Positions 1 to 64,000 of a stretch of 64,000 bases of DNA are shown here, piece by piece (the stretch's first letter is position 1; each line of letters opens with the position of its first letter). Where the stretch lies: assembly GCA_024694565.1 (NCBI GenBank), contig JAILJR010000010.1, positions 1 through 64,000 on the forward strand. The letters run 5' to 3'. Source of the DNA: Butyrivibrio sp. GTDB lineage: Bacteria > Bacillota > Clostridia > Lachnospirales > Lachnospiraceae. The notes beneath the pieces are model-generated. The model did not search any database, was not told where the DNA came from, and saw only the letters and a program-made list of their open reading frames with translations. Both the position numbers and the translations under genes were made by a program.

Positions 1-120
1 GGTTGTCTTGCCAAAAAACTCAATGTCTGAATAAATGGTTTTCTCAAAAACTATTGTCCAGGAAGAGGGTTTACTAATTGTCAATGTCCAAAAATAAGGG
101 TAACTCAAAAACTCGTTGTC
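1..120. repeat. Cluster of short direct repeats, possible IS end
   Basis: A non-coding AT-rich stretch holds several related short repeats. CTCAAAAACT followed two bases later by TTGTC occurs at 43-59 and again at 104-120. Related strings such as AAAAAACTCAATGTC (14-28) and TTGTCAATGTCC (78-89) lie between. Multiple short repeats with TTGTC/TGTCC words are typical of transposase-binding ends, for instance in the IS21 family. No transposase is visible because the window begins here. This is a guess from pattern only; it could also be ordinary degenerate intergenic DNA. Confidence 0.3.
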
Positions 121-138
121 TATTCTATAGGGTATATT

Positions 139-750
139 TTATTTGGGATGCTTTCGATCGGTTGCTTTCTTTTGGCCTCCCTTATTTTGGGATTTGGAGA
201 CGCTGTAGCCGAATTTTCCAAGCTTTTGTCCAAGTGAAAAATACTCGCCATGGGAGTAAGTGATAAGATCTGCTTTTCCAAGGTTGAATCTGCCATTTTC
301 GTCCATGTACCAGTCATCGACTGTCACGCATAAAACCTCTGCAACAAACATGTCGTGGCTTCCCAGCTCGAGGATCTGGCGAACTTTACACTCGATGTTG
401 ACGGGACACTCTGCTATTCCGGGAGCTGAGATCTTCTGTGATTTTTGAGGTGTCAGGTGCATTTCTTTGAACTTGTCATAGTCGCGTCCTGATCTGACAC
501 CACACCAGTCGGCAGCCCTGACAAGCTTTTGATTTACGAGGTTGACAACAAACTCACCGGACTCCTTTATGCAGTCATAGGAGTATCGCTCTTTTCTGAC
601 AGATATTGAAAGCATGGGTGGTGAGGTGCAGATATTGCCGGCCCATGCCACGGTTATTATGTTTGGTCGTCCGCCGTCTTTCTGACAGCTGACCATGACT
701 GCCGGAAGTGGATATAGCATGTTACCGGGTTTCCAGATTTCTTTGCCCAT
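139..750 (-). CDS. Flavin reductase domain protein
   Basis: About 203 residues with the fold signature of the flavin reductase-like (FMN-binding split barrel) family: an early PAVMVSCQ strand, then NIITVAWAGNICTSPPMLSI, then SGEFVVNLV. Such proteins bind FMN and reduce it with NAD(P)H or use it in small redox reactions in the cytoplasm. The ATG at 750 is chosen because GAGGAG lies seven bases upstream; the longer TTG-started reading frame has no ribosome site. It follows the sugar-sensing genes on the same strand after a 163-base gap, so it is probably not part of their function. The substrate is unknown. Confidence 0.8.
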   Translation of the reverse strand: MGKEIWKPGNMLYPLPAVMVSCQKDGGRPNIITVAWAGNICTSPPMLSISVRKERYSYDCIKESGEFVVNLVNQKLVRAADWCGVRSGRDYDKFKEMHLTPQKSQKISAPGIAECPVNIECKVRQILELGSHDMFVAEVLCVTVDDWYMDENGRFNLGKADLITYSHGEYFSLGQKLGKFGYSVSKSQNKGGQKKATDRKHPK

Positions 751-780
751 AAATATACTCCTCAATTAACGCAAGTCTAT

Positions 781-802
781 ATCTGAATTATTCCGTTCAG
801 AT
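781..802. promoter_or_regulatory. Dyad upstream of flavin reductase gene
   Basis: ATCTGAA and TTCAGAT form perfect 7-base arms around an 8-base centre, 30 bases upstream of the start at 750. The symmetry and position fit a repressor operator, but no known box is recognised and chance cannot be excluded. Confidence 0.25.
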
Positions 803-928
803 GCGGATATCGTAATCGCCCAGAGAACGTGCTCTAACGTTATCCTGCTCCTATATGGACCTATACATCCGTCCCTCGGGTCCGCTACGGAACCGGAAAA
901 AATGGTCCTATAACCCCGTCCCCGGGGG

Positions 929-1969
929 TCATTTGCTGAGGTATTTGTTGATATTGGTGGCAGTGACTTTGGTGTAGGGAAGCCTTATGTATCTGTCGTC
1001 CTCTACGTCAAACTCATCAGCGAGCTCGTCGATACTTCCGCCATGGCCAAGGGTCAGGGAAAGCTCGTACATTGCTCTGGCCTGCCCTTCCTTATCATTG
1101 TAGACAGTGCCGACCATCTTGTCATCTCTTACCGCTTCAAGCCCCACGTCTGTTCCGTCAATGCCAAATATTGCGGGCCAGTCACGCCTTATCATACCGG
1201 AGGCTTCGTAGGCGTCGATGGCGCCAAGGGCCATGTCATCGTTGTTTGCAAGGACAAGCTCTATCTTGTTGCCATTTTCCTCGATGAAACGGGAAACTTT
1301 GGTCTGTGCCTGGGCCCTGTTCCAGTTGGCTATGGCATAGCCGAGCTTGTCTACTTCAATTCCTTTATCTATAAGTGTGTTTACTGAATACTCGGTCCGC
1401 ACGATTGAATCCTGGTGACCTGCCTCGCCCTCAATCACTACGTACTGTATAACGCCATCACCGTTCTTATCAACTGTTTTATCTGACAGACAGGTTGTAG
1501 CTGCGAGCTCACCCTGCATCACTCCTGACTCTATCGCATTGGCTCCTACATAAAAAAGCTTGTTCCATCTGACGATATCACCCTCGACGAGCTCCCTGTT
1601 GAAAAAGATAAGGGGTACATCTGCTTTTCTTGCTGCATCTATTACTGCAGAAGGGTCTGTCCTGTCTACCAGATTTACACAGATCACGCTGCAGCCCTCC
1701 TCAATCATCTTTCTCACCTGTGTGTTCTGCGTCTGCTGACTTTGAGAAGCATTATACACCACCACCTCTGTCTCATCGGTAGCACAATCCATAAAGCAGT
1801 CCATGAGCTGGGCTACGAAGGTGTCATACTGGTCATAGAGCGTGACACCAATCTTGATTTTTCCGGAAGAAGGCTCCTTTTGCTGCACTCCGCAGTCTGT
1901 AAAAAATATGCAGCTAAAGAAAACGCACATCACGACACCAATACGTGTTAACCTCTTAAATTTCTCCAT
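929..1969 (-). CDS. Galactose-type sugar-binding lipoprotein (second SBP)
   Basis: A 346-residue periplasmic-binding protein of the type I sugar family, close in pattern to MglB at 9981. It has a hydrophobic leader ending in a lipobox-like FFTDC, then KIGVTLYDQYDTFVAQLMD, an NLVDRTDPSAVI segment, DGVIQYVVIEGEAGHQDS and LANNDDMALGAIDA. It should be a cysteine-anchored lipoprotein that binds a hexose outside the membrane. It is the last gene of the response regulator, kinase and SBP series and is separated from the previous gene by 195 bases. With no permease of its own nearby it may serve the mgl transporter or present sugar to the kinase. The lipobox is atypical (Asp before Cys). Confidence 0.8.
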   Translation of the reverse strand: MEKFKRLTRIGVVMCVFFSCIFFTDCGVQQKEPSSGKIKIGVTLYDQYDTFVAQLMDCFMDCATDETEVVVYNASQSQQTQNTQVRKMIEEGCSVICVNLVDRTDPSAVIDAARKADVPLIFFNRELVEGDIVRWNKLFYVGANAIESGVMQGELAATTCLSDKTVDKNGDGVIQYVVIEGEAGHQDSIVRTEYSVNTLIDKGIEVDKLGYAIANWNRAQAQTKVSRFIEENGNKIELVLANNDDMALGAIDAYEASGMIRRDWPAIFGIDGTDVGLEAVRDDKMVGTVYNDKEGQARAMYELSLTLGHGGSIDELADEFDVEDDRYIRLPYTKVTATNINKYLSK

Positions 1970-2164
1970 TTGTTTTCACATTTCCTTAATCTCATTTCAC
2001 GTTTTTCACGGGAATATTTGCATGTAAAGTGCACCGATGGTTTGTTCATCCTGTCTGAAATGCAAACCTGATTCCCGGTTGGATACTTTCAGCATTTTGC
2101 CACAGTGATGCAATATGCACGGCATGCTTCCAAAGTTGGAAATACCGGTATATCGCTGTTATAT

Positions 2165-3142
2165 TCACTGCAAGACCGGAAACAGCATTCTCTGGTTGAC
2201 CTCATCGAAGAGATTGTCTTTGTTTACCACCCTGAAGGTCACATACTCATTTTCCATGGGAGTGAGCCTGTTCTCCATTCGCTTTTTCACCGTAGCAAGA
2301 CTCTGATAGCCCATGTAGTACTCGTTAGGGACAATCATGCTCCTGATAAGCCCATGATCGAGGTAGCTTACATTTATTATTGAGATTCCCTCTCCAAAAA
2401 TGAAGGGTGCATTATCTACACTTGAAGCGTACTCACCTGCTGCTTCAAGCCCTGTGTTGTCAAGCGCTACTATGACATCAGCGTATCTGCCTTGCTGCTT
2501 CTGGCTGATATTGTCAGCTATGTTTGCTTTACTGTACTCCTTCCAGGCAATGACCGCTCCGGAAGACTCAATATTTTCCATAAAGCCCTCCATTCTCTCA
2601 ATATTGGAGTTTTTTCTCCGATTGGAATCAACTATTCCAATCCTTACTCCTGTAAGATCTCTTCCAAGTGCTATCCTGACCTCGTTGGCAAGTGCCCGTC
2701 CTACTTCCCTGTTGTCAGCCTCGATGCAGGCAGATTTTCCTTCCACATCCACATCCATGCTGGCGCTGGTGTCAACAAGTTCAAGGACAGCCTTACTGCT
2801 TATATCCGATATCATTTCCTCAGTTCCTTCGCTGTTTGTAACCTGAAGGATAATTCCCTCCGCTCCGGAAGCAATCTCCTCCCTCACGATTGCATACTGC
2901 TGGCTGATCGAAGTATTCTTGCCGGTAGTGACAACACTCACTCTTATTCCCGTATCTTTTCCCGCCTGCTCAAGGCCCGCCAGAAAGGCCGACCAGCGTT
3001 CTGAACCCGAATCGTCCAGGACAACGGAGACCCTGACCGGCTCATCATGTATTCCGCTCATGATAAGAGCTGATGCAGAAGCTGAAAAAGATATGAAAAG
3101 AAGCATTGAAACCACCAGGATAAACATGTTTCTGTTATGCAT
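2165..3142 (-). CDS. Sugar-binding-type protein linked to sensor kinase
   Basis: About 325 residues, with an N-terminal hydrophobic segment (MFILVVSMLLFISFSASASA) and a periplasmic-binding fold: VRVSVVLDDSGSERWSAFLAGLE, EIASGAEGIILQVT, GVRIGIVDSN, DVIVALDNTGLEAAGEYA. It lacks a clear lipobox and is probably held by its N-terminal helix. The ATG at 3142 is chosen: AAAGGAG lies just upstream and the gene overlaps the kinase stop by eight bases, which implies translational coupling. The family usually binds sugars or related small molecules. Cotranscription with a YesM-type kinase suggests it is a receptor or co-sensor for that kinase rather than part of a transporter; that role is inference. 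Confidence 0.75.
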   Translation of the reverse strand: MHNRNMFILVVSMLLFISFSASASALIMSGIHDEPVRVSVVLDDSGSERWSAFLAGLEQAGKDTGIRVSVVTTGKNTSISQQYAIVREEIASGAEGIILQVTNSEGTEEMISDISSKAVLELVDTSASMDVDVEGKSACIEADNREVGRALANEVRIALGRDLTGVRIGIVDSNRRKNSNIERMEGFMENIESSGAVIAWKEYSKANIADNISQKQQGRYADVIVALDNTGLEAAGEYASSVDNAPFIFGEGISIINVSYLDHGLIRSMIVPNEYYMGYQSLATVKKRMENRLTPMENEYVTFRVVNKDNLFDEVNQRMLFPVLQ

Positions 3143-5000
3143 CCTGCTCCTTTCCGCCCTCGAGCCTCTTAAAGTTCTCCTCATTGTATTCAATAGCCGG
3201 AAGATGTATTGTCACATTTGTTCCCTCATCGGGCTCACTTTCTATTTTAAGTCCGTACTGCTCACCAAATCGCAGCTTTATCCTTCGCTGTACATTTATA
3301 AGTCCTACGCCGGAGCCTTTTTTTCTGGCTCTCGTGTTATCAGTAAGAAGAAATTCAAGCTGCTCCTCGTTCATTCCGTATCCGTTGTCAGTTACCGTTA
3401 TATAGACATCACCGTCGTCGGCAAGCACACCCTTGACGCTGATCTCGCCGTCTTCCATCCCCTTAACGCCGTAATAAACAGCATTTTCCAGAATGGGCTG
3501 GACTATCAGCTTTACCGTGCAGAGCTTCTTTATCCTCTCATCGATCTCAAAATCTACTGTGAAAGCGTCCTTGAATCTGACCTTCTGGATATTCATGTAG
3601 TTACCGGCATGTCGCATCTCATCCTCGATGGTGATGATGGTCTTGCCTCCTGAGAGTGCAACGCGGAAAAGACTGGCCAGCTGGGTTATCATATACACAG
3701 CTTCATCGTTCTTGCCGCCCTCTATCATCCAGACAATCGAGTCAAGGGTATTGTAAAGAAAGTGCGGATTTATCTGGGACTGCAGCGCATCAAGCTCTGA
3801 TTTTCTCTTTTCCTCCTGCGAAGCAACCATATCCTTCATCAGCCGGCCTATCTGGTCGTAGCTGCTCCTCAGAGTTTTTCCCAGGTGCTCGATCTCAGCC
3901 GGGCCGCCAATGTATACCTCAGGATTTGCCTTGCCCATCTCGATATCCTTTATGGAATCATTGAGTCTGATGATCGGGCTGGTTACTCTTTCGGCCACAA
4001 ATCTGTTCAGTATCAGCATAGCGAGAAGCGTTATGGAAATGATCATGACAACGAAATACCTTATATCCTTAAGGCCGCGATAAGTGTTGCCTGCAGGTAT
4101 TACACTGACCAGCTTCCAGCCGGTATAGCTCATGGTCGCAACAGTGACGATCCTGTCTTCACCGTTAAACAGCTCCCTGTGACTTCCATCGTCATAAGTT
4201 GCCGCCTGAGTATTGTTCTCGGTTATCAGACCGGCACTGATCTGCATCAGCATCGGGTGATAGATAATGGAGCCATTCCTGTCGCACAGATAAACATACT
4301 GCTCTGAGGTATTGCCGTTCATCGCCTTCATCATATCCTCGATGACAGCATAGTTCATGTCGATCAAAAGAACTCCCATCTGCGGCGCACCTCCGTTGTT
4401 AAGCTCAACTGCACGGCTCAGGGACGTTACCCAGTAGTACCTGTAGGCAGGGTCATCGACAAAAATATTCTGGACATGTGGCTGGGAAAAATGAAGATTT
4501 TCAGGCTTTTTTATGGCATTTGAAAACCAGGACTGGGTTGTGACATCTACATCTGATTTCTCGACTCCGACAGGCGAAGCACAGATCAGCTCTCCCTCGG
4601 AATTGTAAAGAGCAAGTGAAATCAGATAGTCCTTATGTGCTTCATAGAGAAGGTTCATCTGTGCGACGGGAGTTTCCTTGGAAATATCCTGATCCTTTAC
4701 AACATTATAATAGATAGCATCAGACATGCGCCTCATGCTTCGGAGATAATCCTCCAGGTTTATGACTATTCCATCAAGTGTCTGCCTGGCACCTTCGGTC
4801 AGCATCTTGTCTGACCTCATGGCAAAGCGCTGGTACAAGGAAGCTCCCATGGCAAGCATACAAACAAGAGCTACGATCGTAAATGACACCGAGACCGTAA
4901 CCTGAATACTCCTGGATGCCTTTGGATTCATAAATCTCGTCAGCATCCAGTCCAATCTTATTTTCTTTACTTTTTCGCCAAAAAAGTCTTTTGCGTGCAC
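3135..5000 (-). CDS. YesM-type sensor histidine kinase
   Basis: A 621-residue membrane kinase. One transmembrane helix lies near residues 36-60, followed by an extracellular sensor of about 240 residues (Cache-like), a second helix (YFVVMIISITLLAMLIL) and a HAMP segment beginning ERVTSPIIRL. The His_kinase domain has the phosphoacceptor in NPHFLYNTLD (His about residue 413). The ATPase domain has PILENAVYYGVKG, DNGYGMN and GSGVGLINVQRR. A GTG start at 5000 sits two bases after the response-regulator stop, behind AAGGAAAA. Family members phosphorylate YesN-type AraC regulators. Here the partner is the preceding gene and the ligand is probably a sugar, given the flanking binding proteins and mgl genes. 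Confidence 0.9.
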   Translation of the reverse strand: MHAKDFFGEKVKKIRLDWMLTRFMNPKASRSIQVTVSVSFTIVALVCMLAMGASLYQRFAMRSDKMLTEGARQTLDGIVINLEDYLRSMRRMSDAIYYNVVKDQDISKETPVAQMNLLYEAHKDYLISLALYNSEGELICASPVGVEKSDVDVTTQSWFSNAIKKPENLHFSQPHVQNIFVDDPAYRYYWVTSLSRAVELNNGGAPQMGVLLIDMNYAVIEDMMKAMNGNTSEQYVYLCDRNGSIIYHPMLMQISAGLITENNTQAATYDDGSHRELFNGEDRIVTVATMSYTGWKLVSVIPAGNTYRGLKDIRYFVVMIISITLLAMLILNRFVAERVTSPIIRLNDSIKDIEMGKANPEVYIGGPAEIEHLGKTLRSSYDQIGRLMKDMVASQEEKRKSELDALQSQINPHFLYNTLDSIVWMIEGGKNDEAVYMITQLASLFRVALSGGKTIITIEDEMRHAGNYMNIQKVRFKDAFTVDFEIDERIKKLCTVKLIVQPILENAVYYGVKGMEDGEISVKGVLADDGDVYITVTDNGYGMNEEQLEFLLTDNTRARKKGSGVGLINVQRRIKLRFGEQYGLKIESEPDEGTNVTIHLPAIEYNEENFKRLEGGKEQDA

Positions 5001-5002
5001 CT

Positions 5003-6604
5003 TTATTTTTCCTTGCCGGACTTATACTTTGAAGGTGAAACCCCGAACTGCTTTTTAAATACGTAGCTGAAATAATTTGGATCAGTATAGCCGACCTTCT
5101 CTGCTATTATATAGGTCTTTTCATCCGTCTCGAGAAGGAGCTTTTCTGCTATTTCCATGCGGTAATCAGTGAGGTAGGAAACAAAGGTCTTGCCTGTCTC
5201 CTTCTTGAATACCGTGGAAAAATAAGCGCTGCTCACTCCCAGGAAGCTGCATATAAAATCAACAGAGAGATCCTGATCGCCGTAGTGATCGGCAACATAG
5301 TCCTGTGCCTTTGACACAAAGGATCTGGTGTTGTCAGATCTCTTGTGTGAGATCAGCTCATGGATCCTGACACAGACCTTTTTGAACCACACCGTCAGTT
5401 CCTTCTGCTCCATCTGCTGGACTGTTGCATAAACATCATTTGACATGTCGAAGATCTCCGAAAGATCGAGCTGATTGTTCCTGGCAAACTTATAAAGCTC
5501 ACTCACCAGCTCCATGACAAAAAACCTGTAGTTCTGGATTGAAGCCTGCTGTTCAAGATTACTCTCTATGTATTTTCCCGCTGCAGCCTCTACAGATTCA
5601 GCATCTGACATCTTCACCTTTTTAAAGATATCAGTCAGTGTATCTGTCTGATCAGCAACTGCCACGTCATAGTCAGACGGAACGATCTCAGAAATGTTGA
5701 TGGCCTTGGTATGTCCATAGAGAACCCTGTAGGAAACTGCGTCCCTTGCTCCTCTGTAGGAATCATCAAGATCGACCAGATTATCAACAATGCTGCCAAT
5801 CCCTATAGTGACGCTGGCCTTACAGATGCTCTCAGCAAGTCTGCACATTCTGTCGCAGGCGTCGGTAAGTTCCGATGAATCCTTACGTGCCTGCAGCTGT
5901 GCGATCATTACCGTGCTTCCCTGATATGAAAAGAAATGGCACCCCCACTTCTTGTCCATCCTCTCCTCAAGGAGCTTTCTGACCGACACAGAAAGAAGTA
6001 CCGGATTCATTCCCTCCGGAATATTGGATTTGCTGATATGGACAATGAGCACGGCATAAAAAGGCCCGGTCAGCTCTATCTGATAGTCGTACAGATATTT
6101 GTCAATCTTGTTCTCCTCTATCCTGCCCTCAACAAGGGATGAGAAAAAATCCTCCTGAAGAAGCGGGAGGGAGTCCATATAATAATTCCGGAGCTTCTCC
6201 ACATTGAGCTTCTCATCAATATCTCGATCCAATGCCTCATGGACTCTGGCGAACACAGATTTAAGCTCATCGGCATCGATGGGCTTTAGGATATACTCTT
6301 CTGCCTCAAGGCGGATCGCCTCTTTGGCATATTCGAACTCATCATAGCCTGAGAAAAAGATAATACGGATATTCGGGTAGAGCTTTTTTAGATTTCTGGA
6401 CAGTTCCATGCCGTCCATGTATGGCATCTGGATATCAGTCATGACAATGTCAGGGGTCTGTTCCTCTGCTAGTTCAAGAGCTTCCAGACCATTATGAGCA
6501 TACCTGGGGTTTTCAAAGCCCATACTCTCCCAGTCCATCTTCTTCATGATGGCCTGAGCTACGTCTTCCTCATCATCTACGAGCATTACCTTATATCTGT
6601 TCAT
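5003..6604 (-). CDS. AraC-type response regulator (YesN-like)
   Basis: A 533-residue cytoplasmic regulator. The receiver domain is at residues 4-120, with the acidic pair in VMLVDDEEDV, phosphoacceptor Asp57 in DIVMTDIQMP and the conserved lysine in EYILKPID. A long middle region of unknown fold follows, then two AraC helix-turn-helix units at the C terminus (SVDFICSFLGVSSAYFSTVF and YIIAEKVGYTDPNYFSYVFK). The ATG at 6604 follows AAGGAG; a longer upstream reading would run into repeat DNA. It is expected to activate sugar uptake genes, most plausibly mglBAC, when phosphorylated by the adjacent kinase. No clean promoter was found upstream, where palindromic element A lies. Confidence 0.92.
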   Translation of the reverse strand: MNRYKVMLVDDEEDVAQAIMKKMDWESMGFENPRYAHNGLEALELAEEQTPDIVMTDIQMPYMDGMELSRNLKKLYPNIRIIFFSGYDEFEYAKEAIRLEAEEYILKPIDADELKSVFARVHEALDRDIDEKLNVEKLRNYYMDSLPLLQEDFFSSLVEGRIEENKIDKYLYDYQIELTGPFYAVLIVHISKSNIPEGMNPVLLSVSVRKLLEERMDKKWGCHFFSYQGSTVMIAQLQARKDSSELTDACDRMCRLAESICKASVTIGIGSIVDNLVDLDDSYRGARDAVSYRVLYGHTKAINISEIVPSDYDVAVADQTDTLTDIFKKVKMSDAESVEAAAGKYIESNLEQQASIQNYRFFVMELVSELYKFARNNQLDLSEIFDMSNDVYATVQQMEQKELTVWFKKVCVRIHELISHKRSDNTRSFVSKAQDYVADHYGDQDLSVDFICSFLGVSSAYFSTVFKKETGKTFVSYLTDYRMEIAEKLLLETDEKTYIIAEKVGYTDPNYFSYVFKKQFGVSPSKYKSGKEK

Positions 6605-6670
6605 GGTTGGGGTCTCCTTATTAGGGGTGTTGGCGAACGGGACGCTCCGGGCGGGGGACAAGCCGTGTGG

Positions 6671-6687
6671 CTGTCGGGCGACTCATT
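6671..6687. repeat. Fragment of palindromic-element outer arm (alpha type)
   Basis: CTGTCGGGCGACTCATT matches one outer arm of the hairpins at 16327-16392 and 34000-34209. It directly abuts element A, whose own arms are of a different type. It looks like the remnant of an older element beside or beneath the present one. Confidence 0.6.
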
Positions 6688-6688
6688 G

Positions 6689-6900
6689 AATGATGTTGAG
6701 GTCAAAAGTCACCTGGTGGCTCCGTGGCTGTGCATGTTGCACAGGAGGCTGAGAGGCCCTTGTGAGCGGTCGGTACTTAGAGGCCGTACTTTGGCCTCTT
6801 AGTACCGTTACCAGCGAGCAGGAGCGAAAGCGTGCCCGAAGTGATTGTACAATATGCACAGCCATGGAGACACAAGGTGACTTTTGACCTCAACATCATT
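6689..6900 (+). repeat. Palindromic element A (212 bp, full-length)
   Basis: A long nested inverted repeat. The outer arms are perfect over 26 bases (6689-6714 and 6875-6900, beginning AATGATGTTGAGGTCAAAAG). The inner arms GGCTGTGCATGTTGCACA and TGTACAATATGCACAGCC also pair. The 37-base core at 6771-6807 reads CGGTACTTAG, a stem, loop GTACTTT, the stem complement, then CTTAGTACCG. It fills the gap between the small membrane gene at 6912 and the response-regulator leader. It has no protein-coding character beyond a short fortuitous frame. See the findings for the family comparison. Confidence 0.9.
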
Positions 6901-6911
6901 GCATTAACAGA

Positions 6912-7220
6912 TCAGGCATATTTCTCATGGATATATTTCCACATGAAGCCCATGATCAGTACTGATACTACTATGACAACGAGAGCAGCTGTTGGATTGA
7001 AAAAGGATACTATTCCCATAACTATGGCGGCGATTCCCATGAAGAGGATGATCAGACCTGCGTAGAGAGTGTATTCCTTTGGGTGGCGGATGCTCTCGGG
7101 GTTTTCCTTCTTAATTATTTTTACGTCTCTGGTGATTATGAGTCTTGTACCAAAGTACAGGCAGACTGTAAACACCAGTATTTCTATTCCCATCTGATTA
7201 ATTATACCTTCTAAATTCAT
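6912..7220 (-). CDS. Small membrane protein, unknown function
   Basis: 102 residues with three predicted membrane segments: EILVFTVCLYFGTRLII near the N terminus, YAGLIILFMGIAAIVMGIVSF, and ALVVIVVSVLIMGFMWKYI, ending in a charged HEKYA tail. A GAGAGG sequence precedes the ATG. It lies downstream of the mglC terminator and upstream of element A, so it is probably transcribed separately. I do not recognise a family; nothing links it directly to sugar transport except position. Confidence 0.65.
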   Translation of the reverse strand: MNLEGIINQMGIEILVFTVCLYFGTRLIITRDVKIIKKENPESIRHPKEYTLYAGLIILFMGIAAIVMGIVSFFNPTAALVVIVVSVLIMGFMWKYIHEKYA

Positions 7221-7299
7221 AACAAAAACCTCTCAAAAAATCAACGTAACGTCCACTGAATAACCGGGTTGGAAACATGATTCATCATCACGATGGTTG

Positions 7300-7332
7300 A
7301 AAAAAGGGACATGGCACAGGCCATGCCCCTTT
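7300..7332 (-). terminator. Terminator after mglC
   Basis: On the minus strand a GC-rich stem (AAAGGGGCATGGC pairing with GCCATGTCCCTTT, loop CTGT) is followed by six T residues, 17 bases beyond the mglC stop. It has a textbook intrinsic-terminator shape and closes the mglBAC operon. Confidence 0.9.
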
Positions 7333-7348
7333 AGTATACAGGAGTTTA

Positions 7349-8338
7349 TTACTTCTTAGCAACGTACTTACGGATATCAAGTGAGATAGCTACGAAGATA
7401 ACCAGACCGATGAAGATGTACTGAGCGTTGGCGTCTACTCCGAGGTACTGGAGAGCTGCCTTCAAGAGCTCGAATACTGCAACACCGATGATGGCGCTTG
7501 ATACTTTACCACGTCCACCGGTAACTGATACACCACCGATTGTGCAGGCTGCGATAGCTTCCATCTCGTAACCAAGACCAAGGTTAACTGATGCACCACC
7601 GGCCTTTGCACCAAGCATGAAGCCTGCAAGACCATACATCATAGCGGCCTTCATGTAGATGAGTACCATTGTGAGACGAACAGGAACACCGGCAACCTCA
7701 GCAGCCTGAGGGTTTCCACCTATAGCATACATGTACTTGCCGTGACGAGTCATGTTGAAGATGAACCATGTGATTGCTGCAACAATGATTGCGATCCAGA
7801 TCAGATAGCTTATTCCAAGGAACTTACCTGTTGCGATATTTGTATACTCAGTTGTGTATCCACCAAGAGGTGTAGCACCTGTGTAGATAAGTGCAAGACC
7901 ATAAACGATTTCCATCATGGCAAGTGTTGCGATGAATGGAGGAACGTGAAGGAATGCGATGAAGAAACCTGTGATCGCACCGAAAGCACCGGTAATTGCC
8001 AATACAACCAAAAGGGCTACAAAGATGTTGAGTGGCTGCATACCCTCGAAGAATTTGCCTGAATAGTCGATCTTCTGAAGAAGGGTACCTGCGATACATG
8101 CTGCAAAACCGATCATACGTCCTGCTGAAAGGTCGCATCCTGCGGTGATAACGCAGCCTGCAATACCAAGAGCGATTACAAGTCTTGAACTCATATTCAT
8201 GAGAATGTTGAACAGGTTATTGGCTGTCAGGAACCTGTCATTAGTGATACCTGTGTAGATTACCAGGATGAACATAACGATTATAACACCGTTATTGATA
8301 AGAAAATCTATCGCTTTCTGCTGTTTTGTCTTTACCAT
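7349..8338 (-). CDS. mglC: Galactose/methylgalactoside ABC permease
   Basis: A 329-residue integral membrane protein of the ribose/galactose branched permease family, with about eight to ten hydrophobic segments. Family-typical stretches include AGCDLSAGRMIGFAACIAG, FIATLAMMEIVYGLALIYTG, YAIGGNPQAAEVAGVPV and the late IAACTIGGVSVTGGRGKVSS. It forms the membrane channel of the MglBAC importer and should dimerise with two ATPase sites supplied by MglA. It is the third gene of the operon, 18 bases after mglA, with GAGAGGAT before the ATG, and is closed by a strong terminator. The length is normal for the family. Confidence 0.95.
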   Translation of the reverse strand: MVKTKQQKAIDFLINNGVIIVMFILVIYTGITNDRFLTANNLFNILMNMSSRLVIALGIAGCVITAGCDLSAGRMIGFAACIAGTLLQKIDYSGKFFEGMQPLNIFVALLVVLAITGAFGAITGFFIAFLHVPPFIATLAMMEIVYGLALIYTGATPLGGYTTEYTNIATGKFLGISYLIWIAIIVAAITWFIFNMTRHGKYMYAIGGNPQAAEVAGVPVRLTMVLIYMKAAMMYGLAGFMLGAKAGGASVNLGLGYEMEAIAACTIGGVSVTGGRGKVSSAIIGVAVFELLKAALQYLGVDANAQYIFIGLVIFVAISLDIRKYVAKK

Positions 8339-8356
8339 TGTATTATCCTCTCTATA

Positions 8357-9868
8357 TTAGAATTGTGTTGCATAACTCATAACCTTCTCCTGAGTCATGT
8401 CACTTTCCTCTGTTATCTCTCCTCTGAGTTTACCGTTACACATTACATAAAGTCTGTCTGACATACCAAGCAGCTCTGCCATTTCTGAGGATATCATTAT
8501 GATAGCCTTACCCTGTTTGGCCAGATCTGTCATGATCTCATATATCTCATGCTTGGCTCCTACGTCGATACCTCTTGTAGGCTCATCCATGATGAGGATA
8601 TCAGGGTCATTGGCAAGCCATCTTGAAACGATAACCTTCTGCTGGTTACCACCTGAAAGATTGGCAATATGCTGCTGCATGTTTGGTGTCTTGATACTCA
8701 GCTTGTCAATACTGTCTTCGACAACCTTATTGATTTTCTTATGGTCAAGAACAAAACCAGCGGTCAAAAACTTGTTATAAACAGAAACACCAACGTTATC
8801 CTTAATTGAGAGGCAGCCGAAGATACCATTTCCTCTTCTGTCCTCAGTGATCATTCCGATTCCGGCATTCATCGCATCTCTCGGAGACTTGATGGTTACA
8901 TTTTTACCATGGATCGTAATCGTTCCGGCTGAAAGATTTCTTATACCGAACAGACCTTCCATAAGCTCTGTTCTCTGAGCACCAACCAGTCCGCCGAAGC
9001 CGAGGATCTCACCCTTTCTGAGATTGAAGGATATATCCTGGAAAGACTTCTCGTGGATAGAAGAAATTCCCTTGACCTCCATGATCACCTCACCCGGAGT
9101 TCTGTCTTTTTCCGGATAGATATTAGTGAGCTCACGTCCAACCATCTTGGCGATGATATCATCGATTGACATGTCCTTAGCCGGCCAGGTTCCGATATAT
9201 GTACCATCACGCATTACCGTGATATCATCGGCAATTCGCTTGATCTCATCCATCTTGTGAGAGATGTAGATCATGGCAACACCCTTGGCTCTAAGGCCTT
9301 CCATAATCTTGAAAAGTGCCTCAACTTCTTTATCTGATAGGGAAGATGTAGGCTCGTCGAAAATGATAACCTTGGCGTCATGTGAAACTGCCTTCGCAAT
9401 CTCTACTGACTGCATCTGTCCGATAGACAGTGTGTCAAGCTGTGCCTTGGGATCAAAATCCATTCCGACTTCCTTGAGCCACTTCCCTGTTTCTTCGTAC
9501 ATAGTCTTGTGGTCGATCATCTGGATCGGACCGAATTTCTTTACCGGGAATCTTCCAAGGAACATGTTCTCTCCCACACTTCTTGCAAGTACCGGCTGAA
9601 GCTCCTGATGAACCATTGCTATACCTTTTTTCATAGCATCGTCAGGATTTTCTATTGTTGTCTTCTCCCCGTCAATGTATATCTCTCCGGCGTCCATCTT
9701 ATAAATGCCGAAAAGACATTTCATAAGTGTTGATTTACCGGCTCCGTTCTCTCCCATAAGTGCATGGACGGTACCGGGCCTAACTGCCAACTGTACGTTA
9801 TCCAGTGCCTTTACACCGGGAAAGGATTTGGATACACCCCGTAGTTCCAATTTGTACTCTGATGCCAT
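8357..9868 (-). CDS. mglA: Galactose/methylgalactoside ABC ATPase
   Basis: A 503-residue protein with two fused ABC domains, as in all MglA/RbsA proteins. The first has Walker A GENGAGKST near residue 39, the signature LSIGQMQSVEIAKA and Walker B VIIFDEPTSS. The second, from about residue 260, has a degenerate Walker A (GGLVGAQRTELMEG), the signature LSGGNQQKV and ILIMDEPTRGID. It hydrolyses ATP on the cytoplasmic side to drive sugar import through MglC. It follows mglB after a 112-base gap containing a terminator-like hairpin, so it is probably expressed below the level of mglB. Confidence 0.96.
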   Translation of the reverse strand: MASEYKLELRGVSKSFPGVKALDNVQLAVRPGTVHALMGENGAGKSTLMKCLFGIYKMDAGEIYIDGEKTTIENPDDAMKKGIAMVHQELQPVLARSVGENMFLGRFPVKKFGPIQMIDHKTMYEETGKWLKEVGMDFDPKAQLDTLSIGQMQSVEIAKAVSHDAKVIIFDEPTSSLSDKEVEALFKIMEGLRAKGVAMIYISHKMDEIKRIADDITVMRDGTYIGTWPAKDMSIDDIIAKMVGRELTNIYPEKDRTPGEVIMEVKGISSIHEKSFQDISFNLRKGEILGFGGLVGAQRTELMEGLFGIRNLSAGTITIHGKNVTIKSPRDAMNAGIGMITEDRRGNGIFGCLSIKDNVGVSVYNKFLTAGFVLDHKKINKVVEDSIDKLSIKTPNMQQHIANLSGGNQQKVIVSRWLANDPDILIMDEPTRGIDVGAKHEIYEIMTDLAKQGKAIIMISSEMAELLGMSDRLYVMCNGKLRGEITEESDMTQEKVMSYATQF

Positions 9869-9897
9869 ACCTTCTTCCTTTCTGCTTTGCTTCCTTT

Positions 9898-9932
9898 AAA
9901 AAGTGGTGCGGATGAATGAACATCCGCGCCAC
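9898..9932 (-). terminator. Intercistronic hairpin between mglB and mglA
   Basis: On the minus strand GTGGCGCGGATG pairs with CATCCGCACCAC (one C-A mismatch) around a six-base loop, followed by five T residues. It sits 48 bases past the mglB stop and 30 bases before the mglA start. Its form fits a leaky terminator or 3'-end stabiliser that keeps binding protein in excess over the ATPase, as is common in binding-protein operons. Confidence 0.75.
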
Positions 9933-9980
9933 CTGATTTACCTTACACAGATCCTCAAATCTGCCTAGTGTTCCGGTTAA

Positions 9981-11135
9981 TTACTTAAGGCTGTCAAGAA
10001 CAGACTGAGCGTTGTCAGTTGTAACCTTAACGTAATCGCAACCAATGTAGTGATCGTTGCCAGCACCTGTCAGATAGTTGATAGCTGCATCTGCTGCACC
10101 ATGTGACTGAGCAATGTGATCGTTAAATACTGTACCTGTCATCTTGCCTGCAATAACATCCTCAAGAGCCTCTGTAAGAGCGTCAACACCTACAAGATAG
10201 ATGTCCTCGTTAACCTTGCGGCCAGCTGCCTCGATTGACTGAAGAGCGCCAAGAGCCATAGCGTCGTTGTTGCAGAATACAACTTCTGTCTCAGGATGAG
10301 CTGAAAGTGAGTTAGCAACGAGCTGCTGAGCTGTAGCCTGATCCCACATACCAACCTGATCATCGAGCTCATCAACTGTCCAGCCTGCATCCTCAAGAGC
10401 CTTAACTGAGAACTCTGTACGATACTGAGCATCAACGTTCTCCGGGTCACCTTCGATCATGATGTACTGGATCTTGCCGTCCTTGTTGAGGTCGATCTTC
10501 TCCTGGCCCATATCTACAAGGATCTCGCCCTGCATTGTTCCGGACTGACGAGCATCACATCCAACGTATGTAACATCCCAGCCGTTTGAATCCCATCTTG
10601 CTTCCTCGTCTGCATCAGGCTCACGGTTGATGTATACAAGAGGAATATTAGCGCCAACTACCTGATCTGTGATAGTAGCTGCTGATGAAGAGTTAACAGG
10701 ATTGATGATGAGAACGTCAACACCCTGTGTGATGAAGTTCTGGATCTGGTTTGTCTGTGTAGCCTGGTCATTAGCGCCGTCTACGATTGTGATGTTCTCT
10801 TTTGTAAATCCCTGAGCAATGAGGTAATTCTCAAGCTCTGTACGGAACAATGTCATGAAGTTGTCAGCAAACTGATAGATACAAACTCCAACCTTCTTGT
10901 CTGCAAGATCAGCATTTCCAGCCTCTGCAGTAGCTGTCTCTGCAACTGACTCAGCAGCTGTAGCAGCATCTGTAGCAGCATCTGTAGCTGTATCAGCCTT
11001 AGCTTCTTCCTTAGAAGCCTCAGCAGCAGGCTCTGATGAAGGTGCAGCGGGCTGTGATCCACTTGCTCCACATCCTGCGAGCATAGACATTGTCATTGCG
11101 GAAACTGTCAAAAGACTAACCAATTTCTTTTTCAT
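9981..11135 (-). CDS. mglB: Galactose/glucose-binding lipoprotein
   Basis: A 384-residue solute-binding lipoprotein. The signal peptide ends in a good lipobox (MSMLAGCGASG, Cys about residue 22), followed by a low-complexity Ala/Thr/Glu linker to about residue 75 and then the periplasmic-binding fold: KVGVCIYQFADNFMTLFRTE, VLIINPVNSSSAATITDQVV, IQYIMIEGDPENVDAQYRTE, VVFCNNDAMALGALQSIEAA and YLVGVDALTEALEDVIAGKM. It captures D-galactose/D-glucose outside the membrane and delivers it to MglC/MglA. It starts the operon with AAGGAGG before the ATG and an extended -10 element upstream. The second lipoprotein at 929 closely resembles it. Confidence 0.95.
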   Translation of the reverse strand: MKKKLVSLLTVSAMTMSMLAGCGASGSQPAAPSSEPAAEASKEEAKADTATDAATDAATAAESVAETATAEAGNADLADKKVGVCIYQFADNFMTLFRTELENYLIAQGFTKENITIVDGANDQATQTNQIQNFITQGVDVLIINPVNSSSAATITDQVVGANIPLVYINREPDADEEARWDSNGWDVTYVGCDARQSGTMQGEILVDMGQEKIDLNKDGKIQYIMIEGDPENVDAQYRTEFSVKALEDAGWTVDELDDQVGMWDQATAQQLVANSLSAHPETEVVFCNNDAMALGALQSIEAAGRKVNEDIYLVGVDALTEALEDVIAGKMTGTVFNDHIAQSHGAADAAINYLTGAGNDHYIGCDYVKVTTDNAQSVLDSLK

Positions 11136-11178
11136 TTTTCTTCCTCCTTAGAAGTTTTACAATTTGTTTACAATGAGC

Positions 11179-11187
11179 ATTATAGCA
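11179..11187 (-). promoter_or_regulatory. Extended -10 promoter element for mglB
   Basis: On the minus strand TGCTATAAT is a perfect extended -10 (TGn-TATAAT). It would start transcription about 37 bases before mglB. The -35 region is weak (TGTTTT), which fits an activator-dependent promoter, perhaps for the response regulator at 5003. No operator box was identified. Confidence 0.6.
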
Positions 11188-11640
11188 ATGCATATATAGT
11201 AAAAACATAGAGAATTCTTCTTTCAATCTTAAAAATTCTATGATTTTTTTGTGCGCTTTGTACATATTGCCCAAATGGGCTATTCACAGTTTGTTCAAAT
11301 ATTTCAAATTTATTACAATTTATTGCGGAAACTCTAAAAAATTGCCTTCCATAAGGGCATCATGATTCGTATAAATATTTTTCGCTGCAATTCGTCTGCC
11401 CCGGCCAGCAGCTGAATTCTTCATCCTGTTTTATCTTGTAATTTCGATAATTAAATTTCAAAAATATGGTAAAATATAGAAATAAACATGTCGATACTTA
11501 TTAATATATGGTTTACCGTTTACCTGATTTTCAATTCTCAGGACAGATCGGCAATCATATTGAAAGATTTTTATCATCTAAGGAACTGTTTGAAAATAAA
11601 CTTTCAATTTTGTGCCGTGTTTTTGTTCGAGTGCACTGCT
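11188..11640. other. AT-rich divergent intergenic region
   Basis: This non-coding stretch separates mglB from the plus-strand metallopeptidase gene. It is AT-rich and contains no credible reading frame or RNA gene that I can recognise. TGGTAAAAT at 11468-11476 is a possible extended -10 for the plus strand but would give a leader of about 280 bases. Nothing else is supported. Confidence 0.4.
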
Positions 11641-11696
11641 CAAAAATCATGCGAATAGCAGGCTATGTAACTGATTTTTGATAAGTCCGATCGGAC
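11641..11696 (+). promoter_or_regulatory. Structured leader / operator dyads before metallopeptidase
   Basis: CAAAAATCA (11641-11649) pairs perfectly with TGATTTTTG (11672-11680), enclosing a second stem ATAGC/GCTAT and a symmetric 5x5 internal loop. It is followed at once by the perfect 12-base palindrome GTCCGATCGGAC (11685-11696). Both lie 60-120 bases before the metallopeptidase start. The nested stem could be a regulatory RNA leader and the palindrome a dimeric repressor site. No known riboswitch consensus was recognised. Confidence 0.45.
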
Positions 11697-11758
11697 AAAA
11701 AGACAAGCATAATGGAAATCTGTTTTTATACAGTTCCTCCCCTTAAAGGAGTCTGCAT

Positions 11759-14700
11759 ATGAAGAATTTTAGGTGCTTTCTGAGCATATTCTTATGTCTG
11801 TTTATCTTTTTCGCAAATACAAATGCATTATGCGCAAAAGCCGCGCCGCTAAATCAGCCGGATTCCAGGAAGATAGCCTCAGCCATTGACACAACTGCAA
11901 AAACGCAGCATTCCGGTTCTTCAAATTACTATGACAATCTGAAGAACGGAAAATATACTTTCATAAAGTCTTTTCAGATATCGGGGCTGGATGCACCTCA
12001 GAACGGGCATCTGTTGGACGGCACTGCTACTGTTACTGCTGACAACGGATATACCTGGGAAATCCCGGTACTCTGGGTCAACAATGACGGGGATCTGGTT
12101 AAGGTTGCCATCGAAGTTGATGAATCTGTAAGGAGCTATCCCGTATTTGCTTTTTATCTGCCTCAGGGTTATGCGCTGACTTTTGGAGAGAAGTCCAGCT
12201 ACGACATCAAGGTCCCGGATTTTGTGAATACTCTTTTTAACAGGACAGGTGTTGCCACTCTTTCAAATCCCGACCGCGGCATCACATATATCACTCCTCT
12301 TCTTCCGGGAAAAGACAGGGTTCTTGTCAGGGTTCCTGCAGGCTATTACGATGAGCCCGTAAGCACACCCGGCAGCGATGGCGGCGAATCAGAGGGCGGA
12401 ATGCCTTACAACGATGATCCATGTTATCCCTGGCCGGATATCGTTGATCCTGACACTCTTCAGTATGAAAATTATAATCCTGATTTTTCTGCTGACGAAG
12501 CCCAGGACATTGCAAACAGGCACGGAAGTCCGGAGGCTATTGCAGCCATAGGTGCAGACAATGTCGCATGGCTGGTATCCTATATTAAGGATGTGATCGA
12601 GCCTGAAGCAGTAGCTCTTTTGACCCAGAGCTTCCCAGCCTACGCTGCAGCTGCCGCAAATAATGAATTGGGAAAAGAGCTTGGTGTCTATATCTATTAC
12701 TCCGATAAAGATGAGGATCAGGCTGTTGCATATGTAAAAGCAACGCCCGACAACTCCACCGGCGCCGTCAAATATGTGCTGGCAGTTAATTCCTACTACT
12801 ATTACAATCTTGATGAAGATGCGCTTAAAGATAATCCTACATTTAATGACGACTCTGATATCAAGCTGGACACAACCATCATCCATGAAATGATGCATGC
12901 TCTCATGGACGATTACACAAGAACCGGCATGCTTGGAATGCAATATGTTCAGGGTGGTGACTTTTACACATATAACCCGGATGCTGACTTCCCTGAGTGG
13001 TTTGTTGAAGGTATAGCTACTTCTGTGGGAAGCCCTTACCAGTATTGGAACAGCACACTGAAAAACAGCTACGGATATGATGGCACATCCTATTCAAATC
13101 TTCTGGACGCATATCTGTCTGATGAGGCACTTCACCTTGATTATTCAGATGGATTATCGCTCAACGGTGATTCCGACATCAGAGAGAGTGCTTATGTCAG
13201 CGGCTATCTTGCCAACGTATACCTCGGATACCTCGCTGCAAGAAAGTACGACGGAATTGATGCCATCACCGAATACGAAAACGGGGACTACTCTATTAAC
13301 AGCCTTGTAATCAGGAGCGGAGTAAATCATATTCTTGAGGAGCTTCACAATGGAAAAACTCTTGATGACATAATCTTTGAAATCTCGGATTTTGGAGATA
13401 CTGTCTTATACCTTGATACAGATGATTTTGCAGACAAGTTCATCGCAAATGAAGACGACAGCATTACCGACAACGGCATTTCGCTCGCATTTACTACCAA
13501 GTTCCTCAATTATCTTGAGAGTAACAGTATTGGCGAATATGTGGCAAACGGATCTATCCTCACCGATTTCACAGATGTAACACCTATTCTGCTGTCCGCT
13601 GATCTTCTTTCAAATCCGCAGACTGCCCTTATTCTTACAGACAGTCAGGAGCCGGTAGCGTCAACAGTTGATCCCAAGATAGCATTAAAGTCCGGCGGAA
13701 AGTCAGAGACAGGCATTGTTGAGGGTGAAGATTTTGATGATAAGCTGGTTGCATTCCCGGAAAAAAATGTGGCAATGTCCACGGACACTACTGCTGCACC
13801 GGCTTCAAAATCGGATATAAAGGCCGCAGATACGGCTACTGCTGCTACTTCTAATGAAAAGAATTTAGAAGACAATATAGAAAAAGGAATTACGGCTAAT
13901 GAGAAGAATTTGAAGTCCGATACAGAAAGCGGAACCGTTACTAATGAAAAGAATTTGAAAGCTGATACAGAAAACGGAACCGTTACTAATGAAAAGAATT
14001 TGAAAGCTGATACAGAAAGCGGACCTTCGGGTAATGAAAAGGATTTGAAAGCTTCCGAAGAAAATCAAATTGTGGTTCCCGTTGATAATCAGGAAGCTTC
14101 ATCAGCTGAAAAATCTATGATTGACAACAATGATTCAAAAGCTATCACCAGTCTGGAAGAAAGCGCGATAACTGCCAATGCCAAAGAAGAAATTTCAAAA
14201 TCTCAAAGCAGCGTCGATTCAAAAGAAATAAGCTCAATATTTGATGCCATACAAACCGGAATTGATGAACACAAAGAGATAGCAGAACGCAGTGCAAATT
14301 CCTCTGATCAGACTACTACTGCTTCTGCCGGCGGAGTGAATGCTTCTGGCGAAGAGACAGCACTCTTTAACGGCGGGGCTGATCCTGAAACGAAAACAGA
14401 AGCAGATCAGCAAACTTCTTCAGCTTCTTCCAATCCGTCAGAGACTCCATCAGGTGAGAATGAGTCTTCCGAAATTGAAAGCAGTTCATCTTCCGATAGC
14501 GATGCTCTATCACCGGAAATGATGGCTGACGCACAGTCAATCAGAAATGCTTTAGCTGAAGGACAGATACATTCATTAACCCCCGAACAGCTTGCTATTC
14601 TTTCAGAGGATACATCAGGCTCTGACAATTCTTCTGAGTCAGCAAATAAGAGTACTGCTCCGGGTGAGAAACAAAATGATTCGTCTGTATCAGCTGATAT

Positions 14701-15481
14701 AGCACAGAAAACCAGCACCGGCAATGTTGATGGAGCACAGGATAACCCAGCTACTTCAGCAGATTTGACTCAGGGGACAGGTCAAAGCAAGGCTGATGAA
14801 TTGCAGTACGACTCAACCTCTTCTGCAGATTCAGCTCAGGGTGCAGAGCAAGGCAAGGCTGATGAAACACAATACAGCCCAACCTCTTCTGCAGATTCAG
14901 CTCAGGATGCAGAGCAAAGCAAGGCTGATGAAACACAATCCGGCCCAACCTCTTCTGCAGATCCGGCTCAGGCATCCGGGCAAGACAAGGCTGTTGAATC
15001 ACAGAACGTTCCAACCTCTTCAGAAGATTCTACTCAGGGAAGAGAGAATGATAAAGCTGAAGAACCGGAGGAAAATACTGCTGCTTCTTCTACTGCTACG
15101 CAGGACACAGATGCTGGCAAGACTGATGATTCACAGGATAATACTGATAATTCATCTGATGCCCCGAAGGACGATGAAGCAGGAAAGGCTGATGATTCAC
15201 AAGTAACCGAAGTTGTAACGAATGATAAAGCACAGGATGATATAACTAACGGCAGTGAAACTGAGCAGGAAAATGGGTTGACTGATTCAGGTTCAGCAGT
15301 TACAATAGACGAGTTAGAAAACGCTCCGGCAGATATTTCTATTTCAGGTCCGGAACCGGAAGCAGATGATACAGATGACAATTCATCAGACGATCAGCAG
15401 ATACTTGATGCGCTGCCTGCTACCGATGACAATGACAGTGAGAGTGATTCAGCTGCTGATACTGCTCCACCTGTAGAATAA
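11759..15481 (+). CDS. Secreted zinc metallopeptidase with long repetitive acidic tail
   Basis: 1240 residues, with a good ribosome site AAAGGAG seven bases before the ATG. Residues 1-29 form a signal peptide ending LCAKAA. The middle region holds an HEMMH zinc motif at residues 376-380, and FPEWFVEGIATS follows with Glu417 as the probable third ligand, the arrangement of gluzincin peptidases. After about residue 640 the protein becomes low-complexity and rich in Ser, Thr, Glu, Asp and Gln. It contains five 15-residue NEKNL-type repeats (about residues 700-775) and about seven degenerating 22-residue repeats around KADE-Q-TSSADSAQ (about residues 1000-1150). No sortase motif or C-terminal membrane anchor is visible, so it may be released or held non-covalently. 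The substrate is unknown. Confidence 0.85.
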   Translation: MKNFRCFLSIFLCLFIFFANTNALCAKAAPLNQPDSRKIASAIDTTAKTQHSGSSNYYDNLKNGKYTFIKSFQISGLDAPQNGHLLDGTATVTADNGYTWEIPVLWVNNDGDLVKVAIEVDESVRSYPVFAFYLPQGYALTFGEKSSYDIKVPDFVNTLFNRTGVATLSNPDRGITYITPLLPGKDRVLVRVPAGYYDEPVSTPGSDGGESEGGMPYNDDPCYPWPDIVDPDTLQYENYNPDFSADEAQDIANRHGSPEAIAAIGADNVAWLVSYIKDVIEPEAVALLTQSFPAYAAAAANNELGKELGVYIYYSDKDEDQAVAYVKATPDNSTGAVKYVLAVNSYYYYNLDEDALKDNPTFNDDSDIKLDTTIIHEMMHALMDDYTRTGMLGMQYVQGGDFYTYNPDADFPEWFVEGIATSVGSPYQYWNSTLKNSYGYDGTSYSNLLDAYLSDEALHLDYSDGLSLNGDSDIRESAYVSGYLANVYLGYLAARKYDGIDAITEYENGDYSINSLVIRSGVNHILEELHNGKTLDDIIFEISDFGDTVLYLDTDDFADKFIANEDDSITDNGISLAFTTKFLNYLESNSIGEYVANGSILTDFTDVTPILLSADLLSNPQTALILTDSQEPVASTVDPKIALKSGGKSETGIVEGEDFDDKLVAFPEKNVAMSTDTTAAPASKSDIKAADTATAATSNEKNLEDNIEKGITANEKNLKSDTESGTVTNEKNLKADTENGTVTNEKNLKADTESGPSGNEKDLKASEENQIVVPVDNQEASSAEKSMIDNNDSKAITSLEESAITANAKEEISKSQSSVDSKEISSIFDAIQTGIDEHKEIAERSANSSDQTTTASAGGVNASGEETALFNGGADPETKTEADQQTSSASSNPSETPSGENESSEIESSSSSDSDALSPEMMADAQSIRNALAEGQIHSLTPEQLAILSEDTSGSDNSSESANKSTAPGEKQNDSSVSADIAQKTSTGNVDGAQDNPATSADLTQGTGQSKADELQYDSTSSADSAQGAEQGKADETQYSPTSSADSAQDAEQSKADETQSGPTSSADPAQASGQDKAVESQNVPTSSEDSTQGRENDKAEEPEENTAASSTATQDTDAGKTDDSQDNTDNSSDAPKDDEAGKADDSQVTEVVTNDKAQDDITNGSETEQENGLTDSGSAVTIDELENAPADISISGPEPEADDTDDNSSDDQQILDALPATDDNDSESDSAADTAPPVE
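13850..14074 (+). repeat. 45-bp tandem repeats inside metallopeptidase gene
   Basis: About five in-frame copies of a 45-base unit encode NEKNLKADTENGTVT-like peptides. The middle copies are nearly identical at the DNA level, suggesting recent expansion by slippage or unequal recombination. Confidence 0.85.
14775..15212 (+). repeat. 66-bp tandem repeats inside metallopeptidase gene
   Basis: About seven in-frame copies of a 66-base unit encode 22-residue repeats beginning QGAEQGKADETQ and ending TSSADSA. The first three or four are close copies; later ones decay towards the C terminus. Confidence 0.8.
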
Positions 15482-15545
15482 TTCTATAGCAAAGACCCAT
15501 GCAAGCAAAATTGTATTCAATCCCTCTTGCATGTTCCGTGCAAAA

Positions 15546-15574
15546 AAATGCACCTGCTAAAGGCAGGTGCATTT
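15546..15574. terminator. Bidirectional terminator
   Basis: AAATGCACCTGC pairs perfectly with GCAGGTGCATTT around a five-base loop. T-rich sequence follows on the plus strand and a run of seven A residues precedes it, giving a T run on the minus strand. It serves the metallopeptidase gene and the convergent gene at 15716. Confidence 0.9.
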
Positions 15575-15677
15575 CTTTTATATCAGCCAATCAGACTGCT
15601 GCTGGCTAGTTCACCAAATAACAAATTTTAAAATTTCGTTAGATTTGACCCGAAGTAGACACTTGTAATGGAATCTT

Positions 15678-15713
15678 ATGAGTTGTCCGACAAAAGCTCG
15701 CCAGGGCGACTCA
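15678..15713. repeat. Mini-hairpin derivative of palindromic element (alpha arm)
   Basis: ATGAGTTGTCC at the left pairs with GGGCGACTCAT at the right (two G-T wobbles), with CGACAAAAGCTCGCCA between. It is a collapsed copy of the element arms seen at 34000 and 16327, with the whole core lost. It lies two bases from the stop codon of the gene at 15716. Confidence 0.75.
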
Positions 15714-15715
15714 TC

Positions 15716-16228
15716 TTATTCGAATGTAACCGTATGGCTTATTGCGTAACCACTCTCCTCTTTTTCATAGTCTGCGCTATAAGAGAAGCTTTCCCCGGAC
15801 GTTTTTGAATTCTGGATGTTTGCAGCGTACCATTCAGGGAAGACATCTTCTGAAATCAGCATCTTAAAGGTGAGCACAGAGCTATCGCTGTAATTATTCT
15901 TTATAACCAGGGCGAGTTCCCTGTAATAGTCATCCAATGTGTCATACGTCACAGGACTTACAAGTCCGAGATTTTTTGTTCCGCCCTTGATATCCTTTTC
16001 TGTACTGTTTCGCTTTTCAATTTCCTGCAGAAGCGCTTCTATATCTGCCTTGGATACATCATCTTCGTCTAAAGAAGCTGCTTTATTGCTGTTGTTTTTT
16101 GAAAGTTTGACGGCAATATTTGAAAAGCCACTTGCCAATGATGGATTCTTTGCGCAAAGAATGATCATCAGACATGAAAAAATGATCAATCCAAGCATAA
16201 TATAAAGAACTCTAGAAAATGTCTTCAT
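15716..16228 (-). CDS. Membrane-anchored protein, unknown function
   Basis: About 170 residues: one N-terminal membrane helix (VLYIMLGLIIFSCLMIILC), then an acidic linker with a short helical stretch (SKADIEALLQEIEKRN) and an extracytoplasmic domain rich in Tyr and Ser. The ATG at 16228 is preferred to the upstream TTG because GGAGATAGG precedes it. No family is recognised. It is the last of a minus-strand group of four membrane-bound or secreted proteins (15716-19333) and may belong with them. Hairpin derivatives of the palindromic element lie on both sides. Confidence 0.6.
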   Translation of the reverse strand: MKTFSRVLYIMLGLIIFSCLMIILCAKNPSLASGFSNIAVKLSKNNSNKAASLDEDDVSKADIEALLQEIEKRNSTEKDIKGGTKNLGLVSPVTYDTLDDYYRELALVIKNNYSDSSVLTFKMLISEDVFPEWYAANIQNSKTSGESFSYSADYEKEESGYAISHTVTFE

Positions 16229-16326
16229 AGTTCCTATCTCCAACAAGGTTTCGCCGTCAGGCGAAGTTTCCTATTTAATAAAAAAGAGTACCGCCACTGA
16301 TGGCAAGCACTCCCTTATAAATGATA

Positions 16327-16392
16327 ATGAGTCGCCCGACAAAAGTTCGCCCTTCCAGCTCCGGCTGTGCAAGCTTTTGTCGGGCGACTCAT
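16327..16392. repeat. Short palindromic element (19-bp perfect arms)
   Basis: ATGAGTCGCCCGACAAAAG at the left and its exact complement CTTTTGTCGGGCGACTCAT at the right flank a 28-base loop that still contains CTCCGGCTGTGCA, the start of the inner arm of full elements. This is an internally deleted member of the family in the 315-base gap between two genes. Confidence 0.9.
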
Positions 16393-16411
16393 GATGATCA
16401 TATTCTAAACA

Positions 16412-16566
16412 CTACTCAATCGTTGTACTTCCATCCGGGGTGTTTATTTTTAATAGATTACATTTCTTCAAAGCTTCATACTCAATAACTGTACTGCTAT
16501 CCATGTTGATTATGCGTAATAGCTTACATTTCTGTTAAGCTGCTTACTCAATAACTGTACTGCCAT
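16412..16566 (-). repeat. Three degenerate copies of a gene's 3' end
   Basis: The last codons of the gene at 16544 (DGSTVIE then stop) recur twice downstream at a spacing of about 65 bases, encoding SSTVIEYEALKKCNLLKI and PDGSTTIE before another stop. The DNA shares TACTCAATAACTGTACTGC between copies. It looks like a tandem duplication of the 3' end, now outside the frame's stop. Confidence 0.7.
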
Positions 16567-17089
16567 CAGAGTAGGTTATAACCCAATAGCCCTTACCGGT
16601 GCCGCAGTCCTCGTGATACTCCTTATCTACGATTACTGCTTTCTTTTCTGTTGAAGCATCAGGAGAAGCGGCAAGAGGTGTAATGGTGCTCTCATAGTCT
16701 AAGAGAACATCCTCCGGAATCAGCAATTGCTCGTGGGTGCTGTCCTTACTATCAGAGTTTTCATTAACGGCATTTCCATTTGATGCATTTCCACTTAACG
16801 CATTCCCGATTAATTCATTTCCATTAAGAAAGCTATCATTAACATTAATTCCGTTTACAAAACTCTCATTATTTGAAGTGTTCACGGTTGACACCGGGAC
16901 TGCCTTGATAACAGCGCCATCGATCTCCATACTCTGGTCTGCTCTCACCACCGGAATCCTTGATGTTGAAACGGCTGCCACAAGAGCATCGTGATATTCA
17001 GGGACCATTGCAAACAGAGCAATGTTGATTACAAACGCCGACAGGATTGTTCCCGTGAATATCATTGCAAATGTGACACCCTTTTTCAT
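16544..17089 (-). CDS. Signal-anchored Asn-rich protein, unknown
   Basis: 181 residues with one N-terminal hydrophobic segment (AMIFTGTILSAFVINIALFAM). An Asn/Gly-rich repetitive centre follows, built on a four-to-five residue NGN/GNA-like unit (SFLNGNELIGNALSGNASNG), and a short C-terminal domain ending YWVITYSDGSTVIE. GAGGAG precedes the ATG. It is probably exported. No family is recognised. Its C-terminal motif is repeated downstream of the stop. It lies 126 bases after the transglutaminase-like gene on the same strand. Confidence 0.6.
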   Translation of the reverse strand: MKKGVTFAMIFTGTILSAFVINIALFAMVPEYHDALVAAVSTSRIPVVRADQSMEIDGAVIKAVPVSTVNTSNNESFVNGINVNDSFLNGNELIGNALSGNASNGNAVNENSDSKDSTHEQLLIPEDVLLDYESTITPLAASPDASTEKKAVIVDKEYHEDCGTGKGYWVITYSDGSTVIE

Positions 17090-17215
17090 TATTTTTCTCC
17101 TCTATAAACGACAGTTTATATCCGACTTGGCCCAATCTGGTTCGTATACCGTATGTGAATAAAATACTTGCACAAGAAGTATTCAGCTCCCAAATATGAT
17201 CCTATACTTAACAGT

Positions 17216-18172
17216 TTAATAGTTTATATTCCAGCTCGATTCCTTGACAATTGGCTTTGCGGGGTAACTCTCGTAGGTCTGCTTGTAATAGCCGCCACCC
17301 TTGGCTGCCTGCATCTCGGTGTCGAAGATGTACCATTTTTTGCCCATTTTAACCTCTGTCCAGGCGTGAGGTGTGGTGCCACCAAGGGCTGACTGAACAG
17401 TTCCGGTGCAGACCCTTGTTTCATAGCCAAGTCCTCTTGCCACATAGGCAAAGGCTGCCGCATAGCCATAACAGTTGCCTGTCTTTGTGCCGAGAGTAGT
17501 GGCTGCATACTCTCTCACCCAGTCTCCGCTTGGAGTATCATAGCTGCGGATATATGAAATGTTCTGTGCAAGATAGTTAAAGACTGACTCCAACTGTTCC
17601 GGCTGGGTCATCATTACGGTAGTGCTATCATCCACCACCTGTGCAGCCAGAAGCATTACACTGGACTTTGGCATGATCACTCTTCCGTCTTCCTCTTTCC
17701 ACTTTACACCTCTGTCTGTATGGATAAAGTGTGCTCCGGGGATGTCTTCTTCAGAAAGGTCGTCTGATGCATGCTCCTCAACCGCTTCTCTAATCTGAGC
17801 CTTGAGCTTTTCCGGAACTCCGTGAAGTGCATTCTCTCCAATGCTGACAACTGTTGACGGTATCACTGCGCTCTTCAGCTTAGGAGGAAAACGAAGAAGC
17901 TCCGTCATGTCCTTGTCATAGAGGCAACCACTGTAAGAAGCATAAAAAGGATTGTCCTTACTTACAGTTATTTCCTGAAGATTGCCAAGCTTTCTGAACG
18001 CACCTGATGTAATATCGATAACATCGCTTCCGACATGTACCTTCGTGATCTTTATGTTGTTTCCAAATGTGGATGAATCAATCGTTGTTATCCGTTCGGC
18101 GGCTTCTGATGAAACTGCTGTGGTGCTGAGGACAAAGAGTGCCAGCATCAAAGCCAATAATCTTTTCATCAT
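17216..18172 (-). CDS. Secreted transglutaminase-like protein with BspA repeats
   Basis: 318 residues with signal peptide MMKRLLALMLALFVLSTTAV, ending SSEAA. Residues about 40-120 resemble a BspA/LRR_5 leucine-rich repeat (SGAFRKLGNLQEITVSKDN, YSGCLYDKDMTELLRFPP, IPSTVVSIGENALHG). The C-terminal half is a transglutaminase/cysteine-protease core with the catalytic triad visible: Cys in GNCYGYAAAFAYVARGLG, His in PHAWTEV and Asp in WYIFDTEM. Such domains act on peptides or cell-wall amines outside the cell, with hydrolytic or cross-linking activity. The gene starts three bases after the previous stop, behind AAGGTG, so the two are coexpressed. Confidence 0.85.
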   Translation of the reverse strand: MMKRLLALMLALFVLSTTAVSSEAAERITTIDSSTFGNNIKITKVHVGSDVIDITSGAFRKLGNLQEITVSKDNPFYASYSGCLYDKDMTELLRFPPKLKSAVIPSTVVSIGENALHGVPEKLKAQIREAVEEHASDDLSEEDIPGAHFIHTDRGVKWKEEDGRVIMPKSSVMLLAAQVVDDSTTVMMTQPEQLESVFNYLAQNISYIRSYDTPSGDWVREYAATTLGTKTGNCYGYAAAFAYVARGLGYETRVCTGTVQSALGGTTPHAWTEVKMGKKWYIFDTEMQAAKGGGYYKQTYESYPAKPIVKESSWNINY

Positions 18173-18175
18173 TTA

Positions 18176-19333
18176 TCAATTCACCTTATTGGACTGATGA
18201 TCCTTGATGATCGGATCCTGACCATCAATCAGCTGTGGTACAGGAGATATGATGTCAATCTCACCCGCATATTTGTAATAGCTCTGCGCATCCTTCTTTT
18301 TGCCGCCCTGATTGGGATGCTTGCCATAGCCTGCCTGCTCTGAGATCGCATCAGCATATGCCTCATGATTGTCACATACAATCTGACACCACTGATCATC
18401 CCACTGGTTTGCATTTACATGAACCCACTTGAGAGGTGCGTATTCCTTGCTCTTGCTGCTGGTACTGCTCTTGGAGCTGCTTGAGCTGGAACTGCTGGAG
18501 CTTTTGGTGCTCTTGCCGCTTGCTGCTGCCTTTGCTGCCTTCTCGGCCTCTTTGGCAGCCTTCTCAGCCGCTTTTTTGGCCTCCTCGGCGCGAAGCTCTT
18601 CATTGTACTTCTGGCAGAGCTGGTCGAGATAATCAAGGACAAGTCCGAGAGCCCTTGTTGCTCCGGCACTTGAGTACTGGTGTCCTATAAAAACACCGTA
18701 TGCAGTTCTGTAAATCGTGCCCTCGGTTGTAAAGGTTCCAAGCTCACAGTATGCGTGAACAATTCCGGTTGCGTAGGCAACCATCTCAATCTGGGTGCCC
18801 TTACCCTTGGATCTTACCTGCGTAAAGACATGCTCAGCTATCTGCTTGGCAATACTCCTTGCCTGATCCTCCTGGTTTCTCGTCATCCCGCCATTGGAGT
18901 GAATCTCTCCGGGAATAACTATCATGCCGTCCTTCTTGTCTGAGGTCTTCTGATAGGAAGGAACAACATACTCATAGCTGCTGCTCCCAAGTCTTGCATT
19001 TCTTACAACAAGCTTGTTGCAGACGCGCTTTTCTTTTTTCCCAAATACGGCCCAGTGCTCCACGAGCTTTTCCGGGTCTGCGCCAAAGGCTTCACGAAGG
19101 TCTGCATAATTCAGATAGTAATACACAGCGTTGTAGCCATCCTGTGCGCCGTAATCAACGCCCTTGTACTTGGTTGTTCCCTTCCTTAGCGTCTCATAGG
19201 CATCCTCTGCTATCTCTACGCTTTCAACATAGGCCGCTTCTGCCACATGCGCACACGCAGGAGAAAAGGCAAGCATACCCGCCATTGAAATACAGGCCAT
19301 GGCTCTTGTCATTCGCACAAAAGACTTCTTCAT
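18176..19333 (-). CDS. Secreted protein with YNAVYYY-type wall-associated motif
   Basis: 385 residues with signal peptide (ACISMAGMLAFSPACAHVAEA). Near residues 60-100 is a motif, VDYGAQDGYNAVYYYLNYAD then LREAFGADPEKLVEHWAVFG, of a kind often found in exported Firmicutes proteins. A globular region of unknown fold follows (about 110-235). Then come an Ala/Lys/Glu-rich helix (KKAAEKAAKEAEKAAKAA), a poly-Ser/Lys linker and a C-terminal domain with NQWDDQWCQIVCDN. GAGGGGGTG lies before the ATG. It is the first gene of the group that includes the transglutaminase-like protein and may be a wall partner or substrate. No function can be assigned. Confidence 0.65.
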   Translation of the reverse strand: MKKSFVRMTRAMACISMAGMLAFSPACAHVAEAAYVESVEIAEDAYETLRKGTTKYKGVDYGAQDGYNAVYYYLNYADLREAFGADPEKLVEHWAVFGKKEKRVCNKLVVRNARLGSSSYEYVVPSYQKTSDKKDGMIVIPGEIHSNGGMTRNQEDQARSIAKQIAEHVFTQVRSKGKGTQIEMVAYATGIVHAYCELGTFTTEGTIYRTAYGVFIGHQYSSAGATRALGLVLDYLDQLCQKYNEELRAEEAKKAAEKAAKEAEKAAKAAASGKSTKSSSSSSSSSSKSSTSSKSKEYAPLKWVHVNANQWDDQWCQIVCDNHEAYADAISEQAGYGKHPNQGGKKKDAQSYYKYAGEIDIISPVPQLIDGQDPIIKDHQSNKVN

Positions 19334-19429
19334 CTGTATTGCACCCCCTCACACGAAACCTGTTATATATATTATCGACCATTTTCTTACATTTTTTAAT
19401 AGAAAATGCAAAAAAAATTTAGATTTTTT

Positions 19430-20809
19430 TTATAAAATTTTCATAGCATCAGCGACAGAGGAAACCCCGATTATCTCCAGATCACTGACCGATGTCCTTA
19501 TTTTTTTCTCGAGAGCCTTGGGAACTATCAGGGTCTTGAAGCCCAGCTTTTTTGCCTCCATGGCCCTGGCTTCACCGAGGCTTACGGACCTGACTTCTCC
19601 CGACAGCCCCACTTCGCCAAAGGCACAGACATCATCAGCTATCGGTTTATTCTTGAAGCTTGATATGAGCGCAAGACAGATTCCAAGATCAAGACTTGGC
19701 TCTGCTATCCTCATGCCTCCGGCGAGATTCACGTAAGCGTCATACTCTCCCATCTGCAGCCCGACTCTCTTTTCCAGGACTGCCGCAAGTAGATTTACAC
19801 GGTTGAAATCTGTACCGTTAGCCTGTCTCCTCGGAAAGCCGAAATTGGTCCTGCACACCAGCGCCTGAACCTCGATCAGGATTGGGCGTGTACCCTCGAT
19901 TGAACATGTCACCACTGAACCGCTGGCGTTTTCAGGCCTTCCCTCAAGCATGTATTCGGATGGATTAGTCACCTCCACAAGACCCTTATCCTGCATTTCA
20001 AAAACCCCGATCTCGTTGGTTGATCCGAACCTGTTTTTGACTGCACGCAGGACTCTGTAGGATGCATGTCTGTCACCCTCAAAATAAAGAACTGTGTCCA
20101 CCATATGCTCAAGGACCCTTGGGCCTGCTACCTGTCCCTCCTTGGTCACGTGCCCGACGATAAATATGGAAATGTTCATGCTCTTGGCAATCCGCAAAAG
20201 AACCGATGTCGATTCCCTGACCTGTGACACGCTGCCCGGAGCAGATGACACATTCTCGTTGTACATTGTCTGGATCGAATCAATAACAACAACCTCAGGC
20301 TTCATGCCTGTGATGGCATCCTCTATGTCGGAGAGGTTGGTCTCACACATGAACTTAAGGCTGTCTTTAAAGGTTCCAAGTCTGTTCGCCCTAAGCTTTA
20401 TCTGCTGCAGCGATTCCTCACCCGAAATATAGAGGACAGACCTGGTATCTGCTGAAAGATTCCCTGCCACCTGCAAAAGAATGGTTGATTTTCCTATGCC
20501 GGGATCACCGCCCACAAGTATAAGGGAGCCCTTTACCAGTCCCCCTCCAAGCACTCTGTTCAGCTCTCCGATATGCGTGTCATATCTCTCCTCTTCATTC
20601 ATCACGATTTCAGAAAGCGTTTTGGGAGGCACATAGGTTCCTGAATTCCTGCTCCCTGTTGGCAGCCCTTTGACCTGCTGTGTTTTGGGCTTTGCCGCCT
20701 CTTCGACAAATGTATTCCATTCCCTGCATCCCGGGCACTGCCCCATCCACTTTGAAGATTCATAGCCGCAGCTCTGACAAAAGAAAACCGATTTAATTTT
20801 AGTCGCCAT
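19430..20809 (-). CDS. radA: DNA repair protein RadA
   Basis: About 459 residues with the full RadA/Sms layout: an N-terminal four-cysteine zinc finger (CQSCGYESSKWMGQCPGC), an AAA/RecA-like core with Walker A GGDPGIGKST and the RadA-specific KNRFGSTNEIGVFEM, and a C-terminal Lon-like domain (DLGICLALISSFKNKPI and GEVGLSGEVRSV). RadA promotes branch migration at D-loops in recombinational repair. The ATG at 20809 is chosen: GTGGGG lies seven bases upstream, and the longer frame would start inside that site. Length and motifs are normal. Confidence 0.97.
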   Translation of the reverse strand: MATKIKSVFFCQSCGYESSKWMGQCPGCREWNTFVEEAAKPKTQQVKGLPTGSRNSGTYVPPKTLSEIVMNEEERYDTHIGELNRVLGGGLVKGSLILVGGDPGIGKSTILLQVAGNLSADTRSVLYISGEESLQQIKLRANRLGTFKDSLKFMCETNLSDIEDAITGMKPEVVVIDSIQTMYNENVSSAPGSVSQVRESTSVLLRIAKSMNISIFIVGHVTKEGQVAGPRVLEHMVDTVLYFEGDRHASYRVLRAVKNRFGSTNEIGVFEMQDKGLVEVTNPSEYMLEGRPENASGSVVTCSIEGTRPILIEVQALVCRTNFGFPRRQANGTDFNRVNLLAAVLEKRVGLQMGEYDAYVNLAGGMRIAEPSLDLGICLALISSFKNKPIADDVCAFGEVGLSGEVRSVSLGEARAMEAKKLGFKTLIVPKALEKKIRTSVSDLEIIGVSSVADAMKIL

Positions 20810-20833
20810 ATTTTTCCCCACACTTGAATTTTT

Positions 20834-20862
20834 GAGCAGGCCGGCGAAAGCTCAGCCGGCTC
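20834..20862. other. GC-rich hairpin upstream of radA
   Basis: GAGC...GCCGGC and GCCGGC...CTC pair across a short loop (GAAAGCTCA). Read on the minus strand it is followed by CAAAAATTC. It could end readthrough from the gene at 20921 or be a remnant repeat. It is short and only modestly terminator-like. Confidence 0.4.
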
Positions 20863-20876
20863 ATAACATAAATTAT

Positions 20877-20910
20877 GGGCTGTAAAAATGAAAGCTCATC
20901 TTTACAGCCC
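20877..20910 (-). terminator. Hairpin after the 20921 gene
   Basis: GGGCTGTAAA and TTTACAGCCC are perfect 10-base arms just beyond the stop of the gene at 20921. The following minus-strand sequence is AT-rich but lacks a strong T run, so termination may be partial. Confidence 0.6.
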
Positions 20911-20920
20911 GCATGCAGCT

Positions 20921-21331
20921 TTATCTCTCAACTACTACCCTGGTCGGTTTGTCTCCGGAAAGTTCAACGCTCAGGTTAAGCTTGCCTCCAAGGTTTGTTG
21001 TCATCTTGCCAACACTGGTGCCATTGACAAGAATCTGATATTCGGTATTTTCCAATAGTCCCAGAGTGATCTGGGCATCATTGTCTCCCTCTACTTTAAA
21101 CTCAACTCCGTTTTCAGTCTCTACAAACTCAGTTACAGCCGTTCCGGGAACAGACTCATAAACGAAATTCTCGTTGCACTCAAGCTTGGTGATATCCTTG
21201 TAGGTCTTAACCTTGAAGATATTTCCATTGTGCTTGAAGTTCTCCAGTTTTTTCTTTTCCGGAAGCTTGTAATTACCAAAGCTGATGCTCCCATCGCTCT
21301 CAGCTCTGATCAACTGTTCTACGACAGCCAT
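20921..21331 (-). CDS. Conserved beta-rich protein, uncharacterised
   Basis: 136 residues beginning MAVVEQLIRAESDGSISFGN, with a middle segment YESVPGTAVTEF and a late GKMTTNLGGKLNLSVEL. As far as I can recall, proteins with this start and pattern are widespread in Lachnospiraceae and are sometimes labelled endosialidase-like. I see no catalytic motif that would justify an enzyme name. It is probably soluble and cytoplasmic, with no signal peptide or membrane helix. It has its own AGGAGG site and sits between radA and clpC. The function is unknown. Confidence 0.7.
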   Translation of the reverse strand: MAVVEQLIRAESDGSISFGNYKLPEKKKLENFKHNGNIFKVKTYKDITKLECNENFVYESVPGTAVTEFVETENGVEFKVEGDNDAQITLGLLENTEYQILVNGTSVGKMTTNLGGKLNLSVELSGDKPTRVVVER

Positions 21332-21570
21332 AATTTTCCTCCTACTATAAACGGCAGCTTAAATCTGACATACACCGACCCGGAGCAGCTGACCGCAGCG
21401 CCTTAAACGGCAACCGGCTCCTGCTTGTATTCAAATTGCGCTAAACAAGTAATTGACTACAAATTAATTATATCCCACAGCACTACAATTTGATATTAAA
21501 AATTTCTAATTTTTCGGCCAATCCGATTGCAGATGTTCAGTTTTATGCCCGGACAATTGAAATGCACAGA
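21332..21570. other. Intergenic region, possible promoter for 20921 gene
   Basis: Non-coding. TATAAT on the minus strand (21467-21472) could be a -10 box for the downstream gene, but no matching -35 was found. No clear clpC terminator hairpin is seen. Confidence 0.3.
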
Positions 21571-24159
21571 TCACTCCTTATTTTCATCGGAAGCTTCAAT
21601 GTCTTTCTTTGAAGTCCTTGGTTTTTTGGTTGTGACTGCGCTCTTGGTCTTTGAAGCTTTGGTTGGCTTTACGGTCTTAACCTGGACCTTTTTCACCGAG
21701 GCATCTTTACCATCCTTGCCAAGAAAAACAATCCTGTCATCCTTAAGGGATACGGTAACATCCATACCGGCCTTTATATTGCCCTTCAGAAGCTCCTCTG
21801 CCATGGCATCCTCAATCGTTGACTGGATAGCCCTCTTTAGCGGCCTTGCTCCCATCTTGGCATCCGAATGCTTGTCCACAAGGTACTTCTTCACCGCAGG
21901 TGAAATTGTGAGATTGATGTTCATCTGCGACTTGCATCTCTTCGAGAGATTCTGGGAAAGAAGTGTTACAATGTCCATCATCTCCTCAGGTGTCAGTGTG
22001 TGGAATACCATTATCTCATCTATACGGTTGATGAATTCTGGTTTAAAGAGCTTTTTCACCTCTTCCATTACGCCAGACTTCATGTCCTCGTAGTCCTTCT
22101 TTTCATCGCTGCCGGCGCCAAAGCCAAGCTTCTTGGGATCAACTATTCTCTGTGCTCCCACGTTGGAGGTCATAATGAGGATCGTGTTCTTGAAGCTGAC
22201 CTTCCTGCCCTTGGCATCTGTTATGTGGCCGTCATCGAGCACCTGCAAAAGAACATTGAATATATCGGGATGAGCCTTCTCAATCTCATCAAACAGAATT
22301 ACCGAATAGGGATGGCGTCTTACCTTTTCGGAGAGCTGGCCGCCCTCGTCATAGCCTACATATCCGGGCGGAGAGCCTATCATCTTGGAGACCGAATGGC
22401 CTTCCATATACTCGGACATATCAACTCTGATGAGTGCATTCTCATCGCCGAACATTGCCTCTGCCAGAGCCTTTGACAGCTCGGTCTTGCCCACACCTGT
22501 AGGCCCAAGGAAAAGAAATGAACCTATGGGTCTGTTTGGATCCTGAAGGCCGACCCTTCCTCTCCTGATAGCCTTGGAAACAGCCTTTACAGCGTCCTCC
22601 TGACCGATAACCCTCTTGTGAAGCACTGACTCAAGCTTAAGAAGCTTCTCAGACTCCTTCTCCGCTATCTTCTTTACGGGGATTCTGGTCCACTCAGCCA
22701 CTACCTCTGCAATGTCGTTCTCATCAACTATGAAACCGGTTGAGATATTTTTCTTCTTATCAGAGGCCTTTGTCTTGGTGAGTCTGGCCATAAGCTCGTT
22801 CTGTTTCTTGTTGAGTTCTCCTGCAGTCTGGAAATCTGATGCCTTTAGCGCAGCCTCAATCTGAAGGTCAAGACTTTGGATCTCATCCTCCATCTCTTTC
22901 ACCTTGGAAGAAACTCCCATTGTGCGCAGCCTCACCGCTGAAGCCGCCTCATCTATCAGGTCAATGGCCTTGTCCGGAAGGTTCCTGTCATTAATATATC
23001 TCTCGGAGAGATCAACTGCAGCCTTGATGGCTTCTTCCGTGATCTCAACCTTGTGGTGAGCTTCGTACTGCCCAACAATGCCCTTGAGGATCTCAACAGC
23101 CTCCTCTTTTGTAGGCTCATCTACATTTACCGGCTGGAAACGCCTCTCGAGAGCAGCATCCTTCTCTACATACTTGCGGTACTCGGTGATGGTGGTGGCA
23201 CCTATCATCTGAATCTCACCTCTTGCAAGAGAGGGCTTCAGAATGTTGGATGCATCAATTGCTCCCTCAGCACCACCGGCGCCGATGAGGGTGTGCATCT
23301 CATCTACAAAAAGAATAATATTGCCATCATCTGCCACTTCCTTGATGACCTTCTTTATCCTCTCCTCAAATTCTCCTCTGTACTTGGAGCCTGCGATCAT
23401 GCCTGAGAGGTCAAGAGTTACCAGGCGCTTGTTCTGCACTGTCATCGGAACATCGCCTGAAGCAATCCTCTGAGCAAGCCCCTCCACAACAGCGGTCTTG
23501 CCGACACCCGGCTCACCTATAAGGCAGGGATTATTCTTGGTCCTCCTTGAAAGGATCTGAATTACACGCTTGATCTCTCTCTGTCTTCCGATGACAGGAT
23601 CAAGCTTATTTTCCATTGCAAGAGCTGTCAGGTCTCTGCTGTACTGCGCGAGCATTGATGCCTTTTTGCCGGACTTGCCTGACTGCTGCTTCCTGCCAAG
23701 GTCCTCTTTTACTATTGCAGGGTCCTCGCCCATTGCCACAAGAGTCTCAGCATAAATCTTCTGTGCCGATACATTCATCGCTCCGAGAAGCCTTGCTGCA
23801 ACATTCTCGCTCTCCTTGATTATTGCAAGCAGAAGATGCTCTGTGCCGGTCTTGTCAGCGTGAAATCGCTCTGCGAGCTTGTGCGCCTCCTCCAGAACCT
23901 TCTCCGCTCTTGGAGAAAAGCCGTCCTTATCAAGAGTCTGGACACGGCTGTCAGGGACGATGAGATCTCTTATCATCTCCATCATGCGGTTCTCATCAAC
24001 ACCGTTGTCAATGAGGATCCTTGATGCAACACAGCCATCCTCAAGTATAAGCCCCATGAGGATATGCTCTGTCCCTATGTAATTGGTCTTTAGGCTTCGT
24101 GCTGTCTTGCGTGCAAGCCTTAGCACATCACTGGCCATAACTGTGAATTTGGAATTCAT
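21571..24159 (-). CDS. clpC: Clp protease ATPase ClpC
   Basis: 862 residues with the whole ClpC architecture. An N-terminal Clp_N double repeat covers residues 1-145. The first AAA domain has GEPGVGKT and IILFVDEMHTLIGAGGAEGA. A coiled-coil/UVR linker (SLDLQIEAALKASDFQTAGE) separates it from the second AAA domain, with GPTGVGKTELSKALAEAMFG and SVILFDEIEKAHPDIFNVLL, and a C-terminal ClpB-D2-small domain ends the fold. A basic/acidic tail of about 45 residues follows. ClpC unfolds proteins for ClpP. It follows a GntR regulator gene by 21 bases; the ctsR-mcsA-mcsB genes usual upstream of clpC in Firmicutes are absent here. Confidence 0.96.
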   Translation of the reverse strand: MNSKFTVMASDVLRLARKTARSLKTNYIGTEHILMGLILEDGCVASRILIDNGVDENRMMEMIRDLIVPDSRVQTLDKDGFSPRAEKVLEEAHKLAERFHADKTGTEHLLLAIIKESENVAARLLGAMNVSAQKIYAETLVAMGEDPAIVKEDLGRKQQSGKSGKKASMLAQYSRDLTALAMENKLDPVIGRQREIKRVIQILSRRTKNNPCLIGEPGVGKTAVVEGLAQRIASGDVPMTVQNKRLVTLDLSGMIAGSKYRGEFEERIKKVIKEVADDGNIILFVDEMHTLIGAGGAEGAIDASNILKPSLARGEIQMIGATTITEYRKYVEKDAALERRFQPVNVDEPTKEEAVEILKGIVGQYEAHHKVEITEEAIKAAVDLSERYINDRNLPDKAIDLIDEAASAVRLRTMGVSSKVKEMEDEIQSLDLQIEAALKASDFQTAGELNKKQNELMARLTKTKASDKKKNISTGFIVDENDIAEVVAEWTRIPVKKIAEKESEKLLKLESVLHKRVIGQEDAVKAVSKAIRRGRVGLQDPNRPIGSFLFLGPTGVGKTELSKALAEAMFGDENALIRVDMSEYMEGHSVSKMIGSPPGYVGYDEGGQLSEKVRRHPYSVILFDEIEKAHPDIFNVLLQVLDDGHITDAKGRKVSFKNTILIMTSNVGAQRIVDPKKLGFGAGSDEKKDYEDMKSGVMEEVKKLFKPEFINRIDEIMVFHTLTPEEMMDIVTLLSQNLSKRCKSQMNINLTISPAVKKYLVDKHSDAKMGARPLKRAIQSTIEDAMAEELLKGNIKAGMDVTVSLKDDRIVFLGKDGKDASVKKVQVKTVKPTKASKTKSAVTTKKPRTSKKDIEASDENKE

Positions 24160-24180
24160 GGCTTAGTTTTCCTTTCATGA

Positions 24181-24567
24181 TCATAAACTGCGGGTATTAG
24201 CCTCGTAATTGTCATATAACTGGTCAACAAGGGAATGAATATCTTCTCTGCCAATCCCCTTGCACAAGGCTCTCGCAAGGACTACTGCAAGCTCGCTCCT
24301 GGCCTCTTTGAGGGCCTTGAGCCTGTTGATATCTATCGCAATAACAGCGCCCCGCCTTCTGTCTATTTTGACAAAGCCTTCCTGTTGAAGGATGGAATAG
24401 GCCTTGTTCACTGTGTGCATATTGATCCCAATGGTCTCAGCAAGCTGTCTCACGCTGGGAAGCTGTTCGCCCTCCCTGAACTGAGACGTTGCTATGCCCA
24501 ATATGATCTGATTGCACAGCTGCACATAGATGGCTTCATCACTGTTAAAATCAATCTCAATGATCAT
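24181..24567 (-). CDS. GntR-family repressor (short, YtrA-like)
   Basis: About 128 residues. An N-terminal winged helix-turn-helix is clear: IYVQLCNQIILGIATSQFRE, LPSVRQLAETIGINMHTVNK, AYSILQQEGFVKIDRRRGAV. A short C-terminal helical part without an effector domain places it in the small YtrA-type branch. The ATG at 24567 follows AGGAGG by about ten bases; the longer frame starts within the promoter. It is cotranscribed with clpC. A good promoter with overlapping symmetric half-sites (GTAT/ATAC) lies just upstream, so autoregulation and control of clpC are plausible. That control is inference. Confidence 0.88.
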   Translation of the reverse strand: MIIEIDFNSDEAIYVQLCNQIILGIATSQFREGEQLPSVRQLAETIGINMHTVNKAYSILQQEGFVKIDRRRGAVIAIDINRLKALKEARSELAVVLARALCKGIGREDIHSLVDQLYDNYEANTRSL

Positions 24568-24597
24568 ATGTTGACGCCTCCTTTCTGTGATACGTTT

Positions 24598-24626
24598 AGT
24601 ATAACACATGATACAGATGTTGACAA
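24598..24626 (-). promoter_or_regulatory. Promoter of GntR-clpC operon with possible operator
   Basis: On the minus strand TTGTCA (-35) and TATACT (-10) are 17 bases apart, with TGT before the -10. GTATCA appears between the boxes and again just after them, and AGTAT/ATAC arms overlap the -10. This is a good place for the GntR protein to bind. Confidence 0.8.
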
Positions 24627-24648
24627 CTGGGGAGTAAGGGGGGACGAT

Positions 24649-24851
24649 TGATACAATTCAGTGGTCAGCCGGGCCGGGACAGGCCGCCGCGATGTATGGC
24701 TGCCCGGGGGACGCTCTCGCTCAGTGAAAAACGTAGCGGTACTAAGCGACCAAAATACGGTCGCTAAGTGCCGACGTTTTTCAATGCCCTCCGGCTCAGC
24801 CATACATTCGCTCTGGCCTGTCCCGGCCCGGCTGACCACTGAATTGTATCA
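24649..24851 (-). repeat. Palindromic element B (203 bp)
   Basis: The outer arms are perfect over 37 bases (24649-24685 and 24815-24851, starting TGATACAATTCAGTGGTCAG). Inner arms ATGTATGGCTG/CAGCCATACAT and TGAAAAACGT/ACGTTTTTCA also pair. The core at 24737-24773 is in reverse orientation, with stem GCGACC and loop GTATTTT when read on the minus strand. It lies between the SH3-protein terminator and the GntR-clpC promoter. The arm sequences differ entirely from element A. Confidence 0.92.
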
Positions 24852-24867
24852 GAATGTTCCACAGATA

Positions 24868-24902
24868 AAAGAAGCAGAGCTATTTCTTAGCTCTGCTTCT
24901 TT
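24868..24902 (-). terminator. Terminator after SH3-domain gene
   Basis: AAAGAAGCAGAGCTA pairs perfectly with TAGCTCTGCTTCTTT (15 bp, 5-base loop), followed on the minus strand by a T-rich tract. It closes the purE-to-SH3 gene series. Confidence 0.92.
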
Positions 24903-24946
24903 ACTTTAATATTTACTATCCATCTTTAGTATTTAGCTTCAGAGGA

Positions 24947-26422
24947 TCATTCTTTGTCGTCGAGGTCGAGGAATTCGAATTCGAAATCGTCCTGGTCACC
25001 GGCGAAGTTCTTGGTCCTGCGCTTTGGTGCCTGTTCCTGCATGTTGGGGGATACGGTCTGACGAAGACCACCATCTCTTGGTACTCTTCTGTTCTCTACC
25101 ATCTCATCCCTTGAAGGTCTTACAGTTCTCTCTTCGGGGCTGCGTCTTACAGGGCGATCCTGCTGAACTTCAGGAGAAACTCTTCTTGGTCTTACTGTTC
25201 TGTCATCTTCCTCTGTTCTTCTTACAGGCTGTCTCTGAGGTCTTACGGCGCTTTCCTCTCTGACGGGCCTTACTGTCCTGCTCTCAGTTGGTGCAGGTCT
25301 GCTCTTAGGTGCTGCAGCATCGTCACGTCCTCTCTTCTTGGAGGTATCGATCTTGGCAAACTGGTCATACTCCTCTTCATCATCCTCATAGTAGAGTGAA
25401 TCACGAAGCTTAAGTGCCATGATGATAAGTCCTACAACAAGTGCTGCTATTACTACTCCAAGAACAATAAGAATTGTCTTGTATGTGTTGTTTGTCTTAA
25501 CAAGGTTATTTACTGCATCGCTGCTCTTTGCAGCCTCGATGAGCTCATTGACCTTAACTCTGTAGCCTTCAACGTTGTCATAGAGGTACCAGACACCCTC
25601 TGCTCCGTCATCAGTTGAGTAAACAAGTGAATAATGACCGTCGCCTGCTTCGCTGGCAACTGCTGAACCTGTATCTGATGAACCATCTTCTGCAGGAGCC
25701 TCTGCAGGTGCTTCACCCTCACCGGTTGCTCCGTCTGCAGGTGCTTCACCCTCACCGGTTGCTCCGTCTGCAGGTGCAGCATCAGTTGGCTCTGCAGGAG
25801 TCTCTGCGGGAGCTTCTGATACCTGAAGGAAATCGTTTCTGATATATCCTGTCTTGCCATCAGCGCCAAAGGTTACCTCATACCAGGTCTTGCCGTCGCT
25901 GTCTGTTGAAGAACCTGTGATAGTAACCGAATCTCCGTTTGAAGCCTTACCTACTGCTTCAAATGAGGTACCTGCTCCTGAACGGATATTTACTGTGTCG
26001 GAAATAACTGTTGCAGTTGAACCTGCTACTGCTGTTGCAATCGTTGCCGGAAGAGATGCAGCTGCGGCGTTCTCCTCTGTGCTGTTTGTAGTAGTTGTTG
26101 CTGTTGCAGCTACGCTGCCGTCTGCCTTGGAAACAAGGTCACTTCTGACATAGCCCTCGCTGCCGCCTGCATTTACCTTATACCAGGTATATCCTGAAGC
26201 ATCTGTTGTCTCATCAACAATCGTGATGCTCTCGCCATTGCTGAGACTTGCTACGGATGAAGCTGTGGTGCTTGCGCTGCTCCTTACCTTGACATTGTCT
26301 GTTGATACTGTTCCTGTGGTCTCAGTGTATGCAAGTCCCTGCACCGGCACTGCTGTAAATACAAAAGCAGCTGCTGCAAAAGACATGATCAGGGCGCTGA
26401 ACCTCTTTCCATTCTTTCTCAT
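24947..26422 (-). CDS. SH3b-domain membrane protein with Arg-rich tail
   Basis: 491 residues. A signal peptide (SALIMSFAAAAFVFTAV) is followed by two bacterial SH3 domains at about 35-97 (TDNVKVRSSASTTASSVASL, YTWYKVNAGGSEGYVRSDLV) and 137-205 (SDTVNIRSGAGTSFEAVGKA, KTWYEVTFGADGKTGYIRND). An Ala/Pro/Glu linker with two exact DGATGEGEAPA repeats leads to a membrane helix (ILIVLGVVIAALVVGLIIMA). The last 150 residues are cytoplasmic and rich in Arg, Pro and acidic residues. The SH3b domains suggest wall binding outside while the tail could bind acidic partners inside. The start overlaps the purD stop by four bases (ATGA), an odd operon partner for purine genes. Confidence 0.82.
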   Translation of the reverse strand: MRKNGKRFSALIMSFAAAAFVFTAVPVQGLAYTETTGTVSTDNVKVRSSASTTASSVASLSNGESITIVDETTDASGYTWYKVNAGGSEGYVRSDLVSKADGSVAATATTTTNSTEENAAAASLPATIATAVAGSTATVISDTVNIRSGAGTSFEAVGKASNGDSVTITGSSTDSDGKTWYEVTFGADGKTGYIRNDFLQVSEAPAETPAEPTDAAPADGATGEGEAPADGATGEGEAPAEAPAEDGSSDTGSAVASEAGDGHYSLVYSTDDGAEGVWYLYDNVEGYRVKVNELIEAAKSSDAVNNLVKTNNTYKTILIVLGVVIAALVVGLIIMALKLRDSLYYEDDEEEYDQFAKIDTSKKRGRDDAAAPKSRPAPTESRTVRPVREESAVRPQRQPVRRTEEDDRTVRPRRVSPEVQQDRPVRRSPEERTVRPSRDEMVENRRVPRDGGLRQTVSPNMQEQAPKRRTKNFAGDQDDFEFEFLDLDDKE

Positions 26423-27702
26423 TTTTTCTCCTCCATTTCATCAATTGCTTTACCTATATCATGGCGCATATATTTGTTGTCGAAGTCTACCCACTCAGTT
26501 GCCTCATATGCCCTTCTGCGGGCCTCTGAAAGGGTATCACCCAAAGCTGTAATACCAAGAACTCTTCCACCGTTTGTAACTATTCCTTCATCGGTGAGTT
26601 TAGTTCCTGCATGAAAACAATAGTATCCCTCTTTTCCCCTGAATTTGTCAAGCCCTTTGATGAGCTTTCCTTTTTCATATTTGACAGGATAGCCTTCACT
26701 CGCAAGAACGACACATACAGCCGCCTTGTCGGCAAATTCAAGATCAAGGTCATCCAGAGTTCCATCTATGCACGCGTCTATAACATCGATTATATCGGTC
26801 TTAAGTCTCGGAAGTACTACCTGAGCCTCAGGATCTCCGAATCTTGCATTGTATTCAAGTACCTTGGGTCCCTCATCTGTGAGCATCAGTCCAAAGAAGA
26901 TCACTCCCTTAAACTCTCTGCCCTCTTTTGCCATGGCCTCAACGGTCTTGCTGTATATATTTTCGCGACAGAATCTGTCGATATCTTCTGTATAAAAAGG
27001 ACTCGGTGAAAAATTCCCCATTCCGCCGGTGTTAAGACCTGTGTCTCCGTCCCCGGCTCTCTTGTGATCCTGCGCGCTTGACATAAGCCTGTAGGTCTTG
27101 CCGTCAACAAAAGACAAAACAGAAACCTCACGGCCGGTCATAAACTCTTCAATGACCATGTGATTTCCGGCATCACCGAACTTTTTGTCCTCCATTATCT
27201 GCCTGACTCCGTCAAGAGCTTCCTCAAGGTCCTGACAGATCAGAACTCCCTTTCCAAGGGCAAGTCCGTCGGCCTTAAGCACAATGGGAAACTTTGCAGT
27301 TTCAAGGTATTTACATGCTTCCTTCGGATCATCAAAGGTCTCATAGGAAGCTGTGGGAATACCGTATTTTTTCATCAGGTCTTTTGAAAAAGCCTTGCTT
27401 CCCTCGAGTATAGCAGCATTCTTCCTGGGACCGAATACCCTGAGTCCCTCAGTCTCGAAGGCATCAACTATTCCGCCGACAAGAGGATCGTCCATTCCGA
27501 TGATGGTAAGATCAATTTCTTTTTCCTTGGCAAATGAAGTGAGCTTGCCAAACTCCATTGGCGTGATGGGAACACATTCAGCGAGCTCTGCAATCCCGCC
27601 ATTTCCGGGAGCACAGTAAATTTTGTCAACCCTGCTGCTTCTTGAAACTGCCTCTGCTATGGCGTGCTCGCGGCCTCCCCCGCCGACGATCAAAACTTTC
27701 AT
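26419..27702 (-). CDS. purD: Phosphoribosylamine-glycine ligase
   Basis: About 427 residues with the ATP-grasp layout of GAR synthetase: MKVLIVGGGGREHAIAEAVS at the N terminus, a central IVLKADGLALGKGVLICQDL loop, HMVIEEFMTGREVSVLSFVD, GDTGLNTGGMGNFSP and VLEYNARFGDPEAQVVLPRL. It joins glycine to phosphoribosylamine in purine synthesis. The start is placed at 27702, at the conserved MKVLIVGGGG, with AGGAAG upstream. It follows purN by 53 bases and overlaps the SH3-domain gene by four. Confidence 0.96.
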   Translation of the reverse strand: MKVLIVGGGGREHAIAEAVSRSSRVDKIYCAPGNGGIAELAECVPITPMEFGKLTSFAKEKEIDLTIIGMDDPLVGGIVDAFETEGLRVFGPRKNAAILEGSKAFSKDLMKKYGIPTASYETFDDPKEACKYLETAKFPIVLKADGLALGKGVLICQDLEEALDGVRQIMEDKKFGDAGNHMVIEEFMTGREVSVLSFVDGKTYRLMSSAQDHKRAGDGDTGLNTGGMGNFSPSPFYTEDIDRFCRENIYSKTVEAMAKEGREFKGVIFFGLMLTDEGPKVLEYNARFGDPEAQVVLPRLKTDIIDVIDACIDGTLDDLDLEFADKAAVCVVLASEGYPVKYEKGKLIKGLDKFRGKEGYYCFHAGTKLTDEGIVTNGGRVLGITALGDTLSEARRRAYEATEWVDFDNKYMRHDIGKAIDEMEEKK

Positions 27703-27755
27703 ATAACCATCTTCCTTCCTCAATAAAAAACAATGTTCATTATCTATATGGATTA

Positions 27756-28397
27756 TCAGTATTCAAGGCTGTCGTAGCCATCTATGACAACTTTTCTGTC
27801 CGTAACCTTCACCCTTCCGAGGGCGATAAGGTTTATCGCAAGGGGCAGTATCTTCCACTCAGCCTGCTCCATGATACGGCGCTGAAGGAGCTGCGGCGTA
27901 TCATCAGCTCTTACGCTCACTGCCTTCTGCAAAATGATCGGACCTGTATCAGTGCCCTCATCCACAAAATGAACAGTGGCTCCCGATACCCTTACGCCTC
28001 TCTCAAGAACCATCTCGTGAACCTTAAGTCCATAGAAGCCGGTTCCGCAAAAGGACGGGATCAGTGAGGGATGGATGTTAATTATCCTGTTTGGAAATGC
28101 CCTTACTACGCACTCCGGGATGACCACAAGACATCCGGCAAGGACAACCAGATCAGGCTCTGCATCCTTAAGTATCCCAAGGAGAGCCTCATTGAACGAA
28201 GCCCTGTCATCAAACTCTCTGGGGCTCTTGACGACATAGGGAATTCCAGCCTTTTTTGCCCTCTCTATTGCATAGGCGCCCGGGTTGTTGCTGTACACCA
28301 GGCATATTTCGGTATTAGTGATGGTTCCATCGGATATCGCATCAATTATTGCCTGAAGATTTGTTCCGCCTCCGGAAACCAGGACAGCTATTTTCAT
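27756..28397 (-). CDS. purN: GAR formyltransferase
   Basis: About 213 residues with the formyltransferase signature: KIAVLVSGGGTNLQAIIDAI at the start, IVVLAGCLVVIPECVVRAFP, INIHPSLIPSFCGTGFYGLK (the catalytic Asn-His region) and GATVHFVDEGTDTGPIILQK. It transfers a formyl group from 10-formyl-THF to GAR. The ATG at 28397 overlaps the purM stop by four bases (ATGA), so translation is coupled; the longer frame begins inside purM. Confidence 0.95.
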   Translation of the reverse strand: MKIAVLVSGGGTNLQAIIDAISDGTITNTEICLVYSNNPGAYAIERAKKAGIPYVVKSPREFDDRASFNEALLGILKDAEPDLVVLAGCLVVIPECVVRAFPNRIINIHPSLIPSFCGTGFYGLKVHEMVLERGVRVSGATVHFVDEGTDTGPIILQKAVSVRADDTPQLLQRRIMEQAEWKILPLAINLIALGRVKVTDRKVVIDGYDSLEY

Positions 28398-29425
28398 ACA
28401 AGTACGGCCTCCCTGTTTCCTTTCCTGCAGCTTCCGACAACCCATGCCCTGTCACCTGCCTTCTCAATTGCAGACAGCGCACTGTCAACGTCTGCAGGAT
28501 CGAAAGCAAGAACCATACCAAGACCCATGTTGTAGGTATTATACATCATCTTTTCCTCAATTCCACCCTTCTTCTGCATAAGGGTAAAAATTGGGGGAAT
28601 ATCATAGCTTTTCTTTTCAATAACTGCCTGTATTCCCTCGGGAAGCATCCTGGGAATGTTCTCATAGAAGCCACCGCCGGTTATGTGGCTTGCGCCCTTT
28701 ACCCTGCAGCCCGCTTCCTTCAGAGATTTCATCATCTTTACATATATTCTGGTGGGTGTCAAAAGACATTCACCGAGCGTTTGCCCCAGCTCATCATAAT
28801 ATGTATTGAGGCTCTCCGGTGTCATATCAAAAATCTTTCTCACAAGCGAGAAGCCGTTTGAATGAACACCGCTGGATGCAACACCAATGAGTACGTCACC
28901 GTCCTTGATGTCGCTGCCGTCGATCATGTCCTTCCTGTCGACAACACCTACAGTAAAGCCTGCCACATCATATTCATCCTCAGGCATGAGACCCGGATGC
29001 TCCGCAGTCTCGCCGCCAATGAGAGCACAGTCGGACTGCTTGCAGCCCTCAGCCACGCCCTTGACTATTTCTGCTATTTTTTCCGGAATATTTTTGCCGC
29101 ATGCGATGTAATCAAGGAAAAACAGCGGCTCACCACCGGCACAGGCCACATCATTGACACACATGGCAACAGCATCTATTCCGATGGTATCGTGCTTATC
29201 AAGAAGAAAAGCAAGCTTGATCTTGGTTCCGACGCCGTCTGTTCCGGAGAGAAGAACCGGATCCTCCATCTCTTTGATACTGTTCATGGAAAAGGCTCCT
29301 GAAAAGCCGCCGAGACCACCCAGTACCTCAGGTCTCATAGTCTCCTTGACATAGCCCTTGATGAGTTCTACGGATTTGTATCCGGCCTCAATATCTACGC
29401 CGGAGGTTTTGTAGTCCAATGACAT
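28394..29425 (-). CDS. purM: AIR synthetase
   Basis: 343 residues with typical PurM motifs: DYKTSGVDIEAGYKSVELIK, LLSGTDGVGTKIKLAFLLDK, IGIDAVAMCVNDVACAGGEP, LIGGETAEHPG and GASHITGGGFYENIPRMLPE. It closes the imidazole ring of FGAM using ATP. The gene is separated from purE by 271 bases, half of it filled by palindromic element C, and is coupled to purN by an ATGA overlap. Confidence 0.97.
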   Translation of the reverse strand: MSLDYKTSGVDIEAGYKSVELIKGYVKETMRPEVLGGLGGFSGAFSMNSIKEMEDPVLLSGTDGVGTKIKLAFLLDKHDTIGIDAVAMCVNDVACAGGEPLFFLDYIACGKNIPEKIAEIVKGVAEGCKQSDCALIGGETAEHPGLMPEDEYDVAGFTVGVVDRKDMIDGSDIKDGDVLIGVASSGVHSNGFSLVRKIFDMTPESLNTYYDELGQTLGECLLTPTRIYVKMMKSLKEAGCRVKGASHITGGGFYENIPRMLPEGIQAVIEKKSYDIPPIFTLMQKKGGIEEKMMYNTYNMGLGMVLAFDPADVDSALSAIEKAGDRAWVVGSCRKGNREAVLV

Positions 29426-29462
29426 GGTTATTCCTTTCTATTTTTGGTGTGCGTTCGGAGCC

Positions 29463-29601
29463 GGCCGGTCATAATTTGCAAACACCTTGGGCACGCTTGC
29501 GCTCCTGCTCGCTGGCAGCGGTACTAAGCGAGCAAAGTACGCTCGCTAAGTGCCGGCCGCTCGCAAGGGCCACTTCGGTTGTTTGTAAATTATGACCGGC
29601 C
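29463..29601 (-). repeat. Palindromic element C (139 bp) inside the pur operon
   Basis: Outer arms of 22 bases (29463-29484, GGCCGGTCATAATTTGCAAA and on; 29580-29601) match except for one G-T wobble. The core at 29519-29555 has stem GCGAGC and loop GTACTTT when read on the minus strand. The conserved non-palindromic strings GGGCACGCTTGCGCTCCTG and AAGGGCCACTTCGG are present. It sits between purE and purM on the transcribed strand and would be part of the pur mRNA if transcription continues. Confidence 0.9.
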
Positions 29602-29696
29602 TCAGTCTCTGTGTTTCGCGAATTGACTACGCAAATTTGATTTGCGAGGTCGACTGTCAGCTAATACAGATAGTTTGGTTAGGTTAAACAGAATTT

Positions 29697-30197
29697 TTAA
29701 TAGTTTTTATAGCCGACTTCCTGGAGCTTTTGATCCTTGGCTACTACTGCTTCTTTTAAGGATTTGGTGTAGTCCTTGAGTTTAGCCAGAAGGTCCGGAT
29801 CGCTGGTTGCGAGGATCTTGGCTGCGAGGAGGGCTGCGTTGGCGCCGCCGTTGATGGCGACTGTTGCTACAGGGATGCCGGTGGGCATCTGAACTATGCT
29901 GTAGAGCGAATCACGTCCTCCAAGAGAAGTTGTATGCATCGGGATTCCTATCACAGGCATCGGGAATATTGCTGCGCACATTCCCGGAAGGTGTGCTGCC
30001 ATTCCTGCTCCGGCGATGATAACCTTGTAGCCCTTCTCCTCAGCACTTTTGGCATATTCAAAAAATTCATCGGGCTCTCTGTGTGCGGATATTATCCTCA
30101 TGTCGTAAGAGATTCCCAGCTTATCAAGGATATCTGCTGCCTTGCTCATAACGGGCATATCTGAATCGCTGCCCATCACTATTCCTACCTGTGCCAT
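29697..30197 (-). CDS. purE: N5-CAIR mutase
   Basis: 166 residues of class I PurE type: VGIVMGSDSDMPVMSKAADI, IISAHREPDEFFEYAKSAEE, VIIAGAGMAAHLPGMCAAIF, PVIGIPMHTTSLGGRDSLYS and QMPTGIPVATVAINGGANAA. It shifts the carboxylate of N5-CAIR to C4 in purine synthesis; the partner PurK is not in the window. AAAGGAG lies nine bases before the ATG. It begins the operon behind a recognisable promoter at 30305-30333. Confidence 0.97.
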   Translation of the reverse strand: MAQVGIVMGSDSDMPVMSKAADILDKLGISYDMRIISAHREPDEFFEYAKSAEEKGYKVIIAGAGMAAHLPGMCAAIFPMPVIGIPMHTTSLGGRDSLYSIVQMPTGIPVATVAINGGANAALLAAKILATSDPDLLAKLKDYTKSLKEAVVAKDQKLQEVGYKNY

Positions 30198-30304
30198 TTT
30201 GAGGTTCTCCTTTGCTGTAGGTCTGTTTGATATAAGATCCGGACTTCGGAAAAATTAAGCTATGAAGCCCGCTGTTTAATCAAAAGCTACTATTTGACGT
30301 AGGT

Positions 30305-30333
30305 ATCATACCATAAATACAAGATGTTGTGCA
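30305..30333 (-). promoter_or_regulatory. Promoter of purE operon
   Basis: On the minus strand TGCACA (-35) and TATGAT (-10) are 17 bases apart, with TGG directly before the -10 (extended -10). Transcription would start near 30298, giving a leader of about 100 bases. The leader has a small TCCG/CGGA hairpin but no purine-riboswitch core that I can recognise. Confidence 0.7.
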
Positions 30334-30393
30334 TATAATTTGTTACAAAAATTACAAAAAAATACATTAATTATATGTAGAAAAGATGCAAAG

Positions 30394-30427
30394 ATTTGAG
30401 GCCGGGCGATACCGCCCGGCCTCAAAT
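30394..30427 (-). terminator. Strong hairpin downstream of aminopeptidase gene
   Basis: ATTTGAGGCCGGGCG pairs perfectly with CGCCCGGCCTCAAAT (15 bp, four-base loop). It lies 100 bases past the stop of the 30530 gene. The T run afterwards is weak, so it may act as a terminator or as mRNA 3' protection. Confidence 0.75.
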
Positions 30428-30529
30428 TACGTTTAGCCGCTGACCATAATATACATAAGCTTATGGCTGCATCCATATCCCATCTTTGAATGCATGACTC
30501 CCTGCTCTGCAAGGAGCCTGAATCCTTAT
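30428..30529. other. Untranslated stretch with short palindrome
   Basis: This lies between the aminopeptidase stop and its hairpin and has no gene. It contains the perfect 12-base palindrome CATAAGCTTATG at 30454-30465, of unknown significance. Confidence 0.3.
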
Positions 30530-32626
30530 CTAATAGTCTCCATCGAGTGGCCTGTTGAGCTCCTCTGTGCCCGGAAGAACGAAACGTCCGTTTTCGATGA
30601 TCTTCACGGATGAACCGTCGGGGCGGACTGCACGGATCAAACCGAGCTCGTCATAGGGAATGGTTATATCCGTGTGGCAGGAGAAGTACGCCTTGTCGGG
30701 ATCTGTCTTTCTCCTGCAGGAGACCTCATTCTCCTTGGCGACAAGCATTTTGCCGTCAGGATTATAGGTTTTGTTGTCCTCCTCATAGGAATAGCAGGTG
30801 TCGCCAACCGCAAAATGAGGTCCGGTCTTCTCTGCAATGAGGATTGGAAGCTTTTCCTCAATTCCGTACTTTCTGGCCACAACATAGGCCAGCGTGTTGG
30901 TCCCAATTGCAAACTCTCCGATCGGGAGGGTGCTGTGATTGAACAGGATGTTGCTCTCTATGTACTTTCTGTTTTCCTCATCGGAATCAAAATTTGAACA
31001 GCTGTATTTTGTTATAAAGCCATCCTTAAACTGAAGCTCAAGATTTTTGAAAAAGAGCCCCTCAAGATAGACACCGGTGACATGAAGAGTTCCTTCCGTG
31101 CCAGTAAGCTTCGGCGATGTAAAGACCTCTCCAACCGGAATGTTTACATCGGCTACGCAGTTTTCGAAGTTGGACTGTTTTGACTTATCACGAAGCTCAT
31201 GGAGCATAACCTTCATTTCTGTCCGGTTGTCTCCCATCCCCTTAACTTCGCAGTAAACCGCCTCGTCAAGAACATCAATGATCTTCTGCTGGATCGTCTG
31301 ATAGAGCTGATAATCCAGGGTGTTTATCCTGACTATATCGTTGAAAACTTCCGAGAAGTGCTCTCCTATCTCCGGAACAGGGAAGGCGATGATGGTAAAG
31401 CTCCTCTCGCTGCCGATTATGTATTCGTTCTGGATAAGTGCCGCCTGAATCTTGTAGTCGCTTATCATCTTCTGCTGCTTTTTGTTAAAAGAAAGTGCGT
31501 CGCTGTTTGATATGGGAGCAAAGGGCTTTTCACCAAACACCTCCATGACAGCAGGACCGCCGTACAGCCGCGCCTTATCCTTGTACATCTCGCCTGCAGC
31601 CCTTACAGCTTCAAGCCGTCTTTCAAGCAGTGCCGCATCGAGGAAAAGAGCATCATCCTCCTTGTGGTCATAGTCAAACTGCTTATTGGGCACGGCTCCG
31701 TAGTAGCCTGACCTTCTGGCGCTTCCGCCCATGAAAAAGCCTGACATCACAGCTCTGAAAATTGTCGATTCAAGTCCTATGCTCTCAAGGTTTTGGACTG
31801 CTTTTTTTATGATCCTCTCAAAGCCAAGCTGATAGATTATTGACGCAGTCTTTTTGATTGAGATGTCCTTCCCCGTTGCTGCAAAACCAAGGCGGTAACC
31901 TTCAGTAAAGGTAAAGGCCATTTTATCAATCTCGCTCTCTGAAAGCGAATTCAAATGTCTTGCAGTCTCAAGCTCATTTTCAGTGATATACTCGCCGAAT
32001 CTGTACAGGTACCTAGGGTCTGTCAGATCTGAATCAGTTATGATCCTTCTTGCAAAGCATTCGTCGGGATCAACCATCGCTCCAAATCTCATGCACCGCT
32101 CTTCCTCAGCATAGTCACTGTAGAACCAGTACATGACCTTCCTTACATCCTCGTACCTTGGAAGCTTTTCCCCTGACGATAAAAAAAGACCATAGATTTC
32201 CAAAAAGAGCTCCATCCGGATAACCATTTCCTTCAGCTGAAGTTCAAATACATTTGGAATCATAGATCTCATTTCAAAATAAAGAGAAGACAACAGCTTC
32301 CCATAGTCTTTTCCAAGTCTTTTGACTGCTACAGTAGGGTTCCCGTAGCTTCTGTCATAATTTGGAGGCAGTATATCCTCATAAAGACGCCTGTTTCTCT
32401 CCTGAAGATCAATGAGACTGTCCTTGTCACATCCGCCGCCAAGAACCCATTCATAGGTTTCCTTCATCATCAAAAGAAACCGGGCCACACTCTTAAAGTA
32501 CCGGTCTGTCTCTGCATCATAAAGCTGTTCATCAGCGATGAGTACAATCCTCTCTGTAGCTAGCCCGAATCGTGCCTTATAAACCTCTGACCCCGATTCA
32601 AATTCGTAAATCAAATCTTCATTCAT
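30530..32626 (-). CDS. M29-family aminopeptidase with long N-terminal extension
   Basis: 698 residues. The C-terminal 400 or so match M29 metallo-aminopeptidases (AmpS/PepS type): NIPVGEVFTSPKLTGTEGTL, LPIGEFAIGTNTLAYVVARK, EKTGPHFAVGDTCYSY and SCHTDITIP, which together carry the Glu, His, Tyr and HxD metal ligands of the family. The enzyme removes N-terminal residues from peptides in the cytoplasm. The first 290 residues are an extra helical region with many aromatic and charged residues and no family I recognise; ordinary M29 enzymes are about 370-410 residues. GGAAGGA precedes the ATG. Two small membrane-protein genes lie immediately upstream. Confidence 0.85.
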   Translation of the reverse strand: MNEDLIYEFESGSEVYKARFGLATERIVLIADEQLYDAETDRYFKSVARFLLMMKETYEWVLGGGCDKDSLIDLQERNRRLYEDILPPNYDRSYGNPTVAVKRLGKDYGKLLSSLYFEMRSMIPNVFELQLKEMVIRMELFLEIYGLFLSSGEKLPRYEDVRKVMYWFYSDYAEEERCMRFGAMVDPDECFARRIITDSDLTDPRYLYRFGEYITENELETARHLNSLSESEIDKMAFTFTEGYRLGFAATGKDISIKKTASIIYQLGFERIIKKAVQNLESIGLESTIFRAVMSGFFMGGSARRSGYYGAVPNKQFDYDHKEDDALFLDAALLERRLEAVRAAGEMYKDKARLYGGPAVMEVFGEKPFAPISNSDALSFNKKQQKMISDYKIQAALIQNEYIIGSERSFTIIAFPVPEIGEHFSEVFNDIVRINTLDYQLYQTIQQKIIDVLDEAVYCEVKGMGDNRTEMKVMLHELRDKSKQSNFENCVADVNIPVGEVFTSPKLTGTEGTLHVTGVYLEGLFFKNLELQFKDGFITKYSCSNFDSDEENRKYIESNILFNHSTLPIGEFAIGTNTLAYVVARKYGIEEKLPILIAEKTGPHFAVGDTCYSYEEDNKTYNPDGKMLVAKENEVSCRRKTDPDKAYFSCHTDITIPYDELGLIRAVRPDGSSVKIIENGRFVLPGTEELNRPLDGDY

Positions 32627-32663
32627 TTTTTAATCCTTCCGGAGATATATTTGAGTAACATCA

Positions 32664-33005
32664 TTATATAAATCCCATTACAAGTACAAAAACAACAAAA
32701 ACAATGGCAATAAGATTTAGTATTATTCCTAAATTTGGAAACAGCTTGAAAATATCACGTTCAAGTCTTGACATTATTCCAAGGATAAAGCCCGCTACAG
32801 AAAAAATGGCCGCAAGCAAGGCAGCTGCGGCGTAACGTGGCTGTGCCTGCCCTCCGTCCCTGTAGGTAAAAAAGACAGCTGCAAGCAGGGTCCCGACAGA
32901 CAGACATCCGAGAATTGTAGACATTACGCCCTTCTCAGGATGTCTGTTGTCAGTGAACATATAGCGGTCTCTGACCGGTTCAAATTTTTTAATCTTAAAA
33001 CTCAT
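32664..33005 (-). CDS. Small multi-pass membrane protein
   Basis: 113 residues with three hydrophobic segments after a basic, soluble N terminus (MSFKIKKFEPVRDRYMF): STILGCLSVGTLLAAVFFTY, YAAAALLAAIFSVAGFILGI and LGIILNLIAIVFVVFVLVMG. It resembles small uncharacterised Lachnospiraceae membrane proteins (possibly DUF6142, from memory). It starts two bases after the stop of the 50-residue protein upstream and precedes the M29 peptidase by 37 bases, so the three are probably one operon. Confidence 0.75.
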   Translation of the reverse strand: MSFKIKKFEPVRDRYMFTDNRHPEKGVMSTILGCLSVGTLLAAVFFTYRDGGQAQPRYAAAALLAAIFSVAGFILGIMSRLERDIFKLFPNLGIILNLIAIVFVVFVLVMGFI

Positions 33006-33007
33006 TA

Positions 33008-33160
33008 TTAAATGATCATCCCCTTGCGGCTTGCAAGAAGCTTTCCACCGTTTACTATAAGCATCACACCTGCGGAAACTCCGATAACGATAGAAATCAC
33101 TCCTATTGCAATATTACATGCAGCTGCTCCGCCTAAAAATTTGTAAGTCTTCTCCTGCAT
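33008..33160 (-). CDS. 50-residue membrane protein (easily missed)
   Basis: An ATG at 33160 preceded by GGAGGACTTACG opens a 50-codon frame ending TAA at 33008. The product begins MQEKTYKFLGGAAACNIAIG, continues with a hydrophobic helix (VISIVIGVSAGVMLIVNGG) and ends KLLASRKGMII. The strong ribosome site, single clean membrane helix, positive-inside C terminus and exact fit between pyrE and the next membrane gene support it as real. It may partner the 113-residue protein that follows it. Confidence 0.75.
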   Translation of the reverse strand: MQEKTYKFLGGAAACNIAIGVISIVIGVSAGVMLIVNGGKLLASRKGMII

Positions 33161-33214
33161 CGTAAGTCCTCCATGATTGTATCAGGCAATATAAGATATT
33201 ATTTCGGTCCGTAA

Positions 33215-33898
33215 TTAAGCCTTTTTTGCGCCGTACTCAGCGTAGTATGCGTCGATTGATTTCTTAATATCCTTGGTAAGAAGAATCTCACCGTCTATTG
33301 GTCTGTTATAAAGATATGAGACAACATCATCCATTGTAACGATGGAATGTGCCGAGAATCCGTACCTCTCTCTGATCTCGTCAAGGGCGCTCATATCTGA
33401 GTCCTGTCCCTTCTCCTGTCTGTTTAGAGACACCATGAGTCCCACAATGTCGCAGTCGGCCTGTGCCTGAATGATGGGCACGGTCTCCTCGATGGACTTG
33501 CCGGAGGTGGTCACATCCTCAATGATCAGGACTCTGTCGCTGTCACGGAGCTTGGAGCCAAGAAGAATTCCCTTGTCGCCATGATCCTTGATCTCTTTTC
33601 TGTTTGAACAGTACCTTATCTCTCTGCCATAGAGCTCACTGATTGCAACACTTGTAACTACTGCAAGCGGAATGCCCTTGTAAGCAGGTCCGAATAATAC
33701 GTCAAATTCCAGTCCAAAGGTATCATGAATAGCCCTTGCATAATAATTGCCCAGTTTCCTTAGCTGTGATCCTGTCACATAGGCTCCTGCATTCATGAAA
33801 AATGGAGACTTGCGTCCACTCTTCAATGTGAACTCGCCAAACTTGAGCACATTGCTGTCTACCATAAACTCTATGAATTCTTCCTTGTACCTTTCCAT
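33215..33898 (-). CDS. pyrE: Orotate phosphoribosyltransferase
   Basis: 227 residues with the type I PRTase fold: LKFGEFTLKSGRKSPFFMNA at the substrate end, FGPAYKGIPLAVVTSVAISE, and the PRPP-binding loop VLIIEDVTTSGKS. It forms OMP from orotate in pyrimidine synthesis. AAAGGAG precedes the ATG. It has its own promoter just upstream (33961-33989) and lies apart from other pyr genes in this window. Confidence 0.96.
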   Translation of the reverse strand: MERYKEEFIEFMVDSNVLKFGEFTLKSGRKSPFFMNAGAYVTGSQLRKLGNYYARAIHDTFGLEFDVLFGPAYKGIPLAVVTSVAISELYGREIRYCSNRKEIKDHGDKGILLGSKLRDSDRVLIIEDVTTSGKSIEETVPIIQAQADCDIVGLMVSLNRQEKGQDSDMSALDEIRERYGFSAHSIVTMDDVVSYLYNRPIDGEILLTKDIKKSIDAYYAEYGAKKA

Positions 33899-33960
33899 TA
33901 CTTCTAAGCTCCTTTATTTGTCTAAGGTTTCATGCCCTTCCCGGCAATCTTACATAGATT

Positions 33961-33989
33961 ATAATACCATGTACTGATTTATGCATCAA
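33961..33989 (-). promoter_or_regulatory. Promoter of pyrE
   Basis: On the minus strand TTGATG (-35) and TATTAT (-10) are 17 bases apart, with TGG directly before the -10. The start would fall about 56 bases before pyrE. The boxes begin ten bases from the end of palindromic element D, which therefore directly abuts the promoter. Confidence 0.7.
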
Positions 33990-33999
33990 AAAAATATTA

Positions 34000-34209
34000 A
34001 TGAGTTGTCCGACAAAAGTTCGCCAGGCCGGCTCCGGCTGTGCATATTGCACAATAGGCTGAGATGCCCTATGAGCTCGTCGGTACTTAGGCACCGTATT
34101 TTGGTGCCTTAGTACCGCTACGAAGCGAAAGGAGCGAAAGCGTGCCCGAAGTGATTGTACAATATGCACAGTCGGGGCCGGACTGGTGAGCTTTTGTCAG
34201 ACGATTCAT
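34000..34209 (+). repeat. Palindromic element D (210 bp)
   Basis: Outer arms are alpha type (34001-34024, TGAGTTGTCCGACAAAAG and on; 34185-34208) with five transitions between them, four of which keep G-T pairing. Inner arms GGCTGTGCATATTGCACAA and TTGTACAATATGCACAG pair. The core at 34081-34117 has stem AGGCACC and loop GTATTTT. It lies between the dead channel gene and the pyrE promoter. Confidence 0.9.
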
Positions 34210-34217
34210 ATTAATAG

Positions 34218-36809
34218 TCAGTTCATGGAAATTCCATTGTTGTCAAAGAGAAGCTTGATTTCACGGCGTAACGCTTTTGAAGCCTTCCTCCGCTTGGCTG
34301 GAACCGTAAAGAGGCTGATGCTCAGCTTTAAGTTGAAGTCATCGATTGCGCTGACGCCTGTGTATTTTGGTGCTTTGACAAGTCCCGGAATTCTGTCTTT
34401 CATAAGGGGCAGCTCTGTTTTCAGAAGACTTTCTACCTTCTTAAAGTCTGCATTAAATGAGAGCGGTATCTTGACTGACTCAAGAGCCACTTCTCCTCCG
34501 CCGTTGATGATATCCCTGATATTTGAATTACTGAAGATCTTGGTGTCAACTCCGAACTTGGCAAGTCCGATATACAGGAAAAGAATGGCACAGCCATATT
34601 TTAAAGCGTTGCGCAAAAGAAGAAGGATCGTCTCGTACTGCAGGTCTGAAACCTTGGCAAGGCGATACAATATCTGATTGACAATCTCCTGGTAAAAATA
34701 CAGAACGCAGATCAGGAAAAGACAATATGAAACAGAAAACATATTAACGCCCTTTTCCCAGTTTCCGCCCAATATGTAAGCAAAGCCGTCTATTTCATTG
34801 GCCTTTGCTCCAATCGCTGCCGCAGTGCTTCCATATATTACGAGAATTGCCGAAAGCACGAATAAGATCCAGTAAACAATTTTCCATGTGCGCATTTCAG
34901 GTGTCTGCTTATCCTTGGGAATTGAACTCTGAGGCTTCCAGCGGTTTTCAAAGCCGCTCTTATCCTGGACCTCAATTACGCTGGTGATCCTGCCCAAAAA
35001 GCTTTCTTCATCAACTTCTTCATTTTCCGTACCCTTCGCTTTTACAGCTTCAGGCACTGCTTTCCCTGCCTCTTTAGCCTTTTCTGATTCCTCAAGCACC
35101 GTCCTGTAAGCAGGTACAGCAACAGCGTAGAACAGAATATACGCAACTATGCTGCACAGCATTATCCTTATCGCAATTAGTAATGCAGTGAAATTATCAC
35201 TATCCCTGCAAAGAGGAATAAGATAAAGGTCTTCTGTCTCACTGACTCCAACGTAATACGTGACTCCGTTCAGAGTGGCGGCGCCGTTATAGCCGCCCTT
35301 TATAGCCCTGATGTCGCCCCCGAGTTCCTCGACACTGCTGTTTACAAATCCGAGGCCCGTTGTTGCCGCAATTGTCATATCGCTCTTGTTTATGGCAATG
35401 GCATAATCCGGAAGTCCGATTACCAGTACATCCAGAACCGCCTGTATATCAATCGGTTCAAGGAGCCTTTCCCTGAGAGCCGGATCAATGGCAATCTGAA
35501 CAAAGCCATCTGCAAGATCATTCTCATCACGGATGCTCACACCTATATACTGCCTGTACTCTCCGCTGGACTCATCCTTTTGCGGTTTCTGGATTATGTA
35601 GTCTCTGCCATCAAGAAGTGGTCTGAAGGCGTAGGACTGATCCTCGGGATCATCACTTATTTCAAAATGGTCATAGGGAGAGTTTGTGACCAGAACCTTT
35701 CCGTTTTTATCAAAGACATAGATGTACTGGACATCAAGCTCCTTTGAATACTCTGCAAGATCCTTCCTTGTAAGGTTTTCTTTTCCCTTACCCTGGACCA
35801 GCTTTGAAGCGAGCCTGCACTGTTCAAGATACTGCTTATCAAGCCATGCAGATAACACCTTGCTGTAGCTTCTGTAGGTATTCAGAGTCTCAACTGCAAC
35901 CTGGGCGTGCTTGTTCATAGTAACAAGATCGCTGGTCATTGTTGTCATCGTCTGATAATACCAGGTGATCAGAAACAGCACTACCACACCGATAACAGAG
36001 TAGGACAAAAGTTTATTTGCAAAAATCTTATGCGCTTCCTTGTGATACTCCAGAGCAAATCCGATATAGCAGACAAGTACCCATCCGATGCAGAAGAAAA
36101 TCAGGGTTGAAATCAGGCAGCTGGAGGTCACAAAATAGATTACATCCCGCAGCGACACGCCGCACAGAATGCAGGTATCCTTATACAAAAATGCAGTACC
36201 GATCAATCCCTGATCAAGAGGGCTTACTCTGTTTTCGGGATCTTCGTTTCTTCCTAATATAGTTGCAGGGATAAAGTAAATATAATCATCTGAAATGTCA
36301 GACTCTTTGATATTTCCTTTAAGCTCCTCCAGATCGGGGAGATTTATTTTTTTCGCAGCCTCCCCCAGGATTCTGAGCCTCTTTCCTACGCAGCGCTCAT
36401 CGGGATGGGCCAGAATAGTGAGGTCGTCCTTTGACACAACCATGACATGTCCGTTTCTTCCGACACGAAGCCTGGTTATCCTGTTCATCCAGGAAAGCGT
36501 CTTATCAATGACACTTTCTACGTCTTCACTCTTATCGTCCGCAGCAGCCTTTAATTCCTCCGGATTGTTCTTGTAGACAGTCTGGCGGCTTTTTTCAAGA
36601 TTTTCACTGATCTGTCTTATGGCATTTTCATTTTCCTCAAGCTGCGGAAGAATCTTTGACACCTGGATGATGGCCCGGTTCACCTGCGGTACCAGCCGTG
36701 ACTCAAAATTCCAAAGATAAAAGAACTATGACAGGCACAAAAAAAATGCCGTAAAAACAGCAAGTATTGTATATAATATCGTTTTGGTACGTATGATTGT
36801 GTTTTTCAT
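34218..36809 (-). pseudogene. Disrupted Cache-MscS-type channel gene
   Basis: The natural start is the ATG at 36809 (behind GGGGGTGG), giving MKNTIIRTKTILYTILAVFT and then an in-frame TAG at 36726-36728. Reading resumes in the same frame without interruption for 821 residues to 34218. The body has paired extracellular sensor-like regions (RNGHVMVVSKDDLTILAHPD; VQYIYVFDKNGKVLVTNSP), about eight membrane helices and a C-terminal MscS-like domain (KIPLSFNADFKKVESLLKTE). The MscS pore helix and beta domain are missing: FGVDTK runs straight into IFSNSNIRDIING near 34540, consistent with a deletion between two DTK-encoding repeats. Two independent lesions argue for a pseudogene. Confidence 0.82.
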
Positions 36810-36866
36810 TCCACCCCCTGCAGTGAATTGCAGCCTTCATCCGGAGATGAAGGCCCGCCCTGCTTT

Positions 36867-38600
36867 CTATCGTTTGCGCTTATGTTTTCTTCTGGCTAAG
36901 ATCTTGAGCCCGATATTCCTTATCACGAGAAATGCTGTTGTTACCATGGCAAAAGAAAAGCCAATTGCACCAAGGATGGGAATTCCAAAAAACCTTGGTT
37001 CCATCTGTGTCATGCACATGACACTGGAGGAAATGAGAAGTGCGGCAATTCCAAGACCGATAACGATGTTCCTTATAGAAGCATAGATGAGCTCTCCGAA
37101 TTCCTTGGAGGCATTCAGCGTCAGATTTACCTTGCTCTGTCCGGCCAGGTACTCGTGCATGGCCTGGGCCGCAAGTGAAGGCAGCTCAATGCTGTTATCT
37201 GCAGCTCTGTACAAAGCACGGCCATATTTCATCATCTCTTCACGGATATCAATATTCTCAAGAAATTCATCAGTCACCCTGGCTGATGCAATCTGGAGCA
37301 TATTGATCTCGGGACTTATTGTCGCCAGCACTCCCTGGACATGGGAAAGACCTCTTGCAAGAAGGGTCATTCCGTGAGGAAATGCTATGCCATTGTCCTT
37401 CATTATATCCATCAGCGTCTGCAGGGCACCCGCAAGGTCAAGACTTCCAAAGGACACTGAACCATACTGATCAATGAACGCCTTTATTGCAGCATAGAGT
37501 CTGTCCCTGTCAGGTGTTCCGTTCACCTGCCCTATATCGATGACCGCATTGGTGACTGCCTGAATGTCATGCAGGGCTATTCCCTGAACGCCCCTTACCA
37601 TGATGCGCCTGTCCCTCTCAGAGAGCCGTCCCATCATTCCCATGTCGATCCAGATTATCTTGCCATCCCGTATCCTGACGTTCCCGGGGTGTGGGTCTGC
37701 ATGGAAGAAGCCGTCATTCATGACCTGCTTGATGAAATTGTTTACAAACTTCTCTCCTATCTCATCAAGGTCATACCCATGGGTGGTGAGGTATTCCACA
37801 TCATCTATGGCGCAGCCGTCAATATACTCCATGACAAGTACCTTGTCAGTGGAATACTCCGTAAACATCTTTGGGCAGCCCACATAGTTGATGCCGGCAT
37901 TTTTCCTGGTAAAGTCTGCAATATTGCAGGCCTCGGTAAAAAAGTCCATCTCCTCCTTGGCCACATCCCACATCTCATCCAATACCATGTTGAGGTCGAC
38001 GATATTCTTGAGGTCACCGACGGGAGGCATCAGCCTTACGACCTTGTGAAGCAGGCTGATATCGCGGCTCATTATCTCATAGACACCCCTGCGCTGAACC
38101 TTTATTATGACATCTTCGATTCCGTCTTCAGAGGAGACATTCTTAAGACGCGCCCTGTGAACCTGTGCTATGGAGGCTGAACCAAGCGGCTTTTCATCTA
38201 TCCACTCATAAATATCCGTGTAGGGACAGCCGTAGGATTCCTCCAGCACCTGTATCATCTCATCGAAGGGCATCGGAGGAACATCATAATTGAGCTTGGC
38301 AAGCTCATCACAATAGCGCTTGGGCAAAATATCCGAATGCATGGACATGAGCTGACCTATCTTTATATAAGTAGGTCCCAGCTCCTCCAGTATGATGCGC
38401 ATCTTCTCGGGGGATATCCCGCGTGTTATTTTGTTTTTGGAAAGGACAGCCCTGATCTCTCTGAATCTGGTGCTGTCCTCTGCACTTCTTTCTCTATCGG
38501 TCTTACTCTCAGAGGCTTTGTTCTTTTCCGCTTCTGCCTTGTCAGCCTGTGCGTCGGCAAACTTCCTCATCGTTTTGACCATTTTTGATAAATCAGCCAT
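36867..38600 (-). CDS. UbiB/ABC1-family protein kinase-like ATPase
   Basis: 577 residues. A charged N-terminal segment is followed by the family's LGPTYIKIGQLMSMHSDILP (KxGQ motif), the ATP-binding lysine region VIIKVQRRGVYEIMSRDISL, catalytic-loop NDGFFHADPHPGNVRIRDGK and IIWIDMGMMGRLSERDRRIM (DxG-like). Two C-terminal membrane helices follow (SIRNIVIGLGIAALLISSSV and LGAIGFSFAMVTTAFLVI). Family members act as atypical ATPases linked to isoprenoid or lipid metabolism. It follows the phasin-like gene by five bases, so the pair forms an operon, an association I have seen in other Firmicutes. Confidence 0.92.
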   Translation of the reverse strand: MADLSKMVKTMRKFADAQADKAEAEKNKASESKTDRERSAEDSTRFREIRAVLSKNKITRGISPEKMRIILEELGPTYIKIGQLMSMHSDILPKRYCDELAKLNYDVPPMPFDEMIQVLEESYGCPYTDIYEWIDEKPLGSASIAQVHRARLKNVSSEDGIEDVIIKVQRRGVYEIMSRDISLLHKVVRLMPPVGDLKNIVDLNMVLDEMWDVAKEEMDFFTEACNIADFTRKNAGINYVGCPKMFTEYSTDKVLVMEYIDGCAIDDVEYLTTHGYDLDEIGEKFVNNFIKQVMNDGFFHADPHPGNVRIRDGKIIWIDMGMMGRLSERDRRIMVRGVQGIALHDIQAVTNAVIDIGQVNGTPDRDRLYAAIKAFIDQYGSVSFGSLDLAGALQTLMDIMKDNGIAFPHGMTLLARGLSHVQGVLATISPEINMLQIASARVTDEFLENIDIREEMMKYGRALYRAADNSIELPSLAAQAMHEYLAGQSKVNLTLNASKEFGELIYASIRNIVIGLGIAALLISSSVMCMTQMEPRFFGIPILGAIGFSFAMVTTAFLVIRNIGLKILARRKHKRKR

Positions 38601-38605
38601 TCAGA

Positions 38606-38905
38606 TCACTCTTTATTCTCAGCTTTTGCAATAGTGTCCTTCAGTTTTGCCAGTTCATCTGCAGAGAGCTTTTGAACAAGATTGTCAAGATCAGGCTTCT
38701 TTTCTTCTTTCTTCTCTTCCTTCTTATCCTTGGACTCCATTATGGTGTGCTTAAGTTCCTTGTTGAGAGCCTTGCCCTGGTCTACGGCCTGCTCCCCCTT
38801 TTCAATCATCTCGTCGAGGAGCTCTCCTGTCTTCTCAGCTGTGAGAGCCACTGCTCCGACTCCTGCAAGAAACACTTTCCTCAGTCCCTCTGTTAAATTG
38901 TCCAT
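38606..38905 (-). CDS. Phasin-like helical protein
   Basis: 99 residues: MDNLTEGLRKVFLAGVGAVA, TAEKTGELLDEMIEKGEQAV, then a Lys/Glu-rich stretch (KDKKEEKKEEKK) and LSADELAKLKDTIAKAENKE. The first 50 residues match the PhaF/poly(3-hydroxyalkanoate) granule protein-like pattern of amphipathic helices. It has an AGGAGG site and immediately precedes the UbiB-type gene. No polymer synthase is present here, so a granule role is not implied; it may organise the UbiB protein at the membrane. Confidence 0.78.
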   Translation of the reverse strand: MDNLTEGLRKVFLAGVGAVALTAEKTGELLDEMIEKGEQAVDQGKALNKELKHTIMESKDKKEEKKEEKKPDLDNLVQKLSADELAKLKDTIAKAENKE

Positions 38906-39030
38906 GATAATTCCTCCTTTTTTGTTTTTGATATATACAGATCAGAAGATCTCATATAACTGTACCGATACGATGAATAATAAAAAGAACATCAATAAAC
39001 CGTACAATAATAAGTCATACGGTTCACAGA

Positions 39031-39405
39031 CTAAAAGAACAGCGCCCAGAGCTTGGGAAAAAATATGATACCGCCAATTACTGCTGCCATAATTGCGCTC
39101 ATGAGTACCGCACCGGCAGCTGCGTCCTTGGCCTTTTTGGCAAGGGGCCTACGCTCTTCGGTGACCAGATCCACTGTGGCTTCCAGCGCAGTATTAACCA
39201 GCTCAAGACTCATCACAAGTCCAAAGAGCACAATGCAAAAGAGCCACTCAACCAGCGAGATATGCAGTATAAAGCCAAAGATCACAACAAGTATCGTGAC
39301 CGCACAGTGAATCTGCATATTCCTCTCGTGAAGGATTGTATTTCCTATACCCTGAAAAGCGTAGCCAAAACTTTCAATTAAACTGATCTTGTTAGAATTT
39401 TTCAT
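39031..39405 (-). CDS. dgkA: Diacylglycerol/undecaprenol kinase
   Basis: 124 residues with the DgkA pattern: three membrane helices, an N-terminal amphipathic stretch (SFGYAFQGIGNTILHERNMQ), and the catalytic signature VMSLELVNTALEATVDLVTE followed by AKKAKDAAAGAVLMSAIMAA. In Gram-positive bacteria this class phosphorylates undecaprenol or diacylglycerol in the membrane using ATP. It is a single gene between the phasin/UbiB pair and the signalling operon. The symbol is by family; the lipid substrate is not decided by sequence. Confidence 0.9.
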   Translation of the reverse strand: MKNSNKISLIESFGYAFQGIGNTILHERNMQIHCAVTILVVIFGFILHISLVEWLFCIVLFGLVMSLELVNTALEATVDLVTEERRPLAKKAKDAAAGAVLMSAIMAAVIGGIIFFPKLWALFF

Positions 39406-39472
39406 ATTCCGGTCTCTTCTCTCATAATAGTCTCCGAAATAACACTAAACTCATTTTATCATATAAATTGCC

Positions 39473-39531
39473 TGATGTTGAGGGCAAAAGTCATCTGGGG
39501 CTCCGGAGAGGCTACAATTCAGTGGTCAGCC
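39473..39531. repeat. Hybrid fragment of two palindromic-element arms
   Basis: Bases 39473-39506 (TGATGTTGAGGGCAAAAGTC and on) resemble the left arm of element A. After six bases, 39513-39531 (TACAATTCAGTGGTCAGCC) match the left arm of element B exactly. No right arms or core remain. Two arm types from distant loci are joined here, just beyond the stop of the hybrid-kinase operon. Confidence 0.75.
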
Positions 39532-39541
39532 AGCCGGAACA

Positions 39542-42500
39542 CTAGTCCTTGAGTCTTCCTATTTCATTCAATATCGTCCTCATGCCATCAAGATCCTCTG
39601 CATCGAGCCTTTCCTTCAGCCGTGCGAATACACTGCTGTCGGATTCGGGGAGAGTGTAGTCGGAAAGTTCGTTGAAGGTTCCTTTGAGGGCGGAGATGTT
39701 TTTCTGCTTTACGCCCTCACTTACTGCTTCATACATGCATTCAAGGAGGAAATCATTTATCCCGGCTGCGGGGTGAGGGGACTTTTCTTCAATTGTCAGA
39801 AGATCAGGCTCCTCCTGCACATCCTGCCCTTTGAACAGCTCTGACAGCGGCTCCCTAAAGCCCATCAGCTCATCAATCAGCTCCTTGTGGTGGGCGCTTA
39901 TAAATTCTGCATCATTTTCTTTTCCTGCCATTTCAAGCGCCCTGGCATCCTCAGAGAGCTTAAGTGCTCCCACCAGTTTTGCTGAGCTCTTTAGCGCATG
40001 AACCTTGATGGTGTAGTTCTCGATATCACCGCTGTCATAGTAGCCCGAAAGCTCTTTTGCCTTTGGTTCTATGGAATCATAAAAGATCTTCAGCACCGTC
40101 CTGAAGGACTCCTCCGAGCCGCTGTTTTCGATGGCCACCTCGGGGTCTATTCCTTCTATATTAAAGTACCATGCATCTTCGCCTTTTGCTCTATCTGATG
40201 ATACGGATCTGTCCGCGGCATATGCAGCTCTTCCATTTGCATCATCTGAAAATCCGGCTTTGTTCGTGGCATATGCAGCTCTTCCATTTGCATATTCTGA
40301 AACCCCGGATCTGTCCGCGGCACTTTCATAGGCTTTATCCTGCCCGTCGCCGCTGTTTTCATAAACATATTCGCCGTCAGGTTCGGCAGTATCAGTTTCT
40401 TCTGCATCACTGTCTTCGTCGGTAAATATCAGCTTGCCAATATTGTAGGGTGCTTCTGTCTTCTCCAGATACAACAGTCCAAAGGAGCCGGCGCCCACGC
40501 TGAGGGACAGGGCTGCAGAGGACTTCTGGAAGATGATCCTGTCAAAGGAAAATCTCCCCTCAATACGCTTTTTTATTCTCTCGAGGGTCTCTGCCTGAAC
40601 ACCCGAATAGGTCACAAACAGAAGCTCCGGGTCAGGATTTCCCCACTTGGGCAGTGCATAGTCAACATAGCGGTCATAGCTCTTTTCCCTGTTGCCGAGC
40701 TTGATCCTGTCGACCTTTATTGTGTCGTTGTTCACAAGAATAAAGGGCTTTAAGCCGATGGAGGTCATGATCTCATAGATGCCTCTTCCAACAAAGCCGC
40801 GCCTGAACAGTATTCCCGGGTCACTGGACATGAAGCTGCAGTGGATGTTTTTCTTCATCCTGGTCAGCTCCGAGATTATTCCTGCCGGAGTCAGACCCTG
40901 CACTGACATATTGTAGGCGATCAGTGTCAACATTCCTACGGAACTTGAATTGAAGCCTGAGTTAAATACAAAAACATTTCCATATCCCTTTGAAGCTTCC
41001 TTTGCCCTCTCATACTCCTTGCTGATGCAGCTTCCAAGAGTGATGTATATGACCTGATGTGCCTTTTTGAGTTCCTTTGCAAAAAAGTACTCGAATTCCT
41101 CCACCGTCGGAGGCTCTGACACAAAGCTCTTGCCTTCATTCATATACCTTATGATCTCATCAGACTCCACCTCTATGCCGTCATAGTACTCCCTGCCATC
41201 CACATGGATCCTGAAGGGGATGATGTCTATCTGAAGATCCCTCAGGGTCTTTTCCGGAAGGTCGCACATGCTGTTGGTCGCAATGATGACAGGTGTCTTC
41301 TTGTTGTACCCCTTTGCTGTGTTCATCCTTGTCCTGTCAGCACCCTGGCCGGAGGAATATATTATCTTCGACTCAGGGAGATGTGCAGCTATCATCTCCT
41401 CGAGCTGCTGCCCTGATACAGGCTTTAAAAGATACCCGTCAAAGCCGCTGACCCTGTAGAGCTCCCTGTTCTCCGAGCCCGCATTGGCTGTAAGGACTAT
41501 TATCGGCGCATGGTTATTGAGCCCGCCTGTCTGCTTTCTTATGCGCTGCAGGCACTCTATGCCATCCATCTGCTGCATCAGGTGATCCATCAGTATAATG
41601 TCGTACCTCTTACCCATAGTCATCATGAGAGCAGCTTCGCCCGAGGTCACTGTGTCAACCGTGATACCCGTCCCATCTAAAAGCTTCTTCTCAACCTCAA
41701 GGTTCATCTCATTGTCGTCCACTATCAGAATCCTTGCATCGGCTGCAACAAACGAGGCCTCGTGTCTTCCTGTCCTGTTCGTGCTGCTATAGCCGGTGAT
41801 GCTTATGTCACCTACAGCCTGAGGGTTTGATACCTTCTGCCACAGTGACACCGTAAACGCGGAGCCCTGTCCATACACGCTGCTGACAGATATGCTTCCG
41901 CCCATAAGGTCAAGGAGCTGCTTCACTATGGAAAGACCCAGTCCGGTGCCCTCGATCTTTCTGTTTTTCTCCTCATCTGCCCTTTGGAAGGCGTCAAAAA
42001 GATATGGAATGGCTTCCTGCCTGATGCCCATGCCCGTATCAGAGACTATCATGGTAAGAAGGATACTGTCATCCTTGATATCATCTTTCTCAACCTGAAG
42101 CGTTACTGTGCCCTCTTTGGTGTACTTGACGGCATTGTTCAGAAGGTTTACAAGGATCTGCTTGATCCTTACTTCGTCGCCAAAGAGCTCCCTGGGTATC
42201 GAGGGATCGATCTGCACCTTCAGCTCAAGCCCTTTTTGCTCGGCGCGAAGCCATATCATATTGACGATCTCGGAGAACATGGACTCAACCTCATAGTTGA
42301 CGGGGATGATGTCCATCTTTCCGGCTTCGATCTTAGACACATCCAGGATGTCGTTGACAAGGGCAAGGAGCATTCTTCCTGCGCCCTGGATATTTCCGGC
42401 ATCCTTTCTGATCTCCTCTGAGGCATCCTCCTGACGCAGGATTATCTCATTGAGACCGAGGATTGAATTTATCGGCGTTCTTATCTCATGGCTCATACTG

Positions 42501-43132
42501 GAAAAGAAGCGGTTCTGAGACATGTTGAGCTCTTCATACTTTCTGGCTTCTTCCCTGGCCCTCTTATTTTCATCCCTGAATAGCCGCTCAACAAACCAGA
42601 CCATGAGACAGCACACTATTCCCACCTGGACCATTGACAGCAGTGAGTCAATGTGAAACAGCTCATTGTTGTGATCCGTGATCAGCTCAGGATGGTAATA
42701 GTCTATGGAATAAAGGATAACAGACTCCGCCGTCAGTATCATCAGCATGATAGGACGCCATTTTCCGGTAAGCACAAGGCCGGAGTAAAGATAGGCAAAA
42801 ATGATCCACATTACCGCTCCGCCCCTAATTCCTCCGCTGGTGAAAAAAACGGTCGGAAGAGTCACAAAAACAAAGCCCAGCACTATAAGTCTTACCGCCA
42901 GGTTTACACGATTCTTCCGCACGCACAGCACAGTAATGACAGGCACAATTATCATTGTTCCAATAAGGGTGATGATCTCTATTCTGTTTTCACCAAAGAT
43001 AAGGTCTCCAATAAGGGCAATGACTGCCATGAACTCAGTCACCATGGTGAGAAGGAAAAATGTGCGTTCCCTCTGGCTTCTCCCCGGATCAGTAAGGCCC
43101 TTTGCCACGCTCTTAAATAGCTTCGCGATCAC
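39542..43132 (-). CDS. Hybrid histidine kinase with receiver, DegV and HPt domains
   Basis: 1196 residues. Six or so membrane helices (20-182) precede a HisKA domain with His215 in SSMSHEIRTP. An HATPase domain (315-435: ILVNLLNNAVKYTKEG, DTGMGI, GTGLGLSIVKQ) follows, then a receiver with Asp516 in DIILMDHLMQ and Lys570 in YLLKPVSG. A full-length DegV fatty-acid-binding domain occupies about 614-895 (VIIATNSMCDLPEKTLRDLQ, VIYITLGSCISKEYERAKEA, SFGLLYLEKTE). A linker has two ANGRAAYA repeats, and an HPt domain has His1045 in VHALKSSAKLVGA. DegV proteins present bound fatty acids to FakA kinase; fused here it may sense lipid state. Its start overlaps the preceding hybrid kinase by four bases. 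Confidence 0.88.
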   Translation of the reverse strand: MIAKLFKSVAKGLTDPGRSQRERTFFLLTMVTEFMAVIALIGDLIFGENRIEIITLIGTMIIVPVITVLCVRKNRVNLAVRLIVLGFVFVTLPTVFFTSGGIRGGAVMWIIFAYLYSGLVLTGKWRPIMLMILTAESVILYSIDYYHPELITDHNNELFHIDSLLSMVQVGIVCCLMVWFVERLFRDENKRAREEARKYEELNMSQNRFFSSMSHEIRTPINSILGLNEIILRQEDASEEIRKDAGNIQGAGRMLLALVNDILDVSKIEAGKMDIIPVNYEVESMFSEIVNMIWLRAEQKGLELKVQIDPSIPRELFGDEVRIKQILVNLLNNAVKYTKEGTVTLQVEKDDIKDDSILLTMIVSDTGMGIRQEAIPYLFDAFQRADEEKNRKIEGTGLGLSIVKQLLDLMGGSISVSSVYGQGSAFTVSLWQKVSNPQAVGDISITGYSSTNRTGRHEASFVAADARILIVDDNEMNLEVEKKLLDGTGITVDTVTSGEAALMMTMGKRYDIILMDHLMQQMDGIECLQRIRKQTGGLNNHAPIIVLTANAGSENRELYRVSGFDGYLLKPVSGQQLEEMIAAHLPESKIIYSSGQGADRTRMNTAKGYNKKTPVIIATNSMCDLPEKTLRDLQIDIIPFRIHVDGREYYDGIEVESDEIIRYMNEGKSFVSEPPTVEEFEYFFAKELKKAHQVIYITLGSCISKEYERAKEASKGYGNVFVFNSGFNSSSVGMLTLIAYNMSVQGLTPAGIISELTRMKKNIHCSFMSSDPGILFRRGFVGRGIYEIMTSIGLKPFILVNNDTIKVDRIKLGNREKSYDRYVDYALPKWGNPDPELLFVTYSGVQAETLERIKKRIEGRFSFDRIIFQKSSAALSLSVGAGSFGLLYLEKTEAPYNIGKLIFTDEDSDAEETDTAEPDGEYVYENSGDGQDKAYESAADRSGVSEYANGRAAYATNKAGFSDDANGRAAYAADRSVSSDRAKGEDAWYFNIEGIDPEVAIENSGSEESFRTVLKIFYDSIEPKAKELSGYYDSGDIENYTIKVHALKSSAKLVGALKLSEDARALEMAGKENDAEFISAHHKELIDELMGFREPLSELFKGQDVQEEPDLLTIEEKSPHPAAGINDFLLECMYEAVSEGVKQKNISALKGTFNELSDYTLPESDSSVFARLKERLDAEDLDGMRTILNEIGRLKD

Positions 43133-45198
43133 CTCATACCTCCGCTGCTGTCAGACAGCACCCTGTCCATAACACTCTCAAACTTACTTATCTTGATCGG
43201 CTTTGGAATGAATCCGTCAAATCCTTCGCGAAGGAACATCTCTTTTGCACCGCTAACTGCATTGGCGGTAAGAGCTATGATCCTGACATCCCTTCCCTCA
43301 AGCTCTGCAATCCTCTTTATTCTCTTCATGGCCTCCACGCCATCCATCTCAGGCATCATATGATCCATGAAGATCACGTCGTAGGAATCCTTTTCAAACC
43401 TGCTTATCGCCTCCATACCGCTCTCTGCGGTCTCTATCATCATCTTGTATTCTTCAAAGAGCCCCTTTGCGACCACCAGGTTCATAGGCTCGTCGTCAAC
43501 TACCAGCGCCTTTACGCCGTTGTACTCAGGCTTTCTCTTTTCCTCGTTCTGCACGCCTACTGCCCTGCCGGTCTTTCCATTGAGGATCTGGACAACGGGA
43601 TAGACATACAATGGCTTTGGCATGACGATCACGCCTGACCCGTCAGACACGGCAAAGTCCCTGCCTGCAGACACAGCTACAACGATATCGTATTCTGAAA
43701 GGTCATCAAAGTATCCGGGCGCCTCCATGTACTCCTCAACACCTGTGAAGACATGGGTGATGTCTCCTCTTGCAATAAGCCTTGTAATATCGTCCATGTC
43801 GATGGCAAAATACAGGTTGACCCGAAGACCAGCCGCGAGATTCTTTGCAAGATTTCTGTACAGCTCGCCAAGTCTTGCATTCGAAAATTTTTCAGGTCTT
43901 ATGTAGAGAACTCCGTTTATGAACCTGTCAGTGGTCACGGACAGACACGGTGAGGGGTCGATAACCTCCTGAAAAACACTGACCCTCACTGTAGTTCCCT
44001 TGTTTCTCTCGCTCTCTATCTTTACAAAGCCGTCCATGCTGCGGACAAGACCGTACACAATGGAAAGCCCAAGACCGATACCGCCTGTGCTCCTGTTTCT
44101 CTTTGTATTGGCCTGATAGATTCCCCTGGATACACTCTCGATGCTCTTCTGGCTCATTCCGATTCCGGTATCTGTGACCTCTATTATCAGATTGATACCG
44201 TAGTCCTTTTTTAGAGCCGATATCCTGAGGCACGTTCCTCCGCTCCTGGTGAACTTGAAGGCATTGTTAAGAAGGTGCTTTATTATCTTGTGGAGTTTTC
44301 CGAAGTCTCCCTTAAGGACTGCGGGAACGGTGGGGTCAAGGTCAACCAGAAATTCCAGTTTCTGATTTCTTGTGGCAAGACCGTAGTCAGTCAGGACATC
44401 ATTGACAAGAGCTATTACTGAATATCTGTCTTTTTCAAGCTTGACATCGCGTCTCTGGATTTCCGAATAGTCCTGAATGCACTCAATCTGGTGAGACAGG
44501 CGAAGTCCCGCATTTCTTATGGACCTGACATCATCACGCTTCTCTTTGCGAAGTATGAGGTCAGACAGCCCGTTTATTACATTTACCGGGGTCCTGAGCT
44601 CATGGGAGATATTTACAAGAAAGTCCTCCATGTCATGGTCATATATGCTCTTTTCCCTCTTGAGCCTGTCTATCTCCTCATCATCGGAAACGCCCTTTTC
44701 AAGCGAAGCACTAAGAGCTGTATAAAGAATCGCTATAGCAACAACGTGGAGTCCTATCCTCGAAACAGTCACAGAATCCGAAAGGTCCTCGCCATAATAT
44801 GCGGCCATTCCAAGCTGTATGGCAAGAAGCAGGAAGTATTCCGCAAGCAGAAGCCTTAGAAATCTCTTTTTCCGAAGCAGTACCATTGTACCCATGAGCA
44901 TGGCCGATATGACCATATTGTCGAAAAGACTGGTCCTGTGAACGCCATGGTAAAAAGATACAAGCATAGCAAAAATAAGGTAGTAGTTCTCCCTCATTGA
45001 AGCCTCGCCATACTGAATTATATGCATCCACCAGGCAGCAATTATCCCAGCTCCAATAAGGGGCGGGACCCACATCTCCCATCCCCTGAAAAGGCTCTCT
45101 GCCATGGCGCCTATGGATGTAATCGTCAGGATTACAAGCACTATATTATGTGATCTGATATCGCCCTGTCTGCCCTCTTCCAATGCGTGATACCTCAT
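43129..45198 (-). CDS. Membrane hybrid histidine kinase
   Basis: 689 residues: an N-terminal block of about six membrane helices (to residue 165), a coiled linker, HisKA with His in LVNISHELRTPVNVI, HATPase (IIKHLLNNAFKFTRSGGTCL, DTGIGM, GIGLGLSIVYGLV), an intervening degenerate receiver-like region, and a C-terminal receiver with Asp in DVIFMDHMMPEMDGVEAMKR and Lys in GFIPKPIKI. It has no HPt of its own; the downstream DegV-containing hybrid kinase supplies one, so the two probably form a branched phosphorelay. Its ATG comes two bases after the GGDEF-gene stop. A decayed relative of its N-terminal half lies at 54842-55186. Confidence 0.9.
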   Translation of the reverse strand: MRYHALEEGRQGDIRSHNIVLVILTITSIGAMAESLFRGWEMWVPPLIGAGIIAAWWMHIIQYGEASMRENYYLIFAMLVSFYHGVHRTSLFDNMVISAMLMGTMVLLRKKRFLRLLLAEYFLLLAIQLGMAAYYGEDLSDSVTVSRIGLHVVAIAILYTALSASLEKGVSDDEEIDRLKREKSIYDHDMEDFLVNISHELRTPVNVINGLSDLILRKEKRDDVRSIRNAGLRLSHQIECIQDYSEIQRRDVKLEKDRYSVIALVNDVLTDYGLATRNQKLEFLVDLDPTVPAVLKGDFGKLHKIIKHLLNNAFKFTRSGGTCLRISALKKDYGINLIIEVTDTGIGMSQKSIESVSRGIYQANTKRNRSTGGIGLGLSIVYGLVRSMDGFVKIESERNKGTTVRVSVFQEVIDPSPCLSVTTDRFINGVLYIRPEKFSNARLGELYRNLAKNLAAGLRVNLYFAIDMDDITRLIARGDITHVFTGVEEYMEAPGYFDDLSEYDIVVAVSAGRDFAVSDGSGVIVMPKPLYVYPVVQILNGKTGRAVGVQNEEKRKPEYNGVKALVVDDEPMNLVVAKGLFEEYKMMIETAESGMEAISRFEKDSYDVIFMDHMMPEMDGVEAMKRIKRIAELEGRDVRIIALTANAVSGAKEMFLREGFDGFIPKPIKISKFESVMDRVLSDSSGGMR

Positions 45199-45200
45199 CC

Positions 45201-47348
45201 TTAATATGCTTCAGTCTCACTGTCGTAAAAAATCTGTTCCTTTTCCAAAAGAGATTTTGCATACTTTTGCACGTTCTTAAGATTCGTGGCTCCGTTCGAG
45301 CAGTATACAGCTCCGATTGAAACTCTGCAGCCTCTCTCGCGAAGAAGTCTCCTTACCCTGTCCACATCATTGTCAAAATACGTCTCGTCACTCTCAAATC
45401 CAAAGGCAACAAATTCCTCGCCGGAGAGCCTGTAAACATTTTCCTCACCAAATGCCTCTATCATGCACTTTGCCGTGTTGTTCACAAGATCGTCTCCCGC
45501 ATCATGCCCGATGGAATCGTTGATCTCCTTAAGCCCGTCTATCTCACAGAGCACATAGCCAAAGGACTGTGACATGTCGAACTTCTCCTCTGTAAATTCC
45601 TTCATGGCACTTCTGTTCCTGGCCCCGGAGAGCGGATCGTGGTAGCTGTAGTAGAGCATTCTGTCCTGCTCCTGCTTCTGGCTTATAAACTGGGTAAAGA
45701 AGAATGACACCACGCCCATTATCTGCGTGGTCTCCCGGATATGCTCTGATGCCACGTCGTTGATTCCAATAATTCCGACCAGCTTTTCCTTTGACATGAG
45801 TGGTCCGGCAACGATACTTTTTGCTCCGATCTTACCCATTCTCTCATACAGAATGGGCGAGATATTCTTTATCTCCTCGGCATCCTCTACAACTACGCAG
45901 TTGTCCCTCTGGGCCAGACTTTCCAGTACCCTGTCTATGCAGCCCCTGTAGGGCATCGATGACAATTCCCTTGGTCTTGGCTCCATCTCATCCAGCTGCC
46001 ACTCATAGGAATTAACAAAATTGCCGTCTCCCTTATCCTCAAATATATATGCCCTTGTGGCTCCCAGCTCTGTTCCAAGGTACTCAAGCAAAAGCCTTAT
46101 GCTCTCATCCGGGCTCTTTGAGCCAACAGAAAACTGAAGCGACCTGTTGATGAACCTGTCCCTGTTCACCGCAGCATGATCCTTCATCCACCACTTGAGG
46201 AACTGAAGCAGAACTATTACGATAAAGAGCAGCATTCCTATCCTTGTGAAGGTTCCAAAGGGAAAGACATAGCGCAGATTCGCCACATATACGGCAAGCT
46301 CTGCCAGGCAGAACAGCAGAAAGATTCCGAGCCCGAAATAGATACCCTTGTGCTCGATCTGCATGTTGTTTCTCTTGCAGAAATAATAGTTGTCGACAAA
46401 GATCACCGTAATTATCAGTATGGAAAAACCAATGAGGAACATGTCAAGAATAGTGTCACTGCTTGCGGTATCTATACCCGCAATGAGCCACAGCGCTGCC
46501 ATTATAGCCACGAGACTCACTGATACGTAGAAGGCGATGGTATTGTAGATGCTTCTGTGAAGTCTTGTTATAGAGTTGAAAAACCTTACGAAGGGATAAA
46601 GTACAAGAAAGATGCACGCCCTGTTTAAGACGCGCCAGCAATAGACTCTTCCGGTGAGAAGCTGCATGCTGCTTGAGCCTGCAAGAAGCCATATTCCCAC
46701 CAGGACAGCTCCTACACCCATGCTCAACACATCGATGGGCAGTGAATTTTTATCCGGAACACCTGCCCACACCAGTATCATCACCAGTCCTATAAAGATA
46801 ATGAGCATCGTCAGTATGAACTGCATTGCATGTGTCTCGAAGCTGAAGTGGACATAATCGGCTGCAGTTCCGATATAGATGTCATTGATATATCCGAATA
46901 TATTCTGCTCGCTGACTGAATTCATGAAGATCTCAATCGTCTTGCCTGCAAGACCTTCAGAGAGTCCCACCTCATGGACATTGTCGCCGTAGCCCATGCC
47001 CGTGATATTTCTGACCGTCTCGTACCTGTAGATCTCCTCTCCGTCAACAACGAGCCTCAAATCAACATTTCTTGAGGTGAAGCAGATGCTGTCCCTGTCC
47101 GTCAGATAAAGCGGCAGCTTTTTGGAAAGATGAAGACTTCCGTCAAAGTCACTTACTGTAACATCATTGACAGAGTAAAGGTTGCCGTCATCGCTCTCCC
47201 AGGTGTCGGAAAAGCCAAGGAGACGTCTCTGGTAGGTCTGTTTAAAGACATCTGTAAACAGCAGTGCATATAGGGCTATTGCTATTACTATAACCCCGAA
47301 AATGATCCCGTATACAAAATTTCTGCTAAGCGGCTTCTTTTCTTCCAT
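45201..47348 (-). CDS. 7TM-DISM, GAF and GGDEF protein
   Basis: 715 residues. One N-terminal helix is followed by an extracellular beta-rich domain of about 130 residues (7TMR-DISM type), seven membrane helices (about 175-390), a GAF-like domain (about 410-560) and a C-terminal GGDEF domain with FGYVLCEIDGLKEINDSIGH and the active-site variant RLSGEEF. The first Gly of GG[DE]EF is Ser, so diguanylate cyclase activity is possible but not certain. The gene opens a three-gene operon with the two hybrid kinases. No Shine-Dalgarno sequence precedes the ATG and a perfect -10 box lies seven bases upstream, suggesting a leaderless mRNA. Confidence 0.85.
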   Translation of the reverse strand: MEEKKPLSRNFVYGIIFGVIVIAIALYALLFTDVFKQTYQRRLLGFSDTWESDDGNLYSVNDVTVSDFDGSLHLSKKLPLYLTDRDSICFTSRNVDLRLVVDGEEIYRYETVRNITGMGYGDNVHEVGLSEGLAGKTIEIFMNSVSEQNIFGYINDIYIGTAADYVHFSFETHAMQFILTMLIIFIGLVMILVWAGVPDKNSLPIDVLSMGVGAVLVGIWLLAGSSSMQLLTGRVYCWRVLNRACIFLVLYPFVRFFNSITRLHRSIYNTIAFYVSVSLVAIMAALWLIAGIDTASSDTILDMFLIGFSILIITVIFVDNYYFCKRNNMQIEHKGIYFGLGIFLLFCLAELAVYVANLRYVFPFGTFTRIGMLLFIVIVLLQFLKWWMKDHAAVNRDRFINRSLQFSVGSKSPDESIRLLLEYLGTELGATRAYIFEDKGDGNFVNSYEWQLDEMEPRPRELSSMPYRGCIDRVLESLAQRDNCVVVEDAEEIKNISPILYERMGKIGAKSIVAGPLMSKEKLVGIIGINDVASEHIRETTQIMGVVSFFFTQFISQKQEQDRMLYYSYHDPLSGARNRSAMKEFTEEKFDMSQSFGYVLCEIDGLKEINDSIGHDAGDDLVNNTAKCMIEAFGEENVYRLSGEEFVAFGFESDETYFDNDVDRVRRLLRERGCRVSIGAVYCSNGATNLKNVQKYAKSLLEKEQIFYDSETEAY

Positions 47349-47355
47349 AACAATA

Positions 47356-47361
47356 ATTATA
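47356..47361 (-). promoter_or_regulatory. -10 box next to GGDEF-gene start
   Basis: TATAAT on the minus strand ends seven bases before the ATG at 47348, placing the transcript start at or next to the start codon. TTGAAT lies 19 bases upstream as a weak -35. Confidence 0.55.
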
Positions 47362-47434
47362 CGCCATGGTGAGCATAATTATTCAATTTTATATACATTT
47401 TATAAAATCGGCGTTTCTATGTGACACAACTTCG

Positions 47435-47464
47435 TTGCCATGGGTACACATAATATCGTATAAT
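47435..47464 (+). promoter_or_regulatory. Strong sigma-A-type promoter for membrane protein gene
   Basis: TTGCCA (47435-47440) and TATAAT (47459-47464) are 18 bases apart. Transcription would start near 47471, about 40 bases before the ATG at 47510, with GAAGGAGG in the leader. Confidence 0.85.
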
Positions 47465-47509
47465 AATATAGTAAGTAAACATTTACACTTTGCGAAGGAG
47501 GATTTTTTT

Positions 47510-48082
47510 ATGGACAATGTTAATGTAAGCGGCAATCTTACTGACGAAGAAGCTCTGGGCTTATTTGCGGTTTTGGGCTCAATGCTGGTGGTTTTGATCA
47601 TTATCGGATTAATATTCTACATTGTAGATGCCATTGCAAGAGTTAAATATCTCAGGATCAGAGGCTACAAGGCATCCTGGATGGCATTCATCCCTATTCT
47701 CAACATTTATGCATCCGTTGATGCTACCTATGGCAATGTGGAAAAGATCAATCTGTATGGAGTAAGCCTTCCTGCAATAGTCGTGAAGCTCTACCCTCTT
47801 ATCTTTTCAGTGATCACAGCAATAGTCACAAGGATACCTGCCATAAGCAGCATCGGAACAACCATAGTTTACATCTGCGAGGTTATCATCGGCATCATGA
47901 TACTGAAGGATATGCTTGAGAGAATCGGCACCGATATCTCCATCGCTTTCTCAGTTCTTGCCAACGTAATTCCGATAATCGGCTCCATCAAGCTTCTCAC
48001 ATCCTGCAAGGGTCTCAAGGACTGCCAGTTCGACTACACCACCGACCTCCGCGTCCTCCAGTCCCAAAGCGGCATCAACTAA
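47510..48082 (+). CDS. Multi-pass membrane protein, DUF5684-like
   Basis: 190 residues. The ATG at 47510 is chosen because GAAGGAGG and a strong promoter lie just upstream; the longer frame would begin upstream of that promoter. It has about five hydrophobic segments, starting AVLGSMLVVLIIIGLIFYIV. The cytoplasmic loop RGYKASWMAFIPILNIYASV recalls the W-x-x-[FL]IPIYN motif of DUF5684-type membrane proteins. The function is unknown. It stands alone on the plus strand, divergent from the signalling operon. Confidence 0.8.
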   Translation: MDNVNVSGNLTDEEALGLFAVLGSMLVVLIIIGLIFYIVDAIARVKYLRIRGYKASWMAFIPILNIYASVDATYGNVEKINLYGVSLPAIVVKLYPLIFSVITAIVTRIPAISSIGTTIVYICEVIIGIMILKDMLERIGTDISIAFSVLANVIPIIGSIKLLTSCKGLKDCQFDYTTDLRVLQSQSGIN

Positions 48083-48147
48083 CCCCTCATCCAATCCATA
48101 AATCATAAACAAAAAATTATCAAAATAAATTAAAAAATCAAGTCAAA

Positions 48148-48184
48148 AAAACGGGACCCCGGATGAATTCCAGGATCCCGTTTT
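48148..48184 (+). terminator. Terminator after the 47510 gene
   Basis: AAAACGGGA pairs with TCCCGTTTT, with two further G-C pairs beyond one C-A mismatch and a loop of about 13 bases, followed by T residues. It stands 65 bases after the stop. Confidence 0.85.
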
Positions 48185-48210
48185 AAATTGAATTATTCTT
48201 ATAGCCTCTC

Positions 48211-48400
48211 AGGCAAACGCTCGCCCGGCCAGCCCCGGCTGTGCATATTGCACAAGCAACTGAGTGGCCCTACGAGCTCGTCGGTACTTAGAGGCCGTAC
48301 TTTGGCCTCTTAGTACCGCTACGAAGCGAAGGGAGCGCAAGCGTGCCCGAAGTGATTGTACAATATGCACAGCCGGGGCTGGCCGGGCGAACATTTGCCT
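48211..48400 (+). repeat. Palindromic element E (190 bp, longest arms)
   Basis: Arms of 45 bases (48211-48255, AGGCAAACGCTCGCCCGGCC and on; 48356-48400) match at 42 positions, the three differences being transitions. The core at 48282-48318 has stem AGAGGCC and loop GTACTTT. It fills the gap between a plus-strand terminator and the stop of the SpoIIE-type gene. Confidence 0.93.
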
Positions 48401-48412
48401 CCACAGCCTAAA

Positions 48413-50263
48413 TCATCCGCAATCCCCGTAAAACTTAAAGCATAGCATTGTCAGGTCATCAAACTGATCCGCATCCCCCACAAATTCGTTTACCTTCCAG
48501 TGGACTTCCCCTACTATTGCCTCCGTAGTTGCATCTCTCATTCCGTTCAACGCTTCCAGCAGACGCTCCTCTCCGTACTGTTCGTCCTTCGCATTCGTGG
48601 CTTCCAGCACTCCATCCGTATAGACAAGGATCACATCACCCTTCTCCATCGTGAACTCTCTGTCATGATATTCAAGGTCCGGCACAATTCCTGCGCACAC
48701 ATCATGATCGTAATCAAGAAGCACAAAGCTGCCATCGTGACCGTAGGCAGTCTTTTCATGGCCCGCGTTGACTGCAGTGCCTTTTCCCGTTGAAATTTCA
48801 ATAACCGCAGCCCAGACAGTCACGAACATCATAAATGTGTTGTGCTCATAGAGCTGATTGTTTGTCTTTGCAAGCGCATGTGCAGGACTGCAGCCGCTCA
48901 TGAGATTATTCTTGATAAGTGTCTTTGAGACCATCATAAAGAGTGCCGCCGGAATGCCCTTTCCTGATACATCCGCAATTACCAGCGCCAGATGATCATC
49001 ATCAATCAGGAAGAAGTCATAAAAATCACCGCCCACTTCCTTCGCCGGGGACATGGATGCAAAGAGCTCGAACTCGTGCCGATCCGGGAATGGCGGGAAA
49101 TTCATGGGCAGATTACTTGCCTGGATCTCGGCAGCCATACTAAGCTCCTTGTCCAGCCTGTCGAGCTCGGTGATCATGGATACGATTCCACGCATCTCAT
49201 TGCCGCCCTCATCCTCTTCCATGGATGTCCTGAGAAAATTGAAGGAGCTCTCGTCGGGACTTCTGAGCTTGCTTCTTACCGAAAAACTCACCTTGTCTTC
49301 CGGGTTCTGTGTATTGTACTTATCCACCGCCACATCAAGGGGAGCGACGCGAAACTGTATGGCAGAGATATTGTCTGCCTTAAGGAACATGATAAACTTT
49401 CGCTCCTCCAGCCTTATCACATCACCGGTCCTGTGAAGTACATCCTTTAATAACCTGCAGGCTGCATCAAGGTTGCCCTGGGCTTCCATAATCAGGACAC
49501 TGTTGGCAAAATCCTTCTCGGCAATAGCAGTCTCAAAAAGCACAGACATAAAGCTGGGGTTGTACAGACCTGATCTCCCGTCGATAAAGCGCTGCTCGCT
49601 CACCAATGAAATATACAGAAACGAAAGTCCAATAACATAACCCATGATCCCCGTATTGTAGAATGTGAAAAACTGCGGGATAGTCGCAATAAAGATTGGC
49701 AGTACCATGGGTGAAACCCGCAGAAAACGGATTTTGGAGGATCTGCGGTCGAAGACTACAACTGCAACCGATGCCGAAAGGAAAAGAGCAAAATCCAGTA
49801 CAAACAGTACATAATAAAGCCGCGTGCGGATTATAGAATTGTCAGTGCCAATCCTGAACAAAAAGCCCGTAAACAGATTGATCACAAATAGTATTACATA
49901 GACCAGCACGATACTCAGTCTTGCGATATGACGCTTTGAAAAAACCTGCAGATCACCGTAGAGCTTTTGATCAACATACGCAAGCCACAGTACAACGGTA
50001 ACGATAGCACATATATCCCATAAGGTCATGCTGATAAGTGCAACAATATGTGACAGCTGTGAAGTATGCCCCTCACAGGCATTGAAAACAAAGCATACAA
50101 TGCAGGTTAATGCAATCTGTATACACAGTGCAAAAAAGAGATTGAATGTTTTTCCCATACGTCGGCGCACCCTCTGGGAGAGCATCAGAAGAATTAAAAC
50201 TATGAGCAGCGCTGCAATATCCACAAGACATGATACTACAGCAGGTCCTTTAATCAGATTCAT
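48413..50263 (-). CDS. 7TM SpoIIE-type PP2C phosphatase
   Basis: 616 residues. About seven to eight membrane helices cover residues 10-225. A degenerate GGDEF-like region follows (DGRSGLYNPSFM... VIRLEERKFIMF) that lacks the active-site motif. A short coiled linker leads to a SpoIIE/RsbU phosphatase domain from about residue 365, with metal-binding EVGGDFYDFFLIDDDHLALV, VIADVSGKGIPAALFM, VYTDGVLEATNAKDEQYG and a final DQFDDLTMLCFKF. Such enzymes dephosphorylate anti-anti-sigma factors or similar partners; none is seen nearby. The gene overlaps the stop of the beta-propeller sensor by four bases. Confidence 0.92.
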   Translation of the reverse strand: MNLIKGPAVVSCLVDIAALLIVLILLMLSQRVRRRMGKTFNLFFALCIQIALTCIVCFVFNACEGHTSQLSHIVALISMTLWDICAIVTVVLWLAYVDQKLYGDLQVFSKRHIARLSIVLVYVILFVINLFTGFLFRIGTDNSIIRTRLYYVLFVLDFALFLSASVAVVVFDRRSSKIRFLRVSPMVLPIFIATIPQFFTFYNTGIMGYVIGLSFLYISLVSEQRFIDGRSGLYNPSFMSVLFETAIAEKDFANSVLIMEAQGNLDAACRLLKDVLHRTGDVIRLEERKFIMFLKADNISAIQFRVAPLDVAVDKYNTQNPEDKVSFSVRSKLRSPDESSFNFLRTSMEEDEGGNEMRGIVSMITELDRLDKELSMAAEIQASNLPMNFPPFPDRHEFELFASMSPAKEVGGDFYDFFLIDDDHLALVIADVSGKGIPAALFMMVSKTLIKNNLMSGCSPAHALAKTNNQLYEHNTFMMFVTVWAAVIEISTGKGTAVNAGHEKTAYGHDGSFVLLDYDHDVCAGIVPDLEYHDREFTMEKGDVILVYTDGVLEATNAKDEQYGEERLLEALNGMRDATTEAIVGEVHWKVNEFVGDADQFDDLTMLCFKFYGDCG

Positions 50264-53200
50264 GTCTTTTCCTCAATCATTTGCTTGCTAATGGCATAGA
50301 TATGAATGCACAAAAGGGTTAATGCATAAGTAAACGATGTTGCTGAAACATACGGTATCCATAATTCAGCCAAAAACCCTGTTCCTACAATGATAATCCC
50401 AAGGACTGTCATATTTACATTGATTTTTCTCAATCTGATAAATACCAGTATCAGGTAGACCACAATGGGAATGAAGATATACTCATCAAGAGGTCCTGAG
50501 CGCCATTCATTTGTTTCTGTTATTCTGAACACCCATCCTGTAAATGGACTTAAAAGTACAACAAAGGATGAAATTGAACATGGTATACCGATCAGCAGAT
50601 ATTTTTTCCAATTTTTAAAACAGCTTTTGTCATTCCTGTATTCAAGATAGATATAGATCAGAAATGGAAAAATGATAATCCCAAAATAATAGATCGTGTT
50701 AGTAATGATCATCAAACCTCTTCCAAAAGTGATATTGCTGCCTTCCAGAAGATATGACGTAATATCGGAAATACACATGAAAATGCATAAAATGATCATC
50801 ACAAAGAATATCCTGTCATCAAACCTTCCGCGCTTTCTGTTAGAGGATGTGTATATAATAAGTCCGGCAAGGAAAAACAACGCCGAAGCATCGAGAATGA
50901 CACTTCCGGCTGCACCTGTAGACAGCTGCATTCCTTTTATGATCTGAAAGGTCCGGGATGTTTCTGTTCCCGAAATAGGATCCTTTACCCCCATGACAAA
51001 TTCATAGCTGCCAAGCGGCAGGTTGGTATAAGTCTCGGATGTCAGATCATTTTTATTTAAGATAGTCATAGCTGAATCAAAGCCCCGCAGCTGATAGGAA
51101 ACCTGAGGGTTTATGAGTGAATAATTCAGTACAAAGGGAAAGATCGTAATCCTCTTAGTGCCCGCGGGAATATTGAAATTACCTTCATTATCTGCATAGA
51201 TCTGTGCTCCGTCAGCATCAACGTAAGGAAGAACCAGTTTTATTCTGCCAATACTGTCAAGCGGCCTGTCAATATTTACCTTTACCACGCCGTCATTTCC
51301 GGCCATGTACAGAGTATTGTCAGAAGTAAGCTCACTGTAGGAATTTGCTGTAGCAACATAGGGAAGACCGTTTGGTATTCCAAAAAAGACAGGCAGCGCC
51401 TCCTCATTTAAATCGAAATACTCACTCGGGATAACATAGATTCCGCTGCTTCCAAGAACCCACAGATCACCCTTACTGTTTTCGTAAATGTCATAGTTGT
51501 TGGAATACGGAAAATCCCTTATAGTCGTCACCTGATAGTCGGGAGTCATTACAGCCAGGGAGTTTCCTGTAACTATCCAGTACAGCTTCCTTGTAGTGCT
51601 CTTCTTTACACGGAGTATGACATCTGATAAAAGTCCGTCCGCCGTTGTTATTGTATTTACCTTGCCATCCTTTATTATGTATATTCCACCACCATCAGAA
51701 CCTGCAATTATCTCTTTGTTAAAGCCCTCTATCGCACTAAGTATGAAGCTGACTGCAAAGCCATCATCCCTGTCATATCCGCTTACAACCTTATCTCCTC
51801 TTATCACATTTATCCCGCCATTGGTGGATACGATGTATGAACCGTCACTGCACTCTTCCACACTGCGAACCGCGTCATACAAAATGCCATCCTCTTCGGA
51901 AAACTGAAGGAGCTTTCCATGATCATAGCGAAGCACTCCATACTGCCTTGCGGTTCCGATCCATAGCCTGTTCCTGCTGTCGGTCATGACAAAACGAATA
52001 CGTATTCCCGAAAGGTAATCCAGAAGATCAGTAGTTTCAATTTTCTTACCTGATGCAGTCACAGCTTCAGTGACAGGAAGGCTGTCCTGAACTATGCCTT
52101 TTCCTATAACGTTCAGGCCTTTTTCAGCGCCTATTATCATATTCCCTTCATAGTGACAGACTGAATTGATCACATCAGCATCAAGGTTGTACTTATCATA
52201 TATATCAAGAAACTGGTTTGGAACAATCTTGATCACGCCCTGTCTTGATGAGGACACCCACAGGTTACCCTCATCATCGGTCATGATGTTGTCAATGGTA
52301 TTATTCATTTGCACGTTGTCTACCGTTTTTATAAGCCCATTACTCAGCTTTCCAAATCCGTTTCTTGCACAGACCCAGAGATGGGAGTCGATATACTTAA
52401 GGTTCCTTGCCCCAAGTAAAGGTGATATGGACCACTGTTTCGACGCAAGAAAGCTGTCTGCTATAGTGCCGTAATAGATATAATGCTCAGTTCCGATAAA
52501 GATATGCCTTTTATTGACAGGATCCGGCTGCAGGGCGACTGCATTCTCAAAGGGGAAGTCTCTGTGATCTATATATGCTTCCGGTTTTCCTTCGTTTATC
52601 GAAAAAATATCTCCGGTAATCGTAATTCCGTACACTATTCCTGCATTGTCCGAGCGTATATAGCTGATCGACTGCCCATTCAGTTCTTTGAAATCCAGCT
52701 GATGATAATTGAGCTTTGGACCAATGACTCCGACTCCTGAGGCCATTGCCAGATAGACACTCCCATCTGTATCCTCTGTCAGATCTCTCACGCTCAGCGA
52801 TTCAAGACCTTCTTCTTTTCCAAAATGGGTTATATCTCCACCGTCAATGAGGTACACACCCGCATCATTGGTTCCAACCCACAATCTGTTCCTTGAGTCA
52901 ACATGAAGACACCGCACATTTGCTATATCCGACAGATATTCCGGCCTCTCGAATCTGTTGCTGTCATAGCGTATAAGACCAGAATAGCTTCCAACCCAGA
53001 TAAAGCCCTCCTTAGTCTGCGCAATGGCATTGGCTTCGGATGTAGGAAGCCCGTTCCTGATATCATAAAGAACCGAAAGAAAGCCATCTTTGTCCTCCGT
53101 AGGATCAACTGACAGCTTAATATCTCCATCCTTTTGTTCCGGCGCTGCTTCTTCTGCACACCTGCCTCTATTTACATCCAGAAGAAAAATAAGCATAAAT

Positions 53201-53277
53201 AAAGCCAGGCCGATCAGCACCCTGAAAGCTCTTTTTTCAATTTTTTGTTTACGTTTATTTGAATTATACAATGTCAT
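50260..53277 (-). CDS. Two-component-type beta-propeller sensor with 7TM end
   Basis: About 1005 residues. An N-terminal hydrophobic leader (VLIGLALFMLIFLLDVNRG) is followed by about 14 Reg_prop-type repeats (for example RLWVGTNDAGVYLIDGG, RLWIGTARQYGVLRYDHG) forming two beta-propellers. A Y_Y_Y domain (ITIFPFVLNYSLINPQVSYQ, LPLGSYEFVMGVKDP) comes next, and then seven membrane helices to the end. There is no kinase, GGDEF or phosphatase output domain; output is probably supplied by the overlapping SpoIIE-type gene. The ATG at 53277 follows AGGAG by nine bases; the earlier frame starts in repeat DNA. Propeller sensors of this kind usually detect polysaccharide fragments. Confidence 0.88.
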   Translation of the reverse strand: MTLYNSNKRKQKIEKRAFRVLIGLALFMLIFLLDVNRGRCAEEAAPEQKDGDIKLSVDPTEDKDGFLSVLYDIRNGLPTSEANAIAQTKEGFIWVGSYSGLIRYDSNRFERPEYLSDIANVRCLHVDSRNRLWVGTNDAGVYLIDGGDITHFGKEEGLESLSVRDLTEDTDGSVYLAMASGVGVIGPKLNYHQLDFKELNGQSISYIRSDNAGIVYGITITGDIFSINEGKPEAYIDHRDFPFENAVALQPDPVNKRHIFIGTEHYIYYGTIADSFLASKQWSISPLLGARNLKYIDSHLWVCARNGFGKLSNGLIKTVDNVQMNNTIDNIMTDDEGNLWVSSSRQGVIKIVPNQFLDIYDKYNLDADVINSVCHYEGNMIIGAEKGLNVIGKGIVQDSLPVTEAVTASGKKIETTDLLDYLSGIRIRFVMTDSRNRLWIGTARQYGVLRYDHGKLLQFSEEDGILYDAVRSVEECSDGSYIVSTNGGINVIRGDKVVSGYDRDDGFAVSFILSAIEGFNKEIIAGSDGGGIYIIKDGKVNTITTADGLLSDVILRVKKSTTRKLYWIVTGNSLAVMTPDYQVTTIRDFPYSNNYDIYENSKGDLWVLGSSGIYVIPSEYFDLNEEALPVFFGIPNGLPYVATANSYSELTSDNTLYMAGNDGVVKVNIDRPLDSIGRIKLVLPYVDADGAQIYADNEGNFNIPAGTKRITIFPFVLNYSLINPQVSYQLRGFDSAMTILNKNDLTSETYTNLPLGSYEFVMGVKDPISGTETSRTFQIIKGMQLSTGAAGSVILDASALFFLAGLIIYTSSNRKRGRFDDRIFFVMIILCIFMCISDITSYLLEGSNITFGRGLMIITNTIYYFGIIIFPFLIYIYLEYRNDKSCFKNWKKYLLIGIPCSISSFVVLLSPFTGWVFRITETNEWRSGPLDEYIFIPIVVYLILVFIRLRKINVNMTVLGIIIVGTGFLAELWIPYVSATSFTYALTLLCIHIYAISKQMIEEKT

Positions 53278-53310
53278 AAAGATCAATCTCCTGACATAAT
53301 CTGATAAACT

Positions 53311-53440
53311 GACCGTCAAAAGCTCGTCCGGACGGCTCTGGCTGTGCATATTGCACAGGAGGCTGAGAGGCCCTTGCGAGCGGTCGGTACTTTGAGCCCG
53401 TACTTTGGGCTCTTAGTACCGCTACCAGCGAGCAGGAGCA
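53311..53440 (+). repeat. Palindromic element F, right arm missing
   Basis: The left side (CGTCAAAAGCTCGTCCGG, then GGCTGTGCATATTGCACA) and the core (53385-53421, stem GAGCCC, loop GTACTTT) are intact. After GCGAGCAGGAGCAGAAG the element stops and merges into the decayed kinase/DegV gene. The stop codon of that frame and its last residues are inside the element. Confidence 0.88.
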
Positions 53441-55186
53441 GAAGGCACCTTTGATGCACCAGTCTCTATTGAAGCAGCCCCCTCTTTGTTCGCAGTTACC
53501 CTTTGGCCATAGGCTTCCCCTTTAACACTCTCTTCATGGTTTTGCTCCATACTTTGTGATTCGTCGCTTATCTCCTGCGCCTGATCCGGTTCTTCCTCGG
53601 AAGTCATTATCACTTCCCTTGGAAGCAGTGCTGAGAGGTTGTAATTCTTGGAGCTCCTTTCAAGGAAAAGAATTCCAAAGGAACCCGGACCGCAGTTTGA
53701 GAATATTCCGGCTGAAGCCTTCTGGAAGATCAGATGCTCAAAGGGCACGATGCCTCTGACCATATCCTCTATCCACTCAAGGTCTGATTCATCCATTCCC
53801 GCGTAGGTGATAAAGGCAAGTTCCTTATCGGGCTTATTTTTTCCTGACAGGGCATTCTTTATATACTTCTCATAACAGCGCCTGTCTCTGCCGAACAAAA
53901 ATCCACCGACGCCCATTTTATCGTTCCTGACCTTCAGCACAGGGCGAAGCCAGAGCGTGTTCAGGATGCTGTTCATGGCGGGACTTATCTGTCCTCTCCT
54001 TGCCATGGTTTCCGTGCTTCTTATGACGAAGCTGCACTGGATGCGCTTTTTGGCTTCATCAAGCTCTGATACGATTTTCTCAACCGGATAGTTCTGCCTC
54101 GCAAGTCTTCCGGCTATCATTACAAGCAGACCTGCTGCGGAAGAGAGGGTCTCGGATTCTACTACCGTCACGTTTCCAAAGCTCTTTGCGGCAGCTCTGC
54201 TCATCTCAAAGTCCTTACTTGCACCTGACGTGAGCGCGATATAGATGACATGGTGCGCCCCCTTCAGCAGGTCAGAGAAGAACTTTGTAAGGGCTTCTAC
54301 TGACGGCGGCTCCGAGGACACATACCTGTTTTCAACACCCATGTAGCGCAAAAGACCGTCTGAATCTATATCAATATTATCCCAGAAAACACCCTCTTTG
54401 GTAATTACCACGAATGGAATTATTGCAATTTCCAATTCTTTTATTATACTCTTCGGAAGGTCAGTCATGCTGCTTGCAGCAATGACAACAGGCTTCTTTC
54501 TGGAGTAGCCCGAGGCTGTTCTTATCTGCGAGCCGGTCATCTCACTTCTCTCGGAGGTAATGACTTTTTCCTCGGGCAGCTGGTTTATAAGCATCTCCTC
54601 AAGCTGCATCCCTGATACCGGCTTGACAAGATATCCGTCGAAGCCGCTATTGTTGTAAAGCTCGATGTTCTCTCCGCCTGCGTTTGCAGTCAGAATAACA
54701 ACAGGAACGTCGTCAATATTGTTTTTGAGTAGCGCCGTCATGCCTCCGATGACATTGAGGGGAGTTCGAAGCTCATGGGAGATGTTGGCAAGAAAGTCCT
54801 CCATATCGGTCTCGTTCTCTTTTACCGTCTCCTTCCAGGAGTCAAGCTTCTCTCTCTACTATTCTTGTGCTGATGGTCATTCTGGTGAAGATATACAGCA
54901 TCATTACAGTTCCGATGTGAAAAACTATCTTGACAATATTGAACGGGCTGAGGTCAGTCTCAGTACTCCGCATCAGGAAAACAAACTGGATTATCATTAT
55001 GATCCAGTACTCAACAATGATCAGATTGATCAGCTCTATCCTGTCAAATACTGCAAAGCATGACATGAAAAGCATGGTGGCAACAGACACGTCAAGGAGA
55101 CTCGTCTCATGTATTCCGTGATAGAAAACAAGAAATGCTACTGTGGAAGTTGATAATATCAGACGTTCTTTCCTTATATCGTTCAC
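53422..55186 (-). pseudogene. Collapsed relic of a kinase plus kinase-DegV cassette
   Basis: A GTG at 55186 behind AGGAGG opens 114 residues resembling the membrane part of the 43129 kinase (FLVFYHGIHETSLLDVSVAT). The frame ends at a TGA just after a GA-rich tract; adding one GA unit would continue it as EKLDSWKETVKENETDMEDF into the second frame (from 54804). There HisKA residues (NISHELRTPLNVIGG) run at once into the second half of a receiver (DVPVVILTANAGGENIELYN), so the ATPase domain and the receiver aspartate are gone. A near-complete DegV domain follows (VVIAASSMTDLPKSIIKELE). The HPt domain is replaced by palindromic element F. It is non-functional as a kinase; the DegV part could still fold if translated. 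Confidence 0.85.
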
Positions 55187-55240
55187 GTTGGACCTCCTGC
55201 GCGGAAGAATGGGGAGAATGAAATGCGCATTGACAATTAG

Positions 55241-55249
55241 ATTGTACCA
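55241..55249 (-). promoter_or_regulatory. Possible extended -10 for the relic kinase gene
   Basis: TGGTACAAT on the minus strand resembles an extended -10 element about 55 bases before the GTG at 55186. The -35 is poor. Confidence 0.35.
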
Positions 55250-55323
55250 TCATCACGGTATTGCGTGCGGGGAAGTGTGGAATTTTAAGAATTTTTTTAC
55301 TATTTGGATAGTTGAGGAGTGAC

Positions 55324-55507
55324 GCAAAATCGGGCCCGAACAGCCACGTCTGTGCATCTTGTACAATCACTTCGGGCACGCTCTCGCTCCTTTCGCTTCG
55401 TAGCGGTACTAAGCTCGAAAGGACCTCGCTAAGTACCGACGAGCTCATAGGGCCACTCAGTTGCTAGTGCAAGATGCACAGCCGCGGCTGTCCGGGCCCG
55501 ATTTTGC
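55324..55507 (-). repeat. Palindromic element G (184 bp, degenerate core)
   Basis: Arms of 41 bases (55324-55364, GCAAAATCGGGCCCG and on; 55467-55507) match at 37 positions. The core at 55404-55438 is two bases short and its stem is imperfect, with loop GTCCTTT. It carries CACTTCGGGCACGCTCTCG and AGGGCCACTCAGTTGC, as other copies do. It looks like an older copy, located between the relic kinase gene and the DUF1269 terminator. Confidence 0.88.
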
Positions 55508-55584
55508 TGTTTTGTTCAGATGGTTTACCTAAGGAAAAGCTTATTGATGCGCTTTTAGTGTTATTAAGACTGTGCAAAATCAAA

Positions 55585-55621
55585 AAAGTACAGCTGCCTT
55601 TGAGGTTGACAGCTGTACTTT
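55585..55621 (-). terminator. Terminator after DUF1269 gene
   Basis: AAAGTACAGCTG pairs with CAGCTGTACTTT around a 13-base loop; on the minus strand the stem is followed by TTTTTTGATTTT. It stands 31 bases beyond the stop at 55652. Confidence 0.92.
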
Positions 55622-55651
55622 GTGGTTTTTATTCGTTAGCCCGGAAGGGGA

Positions 55652-56281
55652 TCAGCCTTCGGGAGCGAGTTTGGTTTTTACGGCTTCTACGTTGGCAGCA
55701 ATCTCGGATCTCTTCTCTGCCACCTTCTGCTCGATCTCTTTCTTCTTGTCTTCACGAAGCTCTTTGCGGGCCTGACGAGCCATCTCTTCTGCCATCTTCT
55801 GAGCTTCTTCTACTTCTACTGCAACTACGGCTGCGTCGAAGCGGGCGATGATTGTTTTGAACTTGCTGAGCTTTTCATCAAGAATTGCCTCATTCTCTTC
55901 GCTTGAAAGTGCGATGATGGCTACGTCATCATCATCAAGCTTGCCTGCGATCTGCTCGATAAGTGATGCATCGTCAACAGCATCTGTTGTATCAAGTACA
56001 GCGCCGATAAGTGAGCCATAGCTTGCTCCAAGAAGTACTCCGATAGGTCCTCCAAGTATTCCAAAGAGTGAACCTACTACTCCACCAATTGCTGTGTCAT
56101 CAAGAGTATTGGCACCTGTGTCAAAAGCCTCAAGTGTTTTAATAGTTCCGTTTTCCTTTTTTACAAGGACAGCCTGTGTGATGAAAGACTTGTCGTCACC
56201 GGGATTCTGCTTAAGCTCTGACATTGCCTGAAAGCCCTCGCTCTCAACCTCGAACAGACCAACTACGATATTCTGTGCCAT
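55652..56281 (-). CDS. DUF1269-family membrane-associated protein
   Basis: 209 residues: MAQNIVVGLFEVESEGFQAM at the N terminus, a central Gly-rich hydrophobic stretch GSLFGILGGPIGVLLGASYG typical of DUF1269 glycine-zipper proteins, DDVAIIALSSEENEAILDEK, and a long charged C-terminal helix (QKMAEEMARQARKELREDKK). It is probably membrane-inserted or a membrane-binding stress protein. AAGGAGG lies before the ATG and it has its own terminator. Family function is unknown. Confidence 0.85.
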   Translation of the reverse strand: MAQNIVVGLFEVESEGFQAMSELKQNPGDDKSFITQAVLVKKENGTIKTLEAFDTGANTLDDTAIGGVVGSLFGILGGPIGVLLGASYGSLIGAVLDTTDAVDDASLIEQIAGKLDDDDVAIIALSSEENEAILDEKLSKFKTIIARFDAAVVAVEVEEAQKMAEEMARQARKELREDKKKEIEQKVAEKRSEIAANVEAVKTKLAPEG

Positions 56282-56338
56282 TTACGTTTCCTCCTTATTG
56301 GTTAGTATGAAATACTGATAGAAACAGTCGCTTAGTAA

Positions 56339-56344
56339 ATTATA
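56339..56344 (-). promoter_or_regulatory. Possible -10 box for DUF1269 gene
   Basis: TATAAT on the minus strand lies 58 bases before the start at 56281 in a very AT-rich region. No good -35 was found, so the call is weak. Confidence 0.35.
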
Positions 56345-56424
56345 ATACAACAACGAAAAAGAACATATTAAGAAAATATAAAATATTTCAATGAATTCGT
56401 ACAAAGGCCATAGTCTTCAGGCCA

Positions 56425-56500
56425 GCCTTGATCATCTTGCCATCTTGAAGGTTTCGAACAGACCTATATCACCTCGCCATCTTAAAGGCCTCGAAGAGGC
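56425..56500 (-). repeat. Imperfect duplication of giant gene's last codons
   Basis: The end of the giant gene (FEAFKMAR then TGA) recurs about 40 bases beyond the stop as a similar 23-base string reading TTCGAAACCTTCAAGATGGC. It resembles the 3'-end duplication seen at 16412-16566 on a smaller scale. Confidence 0.5.
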
Positions 56501-59500
56501 GCTTTACTGTGGCGGGGGAGGTGCTTCCAATCTCTTTGTCCATTCCGAGGACGCTCATGACTGTTATTGCCATCAGCTTGGTCTCCACCATGGGGTTGTA
56601 CTCACTGGCGCAGAATACCAGAGACTGTGCCATGTTCATACCTGTGTCCTCGACAAGCTCTGAGACGTGCTCATAGCCACTGGCTGTGGCAATGGTGCGG
56701 ACGAGGTCGTTGGGGTTCAGCTTTTTCTCAAAGTTCTGAAGATATCTCTCCTTTTCCGCCTTCCTGAAGCCCTTTTTGAGCTTCCTTACTTCTGCCTGTC
56801 CTGCCTTTGTCTTAGTGTAGTAGTCAGCAAGTGCTGACCTGTCCATCATAACCCTGATTGCAAAGAGAGCAAACTCAAGTCCTGACTTTATAGCCCTGCT
56901 CATAAGCTTTTTATCTGCCCCCAGCTTTTCACCGATAATGTTTGTGGTGTCTATTGTAAGGTTGATGACACGGGACGCAATTCCCACCTTCTTTATCTCG
57001 TCGGTGATATCCTTTGAAAGGTCTCCGAGGGATCTGTGGAGATCAACTATGTTGTCGAGCTTTTTTTCCTCCTTCTCATTCAGTCTTGTCTCCTTGGCTT
57101 TTTCAAGCTTTTCATCGTCAGCAGCGCGGTTTTCCTTCGCCTTCTTAGAGCCGTACTTAAGGAGATTTATGTTTGAGATGTCATCCGCAATCCCCTTCAC
57201 ATTTTCTATGCTCCTCTTGACATATGCAATGCCCTTGGAGGCTTCCTGAAGTCTGTTTTGTACAAAGGGCTTAGCTCCGTAATATTTCTTTTCAAGCTCA
57301 ATGACCTTCTGAGTGTATTCCTCGCCAAAAGCGCTCTTTGCAAGGCTTTCCAGCATGTCGCTGGCATATTCATCTGCGGCGCGCTTTAGCTTGTCAAGTT
57401 CGGTCGCTTTTGCGTTGTCCTTCAAAAGCTCGTCAGTATCGGCATGGATAAGCTGATCGTTTAAAAATTTGTAGGCAAGCTTCTCCGAACTGTATTTTGC
57501 GAGCTTAGTCATCTCTTTGACATAAGGAATACTGTCGACTACTCCCCAGACATCCGTGAAGGTCTTTTTGATCTTCATGCCCTTGTTGTAGTCATCCCTT
57601 ATGTCGCCTTTTTTCTTGTCTACCGCAGCTCCAAGGGTCACCTTCTCAACGTACCCCTTCGGGATATTGAGGACTATATCCTGGTCAACTCCCTGGTAAT
57701 CGTTGGCATTTGGAATGTAGGTGTTCTGAGCCGTCTGCTGATTGTTAGCTGTCTGATATGAGCCGGTGTACTGGGACGTCACCTGACCGGCAGTTGTCTG
57801 ATATGGACCTGTGTACTGAGTCTGACTTTTGAGGGTTGCTGTCTGCATGGCCTTCTGCAATGCTATTGCCTCAGGATCTGATAAAGGCTGATCAGTGTCC
57901 TGCTGCGCTGCCGGCGATGAATCAATGATTTTCTGAACTACCTCCTTGGGTATATTTGCTGGTAACAGACCTGTGGTGTCAAAGGTCTGTTTCAGGAATT
58001 TGGAGTTTTCATACCTTGTGGCATAGTTCTTCCTGATATATTCAGCCACATCGCCAAAGGCATCATAGGCGGATCTGCTCTGTGCGATAATGCCGTCTAT
58101 GCCTTCCTTGATTTCCTGCAAAAAGGTGAGGTTTTCTCTCCTCTTTGCTTCCGCTTCCTTTGCCTTTTCCTTCTGCTCTTCCGTCTGCTTTTTATTTTCA
58201 AGCTCAACCATATTGATGTCATAGATGGAAGGTGTCTTCACCATCTGACCGACTTCATTATACAAAAGCTCTGTATTGTTCTTGAGCCAGAGCACACCTT
58301 TTCTGACATTGGCGTCTTCATCAAAACCAAAGGGCTTAATGAGAGTGTTGTTCAATACCTTAGCGCCTTCCTTGAGGTATTTTACGTACTTGTCGACATG
58401 ATACTCTTCATTTACGGCATTGACACCGGATCTGACCAGATACCTTCCCCATTCATTTCCTGTCCTGTGGAAGTTTCTCCTCAGGAAGCTGTAGTCCATT
58501 GAAAGACGGCCGTGCTTTGAGAGCTCACCTGCACCGCGGTAGAGTATTGCGTTACCCTCAGTATACTCAAGCTCTCTTGAAGCTCTTTTGACAAAACCGA
58601 GTGCTCGCACGAAAAGCTTCCAGTCAATAGCGGTATCTCTCTCGTAAAAGAAACGTCTCTCATTTGCAAAGAGCTTCTTCAAATCCTTCTGCTTAGAAAG
58701 CTTGTACCTGTCGCTTATCTGGGTGGACAGGAGATTGCTCATAGCCTTGTAATAGGCATCCTCAGTAAGCTGTATGCCGAGGTTGCTCTGCATGTTGGTC
58801 TCTATATACTCATCTAAAAGCTGATTTCTTCCTGCTGCATTGACAAAGTTTCTGTCCCTGTAGCCAAAGAAGCTCTGAATATAATCTCTCTTTGAGATAT
58901 CCAGGTAGTCACGCCTTGAGAGCACTTTTATGAAAAGATTCCTCTCATTGTCGGTCAGTGAATAGTAACCGGCAAGGGCTTTGTCAGCCATGCTCTTTTC
59001 GTCTTTGTCTGCCTGGGTCTTAAGCATCTTTTCAAATGTATTCTGTTTGTATTTGCTCTTGTCGTCCTCGTACTTTTCCTTCAGCTCCTTATATAGGGAT
59101 CTGGCCTTCTCATTATGTGACTGCTCGATATACTTGTCTGAGTTGGCAAAGACATGGGTTCTGGCCTGCTTCTCCTTTATCTCGTCCATGAAGGTAAAGG
59201 TATCCTCTATAAGCTTCCAGTCAACGAGGGTCTTGCGCTTAAAGGAGCCTGATACATAATGCTCCTTCGAAAGGTCTTTTCCGAGGAAATTGAGGTCATC
59301 CTTTAGTTTGAAGCTGAGGGCTGTCGTCATAGCCTGATGGCAGGCCTCGTCATCATCAAAGCCGTTTAAGACAGCGCTTCTTGTGACGGCGTCACCGCTC
59401 AGGGCTTCATACAGGGCGATGTGCTTTTCCTGATCTGCGTAGAGAGGGTAGGAAGTGCCTGTATTTATGGTGCTCCTGTCAACTACAGTCCTCTCCTGGA

Positions 59501-62500
59501 GGAGCCTTACTAAGACCTTCAGATCTGACTCACCCATATCGGTGATTCGTTTTTCAATCTTTTTCATCCGCTTGTAGGTATCATATCTCTGAAGATCCTT
59601 GATACCTTCATATGCAATAAGGTAGCCATAGCGCTTCCAATTTTTCTTAATCTTTCCTGTGGTGGCTTTAATATCAGCTTTGGCATAATTAAGGAGCTTG
59701 TCCTTGACACTTTCAATGGACATATGCTCTTCTGCCATACTGTCGACTTCAAGCTGCTGCTTTTTGCCATACTTGACGTAGGCGGTATTAATGGATGAGT
59801 AGCCGTCTGAGAGACGTTTGACATCTTTCTGTCCGTACATCTTGCGGTTTGCAGAAATCGTGCGTGCAAACTGCATCGCCCTGTCAAAGGCGTCCCCTGA
59901 AAGAACGTGCTGCTCAAGACGCAGGAATCCATTCTCGCCATAGTCAAAGAGGTTGTAGACTGCTGCCTTGTAATCTACATTGATATGAAATTCCCTTCCC
60001 GAGACATACTTTTCTATCTCAGCCCGAACGCTGTCGAGCTCTTCCTTTTTATACTCCTCTTTTGAAAGGAGTGTTGCACTTCCCGCAAGGCGTTTGCTGA
60101 GGGATCCCCTGTCCAGAAACATGAGTCCAACGGCAAAGAGCTTTTTCTCATCCTCATCCAGCTGCTCAAACTTGTTGCTCCTTCCCTTGAATACCATCGC
60201 ACTGTTTTTTATCTGCTCAGCAAGGAACTTCTCGTCATATGCACTTCCGAAGCGTCTGCTCTCGTTTTCACGATATGTTTTATTTGAAACATAGTTTGAT
60301 GTAAACTCCACATTGTTCCTGTAGATGGGGTCGTCAACAAAGCCTCCTACTCTCACTCTCCATGCGGACTCATCGAATTCATCCCCGGACTTTACTGCAT
60401 CTGCCAGATCCTTCAGGAAATACTCCCTCACGGCATAGACCTGCCTGTCAATGTAGACCTCTGAGGTGGCAGGTCCTCCCTCCTTGTCAGCTTCCCTGAA
60501 ATGATCAGTCAGCTCCTGGCGGATGAGGGCTGTAACTTTGTTTGAGTAGTCGAGATATTTTTTGTTTGTAGCAATAGTCTTCCTGAGTTCTTCGTTAAAA
60601 GCAAGGTAGGAGGAATTGGATGTGGCCTTGAGCTTACTTGCCTTTCCATCCTCCTTCATAAGGCCGTCGCCTGTAAGGAAGAGGGTGCGGAGGTTGATGG
60701 ACATCTCGGCCTTTTCCCTTTTAATGGAGTGCTCGGAGCACTCTGTTTCCTCGAACTCTTTTAAAGCCCTAAAGGTCTGTCTGAAGGACTTGTAGCTGTC
60801 GGTCTTGCGGATGACAGAAATATTGGGGCCGCCTGTCTTTTCAAACATGGTACTTCGAAGATCCATCCTGCCGTAGCAGCTTACGATGTACATCTTAGCC
60901 TCTTCGTCGCTCATGGCGGTTTCGTCCTCAGAGCTTGTGCGCAACAGATCATACATCTTGTTCATTGAGGCTGCATGCTTGTAGAGCCTTGACGTGTGCC
61001 ACATGGTGGTGTTCAGGTTTTTGAACATGGAGTCAGATGCACCCTCTTCTACAAGAGCATCAGTGAACTCCGGTGGAAGCTCCATCTCGGAAAGATGTAC
61101 GCGTATCACTTCCTTCATGGTCTTGATGCGATCCTTTTTGAGGCTCACCAGGTCTGATTCCCGGCCCCTGATCCTTATGAGGGACTTGCCCTCACGGACC
61201 TTGCCGGTATAGCCGTTGTTGACGCCAAGAAGCCTGTAGCGCTCCTGTCTTCCGAGCATCTTTTGCTTCTTCATGTACTCTCGGGCTTCTGTCTCTTTTT
61301 CTTCCTTTTTGAGCTTTTCGCCGTCCAATACCGCAAAGCCATCCTCAGTCTCCTCTGACTGATAGGTCTTTCTGATCTCCTCGAGCACCTTGTCCTTGTC
61401 TGCGTCGCTCTTTTCCTTCAGAATGGCAAACTCTGCCTCTTTTCTGGCATACTCCATCATCGTCTCACGTTCAGGGAGCCTGAGCTCTGAATCCGTGGGG
61501 GACTCAAAGTCAATCACCATCTTGTAGAGCTGGGCAGCGATCCTCATGGAGTGAGCTCTGGAGGCATTATTCTTCTTGAGGATCTTCTCCGCCTCCTTAA
61601 GAGCATCATTGATATTCTTGCTGATGCTGTTCATGCCGTCGGGGCGGACGTCATAGATCTTGTTGTTGAAATCGTTTATCTGCTTTGTGAAAAACTGTGC
61701 ATCACCCTTAAGTGTCTGATTATAAATGTCACGAAGGTAGGTGTAGGCGTACTGTCTGCAGATTCCCTTGGGAACGATGTAAAAGCTCCTGTTCTTTCCC
61801 TTGCTGGCGCCTTCCTTTGTGATGTCGGCAAGGCCGCTCATGTAGTTCTCGAGGCGCTTGTCCAGGGTAGTCCTTAGGTACTCATTAAAGAAGTCCTGCC
61901 CTTTCATCATGGCAGCATTGACACTTGGAATAAGAAGAAGGATGTCTGATATCTCAGAATACTTGCCATCTGCGTATTCATTAAGCTCCTTTTTTCCTTC
62001 TTCAAAGCGCTTTTCTGTCTCTTTTGCCTGCTCGGAGTCGTGCCCAAGGATTATGTCAATGCCCTCATCCTTTATTCTCTGAAGAGCGTCTTCCCAGGTC
62101 CTTACGCCAAAATTCTCAAGGTTTATCCTCTCCGCCTTCAGTCTTTCGTCGGTGTGCATCTCGTCAGTAGTCTCAGCGATGGACTCAGCAAGGGGGCGGA
62201 TACGCTCAAAGCATTTGTCCCGCTCAGCTCCTGTTATCCCCAGCTCTGTCAGTGCCTGGCTTACATCCTTGGAACGAAGACGCCGGAGTCTTTTTTTCTC
62301 CTTTTCGCGGTCCTTAAAGGCAGCTCCCCTTCCTGTGTAGGCAGCTGCAAATCTCTCCATGGTATCATATTGTGGCAGGCCGTTCTTTAAGCTGAGCGTG
62401 AACCTGGCGCTTAAGTTGTCTCCGTAGGATTCGATGATCCTGGTCTCTGCATCGGCTCTCTTTACGCGCGCGAGTGTTGCATCTTCCTTCTCGAAGCTCT

Positions 62501-64000
62501 TCTGCTCGAGGTAGCTCTTTCTTGTGATGAGCCTGGGACGCTCAGTGACTTGCGCGGGGGACTGCTGCGACTGCGCAGCTGCGGTCTGGCTTGCCTGCTG
62601 GCTTGCTGCCTTGGATGACTGTTGTGCTACAGTCTGACCAGTCTGTTGGTTGACGGCCCGGGATGACTGTTGCGCTGCGGTCTGACCTGTCTGCTGGTTG
62701 ACGGCCTGGGATGACTGACTGTTGGCTGCCTGCTGGTTTCCGGTCTGAGCCGACTGTTGTGCTGCCTGGGCGTCCGCCTTGTTTTTGGCCTTACACTTCT
62801 CAAGGAAAGTCTCTATCCTTCCCTTGAATCTGTCGTTCTCAATCAGGCCGCTTTCCAGATTCATCTTTTCAAGCATATCCCACTGCTCTCTCGTGAGAGC
62901 GAGATTCTTTTCTTTGACGCGCTTCTCATAGGACTTGGTATTGGCCTTAACACGTTTACTGTATACCTCGCCCTCGGTGATGAACTTGTCAGATGAAAAC
63001 TTTAACAGATCATTATAATTGCCGCCTGTTATGTACTTTATAAAGCTGTCAAGCCTGCTGCTCTCGATATCGCAGCTCTTCATTATATTTTCGAGCATGC
63101 GCTCTTTCATGTAGTCCTCGGGGGAGGTGTAAATCAGCATGTCAAGGAAGAGGTGTGTCTGGTCAGTAAGCTGCTCCCTGGTTCCGAGAACTCTGAGTGC
63201 TCCCAGATTTCGAACTAGCGCCCTGCCTATGGAGCTCTGGGTTGCAACCGAATATTTCTCGGAAATAACGCCCTGCAGAAAGGTGTCATTTTCAACCATG
63301 CGTGTTTTTAAGACGCCAAGCTGCTCATTAAAATCTTCCTCATTGTCAAACATTATCATCTGCTTGATCTGCGGAAAATCATAAAGAGTCTGATAACCCT
63401 TGGGCATATGCAGAGAGGTTATTATTCTATCCCTTCGCTCTCTGGTCTTTTGTATATTATCCTTATACTTGTTGTAGTACTCGACAGATATCTCTTTTAC
63501 TCTGGAAGCAAATTTATCTACATCCGCCTCCCACTCGCTGTCGAGAAGATTTTCAGACACGTACTTCTGAAGGTCTTCCTTGAGCCAGGGGATGTCAAGG
63601 GTGGCATCCTTAGCCGTATCAGTGATAATCGTGAGCGCCACCTTATTGGCCAGGAGCCTGTTGTTCCTGTCCTCCAGATATGCTATGAAATCATCACGAT
63701 TTTCTTTGAGCTCGCTGGCATCGACACCCTTTAACATGTCAATAAGGCAATCGGTGTAATTTCCCATCAGCCACTTATCTCTGGACGTTTTGGCAGCTTC
63801 AACAGCCATTTTCGGCCCGTACTCACCGGATATTGCCACCTGCAATACATCCTTTGCTGCGTCATTGAGGGTATGCATATCCTCACGGATGATGATGCCT
63901 TCCTCGGACAGGCCTGCCATATTGTACTCGATTGCCCTCTGATCTGCTTCAGACAGACTGCTCCTTATCTGTTTGACATCCTTCTCAATAGCGTCGAGGA
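56469..64000 (-). CDS. Giant helical protein, partial (5' end beyond window)
   Basis: The frame stays open to the window edge: upstream of the internal ATG at 63920 it reads LDAIEKDVKQIRSSLSEADQ without a stop, so more than 2500 residues are encoded and the true start is outside. The protein is overwhelmingly helical and charged (Lys, Glu, Asp), with no signal peptide, membrane helix or recognised enzyme motif. Two Gln-rich linkers stand out: 16-residue repeats such as QQTGQTAAQQSSRAVN (DNA 62560-62760) and a Tyr/Thr/Gln stretch (TQYTGPYQTTAGQVTSQYTG, near 57750-57850). The last 100 residues form a distinct domain (ASGYEHVSELVEDTGMNMAQ). It could be a structural or delivered protein; no function is assigned. 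Confidence 0.85.
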   Translation of the reverse strand, partial: LDAIEKDVKQIRSSLSEADQRAIEYNMAGLSEEGIIIREDMHTLNDAAKDVLQVAISGEYGPKMAVEAAKTSRDKWLMGNYTDCLIDMLKGVDASELKENRDDFIAYLEDRNNRLLANKVALTIITDTAKDATLDIPWLKEDLQKYVSENLLDSEWEADVDKFASRVKEISVEYYNKYKDNIQKTRERRDRIITSLHMPKGYQTLYDFPQIKQMIMFDNEEDFNEQLGVLKTRMVENDTFLQGVISEKYSVATQSSIGRALVRNLGALRVLGTREQLTDQTHLFLDMLIYTSPEDYMKERMLENIMKSCDIESSRLDSFIKYITGGNYNDLLKFSSDKFITEGEVYSKRVKANTKSYEKRVKEKNLALTREQWDMLEKMNLESGLIENDRFKGRIETFLEKCKAKNKADAQAAQQSAQTGNQQAANSQSSQAVNQQTGQTAAQQSSRAVNQQTGQTVAQQSSKAASQQASQTAAAQSQQSPAQVTERPRLITRKSYLEQKSFEKEDATLARVKRADAETRIIESYGDNLSARFTLSLKNGLPQYDTMERFAAAYTGRGAAFKDREKEKKRLRRLRSKDVSQALTELGITGAERDKCFERIRPLAESIAETTDEMHTDERLKAERINLENFGVRTWEDALQRIKDEGIDIILGHDSEQAKETEKRFEEGKKELNEYADGKYSEISDILLLIPSVNAAMMKGQDFFNEYLRTTLDKRLENYMSGLADITKEGASKGKNRSFYIVPKGICRQYAYTYLRDIYNQTLKGDAQFFTKQINDFNNKIYDVRPDGMNSISKNINDALKEAEKILKKNNASRAHSMRIAAQLYKMVIDFESPTDSELRLPERETMMEYARKEAEFAILKEKSDADKDKVLEEIRKTYQSEETEDGFAVLDGEKLKKEEKETEAREYMKKQKMLGRQERYRLLGVNNGYTGKVREGKSLIRIRGRESDLVSLKKDRIKTMKEVIRVHLSEMELPPEFTDALVEEGASDSMFKNLNTTMWHTSRLYKHAASMNKMYDLLRTSSEDETAMSDEEAKMYIVSCYGRMDLRSTMFEKTGGPNISVIRKTDSYKSFRQTFRALKEFEETECSEHSIKREKAEMSINLRTLFLTGDGLMKEDGKASKLKATSNSSYLAFNEELRKTIATNKKYLDYSNKVTALIRQELTDHFREADKEGGPATSEVYIDRQVYAVREYFLKDLADAVKSGDEFDESAWRVRVGGFVDDPIYRNNVEFTSNYVSNKTYRENESRRFGSAYDEKFLAEQIKNSAMVFKGRSNKFEQLDEDEKKLFAVGLMFLDRGSLSKRLAGSATLLSKEEYKKEELDSVRAEIEKYVSGREFHINVDYKAAVYNLFDYGENGFLRLEQHVLSGDAFDRAMQFARTISANRKMYGQKDVKRLSDGYSSINTAYVKYGKKQQLEVDSMAEEHMSIESVKDKLLNYAKADIKATTGKIKKNWKRYGYLIAYEGIKDLQRYDTYKRMKKIEKRITDMGESDLKVLVRLLQERTVVDRSTINTGTSYPLYADQEKHIALYEALSGDAVTRSAVLNGFDDDEACHQAMTTALSFKLKDDLNFLGKDLSKEHYVSGSFKRKTLVDWKLIEDTFTFMDEIKEKQARTHVFANSDKYIEQSHNEKARSLYKELKEKYEDDKSKYKQNTFEKMLKTQADKDEKSMADKALAGYYSLTDNERNLFIKVLSRRDYLDISKRDYIQSFFGYRDRNFVNAAGRNQLLDEYIETNMQSNLGIQLTEDAYYKAMSNLLSTQISDRYKLSKQKDLKKLFANERRFFYERDTAIDWKLFVRALGFVKRASRELEYTEGNAILYRGAGELSKHGRLSMDYSFLRRNFHRTGNEWGRYLVRSGVNAVNEEYHVDKYVKYLKEGAKVLNNTLIKPFGFDEDANVRKGVLWLKNNTELLYNEVGQMVKTPSIYDINMVELENKKQTEEQKEKAKEAEAKRRENLTFLQEIKEGIDGIIAQSRSAYDAFGDVAEYIRKNYATRYENSKFLKQTFDTTGLLPANIPKEVVQKIIDSSPAAQQDTDQPLSDPEAIALQKAMQTATLKSQTQYTGPYQTTAGQVTSQYTGSYQTANNQQTAQNTYIPNANDYQGVDQDIVLNIPKGYVEKVTLGAAVDKKKGDIRDDYNKGMKIKKTFTDVWGVVDSIPYVKEMTKLAKYSSEKLAYKFLNDQLIHADTDELLKDNAKATELDKLKRAADEYASDMLESLAKSAFGEEYTQKVIELEKKYYGAKPFVQNRLQEASKGIAYVKRSIENVKGIADDISNINLLKYGSKKAKENRAADDEKLEKAKETRLNEKEEKKLDNIVDLHRSLGDLSKDITDEIKKVGIASRVINLTIDTTNIIGEKLGADKKLMSRAIKSGLEFALFAIRVMMDRSALADYYTKTKAGQAEVRKLKKGFRKAEKERYLQNFEKKLNPNDLVRTIATASGYEHVSELVEDTGMNMAQSLVFCASEYNPMVETKLMAITVMSVLGMDKEIGSTSPATVKRLFEAFKMAR

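Follow-up and report, generated by a model that had tools for sequence, protein, structure and literature searches.

The closest described systems are the MITE-like intergenic repeats of bacteria, including ERIC/IRU, Correia/NEMIS, RUP, and RU-2 (PMC2229807). As reviewed there, these families are ~100–200 bp long, (nearly) non-coding, and highly base-paired, most of them have inverted repeats and duplicated targets, and their transposase is mostly unknown; in all of these respects the element described here is like them. However, each of them is described there from one species group, whereas our element keeps its interior fold across genera with differing ends and arms, a distinction drawn from published descriptions. 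REP/BIME and REPIN sequences with RAYT (PMC2817692, PMC3116915) are also similar in having a GTAG-like hairpin foot and many dispersed copies, but our element differs in being much longer, in its 5–6 bp duplications, and in having no linked RAYT. No description of this element was found in the parts of the literature available to us.

The element was found in a window of 64,000 nucleotides from Butyrivibrio sp. (GCA_024694565.1, contig JAILJR010000010.1, positions 1 to 64,000), in which a sequence-only reading had proposed one family of nested palindromes at seven loci, in both orientations. A covariance model trained on 26 copies, among them five of the seven window loci (6689, 34000, 55324, 29463, and 24649), detects all seven at E 1e-18 or better, four on the forward and three on the reverse strand, and both proposals are thereby borne out. 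One full-length copy (34001–34208, + strand) is 208 bp long, has type B ends (TGAG..TTCA) and a core model match at 34042–34157, and lies between two copies of TATTAA (33995–34000 and 34209–34214). A second full-length copy (6691–6898, + strand; core 6732–6847) has type A ends (TGATGTTGAGG..CCTCAACATCA) and no exact duplication. The copy at 24649–24851 (− strand; core 24697–24812) carries a third arm kind, type C (TGATACAATTCAGTGG..), and the one at 29463–29601 (− strand; core 29479–29595) has short arms of a fourth kind. Diverged ends mark the copies at 48211–48400 (+ strand; core 48243–48358) and 55324–55507 (− strand; core 55364–55477). The long inverted repeats claimed for all seven loci are present at six, with arms of 22–56 nt that are 84–95% complementary; the copy reported at 53311–53440 keeps its left arm and core but has lost its right arm, and we place it at 53311–53460 (+ strand; core match 53346–53460). 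The proposed common inner arm, GGCTGTGCATATTGCACA, holds less widely: it occurs at 34000 and 48211, only in the left arm at 53311, and in altered form at 6689 and 55324, and is absent from 24649 and 29463. Three further features had been missed, namely internally deleted copies of 35 bp (15679–15713, + strand), with TCTTA read by eye on both sides (15674–15678 and 15714–15718), and of 64 bp (16328–16391, + strand), without an exact duplication, and a solitary type B half end (6667–6686, − strand), 4 bp before the 6691 element. Two copies were folded, giving z-scores of −12.15 and −14.29, which none of 200 dinucleotide shuffles reached in either case.

Ends and target duplications were worked out in this genome, and in the stretches of it that were searched by motif there are at least 59 distinct copies of the ~208-bp element, with ends TGAG../TGATG... 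Type A ends number 79 at three or fewer mismatches, versus 0 for the pattern read backwards, and type B ends 192 versus 3. An exact flanking duplication of at least 5 bp is present in 23 of 53 two-ended elements, a set in which L002 and L231 are each counted twice through alternative left ends and L047 is probably an assembly fold-back, where 2000 shuffles gave a mean of 0.83 and a maximum of 5.2; the remaining 30 have no exact duplication of that length. Among the 23 are two hybrids that pair an A-like end with a B end (L028:11630–11836 and L042:944–1142). Because of this excess, and because TATTAA flanks the copy at 34001–34208, the earlier statement that the copies lack an obvious target-site duplication is incorrect; the duplications show insertion. 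Copies in genome G037 have near-constant TATA flanks, so target choice and duplication are indistinguishable there. When synteny was used to look for empty sites, the orthologous regions proved to be ~68–82% identical. The element is short, apparently non-coding, multi-copy, and dispersed, with terminal inverted repeats and target-site duplication, which are features expected of a MITE. The suggestion of a new non-autonomous mobile element draws support from the sharp ends, the duplicated targets, the dozens of scattered copies, and the shortened derivatives.

Shortened derivatives are frequent; two lie in the window, and 11 were analysed. Six of the 11 are fully explained as the start and finish of a full copy joined at overlapping bases, and L046 and L226 are partly explained in this way; in L225, which carries a 5-bp duplication, L038, and L053, end-like sequence surrounds unrelated interiors. 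A recent insertion of the core into empty palindromes was considered as an origin and is unsupported, as six of the 11 are overlapping joins of full-copy ends; the other five are compatible with it. Very long arms are not universal, since only 37 of 77 copies score above the 99th percentile of mismatched pairs for complementarity of the arms outside the 116-nt model, and what looks like an extra-long palindrome at the terminus of contig C48 is probably an assembly fold-back, which stayed in the set of 53. Left/right arm differences are common to the type A copies, which rules out homogenisation of the arms through a hairpin intermediate; these differences are therefore propagated by DNA copying and are not corrected through a hairpin.

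At the centre of the element is a 115-nt fold with a GC-GNRA-GC mini-hairpin. In an alignment that was fitted to the model, and so leans towards the fold, 96.6% of cells are paired, two-sided changes occur at 24 of 24 pairs, and covariation is 0.599 versus 0.165 when shuffled and at most 0.090 when slid; a MAFFT alignment gives two-sided changes at 16 of 24 pairs. Of 85 distinct rows, 74 have the GNRA loop; the 11 that lack it coincide with the 11 weakest matches, which are partial or opposite-strand. Core identity between genomes is 62.5%, and 57.2% between the genus itself and other genera, while sequence immediately outside the core is 27.7% identical between genomes against a background of 27.4%. 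The core is matched in 53 of 79 genomes of the same genus and in six other genera of Lachnospiraceae, and a single genome can give as many as 82 model matches. The records of two culturable laboratory strains, Butyrivibrio sp. INlla18 and B. hungatei NK4A153, also contain core matches. Like the structured RNAs of Rfam 15, it has a covarying fold and a GNRA loop, but no Rfam 15 family matches the element at gathering score; permissive searches gave a best E of 0.37, far below gathering scores, and another search gave none up to E 2. Exact pattern matches in viral contigs were 0, and one full copy used as query found no match in plasmids. The core adds a structured motif that is undescribed and has no gathering-score match in Rfam 15.

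How far does this fold point to RNA? The element could be a family of trans-acting structured non-coding RNA genes, whose mobility would be secondary and whose long arms would form a closing stem. The GNRA loop, the persistence of the core across genera, and the excess of G-U over A-C in core pairs (32 versus 11 with one loop-closing pair left out, 88 versus 17 with it) all speak for this. However, the same kind of mini-hairpin is also very stable as DNA (PMC4686876). The arms tell against RNA: G-T does not exceed A-C among their mismatches (87 versus 87 in 71 copies, 94 versus 93 in 51 copies, and 65 versus 81 and 54 versus 68 in narrower arms), so RNA-level selection on the arms is unsupported. 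Arm mismatches do show an unexplained strand asymmetry of A-G over C-T (101 versus 48 and 108 versus 21; 84 versus 47 in the narrowest arms), which a folded single strand, RNA or DNA, could cause. With no clear orientation bias relative to genes (43 same sense, 36 antisense, 25 convergent, and 10 divergent; n = 114) and no match in 26 of the 79 same-genus genomes, we regard an RNA gene family as unlikely. The earlier proposal of a structured RNA family finds support in the conserved fold, its compensatory changes, and its loop, but none in the arms. The opposite possibility, an ordinary MITE with an inert interior whose core is alike by mere descent, agrees with the tolerance of internal deletions and with short ends that seem enough in at least one copy. 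Its prediction is nevertheless the reverse of what we see, arms at background identity around a core with compensatory changes, and we consider it quite unlikely. The same 25 convergent against 10 divergent gaps might suggest palindromes that serve as bidirectional terminators or stabilise mRNA and are under selection at gene 3′ ends. Yet a stop is the nearer boundary for 67 of 114 copies, barely above the proportion of stops among gene boundaries overall (129 of 228), by eye the element is followed by no consistent run of T, and the target duplications show insertion; selection at 3′ ends is therefore highly improbable as an explanation.

The remaining alternative concerns the enzyme, and is that of a REP-like hairpin mobilised by RAYT on single-stranded DNA. 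Many REPs start with GTAG or GTGG (PMC2817692), and on the opposite strand the core hairpin, which is imperfect, often starts with GTAG or GCAG at its foot; the tetranucleotide is mostly one of these two on that strand, yet it is partly paired into a longer stem. This genome also has two RAYT-like genes. On the other hand, none of 21 longer Y1 genes is flanked by the element: by motif search the core is absent from their loci, where the flanking repeats are different ones, among them GGGACGGTTC or a variant of it, or are missing altogether. The element is also present in five of nine genomes without a Y1_Tnp match, some of which are incomplete. Y1 enzymes would not be expected to leave 5–6 bp duplications, and we judge mobilisation by RAYT to be very unlikely. 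A locus in G037, which we take to be IS605-like, was likewise rejected as a partner, as its ends are by eye unlike the element arms.

In the window, which had been reported to hold no transposase, 40 ORFs scanned against Pfam at E-value limits of 1, 1e-5, and 1e-8 gave no transposase domain. In this genome, which is 82% complete in 249 contigs, the loci of one rve and six DDE_Tnp_1 matches do not terminate in ends like those of the element, with terminal repeats sought in five of these seven loci. One gene of the IS1634 family, whose members make 5–6 bp target duplications, begins ~280 bp from one copy of the element (589 aa, 238 bits against a cut-off of 100); the contig stops soon after it. 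Two further genes score below that cut-off. The likeness lies in one such transposase being near a copy, and the difference in the lack of matching ends around the gene; where terminal repeats were found, they were unlike the element ends, the right end of L390 being cut off. A pair of type A ends on contig C102, 1172 bp apart and enclosing an unclassified 275-aa ORF, was considered as an autonomous element, and we take these ends as probable chance neighbours; type B ends lie 3 bp outside the pair on both sides.

The ends, duplications, copies, shortened derivatives, and conserved fold are observed, and we think it likely that the element is a non-autonomous, MITE-like DNA element, moved by a transposase in trans, with ~20-bp ends and a conserved folded module whose surrounding ends change with lineage. 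A transposase supplied in trans would recognise ~20 bp at each end, and insertion at short T...A targets would leave the 5–6 bp duplication. Between the ends, the folded module of ~95–115 nt may be passed on as cargo or because it assists transposition, as the ends around it change between lineages, and the core would have a function, in the form of RNA or of folded single-stranded DNA. More tentatively, the core may be portable, passed between transposon ends in the course of Lachnospiraceae evolution and acting on transposition as RNA or single-stranded DNA, which would make it a transposon parasite defined by its fold; such a core would recruit or tune whichever transposase is present.

Miniature elements are normally recognised by their ends, and their interiors drift. 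Here this norm is reversed, with an interior conserved over several genera and arms and ends that are lineage-specific, and we class it among MITE-like elements as a new variety, in which a conserved folded module sits inside changing ends. Annotators and assemblers of such genomes will often meet this motif, and the element offers a way to test if one small folded nucleic acid can function alongside more than one kind of transposase.

The seven large palindromes that the sequence-only reading had listed in the window are, as it proposed, one repeat family: all seven match a single covariance model (~115 nt) of the folded core at E ≤ 1e-18, the model having been trained on 26 sequences that include five of these loci. 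At full length, the element is a gene-less palindrome of ~208 bp, with inverted arms around this core. Inverted arms were detected at six of the seven window coordinates, the locus at 53311 being a copy that has lost its right arm, and the two copies that were folded gave z-scores of −12 and −14. Elsewhere in the window, the region around 11617–11704 (11581–11738) holds two more inverted repeats, whose sequence appears unlike the element family. Two ORFs (39542–43132 and 53422–54804) each join DegV and HisKA domains, a combination that looked unusual, and the former also has HATPase and response regulator domains; the ORFs at 11759–15481 (1240 aa) and 56469–63920 (2483 aa) had no Pfam match at E 1e-8.

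The element moves. Alignment of copies shows sharp termini, TGAGTYGYCCGACAAAAGC in type B and TGATGTTGAGGTCAAAAG in type A; within the genome of the window (G000), the copies at 24649 and 29463, and a few relatives, have arms of yet other kinds. The earlier remark that there was no obvious target-site duplication does not hold: among 53 elements with both ends recognized (two places enter twice, through alternative left ends, and one element is probably an assembly fold-back), 23 are flanked by exact duplications of at least 5 bp (15 of 5 bp, seven of 6 bp, and one of 9 bp), whereas re-pairing the left and right flanks 2000 times gave 0.83 on average and 5.2 at most. In the other 30, an exact duplication is shorter or absent. 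In the window, TATTAA stands at either flank of the copy at 34001–34208 and, by eye, TCTTA at either flank of a 35-bp miniature, or internally deleted copy, at 15679–15713. Duplications also flank two elements with hybrid A-like/B ends (L028:11630–11836 and L042:944–1142), and insertion therefore does not require the outer arms to pair completely. Several elements or ends abut with only one target-sized spacer between them, a layout suggesting that a target duplicated by an older copy served as the site of a later insertion.

Many ends lack a core: in total there are 79 of type A and 192 of type B, versus 59 core copies. In one G000 contig (C102, L215:70–1287), two type A half ends point inward at a 275-aa ORF, and each is followed 3 bp farther out by a type B end. 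Five stretches (L028, L031, L032, L038, and L042) have exchanged cores or ends, such as A ends with a B core, or A and B ends together, and these point to recombination between copies. Among 11 short copies, six join the start and the finish of full copies, which overlap by a few bases at the junction, the outcome that an internal deletion in a palindrome should give. The miniatures in L046 and L226 are partly accounted for from full copies, and those in L225, L038, and L053 have unrelated interiors bounded by end-like sequence. Mainly from the L225 element, which is 69 bp long with the duplication TTTTA, ~20 bp per end may be enough for movement.

In G000 (3.47 Mb, 249 contigs, 82% complete), a BLAST search with a single copy as query hit 72 pieces, of which many are partial or lie on the opposite strand, and 59 distinct copies were counted by core motif in the part of the genome covered. 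Covariance-model counts per genome are lower bounds: at least 46 in G000, at least 46 in the compared genome G037, and at least 18 in G216, from another genus; searched alone at E ≤ 0.001, the latter two gave 82 and 75 matches, which may include weak opposite-strand ones. Within the genus, 53 of 79 genomes carry a match. An order-wide sample of 196 genomes yielded 14 carriers, six from the same genus, seven spread over six other genera of its family, and one, with no more than two weak partial matches, from a different family.

Across this range the core is conserved. Its identity between genomes is 62.5% (2852 pairs from 77 copies in 39 genomes), versus 27.7% and 28.0% in the 25 nt just outside and 27.4% in the far flank; between the genus and other genera the core figure is 57.2% and the flanking figures are 26.4% and 26.6%. 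Here, core identities come from the model alignment and flank identities from ungapped comparison; genome labels were hand-assigned from the tables of search results, and orthologous copies were retained. The fold, originally predicted from a MAFFT alignment in which 16 of 24 pairs had two-sided changes, comprises a long stem, a 2-nt bulge, a mismatch, a GUNNUUU-like loop, and a GC-GNRA-GC side hairpin. In 85 distinct rows aligned to the model, and hence biased towards the fold, 96.6% of cells hold standard pairs, all 24 pairs have two-sided changes, and the covariation score is 0.599, whereas shuffles score 0.165 and slid partners no more than 0.090. The bulge is CU in 57 rows, UU in 14, gapped in nine, and other in five, and the mismatch is U-U in 72 and A-A in seven. 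Side-hairpin loops are GAAA (32), GAGA (19), GCAA (10), GGAA (6), GGGA (3), GTAA (1), and GCGA (1), with two further GNRA hairpins having one additional C-G pair; GNRA is missing from 11 rows, precisely the 11 matches that are weakest, opposite-strand or partial.

The core may act as RNA or as folded single-stranded DNA. In favor of RNA, every one of the 74 strong rows has the GNRA loop, and G-U exceeds A-C in core pairs by 32 to 11 with one loop-closing pair excluded, these cells not being independent events. However, arm mismatches show no such excess of G-T over A-C (87 vs. 87 among 71 copies outside G000, 94 vs. 93 among 51 G000 copies, and 65 vs. 81 and 54 vs. 68 in narrower arms), and crude ORF calling around 114 copies gave no clear orientation preference relative to adjoining genes. 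Also against an RNA role, the GC-GNNA-GC hairpin is exceptionally stable as DNA (PMC4686876). In the arms, A-G mismatches exceed C-T (101 vs. 48 and 108 vs. 21; 84 vs. 47 in the narrowest arms), an excess of ~2:1 across many genomes that lies on the GNRA-loop strand. This asymmetry sets one strand apart from the other and would be compatible with folding of a single strand, whether RNA or DNA.

As candidate movers, 21 longer Y1 genes were inspected, and their neighbors were other repeats or none; the element is present in five of nine genomes without a Y1 match. RAYT-like genes of the genus (L109 on G000 contig C41, L110, L113, L115, L128, and others) have on both sides a different palindromic repeat, with GGGACGGTTC or a variant of it inside, that looks like the REP family of these genes themselves. 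In G000, neither one rve gene nor six DDE_Tnp_1 matches had termini like the element ends. One G000 copy lies ~280 bp from the start of a gene of the IS1634 family (238 bits). This family makes target duplications of 5–6 bp, and the gene is a candidate mover only.

The ends change between genomes. Allowing ≤3 mismatches, the type B end of G000 occurs a single time among the 78 other same-genus genomes, in one of them. In G037, many near-identical copies have different arms, TATA-like tetranucleotide flanks, and other adjoining palindromes, and G216 has a third set of arms. Beyond the model, 37 of 77 copies have arms more complementary than the 99th percentile for mismatched pairs. In five G037 stretches (L360, L362, L365, L367, and L373), different palindromic elements are strung together via TATA, TATG, or CATA, including a ~140-bp hairpin-rich unit without the core. 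The element had no Rfam match at the gathering score, the lone hit being a lysine riboswitch elsewhere in L162, and permissive searches gave nothing close to that score; we did not find it described in open-licence papers. In behavior it is like MITEs, but it differs from them in having a conserved folded interior within changing ends.
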